Positions 1-64,000 of a DNA stretch of 64,000 nucleotides are shown piece after piece. The position numbers were made by a program, and so were the translations under genes. The notes beneath the pieces were generated by a model, which saw only the letters and a list, made by a program, of their open reading frames with translations, did not search any database and was not told the origin of the DNA. The DNA is from Lucinisca nassula (taxonomy: Eukaryota; Mollusca; Bivalvia; Lucinida; Lucinidae), in assembly GCA_963580285.1 (NCBI GenBank), contig OY757026.1, positions 68,077,396-68,141,395 on the forward strand. The letters are read 5' to 3'. The stretch's first letter is position 1. Every line of letters begins with the position of its first letter.

Positions 1-194
1 CGCCCAAAACCCACTTATTTAAAGCTGAAAAGGGCCATAACTCTGTCAAAAGTTGGCGGATTTTGCCCAGTATCAATCCCAAACCACTCACTCCCGGCAC
101 ATGTATAAATGTGTATGCAAAATTTGAAAGAAAAAAAAATCGGTGGAAAAATACTCGTCATCTATCGGAAATGATGCGGACGGACGGACACTGA
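1..194. repeat. Dispersed repeat ending in GACGGACGG, interrupted by a SINE
   Basis: Contains GGGCCATAACTCTGTCAAAA and ends in GACGGACGGACACTGA; it continues after the SINE at 354-375. No coding potential is visible. Confidence 0.45.
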
Positions 195-353
195 GTGAGT
201 GTTTGTGTTTTAAGTCTCACCAACAGCTAAGGTCATACGGAGACGGGACCTCGGTTTAAAGACTCATCCGAAAGTCTGGAGAAGCCTGGGATCGATCCTG
301 CGACCCCTAGTTTACAAGGCGAGTAGCATAACTACTACACCACTGAGGCTTCT
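195..353 (-). mobile_element. tRNA-headed SINE (SINE-A) with 14 bp target duplication
   Basis: The reverse complement begins AGAAGCCTCAGTGGTGTAG (A-box region) and carries GGATCGATCC (B-box). Body and tail match copies at 51328 and 59973. The host sequence CGGACGGACACTGA is repeated exactly at 181-194 and 354-367, a perfect target-site duplication, so this is a complete retroposed copy. Confidence 0.85.
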
Positions 354-554
354 CGGACGGACACTGAAAGGTATAGTGGGGTATAAAAAGAGAGATTCTT
401 ATAATCTTTTACGACGTTATTTACAATAGATCAATTTTATAGAAAAAAAAACTTTTTGGGGGAAGGAAATAAACAAAGAACCACTCAAAACCCAGTTCTC
501 GCGTTTTTCAGTGAGATTAACAAGTATTTAAGAATTATACAGTCAAGAATTATC

Positions 555-758
555 GGAGAAAATCCGCTGTTAAGACCACCTAAAAATATGAAAATAATGC
601 ATTTAAAAGCAGATTTAAAAAGTTTCAGGTAAATTTCCTTTGTGTTTTCAACATGCAGTGTGTTCTACCGGAAGACCACATTTGGGAGTGTTCAAAAGTG
701 GTCTTTAAGACCACTTTTGAACAGTCCCAAAGGTGGTTTTAAAAGGAATTTCACTGTA
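555..758. mobile_element. Foldback MITE, GACCACC family (MITE-T)
   Basis: Ends resemble inverted TACAGTGAAATTCC, and the interior has a 33 bp palindrome at 690-722 (GTTCAAAAGTGGTCTT arms). Related copies are at 8181, 48496 and 54160. Non-coding. Confidence 0.65.
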
Positions 759-1486
759 TTATTATGTTACCTTAGTTTTATTCCTAAACGTGTGAATCTG
801 GTGCAAGCTCACTTTCTAAAAAACTTAAACGTAAAGTTCATTGCATAATTAGGGACGATTTATAGCAAAGATACTTTAAAATAAATGCGACAAGTGGAAA
901 TTCAGATCATTCTGCGCATGCGTGCAGTCTGATCTGGATCTTCGCATGTCGCATGTACCGTTTATGGAAACTGCGGTTTCAATAGGACAACGTAGACTCT
1001 AAGCGGACTACTCGGGACATCGGCGTGATCTAAAGTGTCACAGGTCGCAAATGTTAACTTGTTTATTTTGTATGTGCGCTAGCTCATGCTCCGCAAGCCG
1101 CGGCATGGCAGTCTGTTTGTGTTTTATACGAGTGACAGCTGATATAATTGTCAACGGGGACACGCATAGTCTCGCCATATAGTCCTTGATTCTCGGACAA
1201 AGGACTCATGTACGTTATATGAAGATCAAGATCGGACTGCGACATGCCTTGATGATATCTATAGCAAAATAGCAGCTAGTGAAAGGTGAGGTAAGGCATG
1301 TTTGTTCCCCGCTCATTGTTCATTAGCAAGTTCATTGTTTCACAGGCAACGTGTTCCGCTTGGATTGTTTGATGAATTGTGTCTAATTTGACAGTTAACA
1401 ATGTGTTTATAATAAATTACACTCAACTCTAAGTTTATTAGTTTGCGCGACATCTGCCGCAAAATGAAACTGAGACCCACATTGAC
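759..1486. other. No recognised feature
   Basis: Only a partial copy (about 905-945, GTCTGATCTGGATCTTCG) of the GATCAGAC hairpin family is visible. No convincing coding frame. Confidence 0.4.
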
Positions 1487-1750
1487 CCCGCCCATCGCGG
1501 CTAAGAGAAATAGATTGGACATGCAGAGCTGAAACCGACCGCACATGAGTACTGGTAAACCGCTCCGAGAGTCTAAAGTGATGCGAGTCGGACCGTCAAT
1601 GCATATACAATTTATTGGTTTAATTGGGCGACATGGCTTGATATGTCATTACATCTCAATGTCGGGTAAAAGCCCCACAAAATTGGATGCAACGTCTCCA
1701 AAAAAGTGTTGACGAGGACGTTTAACCTCAATTCAAACAAGCAAAGCAAA
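1487..1750 (+). mobile_element. Dispersed short repeat family B (likely SINE)
   Basis: Runs from a CCCGCCCATCG-type head through CTGAAACCGACCGCACATGAG and CTCAATGTCGGGTAAAAG to the tail GACGTTTAACCTCAATTCAA. About 20 copies lie in the window in both orientations. No tRNA head is obvious. Confidence 0.75.
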
Positions 1751-1834
1751 GACTGATCCGACAGTTTTTACATTTTACGGAAGCGTGACAAATATGTTCG
1801 ATCCTAAGAGCTGACAACACACTGGAAAAATTGT

Positions 1835-2106
1835 CATCACGCTAACAAGTCCGCGACACCCCCTTTTACCCCCACTTTATATAGAGAAAACAGGGGTTTA
1901 CGGGGGTATACATTATTATCCTTATTTCTGCTCCTAGACATAGGTTGTGGGTACTCGTTAGAACCGCCTCAATGAGGCGGTTCTAACGAGTACCCACAAC
2001 CTATGTTTTGAGTATAAATAAGAATAATATCAAATTTTCGTCAGAAAATTGACCCTTTTGGAGATGTAGAAAAGGCACTATGACGCACGGGGGTGTTATC
2101 GTTATG
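1835..2106. mobile_element. Hairpin-core MITE, CATCACGTTAAC-end group (MITE-H2)
   Basis: Starts CATCACGCTAAC and ends GTTATCGTTATG, imperfect inverted ends. The centre (1938-2006) is a perfect 69 bp hairpin with 34-base arms around GTACTCGTTAGAACCGCCTC. About 270 bp. Confidence 0.8.
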
Positions 2107-2137
2107 CCTGAACGAGGACCTTGACTGTTTTCGTTTT

Positions 2138-4712
2138 TAGCTCACCTGGGCCGAAGGCTCCGGGGGAGCTATTGTGATCGGTCAACGTCCGTCGTCGTCG
2201 TCGTCCGTACGTATGCCCGTCCGTTCACAATTTCTTTAAACAACATCTCCTCCTAAACCACTGAACAGATTCTAACCAAACTTGGCAGAAATGATCCTTA
2301 GGTGGTCCTCTCTCAAAGTTGTTAAAAAAAATCATTCCATTCAGAACTCTGGTTGCCAAAACAAAAAGGCCATGGCAACAAAAAGGGGAAAATAAGAAAA
2401 AAAAAAACCTTTAAAAATATTCTTCTCTGAAACCAGAAGGCCTAGGTCTTTGATATTTGGTATGAAGCTTCATCTAGTGGACCTCTACCAAACTTGTTCA
2501 AATTATAGCCCTGGGGCCCAAAACGACCCCGCCCAGGGGCCAAATGATTTTTCATAGGCTTATATAGGGAAAACCTTTAAAAAACTTCTTGTCTGAAACC
2601 AGAAGCCCAGATCTTTGATATTTGGTAAGAAGCTTCATCCAGTGGACCTCTACCAAGATTGTTCAAATTATAGCCCTGGGGCCAAAAACGGCCCCGCCCC
2701 GGGGCCCACTGGTTTTATATAGACTTATATGGGGAAAACATATCAAAATCTTCTTCTCTGAAACCGGAAGGCCTAGGTCACTGATATTTGGTATGAAGCT
2801 TCATCTAGTGGACCTCTACCAAGATTGTTCAAATTATAGCCCTGGGGCAAAAAAACGACTCCGCCCCGGGGCCCATTGGTTTTACATAGGCTTATATAGG
2901 GAAAACATTTAAAAATCTTCATCTCTGTAACCAGAAGGCCGAGGTGTTTGATATTTGGTATGAAGCTTCATCTAGTGGACCTCTACCAAGATTGTTCAAA
3001 TTATAGCCCTGGGACCAAAAACGGCCCCGCCCCGGGGCTCACTGGTTTTATATAGGCTTATATAGGGAAAGCATAATAGAAACCAGAAAGCCCAGGTCTT
3101 TGATATTTGGTATGAAGCTGCATCTAGTGAACCGATACCAAGATTGTTCAAATTTAAGCCCTGAGGCCAAAAATGCCCCCGCGCCAGGACCCACTGGTTT
3201 TACATAGGCTTATATAGGGAAAACCTTTAAAAATCTTCTTTTCTGAAACCAGAAGGCCGAAGCCTTTGATACTTGGCATGAAGCTTCATCTAGTGGACCG
3301 CTACCAAGATTGTTCAAATTATAGCCCTTGGGCCAAAACGGCCCCGCCCCGGGGCCGACTGGTTTTATATAGGCTTATATTGGGAAAACATATAAAAATC
3401 TTCTTCTCTGAAACCAGAAGGCCTAGGTCATTGATATTTGGTATGAAGCTTCATCTAGTGGACCTCTACCAAGATTGTTCAAAGTATAGCCCTGGGGCCA
3501 AACCTGAACCCGCCCCGGGGCCCACTGGTTTTACATAGGCTTATATAGGGATAACCTTTAAAAATCTTCTTTTCTGAAACCAGAAGGCCGGGGTCTTTGA
3601 TATTTGGTATGAAGCTTCATCTAGTGGACCTCTACCAAGATTGTTCAAATTAAAGCCCTGAGGCCAAAAAGCCCCTGCGCCAGGGCCCACTGGTTTTACA
3701 TAGGCTTATGTAGGGAAAACCTACAAAAAGCTTCTCGTCTGAAACCAGAAAGCCCAGGTCTTTGATATTTGGTATGAAGCGTCATCTAGTGGACCTCTAC
3801 CAAGATTGTTAGAATTTTAGCCCTGGGGCTAAAAACGACCCCGCCCAGGGGCCAAATGGTTTTCCATAGGCTTATATAGGGAAAATCTCCAAAAATCTTC
3901 TTCCCTGTAACTAGAAGGCCCAGGTCTTTGATATTTGATATATATGAAGCTTCATCTGATGGACCTATACCAAGATTGTACAAATTATAGCCCTGGGGCC
4001 AAAACTGCCCCCCCCCACCCCCCCCCCCCCCCCCCCCCCGCGCGCTGGGGCCCACTGGTTTTACATAGGCTTATATTGGGAAAACCTTTAAAAATCTTGT
4101 CTGAAACCAGAAAACACAGGTCTTTGATATTTGGTATGAAGCTTCATCTAGTGGACCTCTACCAAGATTTTTCAAATTATAACCCTATGGCCAAACACGG
4201 CCCTGCCCCCGGGTCCACTGGTTTTATATAGGCATATGCTAGGGAAATCATATAAAAATCTTCTTGTCTGAAACCAGAAGGCCAAGGTCTTTGATAGTTT
4301 GTATGAAGCTTCATCTAGTGAACCTCTACCAAGATTGTTCAAATTATAGCCCTGGGGCCAAACACGGCCCTGCCCCCGGGCCCACTGGTTTTATATAGGC
4401 ATATGCTAGGGAAATCATATAAAAATCTTCTTGTCTGAAACCAGAAGGCCAAGGTCTTTGATAGTTTGTATGAAGCTTCATCTAGTGAACCTCTACCAAG
4501 ATTGTTCAAATTATAGCCCTGGGGCCAAAAATGCCCCCGTGCCGGGGCCCACTGGTTTTCCATAGGCTTATATAGGGAAAACCAGTGGACCTCTGCTTAG
4601 ATTGTTCAAATTATAGACTTTGGTCCAAAAATTGCACCATCCTGGAACCTACAAGTTAATCTCTTAGCTCAGGTGAGCGATATAGGACCATCATGGTCCT
4701 CTTGTTTACCCT
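2138..4712 (+). mobile_element. Large element with tandem 165 bp units and inverted ends
   Basis: Starts TTTAGCTCACCTGGGC and ends with AGCTCAGGTGAGC near 4665, then GGACCATCATGGTCCTCTTG. AGCTCACCTG and CAGGTGAGC are inverted. A leader (2138-2400) with GTCGTCGTCGTCC precedes the array. No transposase is visible. Frames in the array are repeat by-products. Confidence 0.65.
2405..4640 (+). repeat. Tandem array, about 165 bp unit
   Basis: About thirteen diverged units, each with AAACCAGAAGGCC, TTGATATTTGGTATGAAGC, GACCTCTACCAAGATTGTTC and TATAGGGAAAAC. The offset between equal positions is 160-168 bases. A poly-C tract interrupts one unit at 4004-4039. The reverse-complement array is at 35.4-38.2 kb. 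Confidence 0.9.
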
Positions 4713-5003
4713 TAAGTTCAGCGGCGTCATATCTGGATAGACACTGTTTTCCAAACCCAACACATGATTTCAGATCAGTTTTTATATATTACCCTCTTAC
4801 GCAACACTCTAAGCTCAAAGCAATAAGAATAGCGAGGCTATTTTCTATAAATAACCGCTACCTGGATTTCCTACAAATCAGTGAAAGTCACATGGACAAC
4901 AGAACTGAAGAGCTGTGCTTAGTAAATCTGGGTCGACTGTCAAACAATCAACCTAAACGTGTAGAGTGCACAAGTTTTCCCGGGCAAGACTAGTAGTTGG
5001 ACC
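4713..5003. repeat. Repeat shared with 47.76-47.88 kb
   Basis: The stretch 4840-4985 (CTGGATTTCCTACAAATCAG, GGGTCGACTGTCAAACAATC) is similar to 47770-47875. Function unknown; the frame across it is not supported by anything else. Confidence 0.45.
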
Positions 5004-5284
5004 ACATGACGAAAACACGCGTATATAATTTTGACCCCCTTGAACCCCACTTTTATATAGTAAAACTGGGGTTTCCGGGGGTATACCTTATTTTTCTTAT
5101 TTCTGCTCTAAAATATAGATTGTGGGTACTCGTTAAAACCGCCTCGATGAGGCGGTTCTAACGAGTGCCCACAATCTATATTTTGAGCAGAAAGAAGAAA
5201 CATATCACAATTTTTCATCATAAAATTTTCATTTTTTCGCCGATAAAGGTGGAAATGTATTTGTATAGGCGTGTTTGCGTAATG
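5004..5284. mobile_element. Hairpin-core MITE, full length (MITE-H1)
   Basis: Starts CATGACGAAAACACGCG and ends GGCGTGTTTGCGTAATG, inverted ends. A central hairpin at about 5100-5190 has GATTGTGGGTACTCGTTA on one arm and its complement on the other. 281 bp. A good reference copy. Confidence 0.85.
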
Positions 5285-5364
5285 AACTTAGGCCCATCAG
5301 TTACCCTCAGATATTTACACATTCCACAATGGAAGGGTAAGTAAATAGTACCGGAAACAATTTT

Positions 5365-5435
5365 AAACAGCAAACAGTGTAGATCCTGATCAGACTGCTC
5401 CTTCAGTCTGATCTGGGTCTGTACTGTTTGCTTAG
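5365..5435. repeat. Palindrome, GATCAGAC family
   Basis: GCAAACAGTGTAGATCCTGA folds back onto the downstream CTGGGTCTGTACTGTTTGC. Similar palindromes are at 10542, 32823, 47645, 49888 and 51828. Confidence 0.75.
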
Positions 5436-5649
5436 GCCTATTTGTCCGAATGCTTATGATCCTTACGGTATGCACTATAATGAAGATTACGGGGATTTTT
5501 TTACGGCCGCCACACTCACAGACTGGTTGTAGGGCCTAGATTTGCACTAGCCCACACCTAGCTCACTGCATGCAAACGACATTTATTTTAACACGTTAAC
5601 TCAACGTCGCATCAAAGACAAAACGTGTTGTTTCAACGACGGTTCAATG

Positions 5650-5762
5650 TTGAGTACCGAACCTGACTCAATGAGGCGGTTCTAACGAGTACCCACAGTC
5701 TATAGTCTGAGCAAAAATAAGGAAAATAATGAATACCCCAGTAAACCCCACTTTTATCTATT
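5650..5762. mobile_element. Half copy of a hairpin-core MITE
   Basis: Contains only the right hairpin arm (GAGGCGGTTCTAACGAG) and a flank reaching CCAGTAAACCCCACTTTTAT. Confidence 0.6.
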
Positions 5763-5888
5763 TATTAATCCACAGCTTCCAGTACTTTCCTTTGATGCTG
5801 GCAGTACTAATAAATTTTGATAAATGTATTGATATCATGTACTGATATCATGTACAGTTTTGAATGGACCAATCAACTGAGCTACAAT

Positions 5889-6365
5889 TAAAATGGGAAG
5901 GGGCTTCTAGCCCTGCATGACAAAAGTAACATTGTGGGTATTCCTTAAAATAGCCTCGCCGAGGTTATTTGAATGAGTACCCATATTTAAAATAGCTTTT
6001 ACTTAATGGCAAACAGTGCAGACCCGGATCAGACTGCTACCTTCTGATCTTAAAATTTGAAGGGGCCTCTAGCTCTGCATGACAAAATTAACATTATGGG
6101 TATTCATTAAAATAGCCTCGCCGAGGTTATTTGAATGAGTACCCACATTTAAAATAGCTTTTACTTAATGACAAACAGTGCAGACCATGACCAGACTGCT
6201 CCTTCTGATCTTAAAATGGGAAGGGGCTTCTAGCATGACAAAATTAACATTGTGGGTATTCATTAAAATAGCCTCGCCGAGGTTATTTGAATGAGTACCC
6301 ACATTTAAAATAGCCTTTACTTAATCAGTGCAGACCCTGATCAGACTACTTCTTCTGATTAAGTT
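5889..6365. repeat. Three tandem units of about 160 bp, each with a hairpin
   Basis: AAAATGGGAAGGGGC-type starts lie at 5889, 6053 and 6212. Each unit holds TTGTGGGTATTC and AATAGCCTCGCCGAGGTTAT, a variant of the hairpin core, and a GACCAGACTGCT fragment of the GATCAGAC palindrome. Confidence 0.8.
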
Positions 6366-6550
6366 TCTCCAATTCTCCATAAAATCAAATTGTGGGTACT
6401 CGCTAGAACCGCCTCATCTAGGCAATTCCAACGAGTACCCACAACATGTTTTTGTGGGATGAGGCTGTTCAAAATGAGTACCCACAACATACCTTTTTAT
6501 GGAGAAAAAAATATCCCTGAATTATCACAAAATACACTCCCATTTACTGG
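6366..6550. mobile_element. Hairpin-core MITE remnant (MITE-H3 type)
   Basis: Two stretches of TGTGGGTACTCG and GAGTACCCACAAC plus GAATTATCACAAAATAC, which matches the ends of the complete copy at 46459. Confidence 0.55.
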
Positions 6551-6901
6551 CGCCAAACATTTTATGAAACATTTGCATGCAGCAAAAACACACATCTGAG
6601 TTCAAAGTAAGTCCTACACTTGAAGGTTCAGCATTAAAATGTCCCAGTGATAAACATCAGGTTAAAAAAGCATGATCAAATAACCTGTGGTCAGTTGGAT
6701 TTAGACCAATCAAATCCAATTGAATATTAATGAAGCAGAGAAGCTGACAGTGTCCTTTCAGACAGGACAATCCATTTTCCAGACGGGGTAAATCAGGTCA
6801 AATAAAAGAAATTGAAATTAACAGTAAATAAAACAAATATGCTTTAATAGGTTTTATCTATTACCTTTAAGTGGAAGTTACAATAAGCTGTGGATTAAAA
6901 C
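6551..6901. other. No recognised feature
   Basis: AT-rich sequence without a repeat match inside the window or a convincing frame. Confidence 0.4.
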
Positions 6902-7063
6902 AGATATATCCAATTGTTTTTGAGAAATTTGGTAAATATTTGTACTGATTGACATCTGTACAGGATAATTAGACTCGCCCTGGCGGGCTCGTCAAATTAT
7001 CCTGTACAGATATCAATCAGTACAAATATTTACCAATATTTCACAAAAACAATGGATATATCT
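6902..7063. repeat. 162 bp palindrome
   Basis: Arms of about 75 bases begin AGATATATCCAATTG and meet at CTCGCCCTGGCGGGCTCG. Few mismatches. Likely the core of a foldback element. Confidence 0.85.
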
Positions 7064-7124
7064 ATTACAAATGGGGTTTAAAGGGGCCTTCATTTCACGA
7101 ATTTATTAACCTAATGATGCCCTC

Positions 7125-7200
7125 CCTTCCGCGGATTAAAGAAGGACAGCTGTCCCTTTCTTAAATGTGCACTCTAAATGGTTAACCGCTAACGTATAAG
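7125..7200. repeat. Fragment of the GGTTAACCGCT repeat family
   Basis: AAGAAGGACAGCTGTCC and TGGTTAACCGCTAACGTATA match stretches at 18.85-19.14 kb and 44.86 kb. Confidence 0.5.
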
Positions 7201-7215
7201 TTGCTATTGGAATGT

Positions 7216-7953
7216 GTGGTTAAACTCCGTTCAGAATATCTGAATCATCGATTTTTTCGTTTCTTTTTTTTTTTTTTTTTTTTACTCGTTTTAGCCCATA
7301 TATCACTATGGGAAAGTTGTAGACCTCACCCTCCGCCGATTTCTCCAGCAAGTCGTATGCCTCTGCGACAGCCAGGACAGGCTGTGATTATTTTGAAAAA
7401 ATTGCAAAATCCTAATTTTCTTTCACAAAGACATTCTGACAGGTTCGACACACCCTTGTAAACCATATATAGAAGTGGTTACTGCTCTTGTAAATTACAA
7501 GGGCGTCTATATTTTATTTGCACGATCACTTCATGGAAAATCATTAGCCGTGAAACCACATCTGATATCGGTATAGTTCATTTTGACCACTGTTGACAGC
7601 ACATCGCGCTTGTGGCTCCCCGTCCCTAGTGAGCTTCTATCTAGCCATTCGAATCTAAGGTGTGTCGTAATTGCACATCTATTTATAATGTACATCACAT
7701 GGATTTGAATATTTATTATTTTACCTGACAATCATCATCAAATGGACTTAGTCTGTGGTCTCATTTCTTTGTTTTGCAATTTTCCCCAAATAATCACAGC
7801 CTTTCCTGACTGTCGCAATTGCATACGACTTGCTAGAGAAATCGGCAGAGGGTGAGGTCTACAACTTTCCTATAGTGATATATGGGCTAAAATGAGTATT
7901 AAAAGCGAGAAACGAAAAAATCGATGATTCAGGTTTTCTGAACGGAGTTTAGA
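7216..7953. mobile_element. Foldback element with terminal inverted repeats over 200 bp
   Basis: TTAAACTCCGTTCAGAA at the left returns as TTCTGAACGGAGTTTA at the right. Arms 7216-7440 and 7755-7953 remain complementary through CATATATCACTATGGG and GACCTCACCCTC. The 310-base interior has no transposase. Confidence 0.8.
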
Positions 7954-8180
7954 TAAACTAACCTAAACACTTTTTACTGGACAGTTAAACTCAAATTAAC
8001 AAACCCTAAAACATGTCAGTTTATAGATATAAAAACCGCCATAGCCAACAATTCGTGTTGGAGGCCGGCAAATAGTCAAAATTATACTTCAATTCGCATT
8101 GCCGAACCCAAACATTGTTAGTGCCATAGGCTGTTGTAGACCCATAAAACATATACATCTCAAGTCGATGTAGACAAATA
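7954..8180. other. No recognised feature
   Basis: Unique-looking AT-rich sequence. Confidence 0.3.
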
Positions 8181-8386
8181 TAGTAAAATTCCTATAAAAG
8201 GCCAGCTTTGGACTGTTCAAAAGTGGTCTTAAAGACCACTTCTGAACAGTCCCAATGGTGGTCTCTGAGCAGAGGACAGTGCATACAGAAAATTCAAAGA
8301 AAGAATAACTGTCACCTACAAAATAAGCTTTTTAAGCCAGAATTAGTCTTAATTTTAGGTGGTCTTAATAGCGGAATTTCCCTGTA
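8181..8386. mobile_element. MITE-T copy
   Basis: Starts TAGTAAAATTCC and ends GCGGAATTTCCCTGTA. A palindrome at 8213-8246 has GTTCAAAAGTGGTCTT arms. Confidence 0.75.
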
Positions 8387-8534
8387 TTCTTTTCGAAATG
8401 CTTAATTTGTAAATGATATCTTTATGTATATCATATCAGGAGCTGGAATGTTATATTTAGTTTCTTGAGGGGTATCTTTAAACAATGACTAAGTAAGATG
8501 GTTGTCATTTGAAATGGCGGCAGCCACTTCGGCC

Positions 8535-8805
8535 CCCGCCAATCGGGGCTTGAAGAAATAGATTGGGCTGCATGTTGCTTCCACGCAGAGCTGAAACCGA
8601 CAGCACATGATTACTGGTAAACCGATTACAGATCTAAGCCTGCGCAGACAAAGTTGTGCGAGTCAGACCGCCCAGAGAGCTTTGGATGTCATTTCATCTC
8701 AATGTTGCATAAAGTCCCACAAAATTGAAAGCAACGTCTCCAAAATGACCTAAATAATGTTGTCGGGGACATTAAACCTCAATTCAAACAAACAAAGCGG
8801 TAGCC
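8535..8805 (+). mobile_element. Dispersed repeat family B copy
   Basis: Head CCGCCAATCGGGGCTTGAAG, tail GACATTAAACCTCAATTCAA. Confidence 0.8.
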
Positions 8806-9198
8806 ACATACATGTGGTTTGCACAAAGAATAATATTTTCTTGACGAGATGCGTTGCAGTGTGATATTTATCTTGCATGAAGCTGTATAATATCATTTAT
8901 CAGTTACACCCTACATATATTGTATTGTAACGCACTGACCTGATAAAGATGTGCTATCTCAGAACAAGTGAGCTTTATCACGTCAACGTGACATTGCACT
9001 TAAATAAATGAACCGGACTACTGGAAAAATGACATAAATGTTATTGTTACTGGAAAAAAAAAATGGAAAAATAACTTAAAAAAAAATATGTCAGCTGATA
9101 CTAAATATATCAACCGCTAAAATGCTGGGACGCCCTGAGGACCATCAATAACTGATCGTACATTGTTAATTTAAGAGTGTACAAGAGGATAAACTGAT
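8806..9198. other. No recognised feature
   Basis: AT-rich. A short imperfect dyad at 8937-8995 (CTGATAAAG / CTTTATCACG) is the only structure. Confidence 0.35.
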
Positions 9199-9360
9199 AA
9201 ATAGAAAACCAGATTCGTGTCATTTGATATCAAGTTTATTAGGCTCGGCTTCGAGAACGCATGTAGAATCGCTCGGCAAGCCTCGCGATTCTACAAGCGT
9301 TCTCGAAGCCTTGCCTGACAAACTTGATATCAAAAGACACTCACCTGATATTCTCTATTT
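9199..9360. repeat. 162 bp palindrome with shared CTCGGCAAGCCTCG apex
   Basis: Arms from AAATAGA through TTTGATATCAAGTTT and TTCGAGAACGC. The apex 9272-9285 is CTCGGCAAGCCTCG, which also forms the apex of the unrelated palindromes at 26001, 46735 and 50624. Confidence 0.88.
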
Positions 9361-9968
9361 ATTCTATTCTTGATCGCATTCATCGCCTGAGATTCATGTA
9401 CATGTATGCCGGAGTTTGAAAGAGTTGTCTTTTTTGTAGCTGTACTCACTCTCCTTAAAACAATACTGAAATAACAAAACAAATGACGATTAGACAATCA
9501 CGTGTTTCAGTGTTGTCAGTTTCATACAATTTATTACTTTGTTCGACCTACTGTGGCTAATGGTGTTAAGGCTAATGATGTCCAGACCAGGTGTGATTCA
9601 CGAAGCATAATTACCCTCTAGAATAGTGAGCGATAATCATCGCAGCAGATCAGTCGGTAGTCTAGCGCCTAGACCTTGATGTCATATTGACCAATGACCA
9701 ACCTTGCGGTGTGTTTTTTATCAAATATGAAACCTTGTTAAACTTTAATCTTGGCTCAGACAGCAAGGATATCTTCCCAAGATAAAACAAGTTGCTATCA
9801 GAGAGGGAAAAAGAAGTAAAAAATATAGAAGAATATTACTTATTAACTTTAAAATATGATATCCGACTAGTAGCTAGTCTAATCAGTCGGTAAAATAGGG
9901 ATTTAGGGAATATCGTTTTGAACTTCTATAAAATAAAAGTATGCTCTGTGAACCAATTAGAATCGCCT
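9361..9968. other. No recognised feature
   Basis: No repeat match or convincing frame seen across 600 bases. Confidence 0.35.
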
Positions 9969-9972
9969 CTTA

Positions 9973-10206
9973 AATGTGATATGGAACACATGGCAGTTTG
10001 TGCCGCCCTTTTTCAAAGGGTGACAACTTTCGAGACTTCCTGTTCGCTTTACTATAAGCCCTGTCCACTGAAAAAGGGGTCTACTCTTAAAGGAAAGAAT
10101 TTGTTCTTGAGCAGAAAATTCTTTCCTTCAAGAGTTGACCCCTGCTGACATGGGAGACAAAAATACTTTGCAGGAGTTACCTTCCCTGAAAGTGTTCCCG
10201 TTCCGC
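9973..10206. mobile_element. TTAA-flanked foldback MITE (MITE-B)
   Basis: TTAA lies on both sides (9969-9972 and about 10207-10210). The centre has complementary arms around GGAAAGAATTTGTTC and TTGACCCCTG. The copies at 48518 and 49945 match. TTAA targets suggest a piggyBac-type mobiliser (inference). Confidence 0.7.
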
Positions 10207-10212
10207 TTAAGG

Positions 10213-10541
10213 TGATTTTTATGATGCACTAACAAATGATTTCCAAGATTAAATAAGAAAAACAAGACATTAAATTGTAAATCAACACTAAACATTTTAC
10301 TGTGATATGGAAAAATCTATATAGGGTCTCACAAACGAGTTGAAATTATCCATGATAAACAAACAGCCCATGTTTCATTGACTGCAGTTTCAAGAGGGTT
10401 GGCAGATTGTCTTGTGATATATAATACTGTACAACGAAAGAAACGCGAACTTTCAGAAATTGATGTAATTGTTTGCTTCGATGTTTAACGTTCCCGACAA
10501 TACTATTAATCCTTATCTTGCTGTTCATGACAACCCCTATC
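10213..10541. other. No recognised feature
   Basis: AT-rich, no repeat match seen. Confidence 0.3.
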
Positions 10542-10612
10542 TTTGAAAACAGTGTAGACCCAGATCAGATAGCCTCTGAAGAAGCCATCTGATCAGGATC
10601 TACACTGTTTGG
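10542..10612. repeat. Palindrome, GATCAGAC family
   Basis: AAAACAGTGTAGACCCAGAT folds onto GGATCTACACTGTTTGG. Confidence 0.8.
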
Positions 10613-10721
10613 CATTCAGTTTATGAATTTGTGCAATAAACTACATCAAGTAATTTGATTGGTTGATAGACAGAAATGGGTGTGGCTTAAATGAATATTC
10701 AGCAAGATAAGGGTTAAGGTC

Positions 10722-10945
10722 AGCTTCCAATGTTGTGGGACTTTTACCGACATTGAGTTGAAATGACATCACAATCCCTGTCGCCCAATGAAACCCAAAG
10801 GGTATATATGCGTGGACGGTCCGACTAGCATCACTTTGCCTGGACAGGCTCTGACCTTCTAAACGGTTAACCAGTACTCATGTGCGGTTGATTTCAGTTC
10901 TGCGTGGAGGCACCGTGCATCCCAATCTATTTCTCAAAGTAGAAG
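10722..10945 (-). mobile_element. Dispersed repeat family B copy, partial
   Basis: Reverse orientation, from CTTCCAATGTTGTGGGAC to CTGCGTGGAGGCACCGTGC. It abuts an R1 tail at 10946. Confidence 0.75.
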
Positions 10946-11880
10946 TAAAACAAAGAGCAGGAATAGATACAATTAACTTACTCCACCCATCAAAGACACC
11001 AAAGGTAAAGAAACACAAACATGAAGCGACCAGACCATAATGGAAACCTAAACAAAGGAAGGCCATAAGGACAGTTACTTTCCCACAAAATGGCCATATG
11101 GCCATCCAAAATAAAAAGACACAAGTGATGCACACAGTAAGTAACAAACAACAACATAAATAAACCGCCACAGAAGAACCGCCTAGGAACGGTCAGTGGA
11201 AAAAATTCCACTTGGGGGCTTAAATCGATTTTACGTGACCACAATCCTCGCCCTTACTTCCGTCGCGATTTAGACAAATAATTTATTCAGTCCGCATGAA
11301 GGCCTCTTAACTCATCAGTGCAACATCTCCGTGAACACAAATAATCAAAGAACCACAGAGGTGAGACAACGGTAACGACTCGACAGCAAGAAACCACTGA
11401 ACTACTGGAGCAAAAGAAAACCAACAGTTAGACTCCGATGGGCCCGACCAGAGACAGAGCATCAGGCACCAACCAACATTACCTTGAATTAGATCTCTCT
11501 AATTCTCACTAAGCCTTTACGTTGGAACCGTCATAGAATCTGAGGCCTGACCCACCGGAGTGCAATTAAAGGGGGAAGCAAAGTTACCAACCGTGATAGG
11601 GTTAACTATCATGCATGCAGTCTGTCGTATAACATCCATGTTGTACCCAATCTTTTTGTGTCGAAAAATGATTCTTCGAAATTGGGTGATAAAGTCATTG
11701 CGGTTATATATTTTTCTGAATTTATATACTAAGTCACCATAAAATTCGGGTTCCGATAGACCTTGTTGCAGAAGAGATTTAAGTCCAATAATGAATTTTG
11801 AAATTAAATCAGAATGGCGTCTATAAAATTTTAAAAATGTTTTGCGTAGTTTATGGTACCGATAACCCTGATCGACGTGG
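10946..11880 (-). mobile_element. R1 retroelement, 3' coding remnant plus long tail
   Basis: On the minus strand, 11880-11555 keeps the end of an R1 reading frame (GDLVYKF-like, then RQTACM-like with changes). 11555-10946 is the R1 non-coding tail: TCGGGCCCATCGGAGTCTAA, GTCGAGTC..CTCACC, GGCGGTTCTTCTGTGGCGG, ending AGGAATCGATACAATTAAC when read on plus. Broken by stops. Confidence 0.75.
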
Positions 11881-11888
11881 GGGCAGAG

Positions 11889-11955
11889 TTGGTTTCAGTT
11901 CTGCGTGGAAGCACCGTGCATCCCAATCTATTTATCAAAGCCCGATGGACGGGTG
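11889..11955 (-). mobile_element. Family B fragment
   Basis: TTTCAGTTCTGCGTGGAAGC and CCAATCTATTTATCAAAGC only. A G-rich tract follows at 11956-11981. Confidence 0.65.
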
Positions 11956-12807
11956 TGTGTGTGTGGGGGGGAGGGGGGGGAGGCAAGAAATTTATGTTTA
12001 AACCAAATAATTTTATCATTACAACAAGCTTAATTCAGTAACAGCGGGCATCAGTCCCTTAAATAAAAGAGGTGTAATCGATCAACTGTGGCGTCTGATT
12101 ACCATACCGACCACGTCAACCCTGTGCACCACATGTGCACCAGTGCGTTTGCAAACGACACGTACAGGACCAAGATTTTAATGTCAAATGAAAGGTTGTG
12201 CCAGCAAAGACGTAAAATGAAATTTATTCTCAAAAAGCGTTAAGTCAGAACGCATATTTTCTATGTATTCCGAATTCGGTCTAGTAACTGGTGAAACGTC
12301 GAAGGAAGACCCACAGTCATTAAAAATTCCAAACTGCAATTTGCAGACAAAAAATGTATAGATATTTTAGCTGATTAGCTGTAAAAAGTCTCCCCGTAAA
12401 TGGGTTTAATGCTCTTATTTTTCCAATCCTAAGGGATTGCAGTTACAATTGCTTTTCACCATTCCTTAATTTGACCTCCTTTAGGTGCCTGTTGAAGGTC
12501 TTAATTAGACCGGTGTTAGTACCTCGTTATATTACAATTGCTTGTTTGATATCTGTGGGATTTTTGTACGCATATCTGTGGGCTTTTTGTAGGCATGGCT
12601 GTTTTGTGGGCTTTTGTTATACCCGCCTTCTATTTGAAGGATTTACCTTCAGTTATTCCATTTACTGTTTAACCTAATGACCAGTATAAATATCGCTTTA
12701 GATTGGACGATATCGCCCCTTTATCACAAATAAGTTTAAACTTACTATATCTCCCCTAAGGTTACATACTGCTTCTTCTGCACGGGTTCCCCATTCTATT
12801 AATAACT
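11956..12807. other. No recognised feature apart from a G-rich tract
   Basis: A GT/poly-G tract at 11956-11981, then sequence without clear repeat matches. The frame 12471-12677 is not recognisable. Confidence 0.3.
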
Positions 12808-13143
12808 TTGGAGCTATTGTTCAGACCTATAAATGTGTTGTCTGCTGCTTGCGTTAATTTCAGTGGAGAAGGCAATACCAAATTATTTAAAAAACAAAAT
12901 CTTAGAGTTAGATTATCTCCTATCAAATCGCCAATTCTTCGGAAATATACGGATCCTTTCAAAATAAGTGGAATGTATTCTAGTATTTCTAAGTGCAATT
13001 CTAAGTGGTGCAGGTGCCGTTCGCATTTATGCACTCCGTCTACCGTTGCTTCATCTGTAAATGGTAGACACTTTTCTGTACTTAACATGTCCCGATTTGA
13101 CACGCTGTTCTCAGAAAAAATGCCATGCAGAATGAGCCTATAG
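12808..13143 (+). pseudogene. Possible Penelope-like element zinc-linker remnant
   Basis: A 111-residue frame contains CNSKWCRCRSHL followed by TVASSVNGRHFSV. This resembles the Cys-rich linker that precedes the GIY-YIG nuclease in Penelope-like retroelements, but the expected YVGET-type GIY-YIG block was not found downstream. 13155-13320 may hold a decayed continuation. The assignment rests on pattern memory only. Confidence 0.3.
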
Positions 13144-13853
13144 TTACTGTAGCCAACAAAATACTTACTAATCGTGACTTGCAGACCTTAAAGAGAAACC
13201 ATACTGTAGAATGTAGGGTAAGTAATGTTTGCTGGTCCATGAAAGCCGACTCAAGGCCTCAGACTTATGTTACGGTTATTCTGTACGTCTAATAACCCGG
13301 AAAGGGACTTAAATCGTTTCTCAATGGTGTTTCTTCACTACGCCCGTTCGTGCGTATATGCGTATGTCACAATGATACCTGTCATACAAATGTAAAAGTT
13401 AAGGTACAAGTGTATATGCAAGTTTTATGCATATGTATTATCTATGCATATTTACGTCATATCTCTGCTACCTTTTGCACCCCACTGTTACAATTGTGCA
13501 TGATACTTTCTCAGACCAACATGCGTGCCTTCATGGTAGAGGTCGCCCAGGGGTATGGGCTGTAGGTGGCAAGGGATCAGGCCCAGTGATTACAATCGTT
13601 ACTTAAGTTAAGGTCGACTTAACGGTGTAAGGAGGAAATCTTATCTTATTTAAGTTTTTCCTAAAAAAAGTGGATTCGAAAGCCGCCTATTTCATTGACA
13701 TGTTTTTCAAGTACCATCCGTGATCTTCTGTGAAATTTCAAACATTTAAGTTTTCAACAGCTCTTCAGAAGTCAGCTAGAGCGATTCAGGACCGATGAAA
13801 ATCTAATGTAAAAACAAAATGAAATAGAAAGTTTGACAATGGTCAGGATTTGG
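13144..13853. other. No recognised feature
   Basis: No repeat match or supported frame seen. Confidence 0.3.
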
Positions 13854-14166
13854 TACAATTACCTCACATCTCTCATCCAAGACGCCATAAAAGTCCTTCT
13901 TCCGTCGCGGTTTATTTTTGTATTGGTTTGTCTTTGGGTGTTTGTGTCGCTTATATTATTTTATTTTGGATAGCCTTTTGGCCATTTTGTGGGAATGTAA
14001 CTGTCCTTCTGGCTTTCCACTGGCGGTGTTTCCGTTGGGGTCTGTTGTTTCATGTTTGTATTTCTTTCCCTTTGGTGTCTCTGATGGGAGCTGTGGGTTA
14101 ATTGTATCGATTCCTAATCATTGCCTCCACTTCCATTCTGATAATAGGCCCCTGACCAAAACATTT
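13854..14166 (+). mobile_element. R1 tail fragment
   Basis: Matches the distal R1 tail: TTTTGTGGGAATGTAACTG, TCATGTTTGTATTTCTTTCC, ending TTAATTGTATCGATTCCTAA. Translations here are hydrophobic by-products. Confidence 0.75.
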
Positions 14167-14685
14167 CACTAAATCATTTATATGATTAACCATGATACCG
14201 ATGTGTTTACATAGGCATATTCATCAATTGCGATGACTATTCCTTTTTTCAGATTATCACCGAATGTCTTTCAGCAATTTGCTCAATTGCTGCGGCGAAG
14301 GTAAAGTATATTTTCCCCCCTCTGAATCACTACATTAGGTACACCTTGTCTATACAATAATATGTCTCGGATGTTCATGAATAATTTTTCATTCTTTCAG
14401 TTAACCACTGTGTTTCTGTATCACTCCTTTATCCACATGAGCGTGTTGATATAGTTATGGGTACATGTATTTTGGAAAGTGTTCAAACTTCTTCTTTGAT
14501 TCTATCTCGCTTGGACAAAGTCCACAAAGAGCTAATGCACAACCCCGGCGTCGGCGTTGGCGTTTGAGTCGGCGTCGGCATCATTATTTACGATAAAAAT
14601 AAGAGCTCATATTTCCGCAACAGTTCTATCCATTTTGTTTATGTTTGGTATGATGATGGATATGGTCTAATGTTTTTTCAACAGT
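14167..14685. repeat. Unassigned stretch with GC-rich GTCGGC repeats
   Basis: At 14544-14581 an imperfect CGGCGTC/GGCGTT repeat is followed by ACGATAAAAATAAGAGCTCA. The rest shows no recognisable feature. Confidence 0.4.
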
Positions 14686-15280
14686 AACATCTCCCATGTT
14701 CATGGCCTCAAGATCCAGGTCATGGTGCCTGATGCTCTGTCTCTGGTCGGGCCCATCGGAGTCTAACTGTTGGTTTTCTTTTGCTCCAGCATTTCAGTGT
14801 TTGTTTTTTGTTGTTTTTTTTGTTTGTTTTTTTTGCTGTCGAGTCCTCACCGTTGTCTCACCTCTGTGGTCCTTTGATTATTTGTGATCACGGAGATGTT
14901 GCACTGATGAGTTATGGCTTCGTTCGGACTGAACAAATTATTTGTCTAAATCGCGACGGAAGTAAGGGCGAGGATTGTGGCCACGTAAAATCGATTTAAG
15001 ACCCCCAGTGGAAATCTTTCCACTGACCGTTCCAAGGCGGTTCTTCTGTGGCGGTTTATTTATGTTGTTGTTTGTTACTACTCACTGTGTGTATCACTTG
15101 TGTCTTTTTATTTTGGACGGCCATTGGGCCATTTTGTGGGAAAGTAACTGTCCTTATGGCCATCCTTAGTTTAGGTTTCCATTATGGTCTGGTCGCTTAA
15201 TGTTTGTGTTTCTTTCCCTTTGGTGTCTTTGATGGGTGGAGTAAGTTAATTGTATCGATTCCTGATCTTTGTTTTACTTC
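14686..15280 (+). mobile_element. R1 tail, nearly complete
   Basis: Contains in order CTGTCTCTGGTCGGGCCCAT, ATTTCAGTG, TGCACTGATGAGTTA, CGCGACGGAAGTAAGGGCG, GGCGGTTCTTCTGTGGCGG and TTAATTGTATCGATTCCTGA. Good reference for the tail. Confidence 0.85.
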
Positions 15281-15282
15281 TA

Positions 15283-15378
15283 CTTAGTTCCTCTAAGCGG
15301 TTTTCCAGTACTCCTGTGCGGTCGGCTTCAGCTCTTTGTGGAAGCTGATCTGTTTCTTCAAACCCCGATAGGCGGGTG
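15283..15378 (-). mobile_element. Family B fragment
   Basis: CTAAGCGGTTTTCCAGTACT to TTCTTCAAACCCCGATAGG. Confidence 0.65.
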
Positions 15379-15557
15379 ATGATCTTATCAGCATTCCAAA
15401 TATAAACGAAATCCATCATATGATTTTAAAACATAAAAATCTAAGTCTGTGACCTTGGTACTCAGTGAGATAAGTTTTGGACCTTTCAAATTAGAACCAA
15501 ATCTATTATATGGTTTAGAAATATGACCTGTAAAATACTCTTAACATTCAAGTGCAC

Positions 15558-16008
15558 TTTTCATAGCGATGTAACCACTTATCATAGATAATTTTTTGTT
15601 CAGTACATGATGAACAGAAGTTTTACTCAGTCCCAGATTTTCACCAACTTCGCGCGGGGTCTATCTCCTGTCGCCCCAGATCACGTCGTTAACGTTATCC
15701 ACGGCCGATGCATTAATTTCCCGTGGTCTTCCTAATTTTCCGTTCAAACTGTCTGTCCACCCATCGTCAAACCGTTTGTGCCATTTGTAAACAAGTAACC
15801 GAGACACATGCCGATGATCCTCTGTTAATTGCAGCTTCTTTTGAGTCTCTACTGGTGTCATACCAAGATCAAAACTGAATTTAATCACATTTCGGTGGGC
15901 CGCGTCCTTGTCTGACGTCACCATTTTTACGCGATTTTCTTCCGGGGGCGCCTTCACCAAACACGCTGTAGATTTTGAAATAACGTCACGACTGTTTTGA
16001 AATTTCAC
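15558..16008 (-). pseudogene. Mariner-family transposase N-terminal remnant
   Basis: The minus-strand frame has RNVIKFSFDLGMTPVETQKK, VYKWHKRFDDG and GRPREI, the first helix-turn-helix of mariner/Mos1-type transposases. An in-frame TAG at 15661-15663 is followed by TPREVGENLGLSKTSVHHVL, the second helix-turn-helix, ending at a TAA at 15558. The DDD catalytic domain is absent. The product would bind DNA but not cut it; it is surely inactive. Confidence 0.85.
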
Positions 16009-16286
16009 ATAATGACGTCAAGCGTATTCACGCGACATGGTCTTAAACCGTTTGGCGCCAGCTTAATAAATGCAACATCTGTGTTAGAATTAGTCTCGAA
16101 CGGAGTTGTTAAAATTAACGTTGACTTTGACCTGGGCCGCGACACCCTACCACTGTTATAATAATGTAGTATAAATCTGCAAAACTAGAGTCAGCGTCAA
16201 CTAACTCGCATTACTAAAGTCGAAAATGATTGTTTCATGAATGTAGAAAATTTCATTTGCTTGTTACGCCGCATTCGGGAGAAAAT

Positions 16287-16320
16287 GCATTTGTCCACGA
16301 TATTTTGGGACAACCCTTGT
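16287..16320 (-). repeat. Mariner 5' terminal inverted repeat
   Basis: Reading minus, CAAGGGTTGTCCCAAAATAT starts beside a TA dinucleotide, as expected for mariner ends, 280 bases upstream of the transposase remnant. The partner end is missing. Confidence 0.6.
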
Positions 16321-16427
16321 AAGTTTTGTAACCAGTATTCTGGTTTTGTCTAAAAAGGTTGCAGATGCTTTTGCTTCAGGTGAATGCGGTAGACTACCGA
16401 TAGAATCAACTTATATGACTCTGTGTA

Positions 16428-17029
16428 TTAACCCTTTCCCACTCAGATACGTCTTTGTACGTGTCTCAACCCCTTCCCCTTTTTTGAGCCCCAGAACCAC
16501 CTAAAATCTGCATTCCCAACCCTGGACAGCTATGTTTGCATTAGGATTTGTTGTCAAAAAATTGCTTGTTTTTTCGCGCGGCTCCAGACTAAAAATTTAC
16601 CTATGAGGGTCTCACCGCCGAAAAAAAATGGGGATATGGCTCAGCCGACCGCTGAAATAACTTCTGAGGGTGTCTGGGTTCAAAAATGCCTCGAAATTGA
16701 CGCTGGCAAAACATGCTGCAGACAGTGTAAATGGACAGTGCCAAACCCATTGATTGTTGTCTTGACAGCAGTGTAAAGATTAAGATTCCGTCAAAAAACA
16801 TGTAAAATCACACGTTTTGACAATTTGATATTCCCCTCGTTACCATGACAACAATGATTTAGCCTAAAAAGGTCTCATTTGAAAGGTCCCTTGCCAGTGA
16901 ACTTTCCTGCCGAGTTTGATGTTAACCAGACCATTCGTATTGAAAAACTGGTTATAGGAAGATGCTGTCCTAGGCAACACTGTAAAAGTCAGCAAAATTC
17001 ACAAAGTCCCCAAGTGGAAATGGGTTAAT
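16428..17029. mobile_element. Non-coding element with TTAACCC..TTTCC ends
   Basis: Starts TTAACCCTTTCCCACTCAGA and ends CAAGTGGAAATGGGTTAAT, partly inverted. About 600 bp with no transposase. A second partial copy begins at 17149. Confidence 0.6.
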
Positions 17030-17148
17030 GAATAAGATCGAAACCGATCAAAATCATGTTTTTTTTTCATCATTTGATTGTAAAATATGATATTTTATAC
17101 GCAATTAATACATTTTAGAGTAAAACTAATTTATTTTCAAGATTCCAG

Positions 17149-17385
17149 TTAACCCTTTCCCACTCAGATACGACTTTGTACGTGTCTAACCCTCCCTCCC
17201 CCCTCTTTTTTGATCCCCAGAACTACCTAAAATCCGCACTCCCAACCCCTGGACAGTTATGTTTGCATTAGGTTTTGTTGTCCTAAACAATGGCCTGTTT
17301 TGTCGCTCGGCTCCCCACTAAAAATATTCCTATGGGGGTTTGAAGGGGGGCAGCAGCTCCCCTCACCGCCGAAAAAAATAATGGG
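17149..17385. mobile_element. Second, truncated copy of the TTAACCC element
   Basis: TTAACCCTTTCCCACTCAGA and GGACAGTTATGTTTGCATTA repeat the 16428 copy. It is cut where family B starts at 17386. Confidence 0.75.
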
Positions 17386-17505
17386 GATTGAGATGTCATT
17401 ACATCACAGTATCGGGTAAAAATCCCACGAAATTGGAATCGAAGTCTTCTAAATGATCTAAATAGTGTCGATAGAGACGTTTAACCTCAAACAAACAAAC
17501 GGCTT
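17386..17505 (+). mobile_element. Family B fragment
   Basis: TTGAGATGTCATTACATC through the tail GACGTTTAACCTCAAAC. Confidence 0.7.
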
Positions 17506-17574
17506 TGGTTATGTTCGACTCTAGCAGTTGGGAACCCGTGCAATTTCTTCAATTTGTTTTCACAAAGATTGAAA

Positions 17575-18580
17575 AATACAAGTGGGGGCAATTATCAGGA
17601 ATCGATACAATTAACCCACAGCTCCCATCAGAGACACCAAAAAGAAACACAAACACGAAACAATAGACCCCAATGGAAACAGCAATGGCGGAAAGCCAAA
17701 ACGACAGTTACTTTCCCACAAAATAGCCAATTGGTTATCCAAAATAAAAACAGTGTAAGCGACACAAACACATCCAACGACAAACCGTAACAAAAATAAA
17801 CCGCGAAAGAAGAACCGCCTTGGTACGGTCAGCGGAAATGAGTTCCACTGGGGGGGGGGGGGGGGGGGGGGGGGCTTAAATCGATTTTACGTGGCCACAA
17901 TCCTCGCCCTTACTTCCATCGCCATTAAGGCAAATAATTTGTTCAGTCCGTATGAAGGCCTCCTAACTCATCAGTGCAACATCTCCGTGAACACAAAAAT
18001 TAAAACAACCACAAAGATGAAACAACGGTGCGGATTCGACAGCAAGAAACCACTGAAATGCTGGAGCAAAAGAAAACCAACAGTTAGACTCCGATTGGCC
18101 CGACCAGAGACAGAGCATCAGGTACCAACAGAAGCTTTTACGCTGGAACCGCCTGAGCCACCGGCGTGCAATTAAAGAGGGAAGCAAAATTGTCAACCGT
18201 GATTGGGTTAACTACCATTTACGCAGTCTGTTGTATAACATTTACGCTGCACCCAAACCCCCCCCCCCCCAACACACACACACACACACATACCGAAGAA
18301 CGACCCCACGAAACCGAACCGGGCGCCGAAGCCATTGCGGTTATATACTAAGTTACCATTAAATTCGGGCTGATAGACCCTGCTGCAGAAGAGACCCAAG
18401 TCCAATACCAAATTTTGAAATTAAACCAGAATGACGTCCACAAAAGCCCGAAAAGGCCCTGCGAAGCCCACGGCACCGATAACCCTGATCAAGAAGCTCT
18501 GCCGCCAACGATCCACCACGACAGTTGAAGTCAGCTACATGACTACACACTCTGGCAAATCGAACCAAGATCGTTTATGG
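17575..18580 (-). mobile_element. R1 retroelement, 3' coding end and tail
   Basis: The minus strand of 18580-18180 encodes pieces such as VRFARVCSHVADFN and SLLQQGL matching other R1 copies, with frame breaks. The tail fills 18180-17575. Poly-G lies at 17848-17875 and a poly-C/CA tract at 18258-18291. Confidence 0.75.
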
Positions 18581-18851
18581 GCCAAACTGTCTATCTAAGA
18601 TTAATGACCATTCAAAATATTTTAAAACATTACTGCACATTGAAAACTATTTGAAAAATGATTCTAGTTTTAAATATTGTCGGGTATTGACATTAAAATG
18701 TTCGACACATGAGCTTCTTTTTCAAAAGGTAGGCATATCGGGCTAGATAAGATTTATCGTAATTGTCAGTTTTATTTGAAGAGAAGTGTTTATGTTGTTT
18801 AAGACTCTGGTGGTATGTTTTGGATATAAAAATCTGTAATTTTCGGGCCAA
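18581..18851. other. No recognised feature
   Basis: AT-rich, no repeat match seen. Confidence 0.3.
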
Positions 18852-19140
18852 AGGATGTGTACTGTACTGGTTAACCGCTTCATATATTAGCCTGCCCAGG
18901 AAAAGTGTGGATAAGTGTGACCTGCTCAAAAATTGCATTATTTGTGTTGGCTGGACCGTTAAATTGCAATACAAACAAACAAACGAACTTTTCAATTTTA
19001 CATGTTTGTTTGTTTTGGAGTTTAACGGCCCAATCAACACTATTTTAGGTCATTTTTGAGCCGGTCAGTTTACCTATCCGCATTTTTCCTGGGCAGGCGT
19101 ATAGGTAAACGGCTAACCAGTACAGTGCATTCTTTCGCCA
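18852..19140. repeat. Two head-to-head copies of the GTTTAACGG repeat (inverted repeat)
   Basis: The left copy (from GTACTGTACTGGTTAACCGC) and right copy (to GGCTAACCAGTACAGTGC) are complementary over about 120 bases around CAAACAAACAAACG. A related single copy is at 45950. Confidence 0.75.
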
Positions 19141-19324
19141 GAAACTGACAACTGTCCTTCTTGAATCAGCGGAAGGGAGAGATTGACCGTAGAAAAGATT
19201 TCACGATCAAAAGAATTGTGCCGAAATATGACATGTTAGTTAATGTATCAATAGAAAAAATTATGATGTAACAGATGATATCAAAATACGATGTGTTACA
19301 AAATGTATGCATAATAAAAGTGAA

Positions 19325-19470
19325 GATAATGATCAGGAAACGATACAACTATCCCCCATCAGAGACATCTCCCATCAGAGACACCAAAGGAAAAGAAACA
19401 CGAACATAAAATAACTAAACCCTAATGACAACACCACAAGCGGAAAAACAAGTTACTCTACCACAAAACG
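19325..19470 (-). mobile_element. R1 tail fragment
   Basis: GATCAGGAAACGATACAACT to ACCACAAAACGATC, a degenerate distal tail. Confidence 0.6.
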
Positions 19471-19755
19471 ATCAAACGTTTACGCTGTTGAGGTTCGTAG
19501 ATTAAGATTCAGGAAATATGAAGAAAAAAAATAACGACTGATTAACATTTTGTTACATTCATGCCCAGTATGTCTTTCTATGAAAAGTATATGTTACATA
19601 CATATAGGTGTGTGTATTAAATAAAACATCCAATTTTATGCTATCTGAAATGCTGAGTTGTGACTCGAATGTATTTTTACATATTGTTTTGTAAAGGGCC
19701 GGTGGCCTATATCAAACAACAAATACATTCTTTGACTTGACTTTGACTTTGTGTT
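19471..19755. other. No recognised feature
   Basis: AT-rich; no structure seen. Confidence 0.3.
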
Positions 19756-21093
19756 TGCTACCGGGAAATTAGAGATACAGAGGCCTCGCTGAAACTTCAG
19801 AACGATATAGACAGACTAGGATATTGGGCATGAAAGTGGTGCATAACATTTTAGCCAGTTAAATGTAATATCTTTCAGAAGACTAGGAAGAGAACGAATA
19901 AAATTGAGGCTACGTAGTCTAACTTCTAAAATTTTGTTTTGTTTTGCTCCAGCATCTCAGTTTCTTGTTGTCTAGTCCTCACCTTTGTTTCGTCTCTGTG
20001 GCTGTTTGATTTTTGTGTTCTCGGAGATGTTGCACTGACGCGTTTGAGGCCTTAATGCGGACTGAACGAATTATTTGTCCAAATCACGACGGAAGTAAGG
20101 GTGAGGATTGCAGCTGCTTAAAATGGATTAACCCCCCCCCCCCCCCCCCCACGCCAGTGGAATTCGTTTCACTTACCGTTCCAATGCCATTCTTCTGTCG
20201 TAGTTTTTTTATTTTTGTTATGGTTTGTCCTTTGAGTGTGTGTGTCGCTTATATTATTTTGTTTGGATAGCCAATTGACCATTTTCTGGGAATGTAACTG
20301 TCCTTTTGGCTTTCCCCTATTGATGTTTCCATTACAGTCTAGTAGTTTCATGTTCGTGTTTCTTTCCCTTTTGTGTCACTGATTGGAGCTGTGGACTGAT
20401 TGTATCGATTCCTGATCAATGCCTTCACATCTATTCTTTCACCTTGGAGGGAACAGTCCTCGAGAATGTAGATTCCATAAAATACCTTGGTGTGACATTC
20501 GCGCACAATATGAGACGGAATACACACATTGACAACATGTGTACTAATGCAAATAGAACGCTTGGTTTCCTGAGACGAACTCTTCAGCAGTGTCCTCAGG
20601 TTGTAAAAGAGCAGCATTTAAATGGCTTGTCCCCACAATCTTAGTAGCTGTATCTTGGACCATAGTGGACTAGTCCTTGATAAAGAAATTGAAAAAAAAC
20701 CAATCAGAATAAAGCTGCTAGATTTGTAACAATTTGGAAGTATGACTGGAATACGGAGTCTCTCAATAAAAGGAGAAGAGGCAGTATGCACATAATATTA
20801 TACAAAGGTCTAAAGAGTGCTGCCCGCATTAAAAAAAATGACCCTTTTCCCCAGCCCGGCACTGTAGAAACCACCATTCATTGGCATTTAAGACCCCTAT
20901 GGCAAGAACTGACATATACAAATATTCTTTCTACCCACGGATCAGTAGAGATTGGAATGCCCTGAAGGTGCTAAGGATTGTGTAGCTAAGTTTACCTCTT
21001 TAGTGAGAGCTGTAGACTAATTCCCGATAATCACAGGTGCTGATGTATGAATGTCATTTGACGTATCATCAGTAACAATTCTGATTCTGACTA
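19756..21093 (+). mobile_element. CR1/Jockey-like LINE, 3' part, interrupted
   Basis: 19756-19912 (GAAATTAGAGATACAGAGG) and 20433-21093 are consecutive pieces of the LINE also seen at 57-58 kb. The second encodes EGTVLENVDSIKYLGVTF and ANRTLGFLRRTLQQCPQ, the region after the RT core. It ends CAGTAACAATTCTGATTCTGA. An R1 tail sits between. Many frame breaks. Confidence 0.8.
19913..20432 (+). mobile_element. R1 tail inserted in the LINE
   Basis: From TTGCTCCAGCATCTCAG to TGTATCGATTCCTGATC. LINE sequence resumes at CACCTTGGAGGGAACAG. A poly-C tract lies at 20132-20151. Confidence 0.75.
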
Positions 21094-22054
21094 GAGTTTG
21101 CGAATTAGCATCTGGCTGACGTTTGCCAGTTGCTATTCAGCTGCTATGCTTTAAACCCCTCTCAAATCGAAATTGTATCTGGCTACCAGTGGCCAATTCG
21201 CAAGGACTGACAAGCAACTAGCTGCCTATTGCCGGCTGCCTATTCACCGTTATTCTCTATAATTTCTCCAAATTGAATTGGCATTTGACTATCAGTTGCC
21301 AATTTACTTCTATCTGATTTATTTTATTTTGCAACGAAAGAGATAGCTTTCCGCTATTGCTGTTTCAAATTGGGTCGAGTTATTTCATGTTTGTGTTTCT
21401 TTTCCTTTGATGCCTCTGATGGGAGGTGTGAGTTAATTGTTTAGATTCCTGATAATTGCCTTCACTTCTATTTTTTCATTATGTCACCTAGCTGATGTCA
21501 TTGAAGCATTAACTCAACGTCTAGGTATTAGGACTACCCTTTAATTACTGACAATCCTTATTTTGAAAAAAAAAATGGTCAAATTCATCCTGTCGAATTG
21601 CAATTTAATAAAGCTGATGCTTATAATACCGAGGTTTCGTTTAAGATTTACATTTATCAGTTTGAGACGGATTTGTTTTTACTAAAATGGTAAACGCCAT
21701 TTCGACGATGATATTCTGTTTTAGACGGTGATGTTCCCCGCACAACTTATTACGAAGTTTACATTTCTCAACTTATTCACTTTGAAAGGGTGTCTAGTCA
21801 TTTGGCTGCGTTCAATGCTAGTAATTAAAGTTTGACTAACACACATTTACAAGAAGGCTGCCAGTATCATAATTGCGGAAGGCTTTTTTTTCTAAATTCC
21901 ATCGTAAACACTTTGAATTGACTTTTAAATAAACTAGTGGATTAAGGTCACTTGTTGGATTCTACTTGTCTGAACCGAGATTTTATGGTGGCATAATATA
22001 CATAATATACAAATTTCGAGAGAAAAAACGTTTGTAAAACAGAATACAAGATAC
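21094..22054. other. Mostly unassigned; R1 tail fragment at 21355-21480
   Basis: The R1 piece has TTTCATGTTTGTGTTTCTTT and GAGTTAATTGTTTAGATTCC. The rest gives no repeat match or supported frame. Confidence 0.45.
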
Positions 22055-22352
22055 ATTTGTTTGATTTGAGGTTTAACGTCGCCGTAAACACTGTAAAAGG
22101 TCATTTTGGAGACGTTGCTTCCAATTTTGTGGGACTTTTACCTGACATTGAGATGAAATGACATCTCAAGCCCCGTCGCCCAATGAAACTAACAGGGTTT
22201 ATAAGCATGGACGGTCCGACACTCACACCGCTTTGCATGGGCAGACTTAGATCCTGTAAGCGGTTTACCAGCACTCGTGTGCGGGTCGGTTTCAGCTCTG
22301 CGTGGAAGCATCATGCAGCCCATATATTTCTTCAAGCCCCGATGGGCGGGGG
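22055..22352 (-). mobile_element. Dispersed repeat family B, full copy
   Basis: From TTTGATTTGAGGTTTAACG to CCCCGATGGGCGGGG; the complete 290 bp unit. Confidence 0.85.
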
Positions 22353-22685
22353 GCGGAATATAACATATAAGAAAATCATCATGTAGTAGATGCCATGCGA
22401 CCGTCTGCATGCTTGGTGCTTTACCCAATCTCGGTTAATGATTTTTTTGTCGTCTTTGAGTGTTGGTCGGGCGGGATTCAGCCTCCACATAGAGCTAAAT
22501 ATTTGGTTGGTAGGAGCGGGACACTGACTTGTCTGTTTCTTGGCATACCGACATTCATCTGTTGTTTTTTTTATATTTTTACTTATATATCCAGGGGTGT
22601 TGGTGACGCCCCATGGAACACAATGTCTCTCAAAGCTGGTAGCTGTCAAGTCCCCATCCTTGCATCAACAAAAAACTTTTTTTTT

Positions 22686-22975
22686 CGGCCCCGCCCTTTG
22701 GGGCTTGAAGAAATAGATGGGCTGCACGATACTACCACGCAGAGCTGTAACCCACCGCACACGAGCCACGAGGATCTAAGCCTGCCCAGGCAAAGCCATG
22801 CGAGTAGGACCGTCCATGTTTATAAACCCTTTTGATTTCATTGGGCGAACAGAGCATGAGATGTCATTTCATCTCAATGTCGGGTAAAAGTCCAACAAAA
22901 TCCGAAAAGACATATAAAGTGTTAACGGGGACGTTATACCTCAAACAAAACGAAACAAAGACAAACTTTTCGTTG
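22686..22975 (+). mobile_element. Dispersed repeat family B copy
   Basis: Opposite orientation to the copy 330 bases upstream; head CCCCGCCCTTTGGGGC. Confidence 0.8.
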
Positions 22976-23325
22976 ATTTAAGCTGCTGCTCGTGATGGCA
23001 CATTGGAAAGCTATACGACCCCAAGACGCACCGAAGAGCCAACTAAATTATGTAAACCCCGGCGGAAAATGAGGGTGTAGGTTGGGACCTCGTAAAACCA
23101 GTCTTATACCCCACCCACCGCTATCGAAGTTATAACGTTTGACCGTCTCAAGGCGGTACCTTCGTCATGGTTTCATTTGTTTTATGTTTGCTGTTTTTCC
23201 ATCGTTTTAATTGTTTAATTGTAATACTTCTGTATGCCTGATTGATTTAGTTGAGTAAAGTAACTGCGTTGCTACTTGTTTGGGAGGCAGACAGCTGCTT
23301 ACTCAGCATTTCGTCAGTGATTATG
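22976..23325. other. No recognised feature
   Basis: No repeat match or supported frame seen. Confidence 0.3.
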
Positions 23326-23640
23326 TTCAAGCCCCCACCCATAGGGGCTTGAAGAAATATATGGGCTGCTTGATGCTTCCACGCAGAGCTGAATCCGGCC
23401 CGCACACTAGTACTGGTAAATCGCTTAGAGGATCTAAGCCTGTCCAGGAACCGCGGTGCGAGGCGGACCGTCCATGCTAATAAACCCTATTGGTTTCATT
23501 GGGCGACAGGGCTTGAGATGATTTTATCTCAATGTCGGGTAAAAGTCCCACAAAATTGGAAGCTGCGTCTCCAAAATGACCTTTACAGTGTTGACGGTGA
23601 CGTTAAACCTCAAATCAAACAAACAAACAAACAGTGATTA
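23326..23640 (+). mobile_element. Dispersed repeat family B copy
   Basis: Head CCCCACCCATAGGGGC, tail CGTTAAACCTCAAATCAAAC. Confidence 0.85.
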
Positions 23641-23712
23641 TGTTCTCTGTTAAGATGTGTTTGTCCGTTTTTCCCCTCTAATGCATTATAGCAAACACAC
23701 GAAGTGTTTGCT

Positions 23713-23796
23713 TTACTGTAGAGAGGCTGGAACAATATACTTAGGCACCCAAATCTCGCCTGGAATCTCGTCCAGTTTCTCGCGATAATCCGCCAT
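23713..23796 (-). other. Candidate short ORF or first exon with YY1-like start context
   Basis: GTAAAGATGGCGGAT starts a 27-codon frame (MADYREKLDEIPGEIWVPKY..) ending TAA. AAGATGGCGG matches the YY1-type initiator seen at many gene starts, and the peptide looks gene-like. No clean splice donor or continuation was found. Confidence 0.25.
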
Positions 23797-24600
23797 CTTT
23801 ACAGAGTTCATGAGAATTGTATTCACATCCAAAAATTGCTCCTCAAAACAAAACTGAGTCAAGTCCCATTACAACAGAAACACAAAAAAGCGTCGAAATA
23901 ATATTAAAAAGCTCATTTCGAAGACTGTTCCATCAACGCTGAATTTGATCGCGGGAAAGTTTCGAAACTTCGTCACGGATTTAAATGAACTGAAACGTAC
24001 CGCACTGAGCCAAAAAGTTTAGCCGTAAAACCCAGCACCGCGTAAGGACCAACGAGTTACCGGAGCATTTACCGAAACATTTACAGGAGCTTCTCGGTAG
24101 GGTGGAAAGCGCTTCTCGTCTGGCCAAGAAATTAAATTTTTTCACAAGCTATTACTCAGGAGTAATAAAATAAAGCCCTTGAAATATTAAGAGACATAAT
24201 GAGCTATCTGGCTACCTGTTGGATTTCTTCCTTCCTAAGATTTACAAAGTGATGATCCCCCCCACCCCCCAAATCCCTTAGCAATTCGCTAGTGCTTCAG
24301 GATACTTTAAAGTGTCCATGCTGCAAACTAACTGTGAGTCACTCTATCTAATTTCAATTCTTCCCATGAAGTGCACCCAGGACCAACACTGGCGCATTGT
24401 CATGCTAAGACTATGTGCAAAGCGGAGTTGAATCTCAAAAAATAGTTTTGTCTTTAACGACGCGTAAACCCTGGTGCTTCATTGTGCTTCATCTCCCAGA
24501 GAAAGGGCCAAAAAGAGATAGAAGAGGTAGAAATGGATAAGAGAGGGCGGGACAGAGGAGAAAGGGGGAAAATGGATAAAAGTGCAGAAACAGAAGAAAT
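23797..24600. other. No recognised feature
   Basis: No repeat match. It could be 5' sequence of the short ORF on the minus strand. Confidence 0.25.
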
Positions 24601-24663
24601 AACACACACACACACACACACACACTCACACACACACACACACACACACACGCGCGCGCGCGC
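24601..24663. repeat. (CA)n then (CG)n microsatellite
   Basis: About 25 CA units with one TCA interruption, ending in CGCGCGCGCG. Confidence 0.95.
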
Positions 24664-25230
24664 CTCTACCCATACCTGCGGTAAGGACAACATCCCTTGC
24701 CTCTGAGTCAATATCATTTGAACTCCCCAATGATGCAAGATACACGTCACCTTTGTGTCACAACAGAACAAATTAAAACTTTCAAAAACAGTTTTACAGT
24801 TTAGGGAAGACTTGCAAGATCCCTCTTGAAGCCCTCAAGGATCCCTGATGTGACAATACTCACTGGAAGTTGGTCCTTAAGGCCGATTCCCGTGGCGATG
24901 AAGGTGGGAGGGGCTGACAGAAGATGTCGTACCATATACCCCATCGGGTATCCCCAACTGTTCGCTGCTTGCGGGTCGGAGAAACTGCAACCATGAATAT
25001 CCACTTGGCCCAGAGATATCTTGATGTAAATGCTGGAAAGTTTGCCGGCCAAGGTGTTGCATCACTCGGGAGGTACTCTGATTGTGTGGTAGTCACCTCT
25101 GACAAAACCGTGTTGCTTGCCGTTGCACCTTCTTGATACAATATGTGGGTCCAATAGTGACGTGGGATAATCCAGGATAAGTCTAGCCATGGTCTCTGCC
25201 ATCATGTTTTAACATCTTCAGACCAGCTGA

Positions 25231-25540
25231 TTATCTTCCTTCCAAAGAAACACCAGGCTGCTTTTTGTCTTTTTTCAGATACACCAAAATGGGGCTGACT
25301 TTCTGTGATAGGTCATTTATGTATGGGCAGAACAACAAATGTCTGAGCATGCCACCTTGGGGAACATTGGATACAGCTGGGGAAATCGTGCACTTTGTGA
25401 CATTTACCCCTACAAATAATGCCAATGGAACATGTTCAAATACCGGCCTTTAATGTCGCTGTTGTTGGGGGGTGGGGGTCGAACCGGGGGCCTCTAGCAT
25501 CAGAGGCAAGTGCACTAACCACATAGCTACAATACTAGCA
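25231..25540 (-). mobile_element. tRNA-headed SINE with RT-like stretch, degenerate
   Basis: The minus strand from 25540 has GGTTAGTGCACTTGCCTCTG and GGTTCGACCCC (B-box). Lower down, 25425-25231 reads SNVPQGGMLRHLLF and YINDLS, a damaged copy of the GVPQG..LYINDL LINE motif. Whether this is one chimaera or two neighbours is unclear. Confidence 0.5.
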
Positions 25541-25639
25541 CTATCGGTCTTTTTGATGTCCTACACCACCATTTGCTGCTACTTACGGGGTATAATTTCT
25601 TTCTTTCTTTCTACTTATACTGCGATCGGTCACATTTAC

Positions 25640-25950
25640 ACTCCAGGTTGCAGGGTTGAAAGCCTACACAGTGACCATGTAATTATTTTAACCTGCACAG
25701 GAGATGACTCGCCCAGCACAGGGGGCCTGCAGTTAACGTCCCGATCTGAAAGATGGTGCACTTTTTGGAATGCATCCCTGCAAATGATGCCAATGGAGTG
25801 TGTTCGGACACCGAACCTGGTGTATGAATGTCATTTGACGTGTCACCAGTAACAATTCTGATTCTGAGCGAAATAATCACCGCCTCCGGGGATCGAACGG
25901 GTGCCTCTAGCATCAGAGGCAAGTGCACTAACCACTGAGCTATCACGCTC
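25640..25950 (-). mobile_element. tRNA-headed SINE, second copy
   Basis: The minus strand starts GATAGCTCAGTGGTTAGTGC (A-box) and has CGTTCGATCCCCGG (B-box). The body shares AATGATGCCAATGGA with the copy at 25231-25540. 25818-25866 equals the 3' end of the LINE (TCATTTGACGTGTCACCAGT). Confidence 0.7.
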
Positions 25951-26000
25951 CTCTATATCTGAGTGTGTTTGCTCAAAAGGCAATGCCTTCATTTCATATT

Positions 26001-26147
26001 AAGAATCTTATATGGGTGTGAGGGGTGGATGGAAAAATCCGTTCCGAGGGACACTGTCCGGCATCACGAGGCTTGCCGAGTGATGCCGGACAGTGGTCCC
26101 GAGGGACGGATTTTTCCATCCACCTCTCACACCCATATTGGATTCTT
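26001..26147. repeat. 147 bp palindrome (family E)
   Basis: TATGGGTGTGAGGGGTGGAT pairs with the downstream complement. Inner arms are TGTCCGGCATCA. The apex is CGAGGCTTGCCGAG (26067-26080). Copies at 46735 and 50624. Confidence 0.9.
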
Positions 26148-26430
26148 TTTCTTGCATACCTTCCATTTCTTAGTGCGGACTTTTAATGCTGCAGTCAGTT
26201 CGGTTACCAACGTCGTCCATATTGTGTTGACACTGCATGAACGTTTAGTGACGTCACGTAACGTGCTGTGACGCCAACCTTAACGACGGCGCATACGAGG
26301 TCGTAATCAACCAGTGCATTTATCAAACACGCGATTATGTTCGATTTTGGGTCGAAACACCAGGGTCAGAACATAGATTTCTTTCCAAGGGTAAAACCAC
26401 GGATTTCCTTGTCTGTTGTGCAAGGAATGA
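26148..26430. repeat. Family E flank
   Basis: CTTGCATACCTTCCATTTC, GTGACGTCACGTAACGTGC and GGATTTCCTTGTCTG recur beside the palindromes at 46.9 kb and 50.5 kb and alone at 60.5 kb. Confidence 0.7.
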
Positions 26431-26639
26431 TGATTCAGTTAGATCCAAATGTACCTTTACAAGCTTGATTTACAAAGAATTACACACCATCAACTTAAAA
26501 AATTGGAATGACGCGGTGATAACTCATTAGTCTGATTTGGTGCACAAATACAGAAACATCCGCTATCAAGACCAGCTAATTCGAGACTTATTTTTTTTTT
26601 AAATCACATTTAAATAATTTCAATCGTTCCTCTATTCTT

Positions 26640-26820
26640 ATGTTTGTATGATTAATTTGAGGTTGATCGTCCCCTTCAACACTGTTTAGGTCATTTTGGA
26701 GAAGATGCTCCCAATATTTGGGGCTTTTACCCGACATTGAGATGAAATGACATCTCAATCCCCGCAGCACAATGGAACCAATGGGGTTCAACTTGCACCA
26801 CTTTGTCGGGAAGGCTAAGC
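26640..26820 (-). mobile_element. Family B fragment
   Basis: TTTGAGGTTGATCGTCCCC to AACCAATGGGGTTCAAC. Confidence 0.7.
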
Positions 26821-26828
26821 CTTTTCAA

Positions 26829-27528
26829 AATTTTATAGACGTCATTCTAATTTAATTTCAAAATTCAATATTGGACTTAAATCTCTTCTGTAACAAGGTC
26901 CACTGTATAGTAGACTTAGTATATAAATTCAGACAAATATATAACCGCAATGATTTCAGCACCAGATTTCGTAAAATCATTCTTCGATATAAAAAGATAG
27001 GGTACAACATAAATGTTATACGACAGATTGCATGCATGGAAGTTAACCCAATCAGGGTTGATAACTTTGCTTCCCTCTTTAATTGCACGCTGGTGGGTCA
27101 GACCTCAGATTCTATGACGGTTCCAGCGTAACGGCTTACTGAGAATTTGAGATAATAAAATTCTATGTAATGTTGGTGGGTGCCCGATTCCCTGTCTCTG
27201 TTCGGGCCCATCGGAGTCTAACTGATGATTTTCTTTTGCTCGAGCATTTCAGTGGTTTCTTGCAGTCGAGTCCTCACCGTTGTTTCATCTTTCATCTCTG
27301 TGGTTGTTTGATTTTTGTGTTCAACGAGATATTGCACTGATGAGTTAGGAAACCTTCATCCGGATTGAACACATTATTTGTTCAAACCGCGACGAAAGTG
27401 AGGGCGAGGATTACAGCTGCGTAAAATCGAATTAAGCCCCCCCCCCCCCCTCCCCCGCCAGTGAAATTCGTTTCACTTACCTTTGCAGTGCGATTCTTCG
27501 GTCGTGGTTTACTTTTGTTATGGCTTGT

Positions 27529-27580
<52 letters not shown>

Positions 27581-27655
27581 GCTTATATTATTTTGTTTTG
27601 GATGGCCGATTTGCCATTTTGTAGGAAAGTAACTGTCCTTATTGATGTTTCATTA
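26829..27655 (+). mobile_element. R1 retroelement, 3' coding end and tail
   Basis: The plus strand encodes DLVYKFRQIYNRNDFSTRFR and GYNINVIRQIACM, then NFASLFNCTLVGQ, then the tail with poly-C (27436-27456) and a GT microsatellite. It meets an opposite copy at 27655. Confidence 0.8.
27532..27579. repeat. (GT)n microsatellite
   Basis: About 22 GT units inside the R1 tail. Confidence 0.95.
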
Positions 27656-28775
27656 AAAGCAGAAGTAAAACAAAGATCAGGAATCGATACAATTAACTTA
27701 CTCCACCCATCAAAGACTCCAAACGGAAAGAAACACAAACATTAAGCGACCAGACCATAATGGAAACCTAAACAAAGGAAGGCCATAAGGACAGTCACTT
27801 TCCGACAAAATGGACATATGGCCATCCAAAATAAAAAGACACAAGTGATACACACAGTAAGTAACAGACAACAACATAAATAAATCGCCACAGAAGAACC
27901 GCCTTGGAACGGTCAGTGGAAAGATTTCCACTGGGGGGCTTAAATCGATTTTACGTGGCCACAATCCTCGCCTTACTTCTGTCGCGATTTAGACAAATAA
28001 TTTGTTCAGTCCGCATGAAGGCCTCCTAACTCATCAGTGCAACATCTCCGTGAACACAAATAATCAAAGAACCACAGAGGTGAGACAACGGTGAGGACTC
28101 GACAGCAAGAAACCAATGCTGGAGCAAAAGAAAACCAACAGTTAGACTCCGATGGGCCCGACCAGAGACAGAGCATCAGGCACCAACCAATATTACCTTG
28201 AATTAGATCTCTCTAATTCTCAATAAGCCTTTACGTTGGGACCGTCATAGAATCTAAGGCCTGACCCACCGGCGTGCAATTAAAGAGGGAAGCAAAGTTG
28301 CCAACCGTGATTGGGTTAACTACCATGCATGCAGTCTGTCGTATAACATCCATGCTGTATCCAATCTTTTTATATCGAAGAACGATTTTACGAAATTGGG
28401 TGCTGAAGTCGTTGCCAACCGTGATTAGGTTAACTACCATGCATGCAGTCTGTCGAATAACATCCATGTTGTATCCAATCTTTTTATATCGAAGAACGAT
28501 TTTACGAAATTGGGTGCTGAAGTCGTTGCCAACCGTTATTGGGTTAACTACCATGCATGCAGTCTGTCGAATAACATCCATGTTGTATCCAATCTTTTTA
28601 TATCGAAGAACGATTTTACGAAATTGGGTGCTGAAGTCATTGCGGTTATATATTCTTCTTAATTTATATACTAAGTCACCATAAAATTCGGGTTTCGATA
28701 GACCTTGTTGCAGAAGAGATTTAAGTCCAAGATTGAATTTTGAAATTAAATCAGAATGGCGTCTATAAAAGGGGG
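27655..28775 (-). mobile_element. R1 retroelement, 3' coding end and tail, opposite copy
   Basis: Well-preserved tail (27655-28260), then the coding end up to 28775 with a threefold in-frame duplication. With the plus copy just upstream it forms a large inverted repeat joined at the 3' tails. Confidence 0.85.
28297..28638 (-). repeat. 114 bp tandem triplication within the R1 frame
   Basis: GTTGCCAACCGT starts at 28297, 28411 and 28525, an exact 114-base period (38 codons). The minus frame stays open across all three, repeating KKIGYNMDVIRQTACMVVN. Units are nearly identical, so the expansion is recent. Confidence 0.92.
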
Positions 28776-31655
28776 TCTTTCATCTGTGCCCATGCATTTG
28801 TTTTCTTTAAACTTTGTATATTTATAACTCAGCATATACAACCTATAAAAATGTATCTAATAAATTATATAAATCAAAGTAGGACTCAGGAGGCCACTCT
28901 AGCTGACTCCCTCCATGGGCTGGTGTCAGTCTTTAAATAACTGCGTCTTAAATCTTATGTTTTATTAAGTTTCAAGATCTGTGGACTGGATCGAATGCAG
29001 AACTCCTGAGCATTCCTTTGATACTAAAACACCTGTTGAATTAATTAAAGTTTACATGTTCTGATAAAATAATTATCAAAAATCTACTTTTTAATGAAAA
29101 TTTTAAGAAATTATCAAAATTCAATCCCTAAGATAAATAAGTTATAGTCTTTGTCAAGATTTCATTTTGCTAGGAAAACTTGTCATGTCATATGTATCTT
29201 CTTTAGCTATGCCAAATTTCATGAAAATCCAAAACCGGTAACACTGTAGTTTTACACCTTTAATGGATGTAAGTCGCTTCTGCAAAATTTACTATTTTAT
29301 TGAAATCATCCAAGAACCTTACAAAAATGCAATTCGTAACACTTACGAAATAAAAATGAGATTATACAAATCAAAATGAATACATATTGAGCTGATCTAG
29401 CTTAGAAACTATTAAAATATCATGAATTTCTGATATTTTCCTTTCATTTATACACCATGATCTATCCAAAATAGTAGATAGTAAAACACTTAATCAAAAG
29501 GTATTCTAATCAACAAATTAGGCTAAACAACATATGTTTTTTTTATATTAGCAGCAAAATTATTGTGAACATGTGCAACTTGATTTAATGACTTTGCATA
29601 AGTCATGCTACTCAAATAGGTGTTAGGCAAGGAGATCCATTATTTTCATTTCCATACCAAGCTGGTATGCAAGGACGCAATGGTCAGTGGTTTGTTGTTA
29701 CTAGTAGAAATAGTTCTGTTGATAAATCCATGGTCAGATTAAGCCTTAGATATACTCTGTCTTTATGAACGCTGGATTATTATATTTAACAAAAAAGTTA
29801 CAGTAATTATTGGTTAGTGTTTCCAAAAATCGAAATGTCACTGATATTGAGTTTCTGTTGCAAAAGATATCATTGATGGATGAGGTGCAGAATATTTGGT
29901 GTAAACAAAGCTGTTCCATGACCTGGAGAAATTTTGCTATTAGACAGGGAGATAAACAGTTTCCTTCCTTATAATACTCATACATAAATATGTCTCTTTT
30001 CTGCATTGGTATTGTAATTGTAATCGTTTCTTTAGTGTCTTATTTTTTCTAATTACTTTGTCAATATAGTGGTTAATTTATTCGAAGCGAGCTTTTAGTA
30101 TTTTTTTTCTGGTTGTAAAACTTTCAACCACTTCTTGAATGTTTCTGCTGAATGCAAGTTCATTGTTTTTTAAGCACTGTTCTTGCTTGCTTTTTGTTCA
30201 TTAATAATTACCAGTACATTTCTGTGCAATGTATCTCTCAGCTTAGAAAGAGCATTGCAATGAATTTACTGAAAATAATTTAAAATCCTATGAGTAATGC
30301 GATAACTACTCACAAATTGGATACTTATTATCAACAGTTTAAATGCTTCATGATATCTTACATAACGTGCTTTGTAATTACTGCAACAACTGCTGAGATA
30401 GGTAGATGAAGTGAAAGACCTATACAAATATATAGACAACACAATCATGATCAAATAGGTTTTGGAACACTGACAAATGTACGACCATGTGAATTCTAAA
30501 AGCAAATTCAAATGGCTATGGAATACAGCTTCAGGAAGCCGCTTGATTTCGTTCATAGGGGCTATACAAAAAAAGATAGATTGGCTAGTGCTTATGCAGA
30601 TACAAATTCTGAAAACCTAATGTCCAGGAAAAGCAATCTCAAGTGTTATTGGTTTTCCCTAGAGTAAACCTTCCTTTTTAAATGGACAGTTAGGGTTAAA
30701 TAAAGAAACAACAGTTTGACTTGAGAGTCATTTATCTCAAGTCGGATAACAAATCTCACAAAATCTGTAGCAACATTTAAAGTGATTGGTATGTTGTTGA
30801 TTTGAATGTTAAATTTAAATATCACCTTAGCACCATTACCAATTTAGACAAGAACGACAGAAAGAAAACTGTGCACATGATTATATTGGTGCAATTGATG
30901 ACGTTTGTCATCAAAAACCTTTGCGGTATAGTTCTGTAAACAAAATACGTTGTTCCATAGGGGAGAATTTTGCCGAAATGGATGTTTTGATATAATACTT
31001 ATAATTATGCTATGAACTGCTTACACAAACCATACTATACTATAGCCATTCAAATCGAAAGCAATAGTAAAGTATTATTAAACAGCATGACCAAAACATG
31101 ATAATCGTATAATTTCACATTTTGCTAAATCAGGACTATCAGTATTCAGTCTGTTAAAACACAATGTTACCGGTCCTCAATTTCCATCAAAATTCATCAA
31201 CATGTTCCTAAGATATGTGGGTAGTTTTTATGCTAAAATGGTGTCTTGACAAAAAATATGAACATGGTAAAAATGCATATAAAATTTTAATGAATACAAA
31301 AATAGGAGCTGAAATATGGGGACACCATCAAAGAAAATTGAATGCCCAGCAACTATTACTAAACATATGAGGTCATTCATAGTATCAACTAACTCCCCAA
31401 TTATGGCTTTAATTCATAAAATATAGCAGCATTAGATATATGAAACTCTGGATACTGTAGACAAGTTTATATGAGAGTACTCTCTGTTGTGATAGAGACT
31501 TAATAAAATATGTAATAAATTTACTACGGAAATAAAATTTAAAAGTGAATGCATCGTAATTATAATGATTATACCCAAGGCAATTATTGTGCATAACTTA
31601 ATCAAAATCCAAGCGTGGGCAGAAACCTATGCAAATTTCCTATACCTTGAAAGAC
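28776..31655. other. AT-rich stretch with two weak RT-like motifs
   Basis: Very AT-rich with short frames. GVRQGDP is readable on plus at 29619-29639 and IRQGDK at 29939-29956; both resemble the RQGD motif of LINE reverse transcriptases. This suggests a decayed LINE but is weak. No gene supported. Confidence 0.3.
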
Positions 31656-31678
31656 ACCCCCCCCCCCCCCCCCCCTTT
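31656..31678. repeat. Poly-C tract
   Basis: About 22 C residues at the edge of an R1 copy. Confidence 0.95.
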
Positions 31679-32172
31679 GAAAAGGCTTTGCGTAGTTTAT
31701 GGTACCGATAACCCTGATTAAGAAGTTTAGCCGTTGATAACTTATTACGAGTGTTGAAGTCAGTTGGATGACTACACACTCAAGCAAATCGAATTAACTG
31801 CGAAATATAAACGCCATAGGATGGCGCACGAGGAACATCACCATCCAAAAAAGGAAAATTTACAATCTCAAAATCAAAGTCATCGCGTTTATCATAAATT
31901 TTGCACGAAAGAAACCCATCTACAATAGATAGATGTAAAGCCAAAAACAGGGCCTCGGTATCAGAAGAATTTGCTCTATTTAACTGAAGTTCTGGGGGGG
32001 GGGTAAATCTGACTGATCAAACCGTCGAAATAGGTATTATCAATATTTAATAAATCATCTAAATTTCTAGAAGTGGAGCTAAAAGCTTCAATAATTTCAG
32101 ATTGGTTATCAATGGAAAGCGACAGCATGAAGTCTCTTTCATAACAATACAAGAACAGATCGGCCACAAGAG
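31679..32172 (-). mobile_element. R1 retroelement, internal RT segment
   Basis: The minus strand reads ADLFLYCYERDFMLSLS and TSRNLDDLLNIDNTYF. The catalytic YxDD box is present as NLDD, the Tyr being lost. Below it come a KRDDFDF..NFPFLD-type stretch and an IRFA-like segment. Frame interrupted by a poly-G tract near 31996. Inactive. Confidence 0.75.
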
Positions 32173-32360
32173 TCTAGTTGTTTCATGTTTCGGTTTCTTT
32201 CCCTCTGGTTTTACTGATGGGAGCTTATCATTGCCTTAACTTCTATTAGTCCTTCTATGCGGTTTACAAGTATTCATGTGCAGACGGTTTCAGCTCTACG
32301 CTGAAGCACCATGCAGCCCAATCTATTTCTTCAAACCCAGATGGGCGGCGGGGCAAGACT
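32173..32360. mobile_element. R1 tail fragment and family B fragment
   Basis: 32173-32250 has TTTCATGTTTCGGTTTCTTT (R1 tail, plus). 32255-32360 has TTTCAGCTCTACGCTGAAGC and GATGGGCGGCGGGG (family B, minus). Confidence 0.6.
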
Positions 32361-32822
32361 TTTTCCTCCTTAATTATTCACCCACTTTCTCTTGAAAGAG
32401 ACCACCTCTGAGACTATTCAAAAGCGTTCTTAAAGATATTATTTAAACATTCCTGAAGGCGGACACTGATGATGTCTTAATGGCCGGTTCTGGCACTACC
32501 TAGCTTGGTCATCATGACTTTACCATCTCTCTCTCTCTCTCTCTGAGTGTATGTCCGTGCGTGTGTGTTTATTGTCAAATGCCAATTTTATAACTACATT
32601 GACCTTACACGGTAATCATTTACCCCAAATGGCCAAAATCAAACCAACGGTAATGATCGAGATCCGATCAGTGTCTATACAAGCATGTTGTTCTGTCGCT
32701 TACATTTTGTCTTAAACACTAAGAAAAAATCGTCGGCAATATCAAGACATTCAACCAGTAAGATGTTAATCACAATGACTGTTGTCTGCTTTGTTGTCTG
32801 CAAGTTACTTTAAAAGTTATTG
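32361..32822. other. No recognised feature; short (CT)n
   Basis: A CT run at 32527-32545. Otherwise nothing seen. Confidence 0.4.
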
Positions 32823-32895
32823 TTGCAAACAGTGTGGACAAAGATCAGGCTGCTCCTTTTGGAGCAGTCTGACAAGGGTTTACACTATTTGCCTG
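32823..32895. repeat. Palindrome, GATCAGAC family
   Basis: TGCAAACAGTGTGGACAAAG against GGGTTTACACTATTTGC, apex GGAGCA. Confidence 0.75.
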
Positions 32896-33009
32896 TAGGC
32901 AAACAATAGGTTTAAACCATTTTCAAGCAGACATAACCAGCATAACCAGACGATATTTTCAGATGCAGTTTTTCGCTGTGTTCTCAGATGCAGTTTTTCT
33001 TTGTGTCTT

Positions 33010-33130
33010 AAGGGTAAATATTGTTATTTAATGCACTGGCGACAAGTTGGCGTCATAAGGGTAAATATTCTTTATTTCAAGTATTGGCGACAAGTTGTCG
33101 TCATAAGGGTTAATATTCTGTTATTTCAAG
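33010..33130. repeat. 48 bp tandem repeat at the 3' end of the S51 gene
   Basis: About two and a half units containing GGCGACAAGTTG and GTCATAAGGGTAAATATTC, with a 48-base offset between matching positions. The S51 stop codon lies in one unit and the candidate poly(A) signal in the next. Confidence 0.75.
33071..33076 (-). promoter_or_regulatory. Candidate poly(A) signal of the S51 gene
   Basis: AATAAA on the minus strand lies about 34 bases beyond the stop codon. The position fits a poly(A) signal. It lies within a 48 bp tandem repeat and could be coincidental. Confidence 0.4.
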
Positions 33131-33562
33131 ATACATATTCTTGTAAGAAATCAGATCACGGTGGAAAGACTTTCTTCGTTCTACCCAACCTTCTGTGTCA
33201 TGACCAGCCCGAGACATTGTCACTTGAAATGTTGGATGTGATTTGTATGAAACCCCATATGCTGTTCGGTCTATTCGTGCATCGTACAAACTTGCCGCTA
33301 GTCGTACAAATTCAGGTTTACGCCCAGAACTCAGGCTCCCACCTCCAAATATATCACTCGTTGTCAAGACATGTTCATACAGTTCATGGCCTTTCATTGG
33401 AATTTTGGAAACAGCAAACTTGACCGATCTGTCATACAAGTTAATGATGTCTCCGTGTGTTAGGTATGTCATGAATATGTCACGTGATGTAAAGTATGAT
33501 TGTAGAGTATCCTCACTAGATTTGGACAGGTCGAAGAATGTCACGCCAGCAGATCCAAGCAC
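33110..33562 (-). CDS. S51 gene terminal exon
   Basis: Acceptor is TGTTTTACAG ending at 33563. Phase 0 joins AAG to GTG. It encodes residues 295-444, starting VLGSAGVTFFDLS and later TYLTHGDIINLYDRS, GGGSLSSGRKPEF and SHPTFQVTMSR. The last residues and the TAA at 33110-33112 run into a 48 bp tandem repeat, so the exact C-terminus is less certain than the rest; a donor before the stop cannot be excluded. Confidence 0.78.
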   Translation of the reverse strand: MLGSAGVTFFDLSKSSEDTLQSYFTSRDIFMTYLTHGDIINLYDRSVKFAVSKIPMKGHELYEHVLTTSDIFGGGSLSSGRKPEFVRLAASLYDARIDRTAYGVSYKSHPTFQVTMSRAGHDTEGWVERRKSFHRDLISYKNMYLEITEY

Positions 33563-36500
33563 CTGTAAAACATTTAATAAAATACAAAATTGTATAAATC
33601 TTTGAAGCCACGACTGAATCGGCCGGAAGTCGTGTTCAAACAGCAAAATCCATGTTCACATATTCAAATTACACGCTGTTTGAAAATGGAGTTTGAACTT
33701 TTCATGCTTTGTTTACGTTACATTCAGCGGCGTAATATTATCGCCCTAAACGTAGCTTTATAGAATTTTATGATGACGTTAATCACTGCGTGACGGGCGT
33801 TATTGTGAACAATATTCTGAACTAGCCGCCATGTTGGCTTGCCGGTCGCATTTGAAGAATTTAAATGGAGTTAATATGGGCCTTTTAGGACATTTATATA
33901 TCACAAAACAATTTATTGTTGGAAACGTAAGTTATGCAAGAATAACGATCATCCATGCCTGTTTCATTTCATCAACAATTACCAGGTCCCTCTGACTCGG
34001 CCTTGCGGCGTCGTGTTCACAACTATCCTTGGGAACCGGCTTACGTTGATGCATGATTCGTTTGTTTGATTTGAGGTTTTGCGTCCCGTCAACACTGTAA
34101 AGGTCATTTTGGAGACGTTGCTTCCAATTTTGCGGGAGGTTTACCCGACATAGAGATGAAATGACATCGCAAGCCCTGCCGCCCAATGAAACCAATAAGT
34201 TTATAAACATGGACGGGCCGACTCGCACCGCTTTGCCTGGGCAGGCTTAGATCCTCTCAGCTGTTTACAAGTACTCGTGTGCGAGTCGGTTTCAGGTCTG
34301 CGTGGAAGCATCATGCAGCCCATATATTTCTTCAAAACCCGATGGGCGGGGTCTAATCATGAACATTACTTCTCCTAAACTACTTTGAACGTACTTATTA
34401 GACTCGCTTCGACGAGGCGATTCTAATGTGTAAATACAAAACACCTTCATTAACGAGAGAGGATTTTTGCCTCCTACAGAGTAGAGTCGGCAAATTGTAG
34501 AACCAATTGATGTCCTCCAGTGCTTGTACGTGTTTGCGCATGTCATAGATAAATCTGTGAGAATTGTCAAGGATTGGGGTATACTGCAAATAAATCTTTT
34601 AGTTTTTAGCTCCACAGGCCGAAGGCAAGCGGGATTTATGTTAAGGCCCTGTGTTTGTCGTACGTCCGGTTGTTAACTTTTACTTTAAACATCTTCTCCT
34701 AAACTACTTTGATGATTGAAACCAAATTTCACAGGTATGTTCCTTACATAGTCCTCTTCTAAATATCTTCAAAGATTTTTGTTACATGCAAAACTCTGGT
34801 TGCTATGGCAACAACCCCCACCCACAAAGAAATCTTCAAAAATATTCTCCTTCAAAACCGCTCAATAAATTTCATTCATATTTTGCATGAATGTTCGATC
34901 GGTGGACCGCCACGACCATGCCCTTGGTTCATTAGCTTCCACTGAATTGTAAAGGAAAAAACATCAACAATCTTTTCTGAAATAATAAGGCCCAAAGCTA
35001 AGATATTTTGTATGTAACTACCTTAAGTTGTCATCTACATAAATCCTGCAAACTATGCTTCTGGGGTCCAAATTGGCCATGTCCGGCGCTTATTAGCTCC
35101 GATAGACTTATCCTCGTGCGGCATCGTATGGCATGTATATTTCGCAGTTAATTCGATTTGCCAGGGTGTCTTGTCATGTAACTGACTGCAACACTCGTGA
35201 TAAATTGTGAAATGCTTAAGCCCTTTATCAGGCTTATCGGTATCATAAACTACGCAAAACATTTTCAAAATTTTATAAACGCCATTCAGATTTAACTTCA
35301 AAATTCAATGTTTGACTGAAATCTCTTCTACAGCAAGGTCTATCGGAACCCAAATTTTATGGTGACTTAGTATTAAAAATGCAGAACAAGAGGACCAAGA
35401 TGGCCCTGGATCATCTTGGCCCTGGATCGCTCACCTGATCCATAGAGTATCAAGTGGGCCCCAGGGAGGGCCAGTATTGACCCAAGGGCTATAATGTGTA
35501 TAATGTTGAGGGAGGTCTAAAAAGGTGAAGCTTCATACCAAATATCAACAAAGGCTATAATTTGAACAATCTTGACAAAGGTCCACAAGATGAAGCTACA
35601 CACCAAATATCAAAGACCTGGGCCTTGCAGTTTCAGAGAAGAAGATTTTTATGCCCCCGCCATTCGAAGAATGGTGGAAAGGGCATATAGCGTTGCCCTT
35701 GTCCGTCCGTCCGTCCGTCCGTCCGTTCGTACGTCCGTCCGTGCGTCCGAAACTTAAACGCAGTCAATAACTTCCTTATTTCTTGATGGATTTTAAAATT
35801 ACTCAGCAGAAATGTTAACCATCATGAGATGACGTGTCACGTGCAAAACTCAGGTCCGTACCTCCAAGGTCAAGAAGGGTCCGAAACTTAAACGCAGTCA
35901 ATAACTTTCTTATTTCTGGATGGATTTTGAAATTACTTTGTAGAAATGTTAACCATCATGAGACGATGTATCATGTGCAAACCCAGATCCGTACCTCCAA
36001 GGTCAAGGTCATACTTAGAGGTTAAAGGTCAAAAAAAGGGTCCGAAACTTAAACGCAGTCAATAACTTACTTATTTCTGGATGGATTTTAAAATTACTTT
36101 GAAGAAATATTAACCATCATGAGACGATGTGTCACATGCAAACCCAGATCCGTACCTCCAAGGTCAAGGTCATACTTAGAGGTCAAAGGTAAAAAAAATG
36201 GTCCAAAACTTAAACGCAGTCAATAACTTTCTTATCTCTGGATGGATTTTGAAATTATTTGGCAGAAATGTTGGCCATCATGAGACAATCTGCCTCACAC
36301 AAAACCAACGTCCTTACCTGCAAGGTCAAGGTCATACTTAGAGGTGAAACGTGAAAAAAGGGTCCAAAACTGAAACACGGTTAATAACTTTCTATGGATG
36401 AATACGAACATAGACATATTTTCAGGCGTGGGCATCCGTGTCCTATGGACGCTTTTCTAGTTTTAAAGATATTCCCTACATAAGCCTATGTAAAACCAAA

Positions 36501-39500
36501 TGTCCCCGGGGCGGGTGCATTTTTGGCCTCAGGGCTATAATTTAAACAATCATAATAGAGGTCCACTAGATCCAGCTTCACATCAAATATCAACGACCTG
36601 GGTCATGCTGTTTCAGAGAAGAAGATTTTCAAAGCCTATCTCTGTAAGTCTATGTTAAACCAAAGGGCCCTGGGGCGGGGGCATCTGTGGTCCGAGGGCT
36701 ATAATTTGCACATTCTTGGTAGAGGTCCATACCAAATATCAAAGACACGGGCCTTGCAGTTTCATATAAGAAGATTGTTTTTAAGATATTCCCTATGGCA
36801 GTCTATGTAAAACAAAAGGGTCTCGGGGCAGGGGCATTTTTGACCCCAGGGCTATAATTTGAACAATCTAGATAGATATCCACTAGATGAACTTTCACAC
36901 CAATCATCAAAGGCCTAGGCCTTGTGGTTTCACAGAAGAACAGTTTTAAAGATTTTCCCAATATAAGTCTATGTAAAACCAAAGAGCCTCGAGGCGACGG
37001 CATTTTGGGTCTCAGGGCTGGCTATAATTTGAACAATCTTGGTAGAGGTCCACAAGATGAAGCTTCATACCTAATATCAAAGACCTGGGCCTTGCGGTTT
37101 CAGTGAAGAAGATTTTTATAGCTTTTCCCTATATAAGTCTATGTAAAACCAAAGGGCCACGGGGTGGGGGCATTTTTGGTCTCAGGGCTGTAATTTGAAT
37201 ATTCGTGGTAGAGGTCCACAAGATGAAGCGTCATACCAAATATCACAGACCTAGGCCTTGTGGTTTTAGAGGAGATGATTTTTCAAGATTTCCCAATATA
37301 AGGCTTTGTAAAACCAAAGGGCCCTAAAGCGGGGGCTTTTTTTGGCCCCAGGGCTATAATTTTAACAATCTTGGTAGAGGTCCACAAGATGAAGCGTCAT
37401 ACCAAATAGCAAAGACCTGGGCCTTGTGGTTTAAGAGAAGATATTTAAAGATTTTCCCTATATAAGCCAATGTAAAACCAAAGGGACCCGGGGCGGGGGC
37501 ATTTTTGGCCCCAGCACTATAATTTGAACAATCTTGGTAGGGGTCCACCAGATAAAGCTTCATACCAAATAGCAAAGACCTGGGCCATGCGGTTTCAGAT
37601 AATGAGATTTTTAAAGATTTTCCCTATATAAGCCCATGTAAAACCAAAGGGCCCCAGGGCGGGGGCATTTTTGGCCCCAGCACTATAATTTGAACAATCT
37701 TGGTAGCGGTCCACTAGATCAAGCTTCATACAAAATATCAAAGACCTGGGCTTTGCCGTTTCAGAGGAGAAGAATTTAAAAAAAAAATCCCTATATAAGC
37801 CCATGTAAAACCAAAGAGCCCTGGGGCGGGGGCATTTTTTGGCCCCAGCACTATAATTTGAACAATCTTGGTAGGGGTCCACCAGATAAAGCTTCATACC
37901 AAATAGCAAAGACCTGGGCCATGCGGTTTCAGAGAATGAGATTTTCCCTATAAAAGCCCATGTAAAACCAAAGGGCCCCAGGGCGGGGGCATTTTTGGCC
38001 CCAGCACTATAATTTGAACAATCTTGGTAGGGGTCCACTAGATAAAGCTTCATACCAAATAGCAAAGACCTGGGCCATGCGGTTTAGAGAAAAAGATTTT
38101 GAAAGATTTTCCCCATATAAGCTTCTGTAAAACCAAAGGGCCCATAACTTCACATAATTGTTCAAACGGTAAAAATATTACAGTATACACTTTTTTTCCG
38201 TAAATTCTCTCCGTAAGCCTGGCAAATTTCATTTAACATGGGCGCCCCCAGTCTTTGATTTCGTTCGGTTCGTTGCGAATAATTTGATTGGATGCGATGA
38301 CACTTGCCCGCATCCAATGAAATAGTGCAGCGGTATGGTCTATTTACAAATGAGCCGTAGGCCCAGGGTGCGTAAGGAACGTAGTGAACTAAGTACCCTT
38401 TGTTTGCAAACATCATGATCCAAACTGGACCGACGCAGTCATAAAAACGTACTGGATACGGGCCTGTGAATAGTCCCCCATATCCACAGCAGCTTGAAAT
38501 TTGGTCTGAAATGCATATCAAAATAGCACTGATCGACTACCCCTTTTAGACGAGCCTTCGGCTTTCCTCATTGGATAGTCTATTAGCGCCTCATGTTCGA
38601 CATTTTGAACTGTATTTCGTACTGAACTTCAACTCCTGTGTCCATAACTGACAAACAGTCAGCGCACAACCGGATTGAACGGCTTTTTTCGGTTTAAAAG
38701 TAGACAGTGTATATATAGCTCTACCTTTAAAATGCTGCTTAAAATTCAAGTTAATTTTTAAGCTTTCTTACAAAACATGTTGCGAGCCGTGGCCCATCGG
38801 GGCTTTGATAAATAGGCTGGCTGCATGGTGCTTCCGCGCAGAGCTGAAACCGACTGAACTTGAGTACTATTAAAGGTCCATGCCTGCCCAGGCAAAGTGG
38901 TGCGAGTCGGACCGTTCGTTACATCCTGGCGTTATCTTTGGGTGGTAGGGCTTGAGATGTCAGTCGTTTCATCTCAACGGCGGTTAAAAGTCCAAAATGA
39001 CATAACAGTGTTGACGTGGACGTAAACTATCAAGTCCAACAAACAGACTCTCACAGCCGTGTCTGTGCTATTTGTAACGGTGTGTTTATACATGTAGGTA
39101 ATGAAGGCATTCAATGCATCCTCACAAATTCAATTACAAAATTTGTGCCGGCATACCCCAGTTTTACTATATAAAAGTGGGGTTCGAGGGGGTCAGAATT
39201 ATATAGGCGTGTTTTCGTGATGTAATTACCTTGGCGCTTGTTTGGTTGGTATCGCTGTGTGTTATAACCAAAGCAGTGTCTTCGTCCACACCAAACCCAT
39301 AAGGCGTTCCTTTGGTTAGATTCTTTGTATCAGACAGAAGGCGAATCATTCTACCCTCTCGGCCACGCTGGCTAACATATAGGAAAACTAAATCTATTGC
39401 ATATGTTATTAATTGATTATCCTATATTACACAAGGTCAACCAATATTCAAAAATCAAAAATCATGTTTTTAATTGCACCAATTAATAAAATTGTTATTA

Positions 39501-42500
39501 ATCAAGTAATTTCGTATTGGCCAAGTTACAGGTCCTCGTTCAGCTGTATTGGCCTCGGCCTTCGGCCTCGTGCCAATACAGCAGACCTCGGACCGGTAAT
39601 TGGGCCAATACAAAATTTTTTGATTAATAACATAATATTACAGAGGACCCTGGCTATAACATGTAAGTGTTACATAACAGTTTGCCTCTAGGGCGAATTT
39701 TCCGCTATAAAGAATCCCAATAAGGAGTGGTATAACAGGTTATAAAGGACTTTTCCCTTAATTACTGTAAGAATTAAATAATGTGGACATTTGTTAGAAC
39801 CGCCTCTGCGAGGAGATTCTAACAAATATCCATAACATTTCTTTCTTGAGGAATTAAATAATTACAATATTCTTGAATATCTCAATTAATTCGTCTCATA
39901 TTTAGCTAAGGCTTCGTTCCGTTGAAATTGTCGTTATAATAAGTTTTGTCATTATATCGAATGTCAATATAAAAAGTGCTGATTGTATGCGAACAGGGGA
40001 AAAAAAGAAGACCGGAACCTACGCTGCAAAATTGACCCTCACCATTATGAATGATCCAATATGTTACATTCCTCCCCGATTTACAGCGACTTGAGCTGCA
40101 TGATTTTAATTTTCAACATGGATTCAGGAGCAGAACGGACATTATAGATCCTGATCAGCTGATTTGTATTTATTCTGTTTTCAAGATTGTTTTAATTTTA
40201 CGTGTGCAGCAAGGTGAGAGTGAAATGTATTACGATAACACGCACATCCGTGTGATAATGCGCATTTGTCAAACCTCAAAAAAGGTAATTTTTCTGATGA
40301 AAATTTGTGATATTTTTCTTCTTTATACTTCAAACATAGGTTGTGGGTGCTCGTTAGAACCGCCTCATTGAGGCGGTTCTAACGAGTACCCTCAACCTTT
40401 GTCTTTGAGCAGAAATAAGGAAAATAATCTTTACCCCCGTAAATTCCCAGTTTTCTCTTTATAAAGTGGGGTTTAAGGGGGACTTATTTCACGCACTTGT
40501 TAACGTGATGGATCTGGACCAGCGTCAAAGACCCCGGATTTAAAACTGGCGTCAAGTGAACCGGGCCACAGTGAACTCACAGGAAAACCTGTGTCACTAG
40601 TAAAGATTCAGATCAGCCTGTGCATCAAAAAACCCGGTTGTCGCTTCTTAGACAGACCAGGGCACAGTTGTTGTTTTTTTTAAATAACGATGTCGTTAGG
40701 TAACGTAGCGTGACACTGATTATTAATATCGCAAATATGCTAATATTTTTGCTGAAAAAAAAATGTGGGTACTCGTTAGGCCCGCATCAGGAGAACCGCT
40801 TCCTGATGCGGTTCTAACGAGTGCCCTCAACATATATTTTAGGCATAAATAAAAAAAAATCTAATTTTTTATTAAAGAATGTTCATTTCTTGGTGGTAAA
40901 ATTTTCAATATATTTAAAAAGACGCGTGTTCGTAATGATCAGCGCCACAAGAGGCCGCCTGATGTTCCCATGGTAATTTGTGACAGTCTAAATTATAGTT
41001 GTTGCTCGTTACATAAAGGATCTTACATGATTCTTCATACATTATTGAATTTATCAAACGAGTTGAGGAAAAGGGATAAATGCGAGTCTGTGTCGAGCAT
41101 TTTATCCCTTTTCCTCAACGAGTTTAATTTTTTTTTTTTTTTTTTTTGGTTTGGGTTTTACGGCCCTTTCAAGATTATTTCACTCATATCGAGCCGATCG
41201 TTAATCAGAGGTGGGCGAAAACCGGAGTATCCGGAGAAAAACCACCTGACCTTCCGTTGCAGAACTTGGCGTCTCACACGTGGCCCGAGCGAGGCTCGAA
41301 CCTACGGCGGTGAGAGACCTAATGACTAAGAGTGAGAGACCTAATGACTAAGAGTCAGCGCTCTTATCCACTAGGCCACGGAGGCCCGTTCAACGAGTTT
41401 AATAAATTCAATAATGCATGTGCACAAATGCAAGATTAAAATTATTGTTGGACGGGCCTCCGTGGCCTAGTGGATAAGAGCGCTGACTCTTAGTCATTAG
41501 GTCTCTCACCGCCGTAGGTTCGAGCCTCGCTCGGTCCACGTGTGAGACGCCAAGTTCTGCAACGGAAGGTAAGGTGGTTTTTCTCCGGGTACTCCGGTTT
41601 TCGCCCACCTATGATTAACGATCGGCTCGATATGAGTGAAATAATCTTGAAAGGGCCGTAAAACCAAAACCAAAAAAAAAATATTGTTGGTGCTCGTTAC
41701 ATGGAGGATCTTACATGAGTGCTCATGTATTATTGAATTTATTAAACGAGTTGAGGAAACAGGATAAAATGTGAGGCTGTGCCGAGCATTTTATTCCTTT
41801 TCCTCAACGAGTTTAATAAATTCAATACTACATGAGCACAAATGCAGGATTCGATTTATCATATGGCATTTAGAACGTTTTTGTGCAAAAATGTCAATAT
41901 TTTGCCATTAGTAAATGCGACGTCGTTAAGGCCGTCGTACATGAACATAAAACGTTACGAGACGTTACTAACTAATTTGCATATTTAATTCACTAGTGGA
42001 TTACAGAATTTAATACATGGCGTTATTACATTCTCAGACCCGACGGCAAATGATAAAAACGCTTCATTGGGGGCAGTTCTATCGAGTATACTCTAGCAAT
42101 AAAAATACATGCCATTTTTGCCTTTCCATATGGAAGATATTTTATACATAGCAGCAGATAAGGTTGGTATTTTGTGATAACTTAGGATAATTTTCCTTAT
42201 TTCCCCACAAAAACTTTTTTTTTCTTTTTTTGTTTTTGTTTTGAGAAATGACAAAACTGTTGTCGACATATAACTAGCGTATCTGTTTGCAATAGTTAAT
42301 TTAAATGTAAAGTTGCTAAATTTTTCCTGCAGGAATCTCAGTGGGTTTTGTTTGATTTTGATTTGTTTGTTTGATTTGAGGTTTAACGTCCCCGTCAACA
42401 CTGTAAAGGTCATTTTGGAGATGTTGCTTCCAATTTTGTTGGACTTTTACCCGACACTGAGATGAAATGACATCTCAAGCCCTGTCGCCCAATGAAACCA

Positions 42501-45500
42501 ATAGGGTTTATTAGCATGGACGGTCCGCCTCGCACCGCGGTTCCTGGACAGGCTTAGATCCTCTAAGCGGTTTACCAGTACTAGTGTGCGGGCCGGATTC
42601 AGCTCTGCGTGGAAGCATCATGCAGCCCATATATTTTTTCAAGCCCCTATGAGTGGGTTTAACTCGGGACTCCCAATCTCATCACGAAAAAACACCTATA
42701 TAACCCCCCCCCTTGAACCTCACTTTTATATAGTAAAACTGGGGTAAACGTTATTTTCCTTATTTCTGCTCTAAAATATAGATTGTGGGTATTCGTTAGA
42801 ACCGCCTCGATGTTGCGGTTCTAATGAGTACCCACAATCTATATACAAGAAAAATATCACTTTTTTTTTTTTTTTTTTTTTTTTTGGCATCTGAAAATTG
42901 TCAATTTTTTCGGCCGTAAAGTTTACAATGTATTTGTATAAGCGTTTTTTTTTTTTTTTTTTTTTCATTATGAATGATCTACAGTTCTTGAGACGCATGT
43001 GTTCCAGCTCTTGACGTAAAAAATGAGTCGGAGACACTTGGTGCTGGGTAACCTCCTTGGCTTACTTTATACACCCAGTCAAACTAGGAGACATTGCGAA
43101 AACACGCCTATTCAAATACATTGTACATATTACCGGCGAAGAAACAAAAAGTTTCAGTTGAAAAATTGTGATATATTTCTTACTTCTGCTCAAAATATAG
43201 ATTTTGGGTACACGTTAGAATCGCCTCGATGAGGCGGTTCTAACGAGTACCCACAATCTATACTTTAGAGCAGAAATGAGAAAAATAAGCTTTACCCCTG
43301 TAAAACTCCAGTTTTATTATATAAAAGTTGGGTTTAAGGGGGTAAAAATTATATAGGCTTGTTTTCGTGATGGAAACACTTCGAATTATGTGCTCTGTGA
43401 ACATACCACGATGACGTCATCGATAGCGCGCTAAGATGAGTACAGCGGTCAGGCATCGAATGCCAGGGCGTGCCACAGTGTTTCGGTTAGACATCATATC
43501 GGCCGTGGTCAACAGTGCAGAGAACCATGAAACCGATTGTATGAACTTTGTCCTTTCCGCGGAATCTGGCTACAAAGAACTGTTGAAAGCAGGTCAAATG
43601 ACCCATCAGGTAACAAACGTTAAATCATCGTTAAAAGAGCCGTTATTTCAAGGTTGCGTCAACGTTTTATGCCTGTATGGTCGAGAGAAACAATATCGAC
43701 GTAGGCAGAGGTTTCCCAACAACACACAAGGATAATGGGCGGGAGTCTAAAGAGACATTTAAGCTTGCTCGTGGCTCGAATAATATTAAGTAAAGCTTAA
43801 TTTCCCTGGTCACATCACGTTAACAAGTCCGTGATATAAACACCCATGTAAACCCCACTTTATACGGAGAAAACTGGGGTTTACAGGGATATATATTCAT
43901 CATAATGTGGGTTATACTTCCTAGTCCTTTGCGATAACTGATTTCACTGCGGAATTTAGGAAATATTTGAGGGTCATTGGTGAGGTCTAACTGGTTTGGC
44001 CCAGCAAAATCTTTTTCCATACTTTTCAGTTCTCTGCTGTAGTCCTTGCTTCGAAAGGGTTGCCCCTTTTTCAGAGAATTATTTTGTTATTTCAACACCA
44101 AGACAAAAAGATTGTGGATACCCAGTGGGGCGGTTCCAACGAGCAAAACCTATGTTTGGAGTATAAATAAGAAAAAAAACATCGCACATTTCATACCAAT
44201 GGAGGTACATGTATGAAAGTAGTTACCTAAAATGAGAGTCCAGAATATAGTTTTTCACAAAGCCCAGTCCGCCTTGTTCAGCATACACAACATATTCCAG
44301 TCCACCAACAGAGGGCTCTGTTGGAGAAGAGCCATACTTCAAAGCTTCATAACTAGTTCCTGCTGAATCAATAGTATCAAAACGTCAGCAAACCATTACG
44401 CAAACACGCCTATACAAATACATTGCCACTTTTATCGCCGTAAAATGAAAATTTAAAGAAGAAAAATTGTGATATTTTTCTTATTTCTGCTCAAAATATA
44501 GATTGCGGGCACTCGTTAGAACCGCCTCATCGGTTTATATTTTAGAGTAGAAATAAGGAAAATAAGGTATACCCCCCGGAAACCCCAGTTTTACTATATA
44601 AAAGTGGGGTTCAAGGGGGTCAAAATTATATAGGCGTGTTTTCGTGATGATAAGCGTAGCGCCCGTCACGCGTGTTCACAATGTAAAATTACAATTAAAA
44701 GAACCCCGTTTTTGGGCTGCCGGCCTCGGAAGCTCATTCGGATGCGCATCTTACTGGTGATTAATAGTTCGTGGGTTCGATACCTTCCAGAATCGGCAGC
44801 ATTCTTACGTGAAGATTGATCATAAAAGCCTTACGATCATTCTCTCCCTTCCGTTAATTCAAGAAGGGCAGATGTCTGTTTCTGGAGAAAGAATGTGCAT
44901 TGTACCGGTCAACCACTTGTGTATAAGCCTGCCCAGGCCCCGAGGTTATAAAACTTTTTTCATGCTCAACTCACTTGAGCATGAAATTTGTTGCAGGACA
45001 AATAAGAATCTCTGTTATCTGAGATGATGCTTCCACGCAGAGCTGAAACCGGCCCGCACACTAGTACCGGTAGACCGCTTAGAGGATCTAAGCCTGTCCA
45101 GGAACCGCGGTGCGAGGCGGACCGTCCATGCTAATAAACCCTATTGGTTTCATTGGGCGACAGGGCTTGAGATGTCATTTCATCTCAATGTCGGGTAAAA
45201 GTCCCACAAAATTGGAAGCAACGTCTCCAAAATGACCTATACATTGTTGACGGGGACGTAAAACCTCAAATCAAACAAACAAAATCTGAGAAAGAAAAAC
45301 GCTCAACTGATTGGTGTTTAAATTTTTATGAGCACCACAAATTCCATGCGCACGAAAAAAGCTTTATAACATTTGGCCCAGGTGTGGTTAGGTAAACTAG
45401 CCGGCTTGATATGACCTCAACAGTGTTGACTGGGACGTTAAACTCCTAAACAAACAAACACAGCATTGGGCTTATCTTAAATGAGAGACGCTTAATTCTT

Positions 45501-48500
45501 TTTAAAGCATGCATGAAATAATATATTTGTAATAAGGACGATTACCCTACTTGATGTAAATCGAGATGTCTAGTGAGCGTTATACCAGTGTCATTACCGT
45601 TGCTCCCCCCCCCCCCCCCCTCCCCCGATCCCCAGCCAAGCAGCAGCATAGCATATCATTTGTTATACATGTATTGATATTCATTCTAGTAATATTCTCT
45701 AAATCCATGTTAGTAACAACTGCTAAATCATGTGTGTACACATATATAGTGATGCTTCAGTCAGAGTACCCAATGGGAAACAGATTACACAAGTCTTATG
45801 ACTTTCTTCTGAATCCCATTTTGTATATACATGTATTTCTGTGGGGTGGGTGTGGTATTATTTGGTCTGCGATCGAAAGTCACTTTTAATAGATAAATCT
45901 GAGTTATGCTGCCAAATGCGACGGGGATATCTTTGACCTCACATATTGTTTGTATGTATGTTTGTTTGTACTGGAGTTTAACGGCTCAGTCAACACTATT
46001 TAGGTCATTTTGAGCCGTTCGGTTACCTATCCACACGTTTCCTGGGCATGCAGGCTTATACGTAAGCGGTTAACCAGTAGTACAGTTCACATTCTGTCGC
46101 CAGAAATGACCCCGCAAATAACATTTGTTTGAATTGAGGTTTAAAATCCACGACAATACTATTTAGGCTATTTTGGAGACGTTGCTTCTGTGGGATTTTA
46201 CCCGACATTGGGATGAAATGACATCCTAAGCCCTGCCGCCCAATGAAACCAAAATGGAATACTCGCACCATTTTGCTTGGACAGGCTTAGACTTTCGGAA
46301 TTTTACTGCATGTTCTACTTTCCTTATTGCACCCAAAGAAACATTTAATTTAATTGCTCGGATGTTCAGACTGATCTGAGTCTTCGCTGGGAGCACATGT
46401 TCAAAGATATGTTTTCGCGTGACGTGGCAAGATGCCAGATCATTTCCCATACGAACAAATAAGGTGGGTATTTCGTGATAACTGAAGGATGTTTTCCTTA
46501 TTTCTCCATATAAACCTATGTTGTGGGTATTCATTGGAACCGCCTCACTGAGGCGGTTCTAGTGAATACCTACAACATATTTTTTTTTGTTTGTTTGTTT
46601 TTGTTTTTTTTATATAAAGAATTGACAAAAACTTTTCCCCAGTTATCACAAAATACCAACCTTATCTGTTCCTATGATTAATTTATTTGAATGGGGTGCT
46701 TATCCTTTATTCGATGCGCAGTCGCTGCCATCTTTTATGGGTGTGCGGGGTGGATCGAAAAAATCCGTCCCAAGGGTCACCGTCCGGCATCACGAGGCTT
46801 GCCGAGTGATGCCGGACAGTGATCCCGAGGGACGGATTTTTCTATCCACCCCTCACACCCATATAGGATTATTTTTCTTGCATAGGCCTACTTTCCATTT
46901 TCTTAGCGCGGATTTTAATGCTGCAATCACTTCGGTTACTGACGTCCGCCATATTGTGATTGCACTAAAGGAATATTTAGTGACGTCACGTAACGTGCTG
47001 TGACGTCAACCTCAAGAACACCAAGTTAAGATCAGAATTTCTATCCTACGAAAAAGATATGGATTTCCTTGTCTGGTGTGTCGGTCCCCGCCCATAGGGG
47101 CTTGAAGAAATATATGGGCTGCATGATGCTTCCACGCAGAGCTGAATCTGGCCCGCACACTAGTACTGGTAAACCGCTTAGAGGATCTAAGCCTGTCCAG
47201 GAACCGCGGTGCGAGGCGGAGCGTCCATGCTGATAAACCCTATTGGTTTCATTGGGCGACAGGGCTTGAGATGTCATTTCATCTCAATGTCGGGTAAAAG
47301 TCCCACAAAATTGGAAGCAACGTCTCCAAAATGACCTTTACAGTGTTGACGGGGACGTTAAACCCCAAATCAAACAAACAAACAAATTGTCTGGTGTGCA
47401 AGAAATGTAGATGACGGCATGGGTCTGGCGTTACAAGTGGCTGCGCAGTAAGTACTGAGATTACTGGTGTGTCGATTGTTTTGAAGTTTTAATCCGGCTG
47501 CATTACGAGTAAACAGACCTTCAGGCATGCTCCACCGGGGATTCATTAGATCAGCTTGCGCATCCACCCAGTCCGATCGGAGCCATCACGGATTGTAAAA
47601 TAGTCGTGAATTGCGACTTAAACTGTTTCATTTAGCCCTTAAACTCAAGTGTTTAAAGCCTGATCAGACGCCGCACAACGTGGCGTCTGATCTTGATCTA
47701 CACAGTTTGCCAACCCATAATACCAGCTAGATTCTCTAGATAACCTTCTTACATGTACGCATAGCCGTCGCCTGGATTTCCTACAAATTAGTGATAGCCA
47801 CGTGGACTTTAGCTCTTATAACATCATATGTTTAGCAACTTTGGGTCGATTGATAAATAATCGACCTAAAAAGAACACAGATCAAATAAAACTACAGGCC
47901 CTTATTTCCTGTGTGCTTACATCTCATCATGTAGTTAGCAGTTTGACAGGTACAGCCGGCGCTGGTCCCGGCTATGACAGCCCCATGGTTGTGCATGGCA
48001 TGAAGCGCCTGGAGGGCGGGCGTGTACGCTCCCGAGGGCATGGACAGAAATCTGGAACAAAAATGAAGATCTGGGCGTAGCCTTTTGGAAACAAGGACCA
48101 CCTTAAAGACGAAAATAAAAGACTCTTTATAAGTTAAATTTATTTATTTATTTACGCCCCGCCCATCGGGGCTTGAAGAAATAGATTGGGCTGCATGGTG
48201 CTTCCACACAGAGCTTAAACTGGCCGCACATGAATACTGGTAAAACCGCTTTGGGGTCTAAGCCTGCCTAGGCAAAGCGGTTGGAGTCGGCCCGTCCCTA
48301 CATATTAACCATTTTGGTTTGTTTGGGCGGCAGGGAATGTCGGGTAAAAGTCCCTTAAAACTGGAAGCAACGCCTCCAAAATGACCTGAATAGTGTTGAC
48401 GGTGACATAAAACCTCAATTTAAACATAAACAAATTTATTTATTCATTTATTGTAGAATTTCATGACAGGGATGCATATATATGTCTCCAGCAAATACAG

Positions 48501-48790
48501 TAAAATTCCTATATTAAGGGGAATGGGAACACCTGGCAGATTTTTCCGCCTTTTTTCTAAGGGAGATAACTTTTGGGACTTCCTGTACGCTTTTCTATAA
48601 GTTGTGTCCCACGGAAAAAGGGGTCAACTCTTAAAGGAAAGAATTTGCTGCTCTGCAGCAAATTCTTTCCTTTAAGAGTTGACCCCTATTGACATGGGAG
48701 ACAAAAATATTTTTGCAGGAGTAACCTCCCCTGAAGGTGTTCCCATTCCCCTTAAGACCTTTTTGGGGATTGTTCAGGTAGACAACACAG

Positions 48791-48881
<91 letters not shown>

Positions 48882-51800
48882 TCGGGTTTAACGTCGCTTT
48901 CAACAATTTTTCAGTCATATCACGACGGTGTCTGGTTGCGACAGGGAGCTCAATGCTCACGTTTATAGTGCTGCCTCACTGAAGTATCATGTCCCAGACA
49001 CATTATATGATACCACACCCAGTCACATTATCCTGACACTGGATCGACCAGTCCTAGCTCTACCCTGTAAATCTGAGTGCCAAGCGAGGAGCAGCTAGTA
49101 CCATTTTTAACGACTTTGGTATGTCGCGGCCCGGGATCGAACCCGAGACCTCCCGTTCCCCGGAGCGGACACTCTACCAACTGAGCTATCGGGGCCGGTC
49201 CGACAACACAGGGAAAATGTACCTGAAACCTTCTAAATATGGTTTTATAAGCATAATTTGTCTTAATTTTAGGTGTTCTTATTAGCCGGATTTCACTGTA
49301 TACATGGACATACAAATGTAAAAGGATTGGATTTAGGCTCAGCCTATATTTATCCTCTCTTTGATAGCTCTGTAGACATACATGGTTGGTGTAGCTATAT
49401 AGACCTTTTTCTAGTTATCAAGGAGAATTAACCAGGAAGAAGAAGAACACACCTATATAAATTTGACCCCCTTGAACCCCACTTTTATATAGTAAAACTG
49501 GGGTTTATAGGGGTAAACTTCATTTTTCTTATTTCTGCTCTAAAATATAGATTGTGGTACTCGTTAGAACCGCCTCGATGAGGCGTTTCTAACGAGTACC
49601 CGCAATCTATATTTTGAGCAGTAATGTCTGTCTTCATCGGCTCATAAGATATTCTGTATTAACACGGGTCAGAGGGGCCCCGAAGATCTGGTCAACAGTT
49701 TGCCAATAAGTCCAAAGTTATATATACAGAAGCGCTTATACTGCTTATGCCCACGTGACTGTAATTGAACACGCCCAGAAAAAAAGATAAACAGAGCGGA
49801 ATGGAAACAAAGGAAAAACATGCACCGGATTTGTTTATTGAATCTGTTAACCTATAAGGTCTCGGGTTCCGAAGTGAGGCATTCAAAAAACAGTAGACCC
49901 AAATCAGACACCACAGAACGCAGCGTCTGATCAGAGTCTACCCTGTGGGAACACACGGCGGATTTTTGCGCCGTTTTTTAAAGGGAGCTACTTTCGGGAC
50001 TTCATGTTCCCTTTTCTATAAACTGTCCCGCGGTAAACGGGGCATCTCTTTAAGGCAAGAATTTGCTCCTAAGGAGCAAATTCTATTCTTTATGAGTTGA
50101 CCCCTATTGACGCAGGAGACAAACCTACTTTAGCTGGAGTTGCCTCCTCTCAAAGTGTATCCATTCCCCTCAAGTACAGGAATTCAAGGGTATTAGTCTA
50201 GGTTCAGGACATTTTTTGCAAGCCTACACTAAGATACAATACGCAAACCAATGCTGTCAGAGCTTTGATTTTCATAAACGAATGGAACACATTTTCTTGC
50301 ACACCAGATAAGGAAATCCATAGTTATAGCTTGAGACAGAAATTCTGTTCTAACCCTGGAGTTCTTACACAAACTCGAATATGCTCGCGTGTTTGATAAA
50401 TGCACTGGTTGAATACGACCTCATATGCGCCGTCGTTAAGGTTGACGTCACAGCACGTAACGTGACGTCACTAAAAATTCCTATAGTGTCATCACAATAT
50501 GGCGGAAGTGACTGCAGCATGAAAAATCTGCGCTAAAAGATGGAAGGTATGCAAGAAAAAGAATCCTTTAAGTGACTGCAGCATGAAAAATCCGCGTTAA
50601 GAAATGGACGGTATGCAAGAAAAAGAATCCTATATGGGTGTGAGGGGCGGATAGAAAAATCTGTCCTTCGGGATCACTGTCCGGCATCACTCGGCAAGCC
50701 TCGTGATGCCGACAGTGACCCTTGGGAAGGATTTTTCCATCCACGCCTTACACCCATATAAAATTCATATATTCTATACTCACGATTGTATAATCCGGTA
50801 CTGGTCCCCACCGCCAAAGAAAAATCCAGTTTGTTGATACATCATCCTTACTACGCTGTCATTGTGGCTGTTGGCAGTGTGGTTGAGGTCTATAGGAATT
50901 TGATTAGCTTCCTTTGCACCGTAGCGTAGGAATATGTTTTTGTAGAACTGGTAGCCTCCTAACGGATCTGCAGAAGCGGCATTGATAATGCCTATTTTGG
51001 CAACTCCACGACCTCCCTTGATAAAAAATGACATAAATGTAATCCAGAGGACCCATGGCCCTGAACCGCTCACTTGAGTGCTGAGTGTATATGGAGCCAT
51101 TTTGGTTTCTGAGAGGAAGCATTTTAAAGGGGTTTTACCTTTTACTATGGCGTCCACCGTTGTCATGCTTGAACAAACTTTCTTGCATCTAACCCATAAA
51201 AGGCTTAAATTTACCCAGTTTTTTTTTTTTTTTTAAACAAAACATGTTTTGATATCTGAGTGACTCTGGGATATGGTTAGTGACTAACCATGACCATTGG
51301 TACACATGCAGTTTCATTAACGCGTTTAGAAGCCTCCGTGGTGCAGTGGGTAAGCTACTCGCCTTGAAAGCCAGGGGTTGTAGGTTCGATCCCGGGCTTC
51401 TCCAGACTTTCGGATGAGTCTTTAAACCGAGGCCCCGTCTCCGTATGACTTTAGCTGTTGGTGAGACGTAAAACTCGAACACTCACTACTGCAGTTGCGT
51501 CTTGACCTTGAAAATAATTTCTGAAGCTAAAATAAACTATTTATTTGCAGATTTTCATACAGAATGTAAAGCGCCTTGAGAAACTTTTATTCGAGCACCC
51601 ATGTTGTTTCTTAGGTCTTTGTGGCGCGGTGACGTCAGAAACTTTGCACTCGTTATACTACGTGTGTGCGCTATGGCGCTAATGTCGTTTTAACATGCCA
51701 TACTGTCTGCTGTCTTTTTCGCTGCAATTTACTAAATTATTGCAAAACACCTTGATTGTTTTGTATTGCGGTATAAACTAAATACATGGTCAGTGTCTTT

Positions 51801-54651
51801 AACCCATTTTAGACTGGAAACCCCTAAACGGGTACCGTGTCAATCAGACGCCGCAGAACGTGGCGTCTGATTAGGGCCTACACGGTTTGCAAAAAAGTCA
51901 TTCATTTTCCAAATGAATTTTTATGAAAACACGACCTGTCACCCCTAAGTTTTGAAACGGACTCCTGCTGTATATAAGGAGGAAGATTCCAGTTGGTATA
52001 AAAGGATAAATAATAAAATATAATCGGGTCGCCGCGACAATTTTACAGGGGCTCGCTAAAGCTGGCCACGATAAAATTGTCTAAGGCTCACCTATTATAT
52101 TTTATTATTAAAGACACTTACCATGTATTTACTATATTATTATTTTTTTCTTATTTTACGGTCCTTTCAAGATTATTTCACTCATATCAAGCCGATCGTC
52201 AATCAGAGGTTGGCGAATACCGGTGTACCCGGAAAATAACCACCTGACCGTACTTTGAAGAACTTGGGATCTCACATGTGATCCGGGCTAGGTTCGAACC
52301 CACAGCGGTGTGAGACCTAATGATTAAGAGGCAGCGCTCTACATCACGTAAGTAAGACCATGGAATGAAGATCCCCTTTACCCCCACTTTATATGGAGAA
52401 AACTGGGGTTTACGGGGATATACTTATTTTTGCTCCAAGACATCGGTTGTGGGTACTCGTTGGAACCGCCTCGTGGCGGTTCTAACGAGCACCCACAACC
52501 TATGTTTGCAATATTTATAAGAACAATATCACGGATTTTCAAACAAAAACGGCCATTTTGGGGATGAGAAAAAAATGCACTATGTCGCACGGGTGGGTTG
52601 TCGTAATGACTCCATCAGGCCACGAAGGCCCGCAGTCACCCCTGTTATGCTTCCTGACTGGGCACTATGATTAACCCACAGTGGCTGGGACTACCCCTGC
52701 CTAGAAAATCTTTTCATGATCCCAAAGGTGGTTGAGCCATGGAAGTTCGACTGAACCTCGAACTTTCTTTCCCCGTTAACACCGCTTTTATCCATCTAGA
52801 AAAAAAAAACTGCATTTATTCAGCCAGTAGCGTAATATGGCTCAACTATGTTGCTTAGCTCTTTCGATCTGCGTTGCTGATTATTCGCCCCTGGAGAAAA
52901 AGATTGGGCTGCACGGTGCTTCCGCACAGAACTGAATCTGACCGCGCATTTGAGTAATGGTAAACCGCTTAGGTCTAAGCCTGCCCAGGAAAGTGGTGAG
53001 AGTTGGGCCGTCCCTAAATTTCTTTCGGCGATAAGGTTTGAGGTGTCGTTTTATCTTGCGGTCGAAAGAAAGACTCACAAAATCAAAGCGACGTCTTCAA
53101 AATGACCTAAATAGTGTTTGCGGGGATGTAAAAGCTGAACACAAACAAAAAGTTACTGACCCCGGAAATAAACTTTTGAAGTGAAGGCAATGATCAGGAA
53201 TCGATACAATTAACTCACACCTCCCATTCAAGGCACAATATGGAAAGAAGTACAAAAACAAAACAATTTCACCACAATGAAAACACCACAAGCGTAAAGC
53301 CAAGCGGACTGTTACTTAAGAAATAGATCAGCTCTCACTGTGATTTGTTGAGTAATAAATCACAGTTTGGAGGTCAGTTGTAAAGTAGACAAATCACGAG
53401 CGCGTAGCGCGCGTGATTTGTCTACTTACAACTGACCGACAAACTGTGATTTATTACCCAACAAATCACTGGCTAGAGCTGACCTATTTCGATTCTAACA
53501 CGCTGAAAATCGGCAATAATGTTGTTGTTTCCTTCAAAATCTCACAACTTTTCGCCATTGTTAGAAGAAATCCCGCTAAAATTATCGACTGAAACACATG
53601 CATTTATATTCTTTTCTAACGTTTTCGATGCGAGAAAATGACGTTACACCGTCTAACGTCAAGTAAATCGACTAGTGACGTCATAAATTTGCAGTTTTTA
53701 ATGACGTCACACGTCACGCTCTTCCAAGCTGTAATTTGTTGCAGAATAAAACACAGTTATTTTCAATTGCCTATATAGGCGCGCTGTGTTAGAATTTCCA
53801 ACAAAATGGCAAAACGGCTATCCAAAATAAACAGATATAAGCAATACATACATGCAAAGATGAACTATAACAATAATTGGCCACAACAGAAGAACCGCAT
53901 TGGAACTGGTCAGTATTTTTTACTGGACGCGGGTGGGCTTGAAGCTTCAATCCTCGCCCATGGCTCTGTCGTGGTTAAAACAAATAATTTGTTTAGTTCA
54001 CAAGAAGGCTGTCTATCTCATCAGTTCAACATGCTGGTGCCTATTCTTGTTGACAGGGTGATAAGTCAAGAACAATTTTCAGGATTGCAGCGGTGTTACA
54101 TATCTGTACCGGTCTACACGGTTGAAAAGATTGCTACAATGTACAACAAAATTCATATATCAAGACCACTTTTGGGACTGTTCAAAAGTGGTCTTTAAGA
54201 CCACTTTTGTACAGTCCCAAAGGTGGTCTCTTATTATGAGACATTATATGAGACATTATTATGAGACATTAGGTGTAGGAAACACAAACAAAGAATAACC
54301 GAAACCTTCTCAACCTTTTTAAAAGCGGATTTAGTCTTAATTTCAGGTGGTTTTAATAGCGGAATTTTACTGTATAAGCCTTCGACATGGGGTATAGTCT
54401 CCTGCACTTACAGCCAATTCAATTATTGTATTGTAGATCTCCGAATTGTTGTCTTGTAAATTTCCTCCAACCAGTACCATACTTTTCCCATATGTTGTAA
54501 ACTGTGGTAACGGTGATAACGTAATCCCATCAAGAATAAACGCGTTTGTAACAGCTATAACATGCAGGAAAGTTAAGCTATTAATGCTACGCCACAAGAC
54601 CGTTACGATTCCGTAAATATCCATCTGTATTAGTATAACGAATTTGGACAT
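33110..54651 (-). CDS. Peptidase S51 / cyanophycinase-like protein, six coding exons
   Basis: Joined exons: 54651-54412, 51016-50784, 48051-47921, 44362-44227, 39371-39230, 33562-33110. Phases 0, 2, 1, 2, 0 match at every junction, giving 444 residues and one stop. S51 members hydrolyse peptide or beta-aspartyl bonds with a Ser-His-Glu triad. Visible here: VGGN near residue 62; a GGRG..KIGIINAAS strand at 81-95; GGGDQYR at 148-154; GTSAG with nucleophile Ser188; GGLGF at 232-236; DSHFSQRGREGR with His245; GFGVDEDTAL with Glu277; then about 150 C-terminal residues. Bacterial cyanophycinases are near 270 residues, so this is longer at both ends. Sequons at N68, N125, N132, N264 and N289 and a hydrophobic N-terminus suggest secretion. 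Family assignment is strong; substrate is unknown. The start is uncertain (ATG at 54651 or 54624, or an upstream exon). Introns of 2.7-5.7 kb are filled with mobile DNA. Confidence 0.85.
33831..33926 (+). other. Candidate first exon with YY1-like start and strong donor
   Basis: GCCGCCATGTTGGC matches the YY1 motif and gives a good start context. 32 codons (MLACRSHLKNLNG.., LLGHLYITKQFIVGN) end exactly at GTAAGT (33927). Upstream 33770-33800 has TGATGACGTT and GCGTGACGG. No second exon was identified, and it lies antisense in an S51 intron. Confidence 0.25.
34055..34352 (-). mobile_element. Dispersed repeat family B copy
   Basis: TTTGATTTGAGGTTTTGCG to CCCGATGGGCGGGG. Confidence 0.85.
34599..35105 (+). 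mobile_element. Diverged 165 bp-unit element, 5' part
   Basis: Begins TTTTTAGCTCCACAGGCCGA like the element at 2138, with ACATCTTCTCCTAAACTACT and diverged units (CAAAGCTAAGATATTTTG). Cut at 35105 by R1. Confidence 0.65.
35106..35385 (+). mobile_element. R1 coding fragment
   Basis: Homologous in reverse to 31680-31800 and 11830-11700: AATTCGATTTGCCAGG, AAACTACGCAAAACATTTTC, GAAATCTCTTCTACAGCAAG. Frame broken. Confidence 0.65.
35386..38150 (-). mobile_element. 165 bp tandem-unit element, reverse orientation
   Basis: Starts AACAAGAGGACCAAGATGGC and GATCGCTCACCTGATC, the reverse complement of the end at 4665-4712. Then about twelve units with CAATCTTGGTAGAGGTCCAC and AAAGACCTGGGCCTTG. Interrupted by another element at 35649-36470. 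It lies in an S51 intron; the frames on it are repeat by-products. Confidence 0.85.
35649..36470. mobile_element. Nested element with 165-170 bp GTCCGAAACTTAAACGC units
   Basis: Starts TATGCCCCCGCCATTCGAAG, then (GTCC)n at 35700-35750. About four units follow with AAACTTAAACGCAGTCAATA and CTCCAAGGTCAAGGTCATAC, ending GGACGCTTTTCTAGTTTT. The host 165 bp array continues on both sides. Confidence 0.8.
38151..38786. other. Unassigned; 119-codon minus-strand frame
   Basis: A minus frame at 38162-38521 has CCGYGGLFTGPYPVRFYDC and WAYGSFVNRPYRC. Cys-rich and unusually long for an intron, but no family is recognised, and codon phase does not extend the S51 gene. May be an unrecognised repeat. Confidence 0.3.
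38787..39048 (+). mobile_element. Dispersed repeat family B copy
   Basis: GCCCATCGGGGCTTTG head and a diverged tail GACGTAAACTATCAAG. Confidence 0.75.
39148..39222. mobile_element. Half MITE-H1 next to a splice donor
   Basis: CCCCAGTTTTACTATATAAA to GGCGTGTTTTCGTGATG, the right third of MITE-H1 without the hairpin. It ends seven bases from the S51 donor at 39229. Confidence 0.8.
39230..39371 (-). CDS. S51 gene exon with catalytic glutamate
   Basis: Completes a Ser codon and covers residues 248-294. Acceptor is TGTTAG; donor is GTAATT starting at 39229, phase 0. It begins QRGREGRMIRLLSDTK, matching the arginine-rich segment after the catalytic His, and contains GFGVDEDTALVITH, where Glu277 is the expected third triad member. 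Sequons at N264 and N289. A half MITE ends at 39222, leaving seven bases between the donor and the repeat. Confidence 0.88.
39493..39632. repeat. 140 bp palindrome
   Basis: TGTTATTAATCAA and GTATTGGCC arms return as TTGATTAATAACA; apex GCCTCGGCCTTCGGCCTCG. Confidence 0.85.
39633..40227. other. Mostly unassigned; partial hairpin at 39780-39835
   Basis: TTTGTTAGAACCGCCTCTGC and GAGATTCTAACAAATATCC form a diverged hairpin-core copy. Otherwise nothing seen. Confidence 0.5.
40228..40510. mobile_element. Hairpin-core MITE-H2
   Basis: ATTACGATAACACGCAC start, GTTAACGTGATG end. The hairpin at about 40336-40402 has GGTTGTGGGTGCTCGTTAG on the left arm. Confidence 0.85.
40764..40833. repeat. Hairpin-core variant with altered apex
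   Basis: Outer arms TGTGGGTACTCGTTAG and CTAACGAGTGCCC; the inner arms are extended by GCATCAGGA against TCCTGATGC. Confidence 0.8.
40990..41430. mobile_element. Foldback MITE-F, split by a SINE
   Basis: TATTGAATTTATCAAACGAG and GAGGAAAAGGGATAAA pair with CTTTTCCTCAACGAGTTTAA and AATAAATTCAATA. The right arm is interrupted by SINE-C at 41129-41390. The intact copy is at 41688. Confidence 0.8.
41129..41390 (-). mobile_element. tRNA-headed SINE (SINE-C) with 13 bp target duplication
   Basis: Minus reads GGCCTCCGTGGCCTAGTGG, AAGAGCGCTGACTC and GGTTCGAGCCTCG (B-box), ending in an A-rich tail (poly-T on plus). CAACGAGTTTAAT is duplicated at 41116-41128 and 41391-41403. Confidence 0.92.
41452..41681 (+). 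mobile_element. SINE-C, second copy, opposite orientation
   Basis: GGCCTCCGTGGCCTAGTGG head, GTAGGTTCGAGCCTCG B-box, AGGGCCGTAAAACCAAAACC then poly-A. TATTGTTGG is duplicated at 41443-41451 and 41682-41690. Confidence 0.9.
41688..41852. mobile_element. Foldback MITE-F, uninterrupted copy
   Basis: GCTCGTTACATGGAGGATC, then arms TATTGAATTTATTAAACGAG / CTCAACGAGTTTAATAAATT around GTGAGGCTGTGCCGAGC. Confidence 0.85.
41853..42360. other. Mostly unassigned; half MITE-H3 at 42158-42235
   Basis: ATAAGGTTGGTATTTTGTG to CCTTATTTCCCCAC matches the left end of the copy at 46459; no hairpin remains. Confidence 0.55.
42361..42658 (-). mobile_element. Dispersed repeat family B, full copy
   Basis: TTGTTTGATTTGAGGTTTAA to TTTTTCAAGCCCCTATGAG. 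Confidence 0.85.
42680..42972. mobile_element. Hairpin-core MITE-H1
   Basis: CATCACGAAAAAACACC start, TTTCATTATG end with the TIR replaced by poly-T. Hairpin at 42770-42843. Poly-T runs at 42859-42886 and 42946-42965. Confidence 0.75.
43092..43372. mobile_element. Hairpin-core MITE-H1, complete
   Basis: CATTGCGAAAACACGCC start, GCTTGTTTTCGTGATG end, hairpin at 43187-43266. 281 bp, opposite orientation to the 5004 copy. Confidence 0.85.
43373..43812. other. Unassigned; plus frame 43436-43735
   Basis: ATGAGTACAGCGGTC opens a 99-codon frame preceded by GATGACGTCATCGATAGCGC. No family recognised and no splice or repeat support. It lies antisense in an S51 intron. Confidence 0.25.
43813..44200. 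mobile_element. Degenerate hairpin-core MITE-H2
   Basis: CATCACGTTAACAAGTCCG start, GAAAACTGGGGTTTACAGGG, then one broken hairpin arm (TTGTGGATACCC). It contains about 150 bases of extra sequence. It ends beside the S51 exon at 44227. Confidence 0.6.
44227..44362 (-). CDS. S51 gene exon with catalytic histidine
   Basis: Covers residues 203-246 plus split codons at both ends. The acceptor ending ATTCAG puts CA first, which completes TCA. Donor is GTAACT starting at 44226. It encodes GTSYEALKYG, GGLEYVVYAEQGGLGF and NYILDSHF. His245 aligns with the DQHF histidine of cyanophycinase, but Gln is Ser here. MITEs lie on both sides: one starts at 44394, 32 bases upstream of the acceptor, and another ends near 44200. 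Confidence 0.87.
44394..44649. mobile_element. MITE-H1 with collapsed hairpin
   Basis: CATTACGCAAACACGCC start, GGCGTGTTTTCGTGATG end. Only the left hairpin arm (GGCACTCGTTAGAACCGCC) survives. Its end lies 32 bases from the S51 acceptor. Confidence 0.85.
44714..44800 (+). mobile_element. tRNA-like SINE head
   Basis: GCATCTTACTGGTG precedes GTGGGTTCGATACC (B-box). Only one copy in the window. Confidence 0.4.
44855..44945. repeat. Fragment of the GTTAACCGC repeat family
   Basis: AAGAAGGGCAGATGTCTG and TATAAGCCTGCCCAGG match 19.0-19.2 kb. Confidence 0.55.
45025..45292 (+). mobile_element. Dispersed repeat family B copy
   Basis: GATGCTTCCACGCAGAGCTG to CAAATCAAACAAACAAA. Confidence 0.85.
45293..45949. 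other. Unassigned; poly-C at 45605-45626
   Basis: 45400-45465 has a GACGTTAAACTCCTAAAC tail fragment. Nothing else recognised. Confidence 0.4.
45950..46110. repeat. GTTTAACGG repeat copy
   Basis: GGAGTTTAACGGCTCAGTC, TCATTTTGAGCCG and AGCGGTTAACCAGTAGTAC, as at 19.0 kb. Confidence 0.75.
46120..46290 (-). mobile_element. Family B fragment
   Basis: GAATTGAGGTTTAAAATCC to ATTTTGCTTGGACAGGC. Confidence 0.7.
46459..46665. mobile_element. Hairpin-core MITE-H3, complete
   Basis: ATAAGGTGGGTATTTCGTG start and CACAAAATACCAACCTTAT end: different inverted ends from H1 and H2. It holds the same hairpin core (46518-46576), with GTATTCATTGGAACC on one arm and matching changes on the other. Confidence 0.88.
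46735..47070. repeat. Family E palindrome and flank, second copy
   Basis: Palindrome 46735-46870 with apex CGAGGCTTGCCGAG at 46793-46806; the flank has GTGACGTCACGTAACGTGC. Confidence 0.88.
47084..47388 (+). mobile_element. Dispersed repeat family B, full copy
   Basis: CCCCGCCCATAGGGGCTTG to CAAATCAAACAAACAAA. Confidence 0.88.
47645..47712. repeat. Palindrome, GATCAGAC family
   Basis: CTGATCAGACGCCGC against GTGGCGTCTGATCTTGATC. Confidence 0.75.
47760..47880. repeat. Repeat shared with 4.84-4.98 kb
   Basis: CGCCTGGATTTCCTACAAAT and GGGTCGATTGATAAATAATC. Lies just beyond the S51 donor at 47920. Confidence 0.5.
47921..48051 (-). CDS. S51 gene exon with GTSAG catalytic serine
   Basis: Covers residues 158-201. 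Acceptor is TTGTTCCAG; its first base completes the split Ser codon. Donor is GTAAGC starting at 47920, phase 1. It encodes SGAYTPALQALHAM then GAVIAGTSAGCTCQT. Ser188 in GTSAG is the nucleophile elbow of family S51. The longer frame on the opposite strand (47802-48080) is a shadow of this exon. Confidence 0.88.
48155..48435 (+). mobile_element. Dispersed repeat family B copy
   Basis: CGCCCCGCCCATCGGGGC to CATAAAACCTCAATTTAAAC. Confidence 0.85.
48518..48751. mobile_element. TTAA-target foldback MITE-B
   Basis: TTAA at 48514-48517 and 48752-48755. Inverted ends GGGGAATGGGAACACCT / AGGTGTTCCCATTCCCC. The central palindrome has AGGAAAGAATTTGCTGC arms. Confidence 0.92.
48794..49201 (-). mobile_element. 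tRNA-headed SINE (SINE-D) with (CA)n tail
   Basis: Minus starts GGCCCCGATAGCTCAGTTGG (A-box), TCTCGGGTTCGATCCCGG (B-box), then a body ending CGTTAAACCCGAATTC, then about 47 CA units (plus-strand GT, 48797-48878). GACAACACAGGGA is duplicated exactly at 48781-48793 and 49202-49214. Confidence 0.95.
49444..49627. mobile_element. MITE-H1, truncated on the right
   Basis: AACACACCTATATAAATTTG to the hairpin at 49543-49622; the right third is missing. Confidence 0.8.
49888..49948. repeat. Palindrome, GATCAGAC family
   Basis: AGTAGACCCAAATCAGACAC against GCGTCTGATCAGAGTCTAC. Confidence 0.7.
49949..50176. mobile_element. MITE-B, diverged copy
   Basis: GGGAACACACGGCGG start, CCATTCCCCTCAAG end; the centre AAGAATTTGCTCC / GGAGCAAATTCTATTC is palindromic. 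Confidence 0.75.
50286..50766. repeat. Family E copy, reverse, with palindrome
   Basis: TTCTTGCACACCAGATAAGG, GCACGTAACGTGACGTCAC, then a 68 bp tandem duplication (50505-50640). The palindrome is 50624-50766 with apex CTCGGCAAGCCTCG at 50690-50703. Confidence 0.85.
50784..51016 (-). CDS. S51 gene exon with GGGDQ motif
   Basis: Covers residues 81-157 plus two bases of a split Ser codon. Acceptor is TTTTTATCAAG at 51017-51027; donor is GTGAGT starting at 50783, phase 2. It carries GGRGVAKIGIINAAS and FFFGGGDQYRIIQ. The Gln after GGGD (residue 152) matches the conserved active-site glutamine of cyanophycinase. Sequons are at N125 and N132. A long hairpin repeat ends at about 50766, some 17 bases from the donor. 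Confidence 0.88.
51328..51490 (+). mobile_element. SINE-A copy, best preserved
   Basis: AGAAGCCTCCGTGGTGCAG head, GTAGGTTCGATCCCGG B-box, GTTGGTGAGACGTAAAACTC tail. No clear target duplication seen. Confidence 0.88.
51491..52149. other. Mostly unassigned
   Basis: Apart from the 51828 palindrome, only an AT-rich dyad (52006-52020 / 52094-52110, AATAATAAAATATAAT) is seen. Confidence 0.4.
51828..51892. repeat. Palindrome, GATCAGAC family
   Basis: ACCGTGTCAATCAGACGCCG against CGTCTGATTAGGGCCTACAC. Confidence 0.7.
52150..52632 (-). mobile_element. SINE-C split by MITE-H2
   Basis: 52150-52341 and 52609-52632 are adjacent parts of SINE-C (AGGTTCGAACCCACAG B-box region; CAGGCCACGAAGGCCCG head). 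Confidence 0.75.
52342..52608. mobile_element. Hairpin-core MITE-H2 inside SINE-C
   Basis: CATCACGTAAG start, GTTGTCGTAATG end; hairpin at 52440-52506 with shortened apex GCCTCGTGGCGG. Confidence 0.85.
52633..52883. other. No recognised feature
   Basis: No repeat match or supported frame seen. Confidence 0.3.
52884..53150 (+). mobile_element. Dispersed repeat family B copy, diverged
   Basis: CACGGTGCTTCCGCACAG to GATGTAAAAGCTGAACAC. Confidence 0.7.
53175..53320 (-). mobile_element. R1 tail fragment
   Basis: GAAGGCAATGATCAGGAATC to CAAGCGGACTGTTACTT. Confidence 0.7.
53321..53491. repeat. 171 bp palindrome
   Basis: GTGATTTGTTGAGTAATAAA, CAGTTTGGAGGTCAGTTG and AGTAGACAAATCACG each return in reverse complement. 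The centre is GAGCGCGTAGCGCGC. Splits an R1 tail. Confidence 0.92.
53760..54120 (-). mobile_element. R1 tail, degenerate
   Basis: AAAATGGCAAAACGGCTATC, AGAAGAACCGCATTGGAAC and TCATCAGTTCAACATGC follow the tail order. The 130-codon frame here is a by-product. Confidence 0.65.
54160..54374. mobile_element. MITE-T copy beside an S51 exon
   Basis: Palindrome GTTCAAAAGTGGTCTTTAAG at 54180-54212; ends GCGGAATTTTACTGTA, 37 bases from the donor at 54411. Confidence 0.82.
54412..54651 (-). CDS. S51 gene, first recognised coding exon
   Basis: Encodes residues 1-80, including GKSMVLVGGN, the first strand of the S51 fold. The 3' boundary is the perfect donor GTAAGT starting at 54411, phase 0. If translation starts at ATG 54651 or 54624, the leader ends LTFLHVIAVTNA, a plausible signal peptide. 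A strong acceptor also sits inside the frame: branch-like CTTAAC, pyrimidines, then TTATAG ending at 54555. The true exon may therefore be 54412-54554 (143 bp, incoming phase 1), with the start in an upstream exon. An MITE ends at 54374, only 37 bases from the donor. Confidence 0.75.
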
Positions 54652-54777
54652 CTGTTATCTGCTTTCACACTATAGCACTATCTTATCTCATCCAGGGAAC
54701 TTAACAACTTTGAACAAGTGTAACATTTCGCGATCACTAAAATTTCAGAACAATATGCGTAACTCTGCAAACTGATC

Positions 54778-55102
54778 CATTACGAAAAACCGCCTTTTCA
54801 AATACATGTACATTTTACCGCGAAAAAAAACGACAATTTTAAGATAAAAAAAGTGTCATATTTTTTTATTTCAGCTCAAAATATAGATTGTTGGTAATCG
54901 TTAGAACCGCCTCATATAGATCAAAATATAGATTGTGAGTTTTCGTTAGAACCGCCGATGAGGCGGTTCTAACGAATACCCACAATCTATATTTTGAGCA
55001 GAAATAAGAAAAATATTGTTTACCCCTGTAAACAACCCCCAGTTTTACTATATAAAAGTGGGGTTCAAGGGGAAAAAATTATATAGGCGTGTTTTCGTGA
55101 TG
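54778..55102. mobile_element. MITE-H1 with one and a half hairpins
   Basis: CATTACGAAAAACCGCC start, GGCGTGTTTTCGTGATG end. A partial left arm (54885-54915) precedes a complete hairpin (54923-55000). Confidence 0.85.
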
Positions 55103-56459
55103 ATTTTCTTTCTAGGCGTGATTAATGTTAAAACAAGAGTTGTCAGAAGACAACATAGTTCGCCTTTGGGGGCCTAAGTTGGATGAAGGCAAGTTATCAA
55201 AACTGAAATTTTGTAATGTAAAACAGCACAACAGACTACAAGAATTAAGAGAACCAGATAGTACCCATAAGAACTCTTGTTTTAAGTGTATTTTAAAAAA
55301 TTACAATTCCTATTTTGCAGGTTTTGCCCGAAAAAAATGTAATTTTCTTATGTAAATGAGCTAAACAGACTACGGCAAATGAAAAATAACCAAAAACGTA
55401 ACCCTAAGTACAAATAAGCAAGTAACCATGTTTTCAAGACGTTGTACTGTAAAGAAAAACAAATAAAGAAATCTATATTTGGCAAAAAAAAAATATCTTC
55501 AAACTTGCAAGCAATATTAACTGTTTATGGCCTTTAAGAAAGAAAACCAAAAAAAGGGAAAAAATCCGCCACCAGGATTTGAACTCACGACGCTTTTTTT
55601 TCAGAGTTGAAAGCCCTATCCATTGCGCAAAGGGAAATAAGGGAGGTAATACAGAGGGAATGATTGACTTCTCAAAACGACCAATTTAAGCCAACAATCT
55701 TGGGAAATGGAGTGAAAAAGAATATGCAAAATATTTGTTTTTGTTGTTTTACCAATTGTTAACTTTATTTGAAGATAAATTGGCGCACCGGTTACCGTGG
55801 TACAACGAACGCGACTGGATACAACGAACGCTACTGAATTCATGACGTCACAACAGAATTTTGGGTAAGAAAAGGTCTATTTTATCCAAAATCCTAATCT
55901 TCTGCATAGCTGCAGAATAACGACATTACCATTTGCAGAGAATTCTATTTATTACAAACGAAAATAGAAACATTTTTCTATTCGTCTAGTGTGTATCATA
56001 TTTCGGTCAATATATTTTGACAGTAACTCCTCTTTTATGCACATGATTTTTGTGATTTATATGTAATTCCGATTTCAGAGTTTCCATTGATGCATTTGCT
56101 TGAACCCCAGTTTGTGTCAATACCCACCGAGTCCCAGTATGGTTAAAAGCTTGATTTTTAGTGTAAAACTTACCAAGGGTTATGATACACCATAACGCAG
56201 TTAGTCGACACAATTTAGGTACTACAAACACGGATTATAATCTTCTTGGATTGAGACAACAGTGTTGTATCCGCCAACGAAGTCACGAAAAGTGATCCTG
56301 ATTTTTATTCAAAATGATCCAATTTGCTGTAACATTATTATGATGTCTGAACATATACATGGTTGTAAATGATTGGGCATAAATCTTGGACAAAGGGGGG
56401 CAGGTGGACACATTTATTTTGGCTTTCGAGAAGGTCCCCCCCACACACACACACACACA
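55103..56459. other. Mostly unassigned, upstream of the S51 gene
   Basis: A tRNA-like B-box (GAGTTCAAATCC, minus, about 55565-55632) hints at a SINE head. 55125-55355 holds an unrecognised plus frame. The candidate leader exon is at 56174-56231. An AC run lies at 56441-56462. Confidence 0.35.
56174..56231 (-). other. Possible upstream leader exon of the S51 gene (no ATG)
   Basis: On the minus strand a hydrophobic frame (LTALWCIITL) ends at a perfect GTAAGT donor (starting at 56173) in phase 1. That is exactly the phase needed to join the acceptor at 54555, giving ..IITLAVTNAF, a good signal-peptide shape. Against it: no ATG in frame, and a TAA lies six bases upstream of the GTG at 56231. It may be a damaged exon, an exon lacking its start, or chance. 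Confidence 0.25.
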
Positions 56460-56988
56460 CACTCATCAACTACTGAAATCCAAATTATTTGGTTTCGGCA
56501 TTGTGGGGAAGGCTCTCAAATGGATAGATTCTTTTCCTTGCTCAAAAAACAGCAAGTTGCTGTTAATTGTGAATCTTCGGGGTGGGTTCCGGTTTTGTCT
56601 GCGTTCCCACAAGGGGCTGTTCTTGGTCCACTGTTATACTCCCTGTACATTAATGATATTTCCACTGACATTGACGCAGAAATAAGACTGTTCGCAGACG
56701 ACTGGGTTTTGACATTAGATTTGGAAATTAGAGATACAGAGGACTAACTGAAACTTCAGAACCATGTGAATAGACAAGAATGTTGGACATGAAAATGGGG
56801 CACGAGATTTCAGCCGGTTAAATGCAATATATTATGTGGATAACTAGGAAGATAACCAATAATACTGAGGCTTCTTACACGTTAGATGGGATGGTCCTCG
56901 AGAAAGTGATTTCCATTTAATACATTGGTGTGACAATGATTTGAGATCGTATACACACATTAGGAACATGACTGTGTACTTAGGCAAA

Positions 56989-58046
56989 TTGAATCAGAAT
57001 CAGAATTGTTACTGGTGACACGTCAAATGACATTCATACACCAAGACTTGTGATGTGGGAAGTTAGTCCCGAGCTCTAACCAAAGAGGTTAATTTAGCTT
57101 CACAATCATCAGCACCTTCAGCTGTCGAAATAATCGAATCGGGAAGGGCATTCCAATCTCTAATGGTTCTGGGGAAGAACGACTCTTTATCAATGTCAGT
57201 TCTTGCAGTAAGGGTCTGAAACGCCAACGTATGGTGATTTCTACAGTGTCTAGCTGGGGGAACAAGGTCATCTGTTGGAATGCTGGCAGCACCCTTTAAA
57301 CCTTTGTATAAAAGGATTAGCCTACTGTCTTTTCTCCTTTTCTTGAGAGACCCCCATTTTAATTTTCCAAGTATTCCAGTCATGCTCCCAGTTTCAAAGC
57401 AGTAATTGCCTGTTACAAATCTAGCAGCTCTATTCTGAACTTTCTCAATTTCATCGTTAAAGGCCATTCCACTGGTGTCCCAGATACAACTACCATATTC
57501 CAAGATTGGGCGAACAAGACCTTTATATGCTGCCTCTTTTACATCCTGAGGGCACTGATGAAGATTTCGCCTCAGGAAACCAAGCGTTCTATTTGCCTTG
57601 GTACACATGTTGCTATTATGAGTATTCCATCTCAAGGTGTGTTAGATTGTCACTCCAAGGTATTTAATAGAGTGAACATTCTCGAGGACCGTTCCCTCTA
57701 AGGTGTAAGAAGCCTCAACTTTATTAGATCTCATCCTAGCTATCTGCATAATATTGCATTTAACTGGCTGAATTATCATGCCCCGTTTTCGGGCCCAACA
57801 TCCTAATATATCTATGTCAGCCAGAAGTTTCAGTGAGTCAACTGTATCTCTAATTTCCCGGTAACAAACACAGTCATCTGCGAACCGTCTTATTTCTGAG
57901 TCAATGTCAGTTGAAATATCATTGATGTACAGGGAGAACAAAAGTGGACCAAGAACGGTCCCTTGCGGGACTCCAGACAAAACTGGAGCCCACTCTGAAG
58001 ATTCACCATGGAACGCTTGGTAAACTGAGACAAATTCTTCATCATT
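56989..58046 (-). mobile_element. LINE, 5'-truncated, inserted in another LINE
   Basis: Minus frames 58073-57642 and 57635-57063 encode APVLSGVPQGTVLGPLLFS, LYINDISTDIDSEIRRFADD, then TLRWN, LGFLRRNLHQCPQDVKEAAY, PILEYGSCIWD and SFFPRTIRDWNALPDSI: RT palm through thumb. One stop splits the frame near 57640. The 3' end is the repeated ATTCTG tail near 56995. Five-prime truncation fits target-primed reverse transcription. Confidence 0.88.
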
Positions 58047-58497
58047 GTCCTCCGGATGTAAAAGAGGCCGCATTTATATGACGTTTTCTCCAATTTTGGA
58101 ATATGGCAGTTGTGTCTGGGATCCCAATGGAGTGGTCCATAATGGAGAAATTGAAAATGTTCAGAAAAGAGCTGGTAGATTTGTTGCAAGCAATTACTGC
58201 TTTGAAAATGGGAGTATGATTGGAATAATGATGAAATTAAGATGGGTGTTTCTCAAGAAAAGGAGGGGAGAAGTAGGCTCATACTATTATACAACAGTCT
58301 AAAGGATGCTTCCAGCATTTAAACAGATGACCTTGTTCCCTCAGATAGGCTGTGTATTCACTGGCATTTAAGTCCCCATACTGCAAGAACAGACATTTAG
58401 AAATATCTTTCTTCCCTCTGACCATTAGAGATTGGAATTCCCTTCCCGATTAGACAATTTTCATAGCCGAAGGCGCGGAGGATAGTGTAGCTTTTCG

Positions 58498-59365
58498 TGG
58501 AGTTCAGTGGCCTATTATTTCAGCAAACAATTGGCATACCAATAGGTACTAATTGTGCACCGTTGCTGCCGACTTGTTCTTGTACTCGTATGAGGCGGAG
58601 TTTGTACAAGGTCTCCTCAAAGCAGGCAAGAAACGCCTTGCACAACAATTCAATTTCACCTACAGATATATAGATGATTTATTCTCTCTGAAAAATGCTA
58701 TATTTGCAGAGTACTTGGAATTCATTCTTCCACGTGAACTTGAAATTAAGGAAACAACAGAGACTGCAACCTCCTCCTCATACGTGGATTGTTATCTCTA
58801 TATTGACAACGGGAAGCTTACTACTTGGCTGTACGATAAACGAGATGACTTCAATTTTCCCATTATTAACTTTCCCTTCCTGATCAGTAATATCCCGTCT
58901 GCACCAGCATATGGAGTTTACGTTTCACAGTTAATCCGTTATGCTAGAGCCTGTTCAAAGTATCAGGACTTTATGGAACGTGGGAAGGTGCTCACTACCA
59001 GGTTGTTATGCCAGGGGTATCAAAAAACCAAACTGGTATCAACACTAAAGAAGTTTTATGGGAGGCACCATGATCTTGTGGATCCGTACAATGTGGCCAT
59101 TTCCAGAATTATTTCTGATATGTTTGCCAATGGAAAGCCATAGGAAGACTTCTAAAATCTCGGACATACCCTTCCTGGCATTTACACCTTTTCTTCGTTT
59201 GGGTCAATGGGCATGGTGGGCGAAGCTTGCTTACCAAGTAATGCTTAATATCCGCGGACGCCTGATTACACTCTTCTGGAGTCCATGTCTGTTGATCCGA
59301 ACATTGATTTTTGCCATTTTGTCTATGGATTAACGATTTTGGATTAACGCTTTGGTACTACGACC
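58498..59365 (+). mobile_element. YIDD-type reverse transcriptase element fragment inserted in the LINE
   Basis: Begins QQTIGIPIGTNCAPLL, one base is lost, then ADLFLYSYEAEFVQGLLKAG and NFTYRYIDDLFSL (catalytic YIDD), SYVDCYLYIDNG, YDKRDDFNFPIINFPFL, YGVYVSQLIRYARACS and KKFYGRHHDLV, ending at 59143. A distinct subtype from R1 but the same family. Clade unresolved; Penelope-like considered. Confidence 0.8.
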
Positions 59366-59542
59366 TAAACTACTTAGTTAACCTCTTTGGTGAGAGCTAG
59401 GGACAAAGTTTCCATATCATAGGTCCTGATGTAAGCATTTCATTTGACGTTTTACCAGTAACAATTCTGATTATGATTCTGGTGCATGACATTGTTTCTA
59501 AATTAATCGTACACGCCTCGAATTACAAAGTACCAACTTGTG

Positions 59543-60475
59543 ATCAGAATTGTTTCTGGTAACACGTCAAATGGCATTCAATCACAAGGACATGTGATGT
59601 GGAAAATTAGTCCTTGCCACTCACCAAAGAGGCTACACCTTCCTCTGCACCGTCAGTTGAGGAAATATCGAATCTCGGAGGGTATTCCATTCTTTTGTGG
59701 TTCGAGGGAAGAAGGATCCTTTGCAATCATCAGTTTCTGCTATAGGCGACTGGAAGGCCGATTAACCATTTTATTTTATTTATTTTTTTATTTTTATTTA
59801 TTTTTTTTTTTTTTTTTTGGGCGGTGCCTTATTGGGGGTTGAGGATATGGCCATTCCTTGCAATGCTAGCGGCACACTATAGACCTTTTTACAATAGTAT
59901 AAACCTACTGTCTCTCCTCCTTTCATCAAAGATTTTTCATTTAATGAATCCACATTTTCGAGGATCGTTCCTAGAAGCCTCCGTGGTGTAGTGATTATGC
60001 TACTCGCCTTGTAGACAAAAGATAGCAGTATCGATCCCGGGCTTCTCCAGACTTTTGGATGAGTCTTTAAACCCAGGAGCTGTTGGTGAGACGTAAAACT
60101 CAAACACTCACTCACTCCCCCGGGGATTGTTCCCCGTTAAATGTAAGAAGGCTCAGTTTTATTGCTTTTTCTCCTAGTTATCTGTATACTGCACTTAACG
60201 CATTGAAATCTTATACCCCACTTATTGCCCAACATCTAAATTTATCTTTATTATTCTGGTGTTTCAATGAGTCATCTGCATTTCTCATTTCACGATAGTA
60301 AACAAAACCATCTTATCCAATACCTGAGCAAATGTCCGTTAAAATGTCATTAATGTCCACGAAGAACAAAATGGACAAAAAACGGCACATTGTGGGCTAC
60401 AAGACAAAACTGTAGGCCAATCTTAAGTTTCTCTAAATTAGGTTCAGCAGTTGTATCCACGGTGCACGCCTACAG
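59543..60475 (-). mobile_element. LINE 3' part, decayed, carrying a SINE
   Basis: Parallels the LINE at 57.0-57.9 kb in DNA: AACACGTCAAATGGCATTC, GTCAGTTGAGGAAATATCG, GGATCGTTCC, CAGTTTTATTG. Poly-T at 59800-59818. No open frame left. Confidence 0.75.
59973..60117 (+). mobile_element. SINE-A copy inside the LINE
   Basis: AGAAGCCTCCGTGGTGTAG, GTATCGATCCCGGGCTTC. Flanked by GGATCGTTCC (59962-59971) and GGATTGTTCC (60124-60133), a slightly diverged target duplication. Confidence 0.88.
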
Positions 60476-60514
60476 TTAAACTGCATCATTGTATGACTTG
60501 CATTACTTTAAACT

Positions 60515-60775
60515 TCTAACGTAGATTTTGAATACGCAGTCACTTCGATTGCTTACGTCCGCAGTATTGAGATCAAATTATTATAACGTCACGTAACGTG
60601 CAGTATCTTAACGACAGCGTACATGACTTCCTATACAACAAGTGCACATCAAACACCCCTATAGTCAAACACGTTAGGATTCTCGACTTAAATACCATTC
60701 CTGTGTAGGATAAAAGTTTATATCCCGGTCAGGCTTAAACGTATAGGATTGCCTCGTCTGGTGTGCAAGAACTAG
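60515..60775. repeat. Family E flank without palindrome
   Basis: GCAGTCACTTCGATTGC, AACGTCACGTAACGTGCAGT and CTCGTCTGGTGTGCAAG. Confidence 0.65.
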
Positions 60776-61094
60776 TAAAAAGGGGTATATAAACATCCCT
60801 TCACTACAATATGCATGTCCTGGAAAGAGTTCTGGTACTGATTTAATGCATTAGTCTTTCGTTGCTGGCAGAATTTTGATCGGTTTCATCGATCAGACAA
60901 TGTGGATGCGCAACTTCTATACTAACAAATTATTTTGCAGATTCTTGTGATTGTACTGTGAGTGTTGTCTCAATGAAGTTGCTTTTCTCAGAAGAGCTCA
61001 TTGTTGGCGGTATCAACATGCGCATTTAAACGGTCGCTCCGAAGTTTTCTATTGTTCACATGTTTATGATCAGGTTATTCTGGGGCCCCGGACT

Positions 61095-61315
61095 ATTGGT
61101 TAACCGCTTGGAATGTCAAAGTCTACCCAGGCCAAATGATGCGGGTCCGACCGTTCCTTCATATACATGTGAACCCTATTATTTTCCTTCGGCGGTAGGT
61201 TTTGAGATGTCATTTAATCTCAATGATGGATAAAAAGTCTCGCAAATTTTGAAACGTTTCCAAAATGACCTAAATGGTGTTGTCGGGGACGTTAAACCTC
61301 AATTCAAACAAACAA
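61095..61315 (+). mobile_element. Family B fragment
   Basis: ACTATTGGTTAACCGCTTGG to GACGTTAAACCTCAATTCAA. Confidence 0.75.
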
Positions 61316-61854
61316 GCTTTATTTATATGTCACATGCAATTTTTACGGGTCAAAGCGACTTTTTATTGTAGATCTGTTGTAAAAGGTTGTCTACATGTCA
61401 TAAACACATTTTACAACCGAACACACTTTTTACTTTAGGAATGGCCAAGCGCATACTGTACATGCTTAAAGGACAAATACATACCGGTCCTCTTTGCTAG
61501 ATTTAGGTTTTCCACATCCGTGTTTGTTGTACCATTTTTCCGTGTTTAGTGTACCCCGACACAACACATGATCCGTGGTAAGGTGTACCCGTGTTTCAAG
61601 GTAGTGAGTCAAGAAAAATCGGTAAGGTTATTATTCAAAATGTTTTTGTTTTTTGTGAATTATTAAAAAATGGTATATTTTCTTCGATATCTAGAGACTT
61701 GAAAAACCCTAGAATGCTCGTGTATATGTTATTTATTTTAATTAATAAACACTTAAATCTTAAAGTTTTGTTTTTATACCTATCGTGGCCTAAATTGTTG
61801 CTTTGATTTCCCTTCTTAAAATTTGGACGAAACAACAAAACCACAATATGTTGT
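61316..61854. other. No recognised feature
   Basis: AT-rich; no repeat match seen. Confidence 0.3.
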
Positions 61855-62350
61855 CATCCCAAGTAGAAATAAAACAAAGATCAGGAATCGATACAATTAA
61901 CTTACTCCACCCATCAAAGACACCAAAGGGAAAGAAACAAAAACATGAAGCGACCAGACCATAATGGAAACCTAAACAAAGGAAGGCCACAAGGACAGTT
62001 ACTTTCCAACAAAATGGCCAAATAGCCATCCAAAATAAAAAGACACAAGTGGTACTCACAGTAAGTAACAAACAACAATATAAATAAACCGCAACAGAAG
62101 AACCGGTGGAAAGAATTCCACGTAGGGGCTTAAATCGATTTTACATAGCCATAATCCTCGCCCTTACCTCTGACACTTATTTTGTTTAGTCCGCATGAAG
62201 GCTTCCTAACTCATCAGTGTAACATCTCCGAGAACATACAAATAAAAAAAATACAGAGATGAAACAAGGTTGAGGACTCGACAGCATACAACAACAGAAT
62301 TGCTGGAGCAAAAGAAAACCAACAGTTAGACTCCGAGGGGCCCGACCAAA
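61855..62350 (-). mobile_element. R1 tail
   Basis: GATCAGGAATCGATACAATT to CCAACAGTTAGACTCCGAGG, in the same order as at 27655-28150. A MITE-H1 follows directly. Confidence 0.82.
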
Positions 62351-62355
62351 CCCGA

Positions 62356-62696
62356 CATTACGAAAACACGCCTATACAAATACATTGCCACCTTTATCGC
62401 CGAAAAAATGAAAATTTTAATATGAAAAATTGTGATATTTTTCTTATTTCTGCTCAAAATATAGATTGTGGGCACTCGTTAGAACCGCCTCATCGAGGCG
62501 GTTCTAACGAGTAGCCACAATCTATATTGTGGGCACTCGTTAGAACCGCCTCATCGAGGCGGTTCTAACGAGTAGCCACAATCTATATTTTAGAGCAGAA
62601 ATAAGAAAAATAAGGTTTACCCCTGTAAACCCCAGTTTTACTGTATAAAAGTGGGGTTCAAGGGGGTCAAACTTATATAGGCATGTTTTCGTGATG
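62356..62696. mobile_element. MITE-H1 with duplicated hairpin
   Basis: CATTACGAAAACACGCC start, GGCATGTTTTCGTGATG end. Two consecutive copies of the hairpin (62463-62524 and 62525-62590) share identical 20-base arm segments, a tandem duplication of the core alone. Confidence 0.9.
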
Positions 62697-62834
62697 CATA
62701 AAAACGTAAATCGCGATATTCCCGACAAAATAAAGGAATCATTGCACTCACACTTTCTCCCGTCATAACAATTACGTTACGTTGTGCCGCGGTAACGGGT
62801 GTGATTGGTAAAATAACACAAATAAGAGCTTCCA

Positions 62835-63164
62835 AGTAAATCCGAATTTTATGATCACTTTGTATATAAATTCAGAAAAATATATACTTGCAATGACTTA
62901 CACCCAATTTCGTAAAATTATTCTTCCATATGAAAAGATTGGGTACGACAGACTGTCGCGGTTGATAACTTTGCTTCACTTTTTAATTGCACGCCTTTGG
63001 GTTAGGCCTCAGGTTTTATGACGGTTCCAGCGTAAAGGCTTGCTGAGAATTAGAATCGGATTTAATTGTATGTAATGTTGGTTGGTGACTGATGCTCTGT
63101 CTCTGGTTTGGCCCATCGGAGTCGAACTGTTTGTTTTTTTCTTTTGCTGCAGCATTTCAGGGAT
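62835..63164 (+). mobile_element. R1 coding end and start of tail
   Basis: AATCCGAATTTTATGATCAC, CGTAAAATTATTCTTCCATA, GGTTCCAGCGTAAAGGC, GATGCTCTGTCTCTGG. Degenerate. Confidence 0.7.
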
Positions 63165-63925
63165 AATAAATAAGATTCTGAGAAGAAATAAGATTCATGC
63201 TAAGACAAAACATGTTGGGAAGTGGTAGACTCCGGGCGAAATTTGAAAACTTGAGACGAGAAATTAAGAATGACATCAAAAATCAGCATGGTTTGTATGT
63301 GAATAGCTTGGTGGGTGATATAAAGGCAAATCCCAGAGACTTCTACAGATATATCAATAGCCAGAAGAAAGACATGGACTGTATCCCAGGAGTTGGGACG
63401 GGGTTGCTGAATCAGACTGTGGATGGGCAGCGGAACTAGCCTAAGTTGGTCAGTTCAATGGTGTATTTAATTAGAATGAGTTTAACGAGGTTCCATTGAT
63501 TGTAAGATCGCGGCGCCTTTAATGGAAAAAATATTGTTGTGTCGTCGGCGGGAGTGATCGAATTACTTAAAGTTTTGAACCCGTCTGAAGCTTTAGGACC
63601 TAATGCGCTTCATCCTGGGGTCCTAAAGGAACTAGCAAATGAGTTAGGTCCAGTTTTTGCACATCTGTTCCAACAATCTCTGGATACGGGTGAAATTCCC
63701 GAAGGATGGCTCCTAGCAAACATTTACCCACTCTTCAAAAAGGAGACAGGGTTGTTGCTCGTAATTATCGCCCGGTGTCCCTGACCTGTGTTCTGTGTAA
63801 ATTACTTGAACACATCGTCTGCTCCAACATCACGGCCGACTTGGATGAACAAAAATTTTTGTCAGATAGGCAACATGCATTTAGTAAAAAGGGATAGTTG
63901 TGAAACTCAGTTGAGCACGGTTACA
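63165..63925 (+). mobile_element. LINE fragment, RT N-terminal region
   Basis: Frames read RLRAKFENLRREIKNDIKNQ and DPRDFYRYINSQ-like, then LKVLNPSEALGPNALHPGVL, ELGPVFAHLFQQSLDTGEIP, and after a frameshift ARNYRPVSLTCVLCKLLEHI and FLSDRQHAFSKKGSCETQL. This is the fingers region that precedes the palm seen at 56.5-58 kb. Breaks off near 63925. Confidence 0.85.
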
Positions 63926-64000
63926 GTCAAACCTGTCTTGACAGACCATCTTTGGGAAGAACAAAAAGTGGTCTCTCAAGACAGGTAGTTTACCGAAACG
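63926..64000. mobile_element. MITE-T-like repeat at the window edge
   Basis: CAGTCAAACCTGTCTTGACA and AAAAAGTGGTCTCTCAAGAC resemble the GACCAC palindrome family; truncated by the window. Confidence 0.45.

Follow-up and report, generated by a model that had tools for sequence, protein, structure and literature searches.

Among the closest described systems are two bacterial cyanophycinases, the intracellular CphB of Synechocystis PCC 6803 (3en0, 7uqw) and the extracellular CphE of Pseudomonas anguilliseptica BI (CPHE_PSEAG). As excerpted, the literature places Gln101, Asp172, Gln173, Arg178, Arg180, and Arg183 in the CphB pocket, beside Ser132, and gives the CphE counterparts as Gln136, Asp222, Thr223, Arg228, Arg230, and Arg233, with a Ser171/His224/Glu251 triad (PMC3235067). 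The same excerpt proposes the hydroxyl at the Thr223 position of CphE as a possible hydrogen-bond partner of the catalytic histidine (PMC3235067). Outside bacteria, fungal cyanophycinase genes are reported, in the portion of the source available, as transfers from bacteria (PMC3612039). The available text of a bacterial genome survey contains neither the stem "eukaryot" nor "metazoa" and uses "animal" twice (PMC10206079), and the stem "cyanophycin" is absent from the main text, as available, of a compendium of transfers into animals (PMC13342648). In the accessible part of one abalone study, a 1804-bp Pacific abalone transcript is named Cyanophycinase once, in a table (PMC4661900). Animal cyanophycinase-like genes are already known, in that NCBI names many of them so, and the gene described here is not a first. 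A search by title and the start of the abstract, with subscription journals mostly outside its scope, found no publication testing an animal cyanophycinase, and the role of such enzymes in animals appears to be without a published test.

The locus lies in a 64,000-nucleotide stretch of the Lucinisca nassula genome (hereafter the window), positions 68077396-68141395 of contig C20, which is 68 Mb long or more, in an assembly of 2.93 Gb and 696 contigs. The initial annotation proposed six exons joining in phase into a single frame, and all six are present. They lie on the minus strand, span 54651-33110, and are separated by five introns, all GT-AG. Exon lengths of 240, 233, 131, 136, 142, and 453 bases, stop included, give 444 residues, and the frame is open over all 444 codons and unbroken at each of the five junctions. 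The S51 landmarks sit exactly where they had been placed: GGGDQ at residues 148-152, GTSAG with Ser188, DSHF with His245, and VDED with Glu277. The features are as follows, with identities and E values referring to a homologue from the clam Mactra (P0001).

54412..54651, minus strand: exon 1, with the start codon, a hydrophobic leader, and the first S51 strand, SMVLVGGN; donor GTAAGTGC; Mactra match at E 3e-13.
50784..51016, minus strand: exon 2, with the central S51 fold and GGGDQ (148-152); acceptor ATCAAG, donor GTGAGTAT; 53 of 78 residues identical, E 1e-30.
47921..48051, minus strand: exon 3, with the nucleophile elbow GTSAG and Ser188; 29 of 42 residues identical, E 2e-12.
44227..44362, minus strand: exon 4, from SGTSYEALKYG through GGLGF to DSHF (Asp243, Ser244, His245); 24 of 45 residues identical, E 3e-8.
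39230..39371, minus strand: exon 5, with Arg249, Arg251, and Arg254, then VDED with catalytic Glu277; 33 of 48 residues identical, E 5e-18.
33110..33562, minus strand: exon 6, with the end of the S51 core, a C-terminal beta-rich domain common with CphE, and the stop codon; 75 of 149 residues identical, E 7e-47.
33071..33076, minus strand: polyadenylation signal AATAAA, beginning 34 bases beyond the end of the stop codon.

Each exon draws its own tblastn match from the Mactra protein (E 7e-47 to 3e-8), and every one of these matches lies on the minus strand, in collinear order. Reversing P0001 leaves one match, at E 0.89, and shuffling it leaves zero; six independent homologue matches set against these controls reject a chance joining of exons. 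On either side of each junction, residues line up in register with those of Mactra, Mya, and Magallana, apart from a short loop gap that follows junction 2. The junctions of this gene model are predicted from homology and splice sites.

Repetitive DNA is found in and around the gene. A 48-base tandem repeat of 2.6 copies (window 33005-33130) spans the stop codon, the start of the 3' UTR, and the polyadenylation signal, and intron 5 holds a large tandem array (window 36462-38143) built from units of some 166 bases or multiples of this length. Upstream of the gene, a reverse transcriptase fragment on the minus strand (window 57645-58073; RVT_1, 61 bits) is of the non-LTR type, as judged by eye.

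An S51 gene of cyanophycinase type in an animal genome, as first annotated, is borne out by profile searches. The joined protein scores 37 bits against Pfam PF03575 (Peptidase_S51; gathering score 23.9) over residues 64-288, one of the searches that the initial annotation had suggested. It also exceeds the cut-off of TIGR02069, the NCBI cyanophycinase equivalog, by a narrow 3 bits (129.6 against 126.6). On the same profile the characterised CphE reaches 128.0, under the window protein, and among nine other animal homologues scanned Magallana passes (131.4) while the remaining eight fall below (102.8-124.2), so this cut-off sits at the edge of the extracellular branch. Sequence relatives in the PDB at E <= 0.001 are cyanophycinases only (3en0, 7uqw, 7uqv), and for a clam homologue 60% identical to the window protein, structure prediction gives a high-confidence fold match to a solved cyanophycinase. 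Peptidase E and aspartyl dipeptidase, also of S51, are far less similar to the window protein than cyanophycinase is. Membership in the cyanophycinase enzyme class is well supported by these comparisons, and the gene most likely encodes a serine exo-hydrolase of family S51, namely a cyanophycinase of the extracellular CphE type.

CphE (P0264) is 41% identical to the window protein over 367 columns (E 5e-79). The two share the same triad, the same Gln/Asp/Arg/Arg/Arg pocket, and a putative leader peptide, and the match runs beyond the core into the C-terminal region up to CphE residue 380, where the local alignment stops short of the full 417 residues. CphB, in contrast, has chains of 276-291 residues that lack the C-terminal domain specified by exon 6; that the window protein carries this extension beyond the CphB core is indicated by the CphE alignment and by exon 6, which is predicted by itself at pLDDT 92.3. 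The animal gene differs from CphE in its five introns, in reading GREGR where CphE reads GRQGR, and in having Ser244 where CphE has Thr. Animal cyanophycinase-like proteins, from Mya, Magallana, Haliotis, Daphnia, Branchiostoma, and Petromyzon among others, have the same architecture and mostly the same residues, with pocket or catalytic positions changed in some relatives; the window protein, 60% identical to that of Mactra, adds one more species to this set.

By alignment, the pocket of the window protein consists of Gln152, Asp243, Ser244, Arg249, Arg251, and Arg254, and the triad of Ser188, His245, and Glu277. The triad and five of the six published pocket residues are identical to CphE. 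Against CphB, the GxSxG nucleophile Ser188 aligns with Ser132, His245 with His174, and Glu277 with Glu201. The sole pocket difference from CphB is Gln173 to Ser244, a hydroxyl residue as in CphE. A residue survey covered 38 animal rows, made up of the window protein and 37 named proteins; the other three of the 40 named, shorter than 340 residues, were omitted. All 38 have Asp243, His245, Arg251, Arg254, and Glu277, while Gln152 and Ser188 are each retained in 36 rows and Arg249 in 33. Gln152 is replaced by Arg in Hyalella and by Pro in Mytilus; Ptychodera has Gly for Ser188 and Ser for Arg249; Branchiostoma has Lys for Arg249 in four rows and, in one model, a gap at Ser188. One Batillaria model is broken directly after the serine. 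Since catalytic and pocket residues vary in this way and one model is broken, some animal copies need not be active. In motif terms, GTGAG replaces GTSAG in P0231 (Ptychodera flava) and GGEP replaces GGDQ in P0220 (Mytilus trossulus), and to judge from these changes the two proteins are possibly inactive or re-purposed.

One alternative is that the enzyme keeps the S51 fold and has shifted to an animal substrate, no longer meeting cyanophycin; candidates would be peptides or proteins, isoaspartyl or rich in Asp and Arg, of the mucus, the shell matrix, or immune secretions. Position 244 (Gln173 in CphB) is mixed among the animal rows (18 T, 12 S, 4 V, 3 A, and 1 Q of 38), substrate positions drift in some lineages, and the family is represented in animals for which cyanobacteria are no obvious food, namely the chemosymbiotic Solemya and the scavenger Babylonia, going by what is generally known of their feeding. 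Yet the same change from Gln to a hydroxyl residue occurs in the characterised CphE and in most other rows of the alignment (143 T and 24 S of 182, some of these rows being unnamed and possibly animal), the window protein retains all other pocket residues named for cyanophycin binding, and identity to a proven cyanophycinase stands at 41%. A shifted substrate is unlikely, at roughly one chance in five. The initial annotation had asked what an animal relative might act on; that question is narrowed, in that retention of the published pocket residues favours cyanophycin over an unknown substrate.

Secretion was called probable at the outset. By a crude hydrophobicity rule it is likely: the rule is passed by the window protein, by CphE, and by 31 of the 32 animal homologues examined (of 40 named), Liolophura failing. 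The window leader is, however, less typical than those of its relatives, with a mid-leader Arg and two possible start codons. Cleavage plausibly falls after VTNA at residue 37, judged by eye against relatives, and the best hydrophobic stretch of the window protein overlaps this likely site. Leaders of the secretion type would also suit a secreted enzyme directed against bacteria that contain cyanophycin or are related to such bacteria, or one that remodels gut or gill microbiota, with no digestive role. The abalone transcript differs by size group (RPKM 1.77 in large, 1.23 in medium, and 12.55 in small animals, in the available part of the source), which at least shows regulation (PMC4661900). 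On the other side, the gene holds nothing that points to defence. Cyanophycin is, moreover, an intracellular store, so its hydrolysis outside cells would not kill them. A defensive or microbiota-directed role seems improbable, well behind a shift of substrate.

At least 40 named animal proteins from at least 32 species are among the matches listed in three protein searches (the best 120 of 2002, 594, and 2067 matches). The matches listed include, among molluscs, eleven bivalves, four gastropods, and one chiton; among crustaceans, three Daphnia, Artemia, two Tigriopus (one of them read from a gene label), Hyalella, and Petrolisthes; and otherwise the annelid Capitella, the echinoderm Amphiura, the hemichordates Glandiceps and Ptychodera, three Branchiostoma, and Petromyzon. 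The lamprey Petromyzon marinus (P0129) is the only named vertebrate among the matches listed, and Sinanodonta has at least three copies among them. The closest named relatives among the matches listed are bivalves, at 50-60% identity.

Trees of bacterial and metazoan members, another analysis proposed in the initial annotation, put the window protein inside the bivalves and the animals apart from bacteria. All are maximum-likelihood and unrooted, and some rows on the animal side are unnamed environmental sequences. In the first (the window and 101 of 214 proteins), two long-branch rows, P0188 from Acidobacteria and the unnamed P0146, adjoin Hyalella and Petrolisthes among the animals. An 80-row tree, from which P0188, P0146, and 20 further rows, most of them near-duplicates, were removed, separates animals from bacteria with support of 99/97 (41 rows on the animal side). 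A third tree from a fresh selection (the window and 75 of 270 proteins, 76 rows) recovers the same split at 97/90 (39 rows on the animal side). The window protein groups within bivalves, with Mactra, Mya, and Dreissena, at 100/98 and 100/99. A small group with the eukaryote P0139 stands beside the animals in the 80-row tree (100/99) and on the bacterial side in the 76-row tree. AU tests, with groups named after the tree had been seen, leave two groupings with bacteria unrejected, that of molluscs (p 0.294 and 0.277) and that of crustaceans (p 0.071). A single gain ahead of the bilaterian split is therefore the favoured reading though not the sole one, and separate origins stay compatible with these tests.

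The same genome holds a second copy on a 46-kb contig (C582), with exons at 19900-20352 and 28747-28888 (L010, L011) and similar introns. Exons 5 and 6 of this copy differ at 7 of 591 bases, without gaps, whereas in the flanking intron and downstream DNA 154 of 3033 aligned bases are different and there are 178 further gap positions, some of which stem from arbitrary ends of aligned pieces; the exons are therefore the better-kept part. With 3 synonymous and 4 non-synonymous changes, dN/dS between the two copies is uninformative. Neither a whole-genome protein search nor tblastn over 34,156 of the contig's 46,156 bases found exons 1-4 on C582, which makes a full functional paralogue less likely than a partial copy or an allele on an unplaced contig.

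A bacterial contaminant, or a recent non-functional bacterial insert, might be suspected in a family that is mainly bacterial. Five spliceosomal introns, a position 68 Mb into C20, 444 open codons, and a supported clade with bivalve sequences as nearest named relatives all speak against it, as does the contrast between the C582 exons and their flanks. The introns and the grouping with bivalves already exclude contamination, and this explanation as a whole has a vanishingly small probability. The initial call of a resident gene holds, given the introns, a contig of this size in a genome of this size, and nesting among bivalve homologues.

The window gene is not the only S51 gene of the genome, an option rejected by a Pfam profile match elsewhere. 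A separate locus (L001, C19:125418427-125418732; 101 bits) reads GCSAG and resembles peptidase E or aspartyl dipeptidase. The genome-wide Pfam profile search reported this locus and not the window gene, which was presumably missed on account of its short exons. Further along the C19 piece lies what we take, by eye, to be a piggyBac-like transposase frame. Cyanophycin synthetase (TIGR02068) was not detected in the genome by an exon-by-exon search, which could miss a split gene.

No animal is known to make cyanophycin, and since no synthetase was detected here either, the polymer would most likely come from food or gut bacteria. On the reading that we consider fairly probable, the gene encodes a secreted CphE-type animal cyanophycinase that releases beta-Asp-Arg from eaten cyanobacteria in a digestive role. 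The analysis shows how the gene is built, which family it belongs to, that its catalytic and pocket residues are conserved, how a close homologue is predicted to fold, and that the protein groups with those of other animals; that this animal expresses and secretes an active enzyme, and uses it on its food, is what we infer. Removal of the leader peptide would yield the mature enzyme, presumably secreted by gut epithelium or digestive gland. It would meet cyanophycin freed from eaten cells, supplied by cyanobacteria and other bacteria in the food or the gut. With His245 and Glu277 activating it, Ser188 would attack the alpha-amide of the poly-aspartate backbone, with the beta-linked Asp-Arg unit held by Gln152, Asp243, Arg249, Arg251, and Arg254, and beta-Asp-Arg dipeptides would be released. 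These might then be taken up and split by an isoaspartyl dipeptidase, for the salvage of nitrogen and arginine.

Feeding studies bear on this digestive reading. In the available part of a mouse study, much of the polymer persisted in the large intestine when cyanophycin was given by itself, whereas with added cyanophycinase it was degraded and dipeptides were absorbed; plasma Asp and Arg did not rise (PMC5399006). Because cyanophycin persisted unless the enzyme was supplied, a grazer could gain from an enzyme of its own, and because plasma Asp and Arg stayed flat, dipeptide release need not by itself feed an animal (PMC5399006, as excerpted). The bivalve Sinanodonta takes up label from Microcystis, according to the accessible portion of PMC5532668. 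Solemya and Babylonia also carry the gene, so a strict diet rule does not fit.

A broader reading, to which we give somewhat less than an even chance, is that a secreted bilaterian cyanophycinase was gained, probably once, before the protostome/deuterostome split, and is retained chiefly by suspension feeders, deposit feeders, and grazers (the lamprey too) as a dedicated enzyme for digesting the nitrogen store of cyanobacteria. If bilaterian inheritance is true, Ptychodera and Mytilus, with their altered copies, would represent lineages in which the enzyme is being lost or put to new use. If the clade hydrolyses cyanophycin, filter feeders like clams, Daphnia, and lancelets would own an enzyme for a nitrogen-rich polymer, which would bear on how grazers obtain nitrogen from cyanobacteria, on the feeding of shellfish, and on the gain and retention of bacterial-type enzymes in animals.
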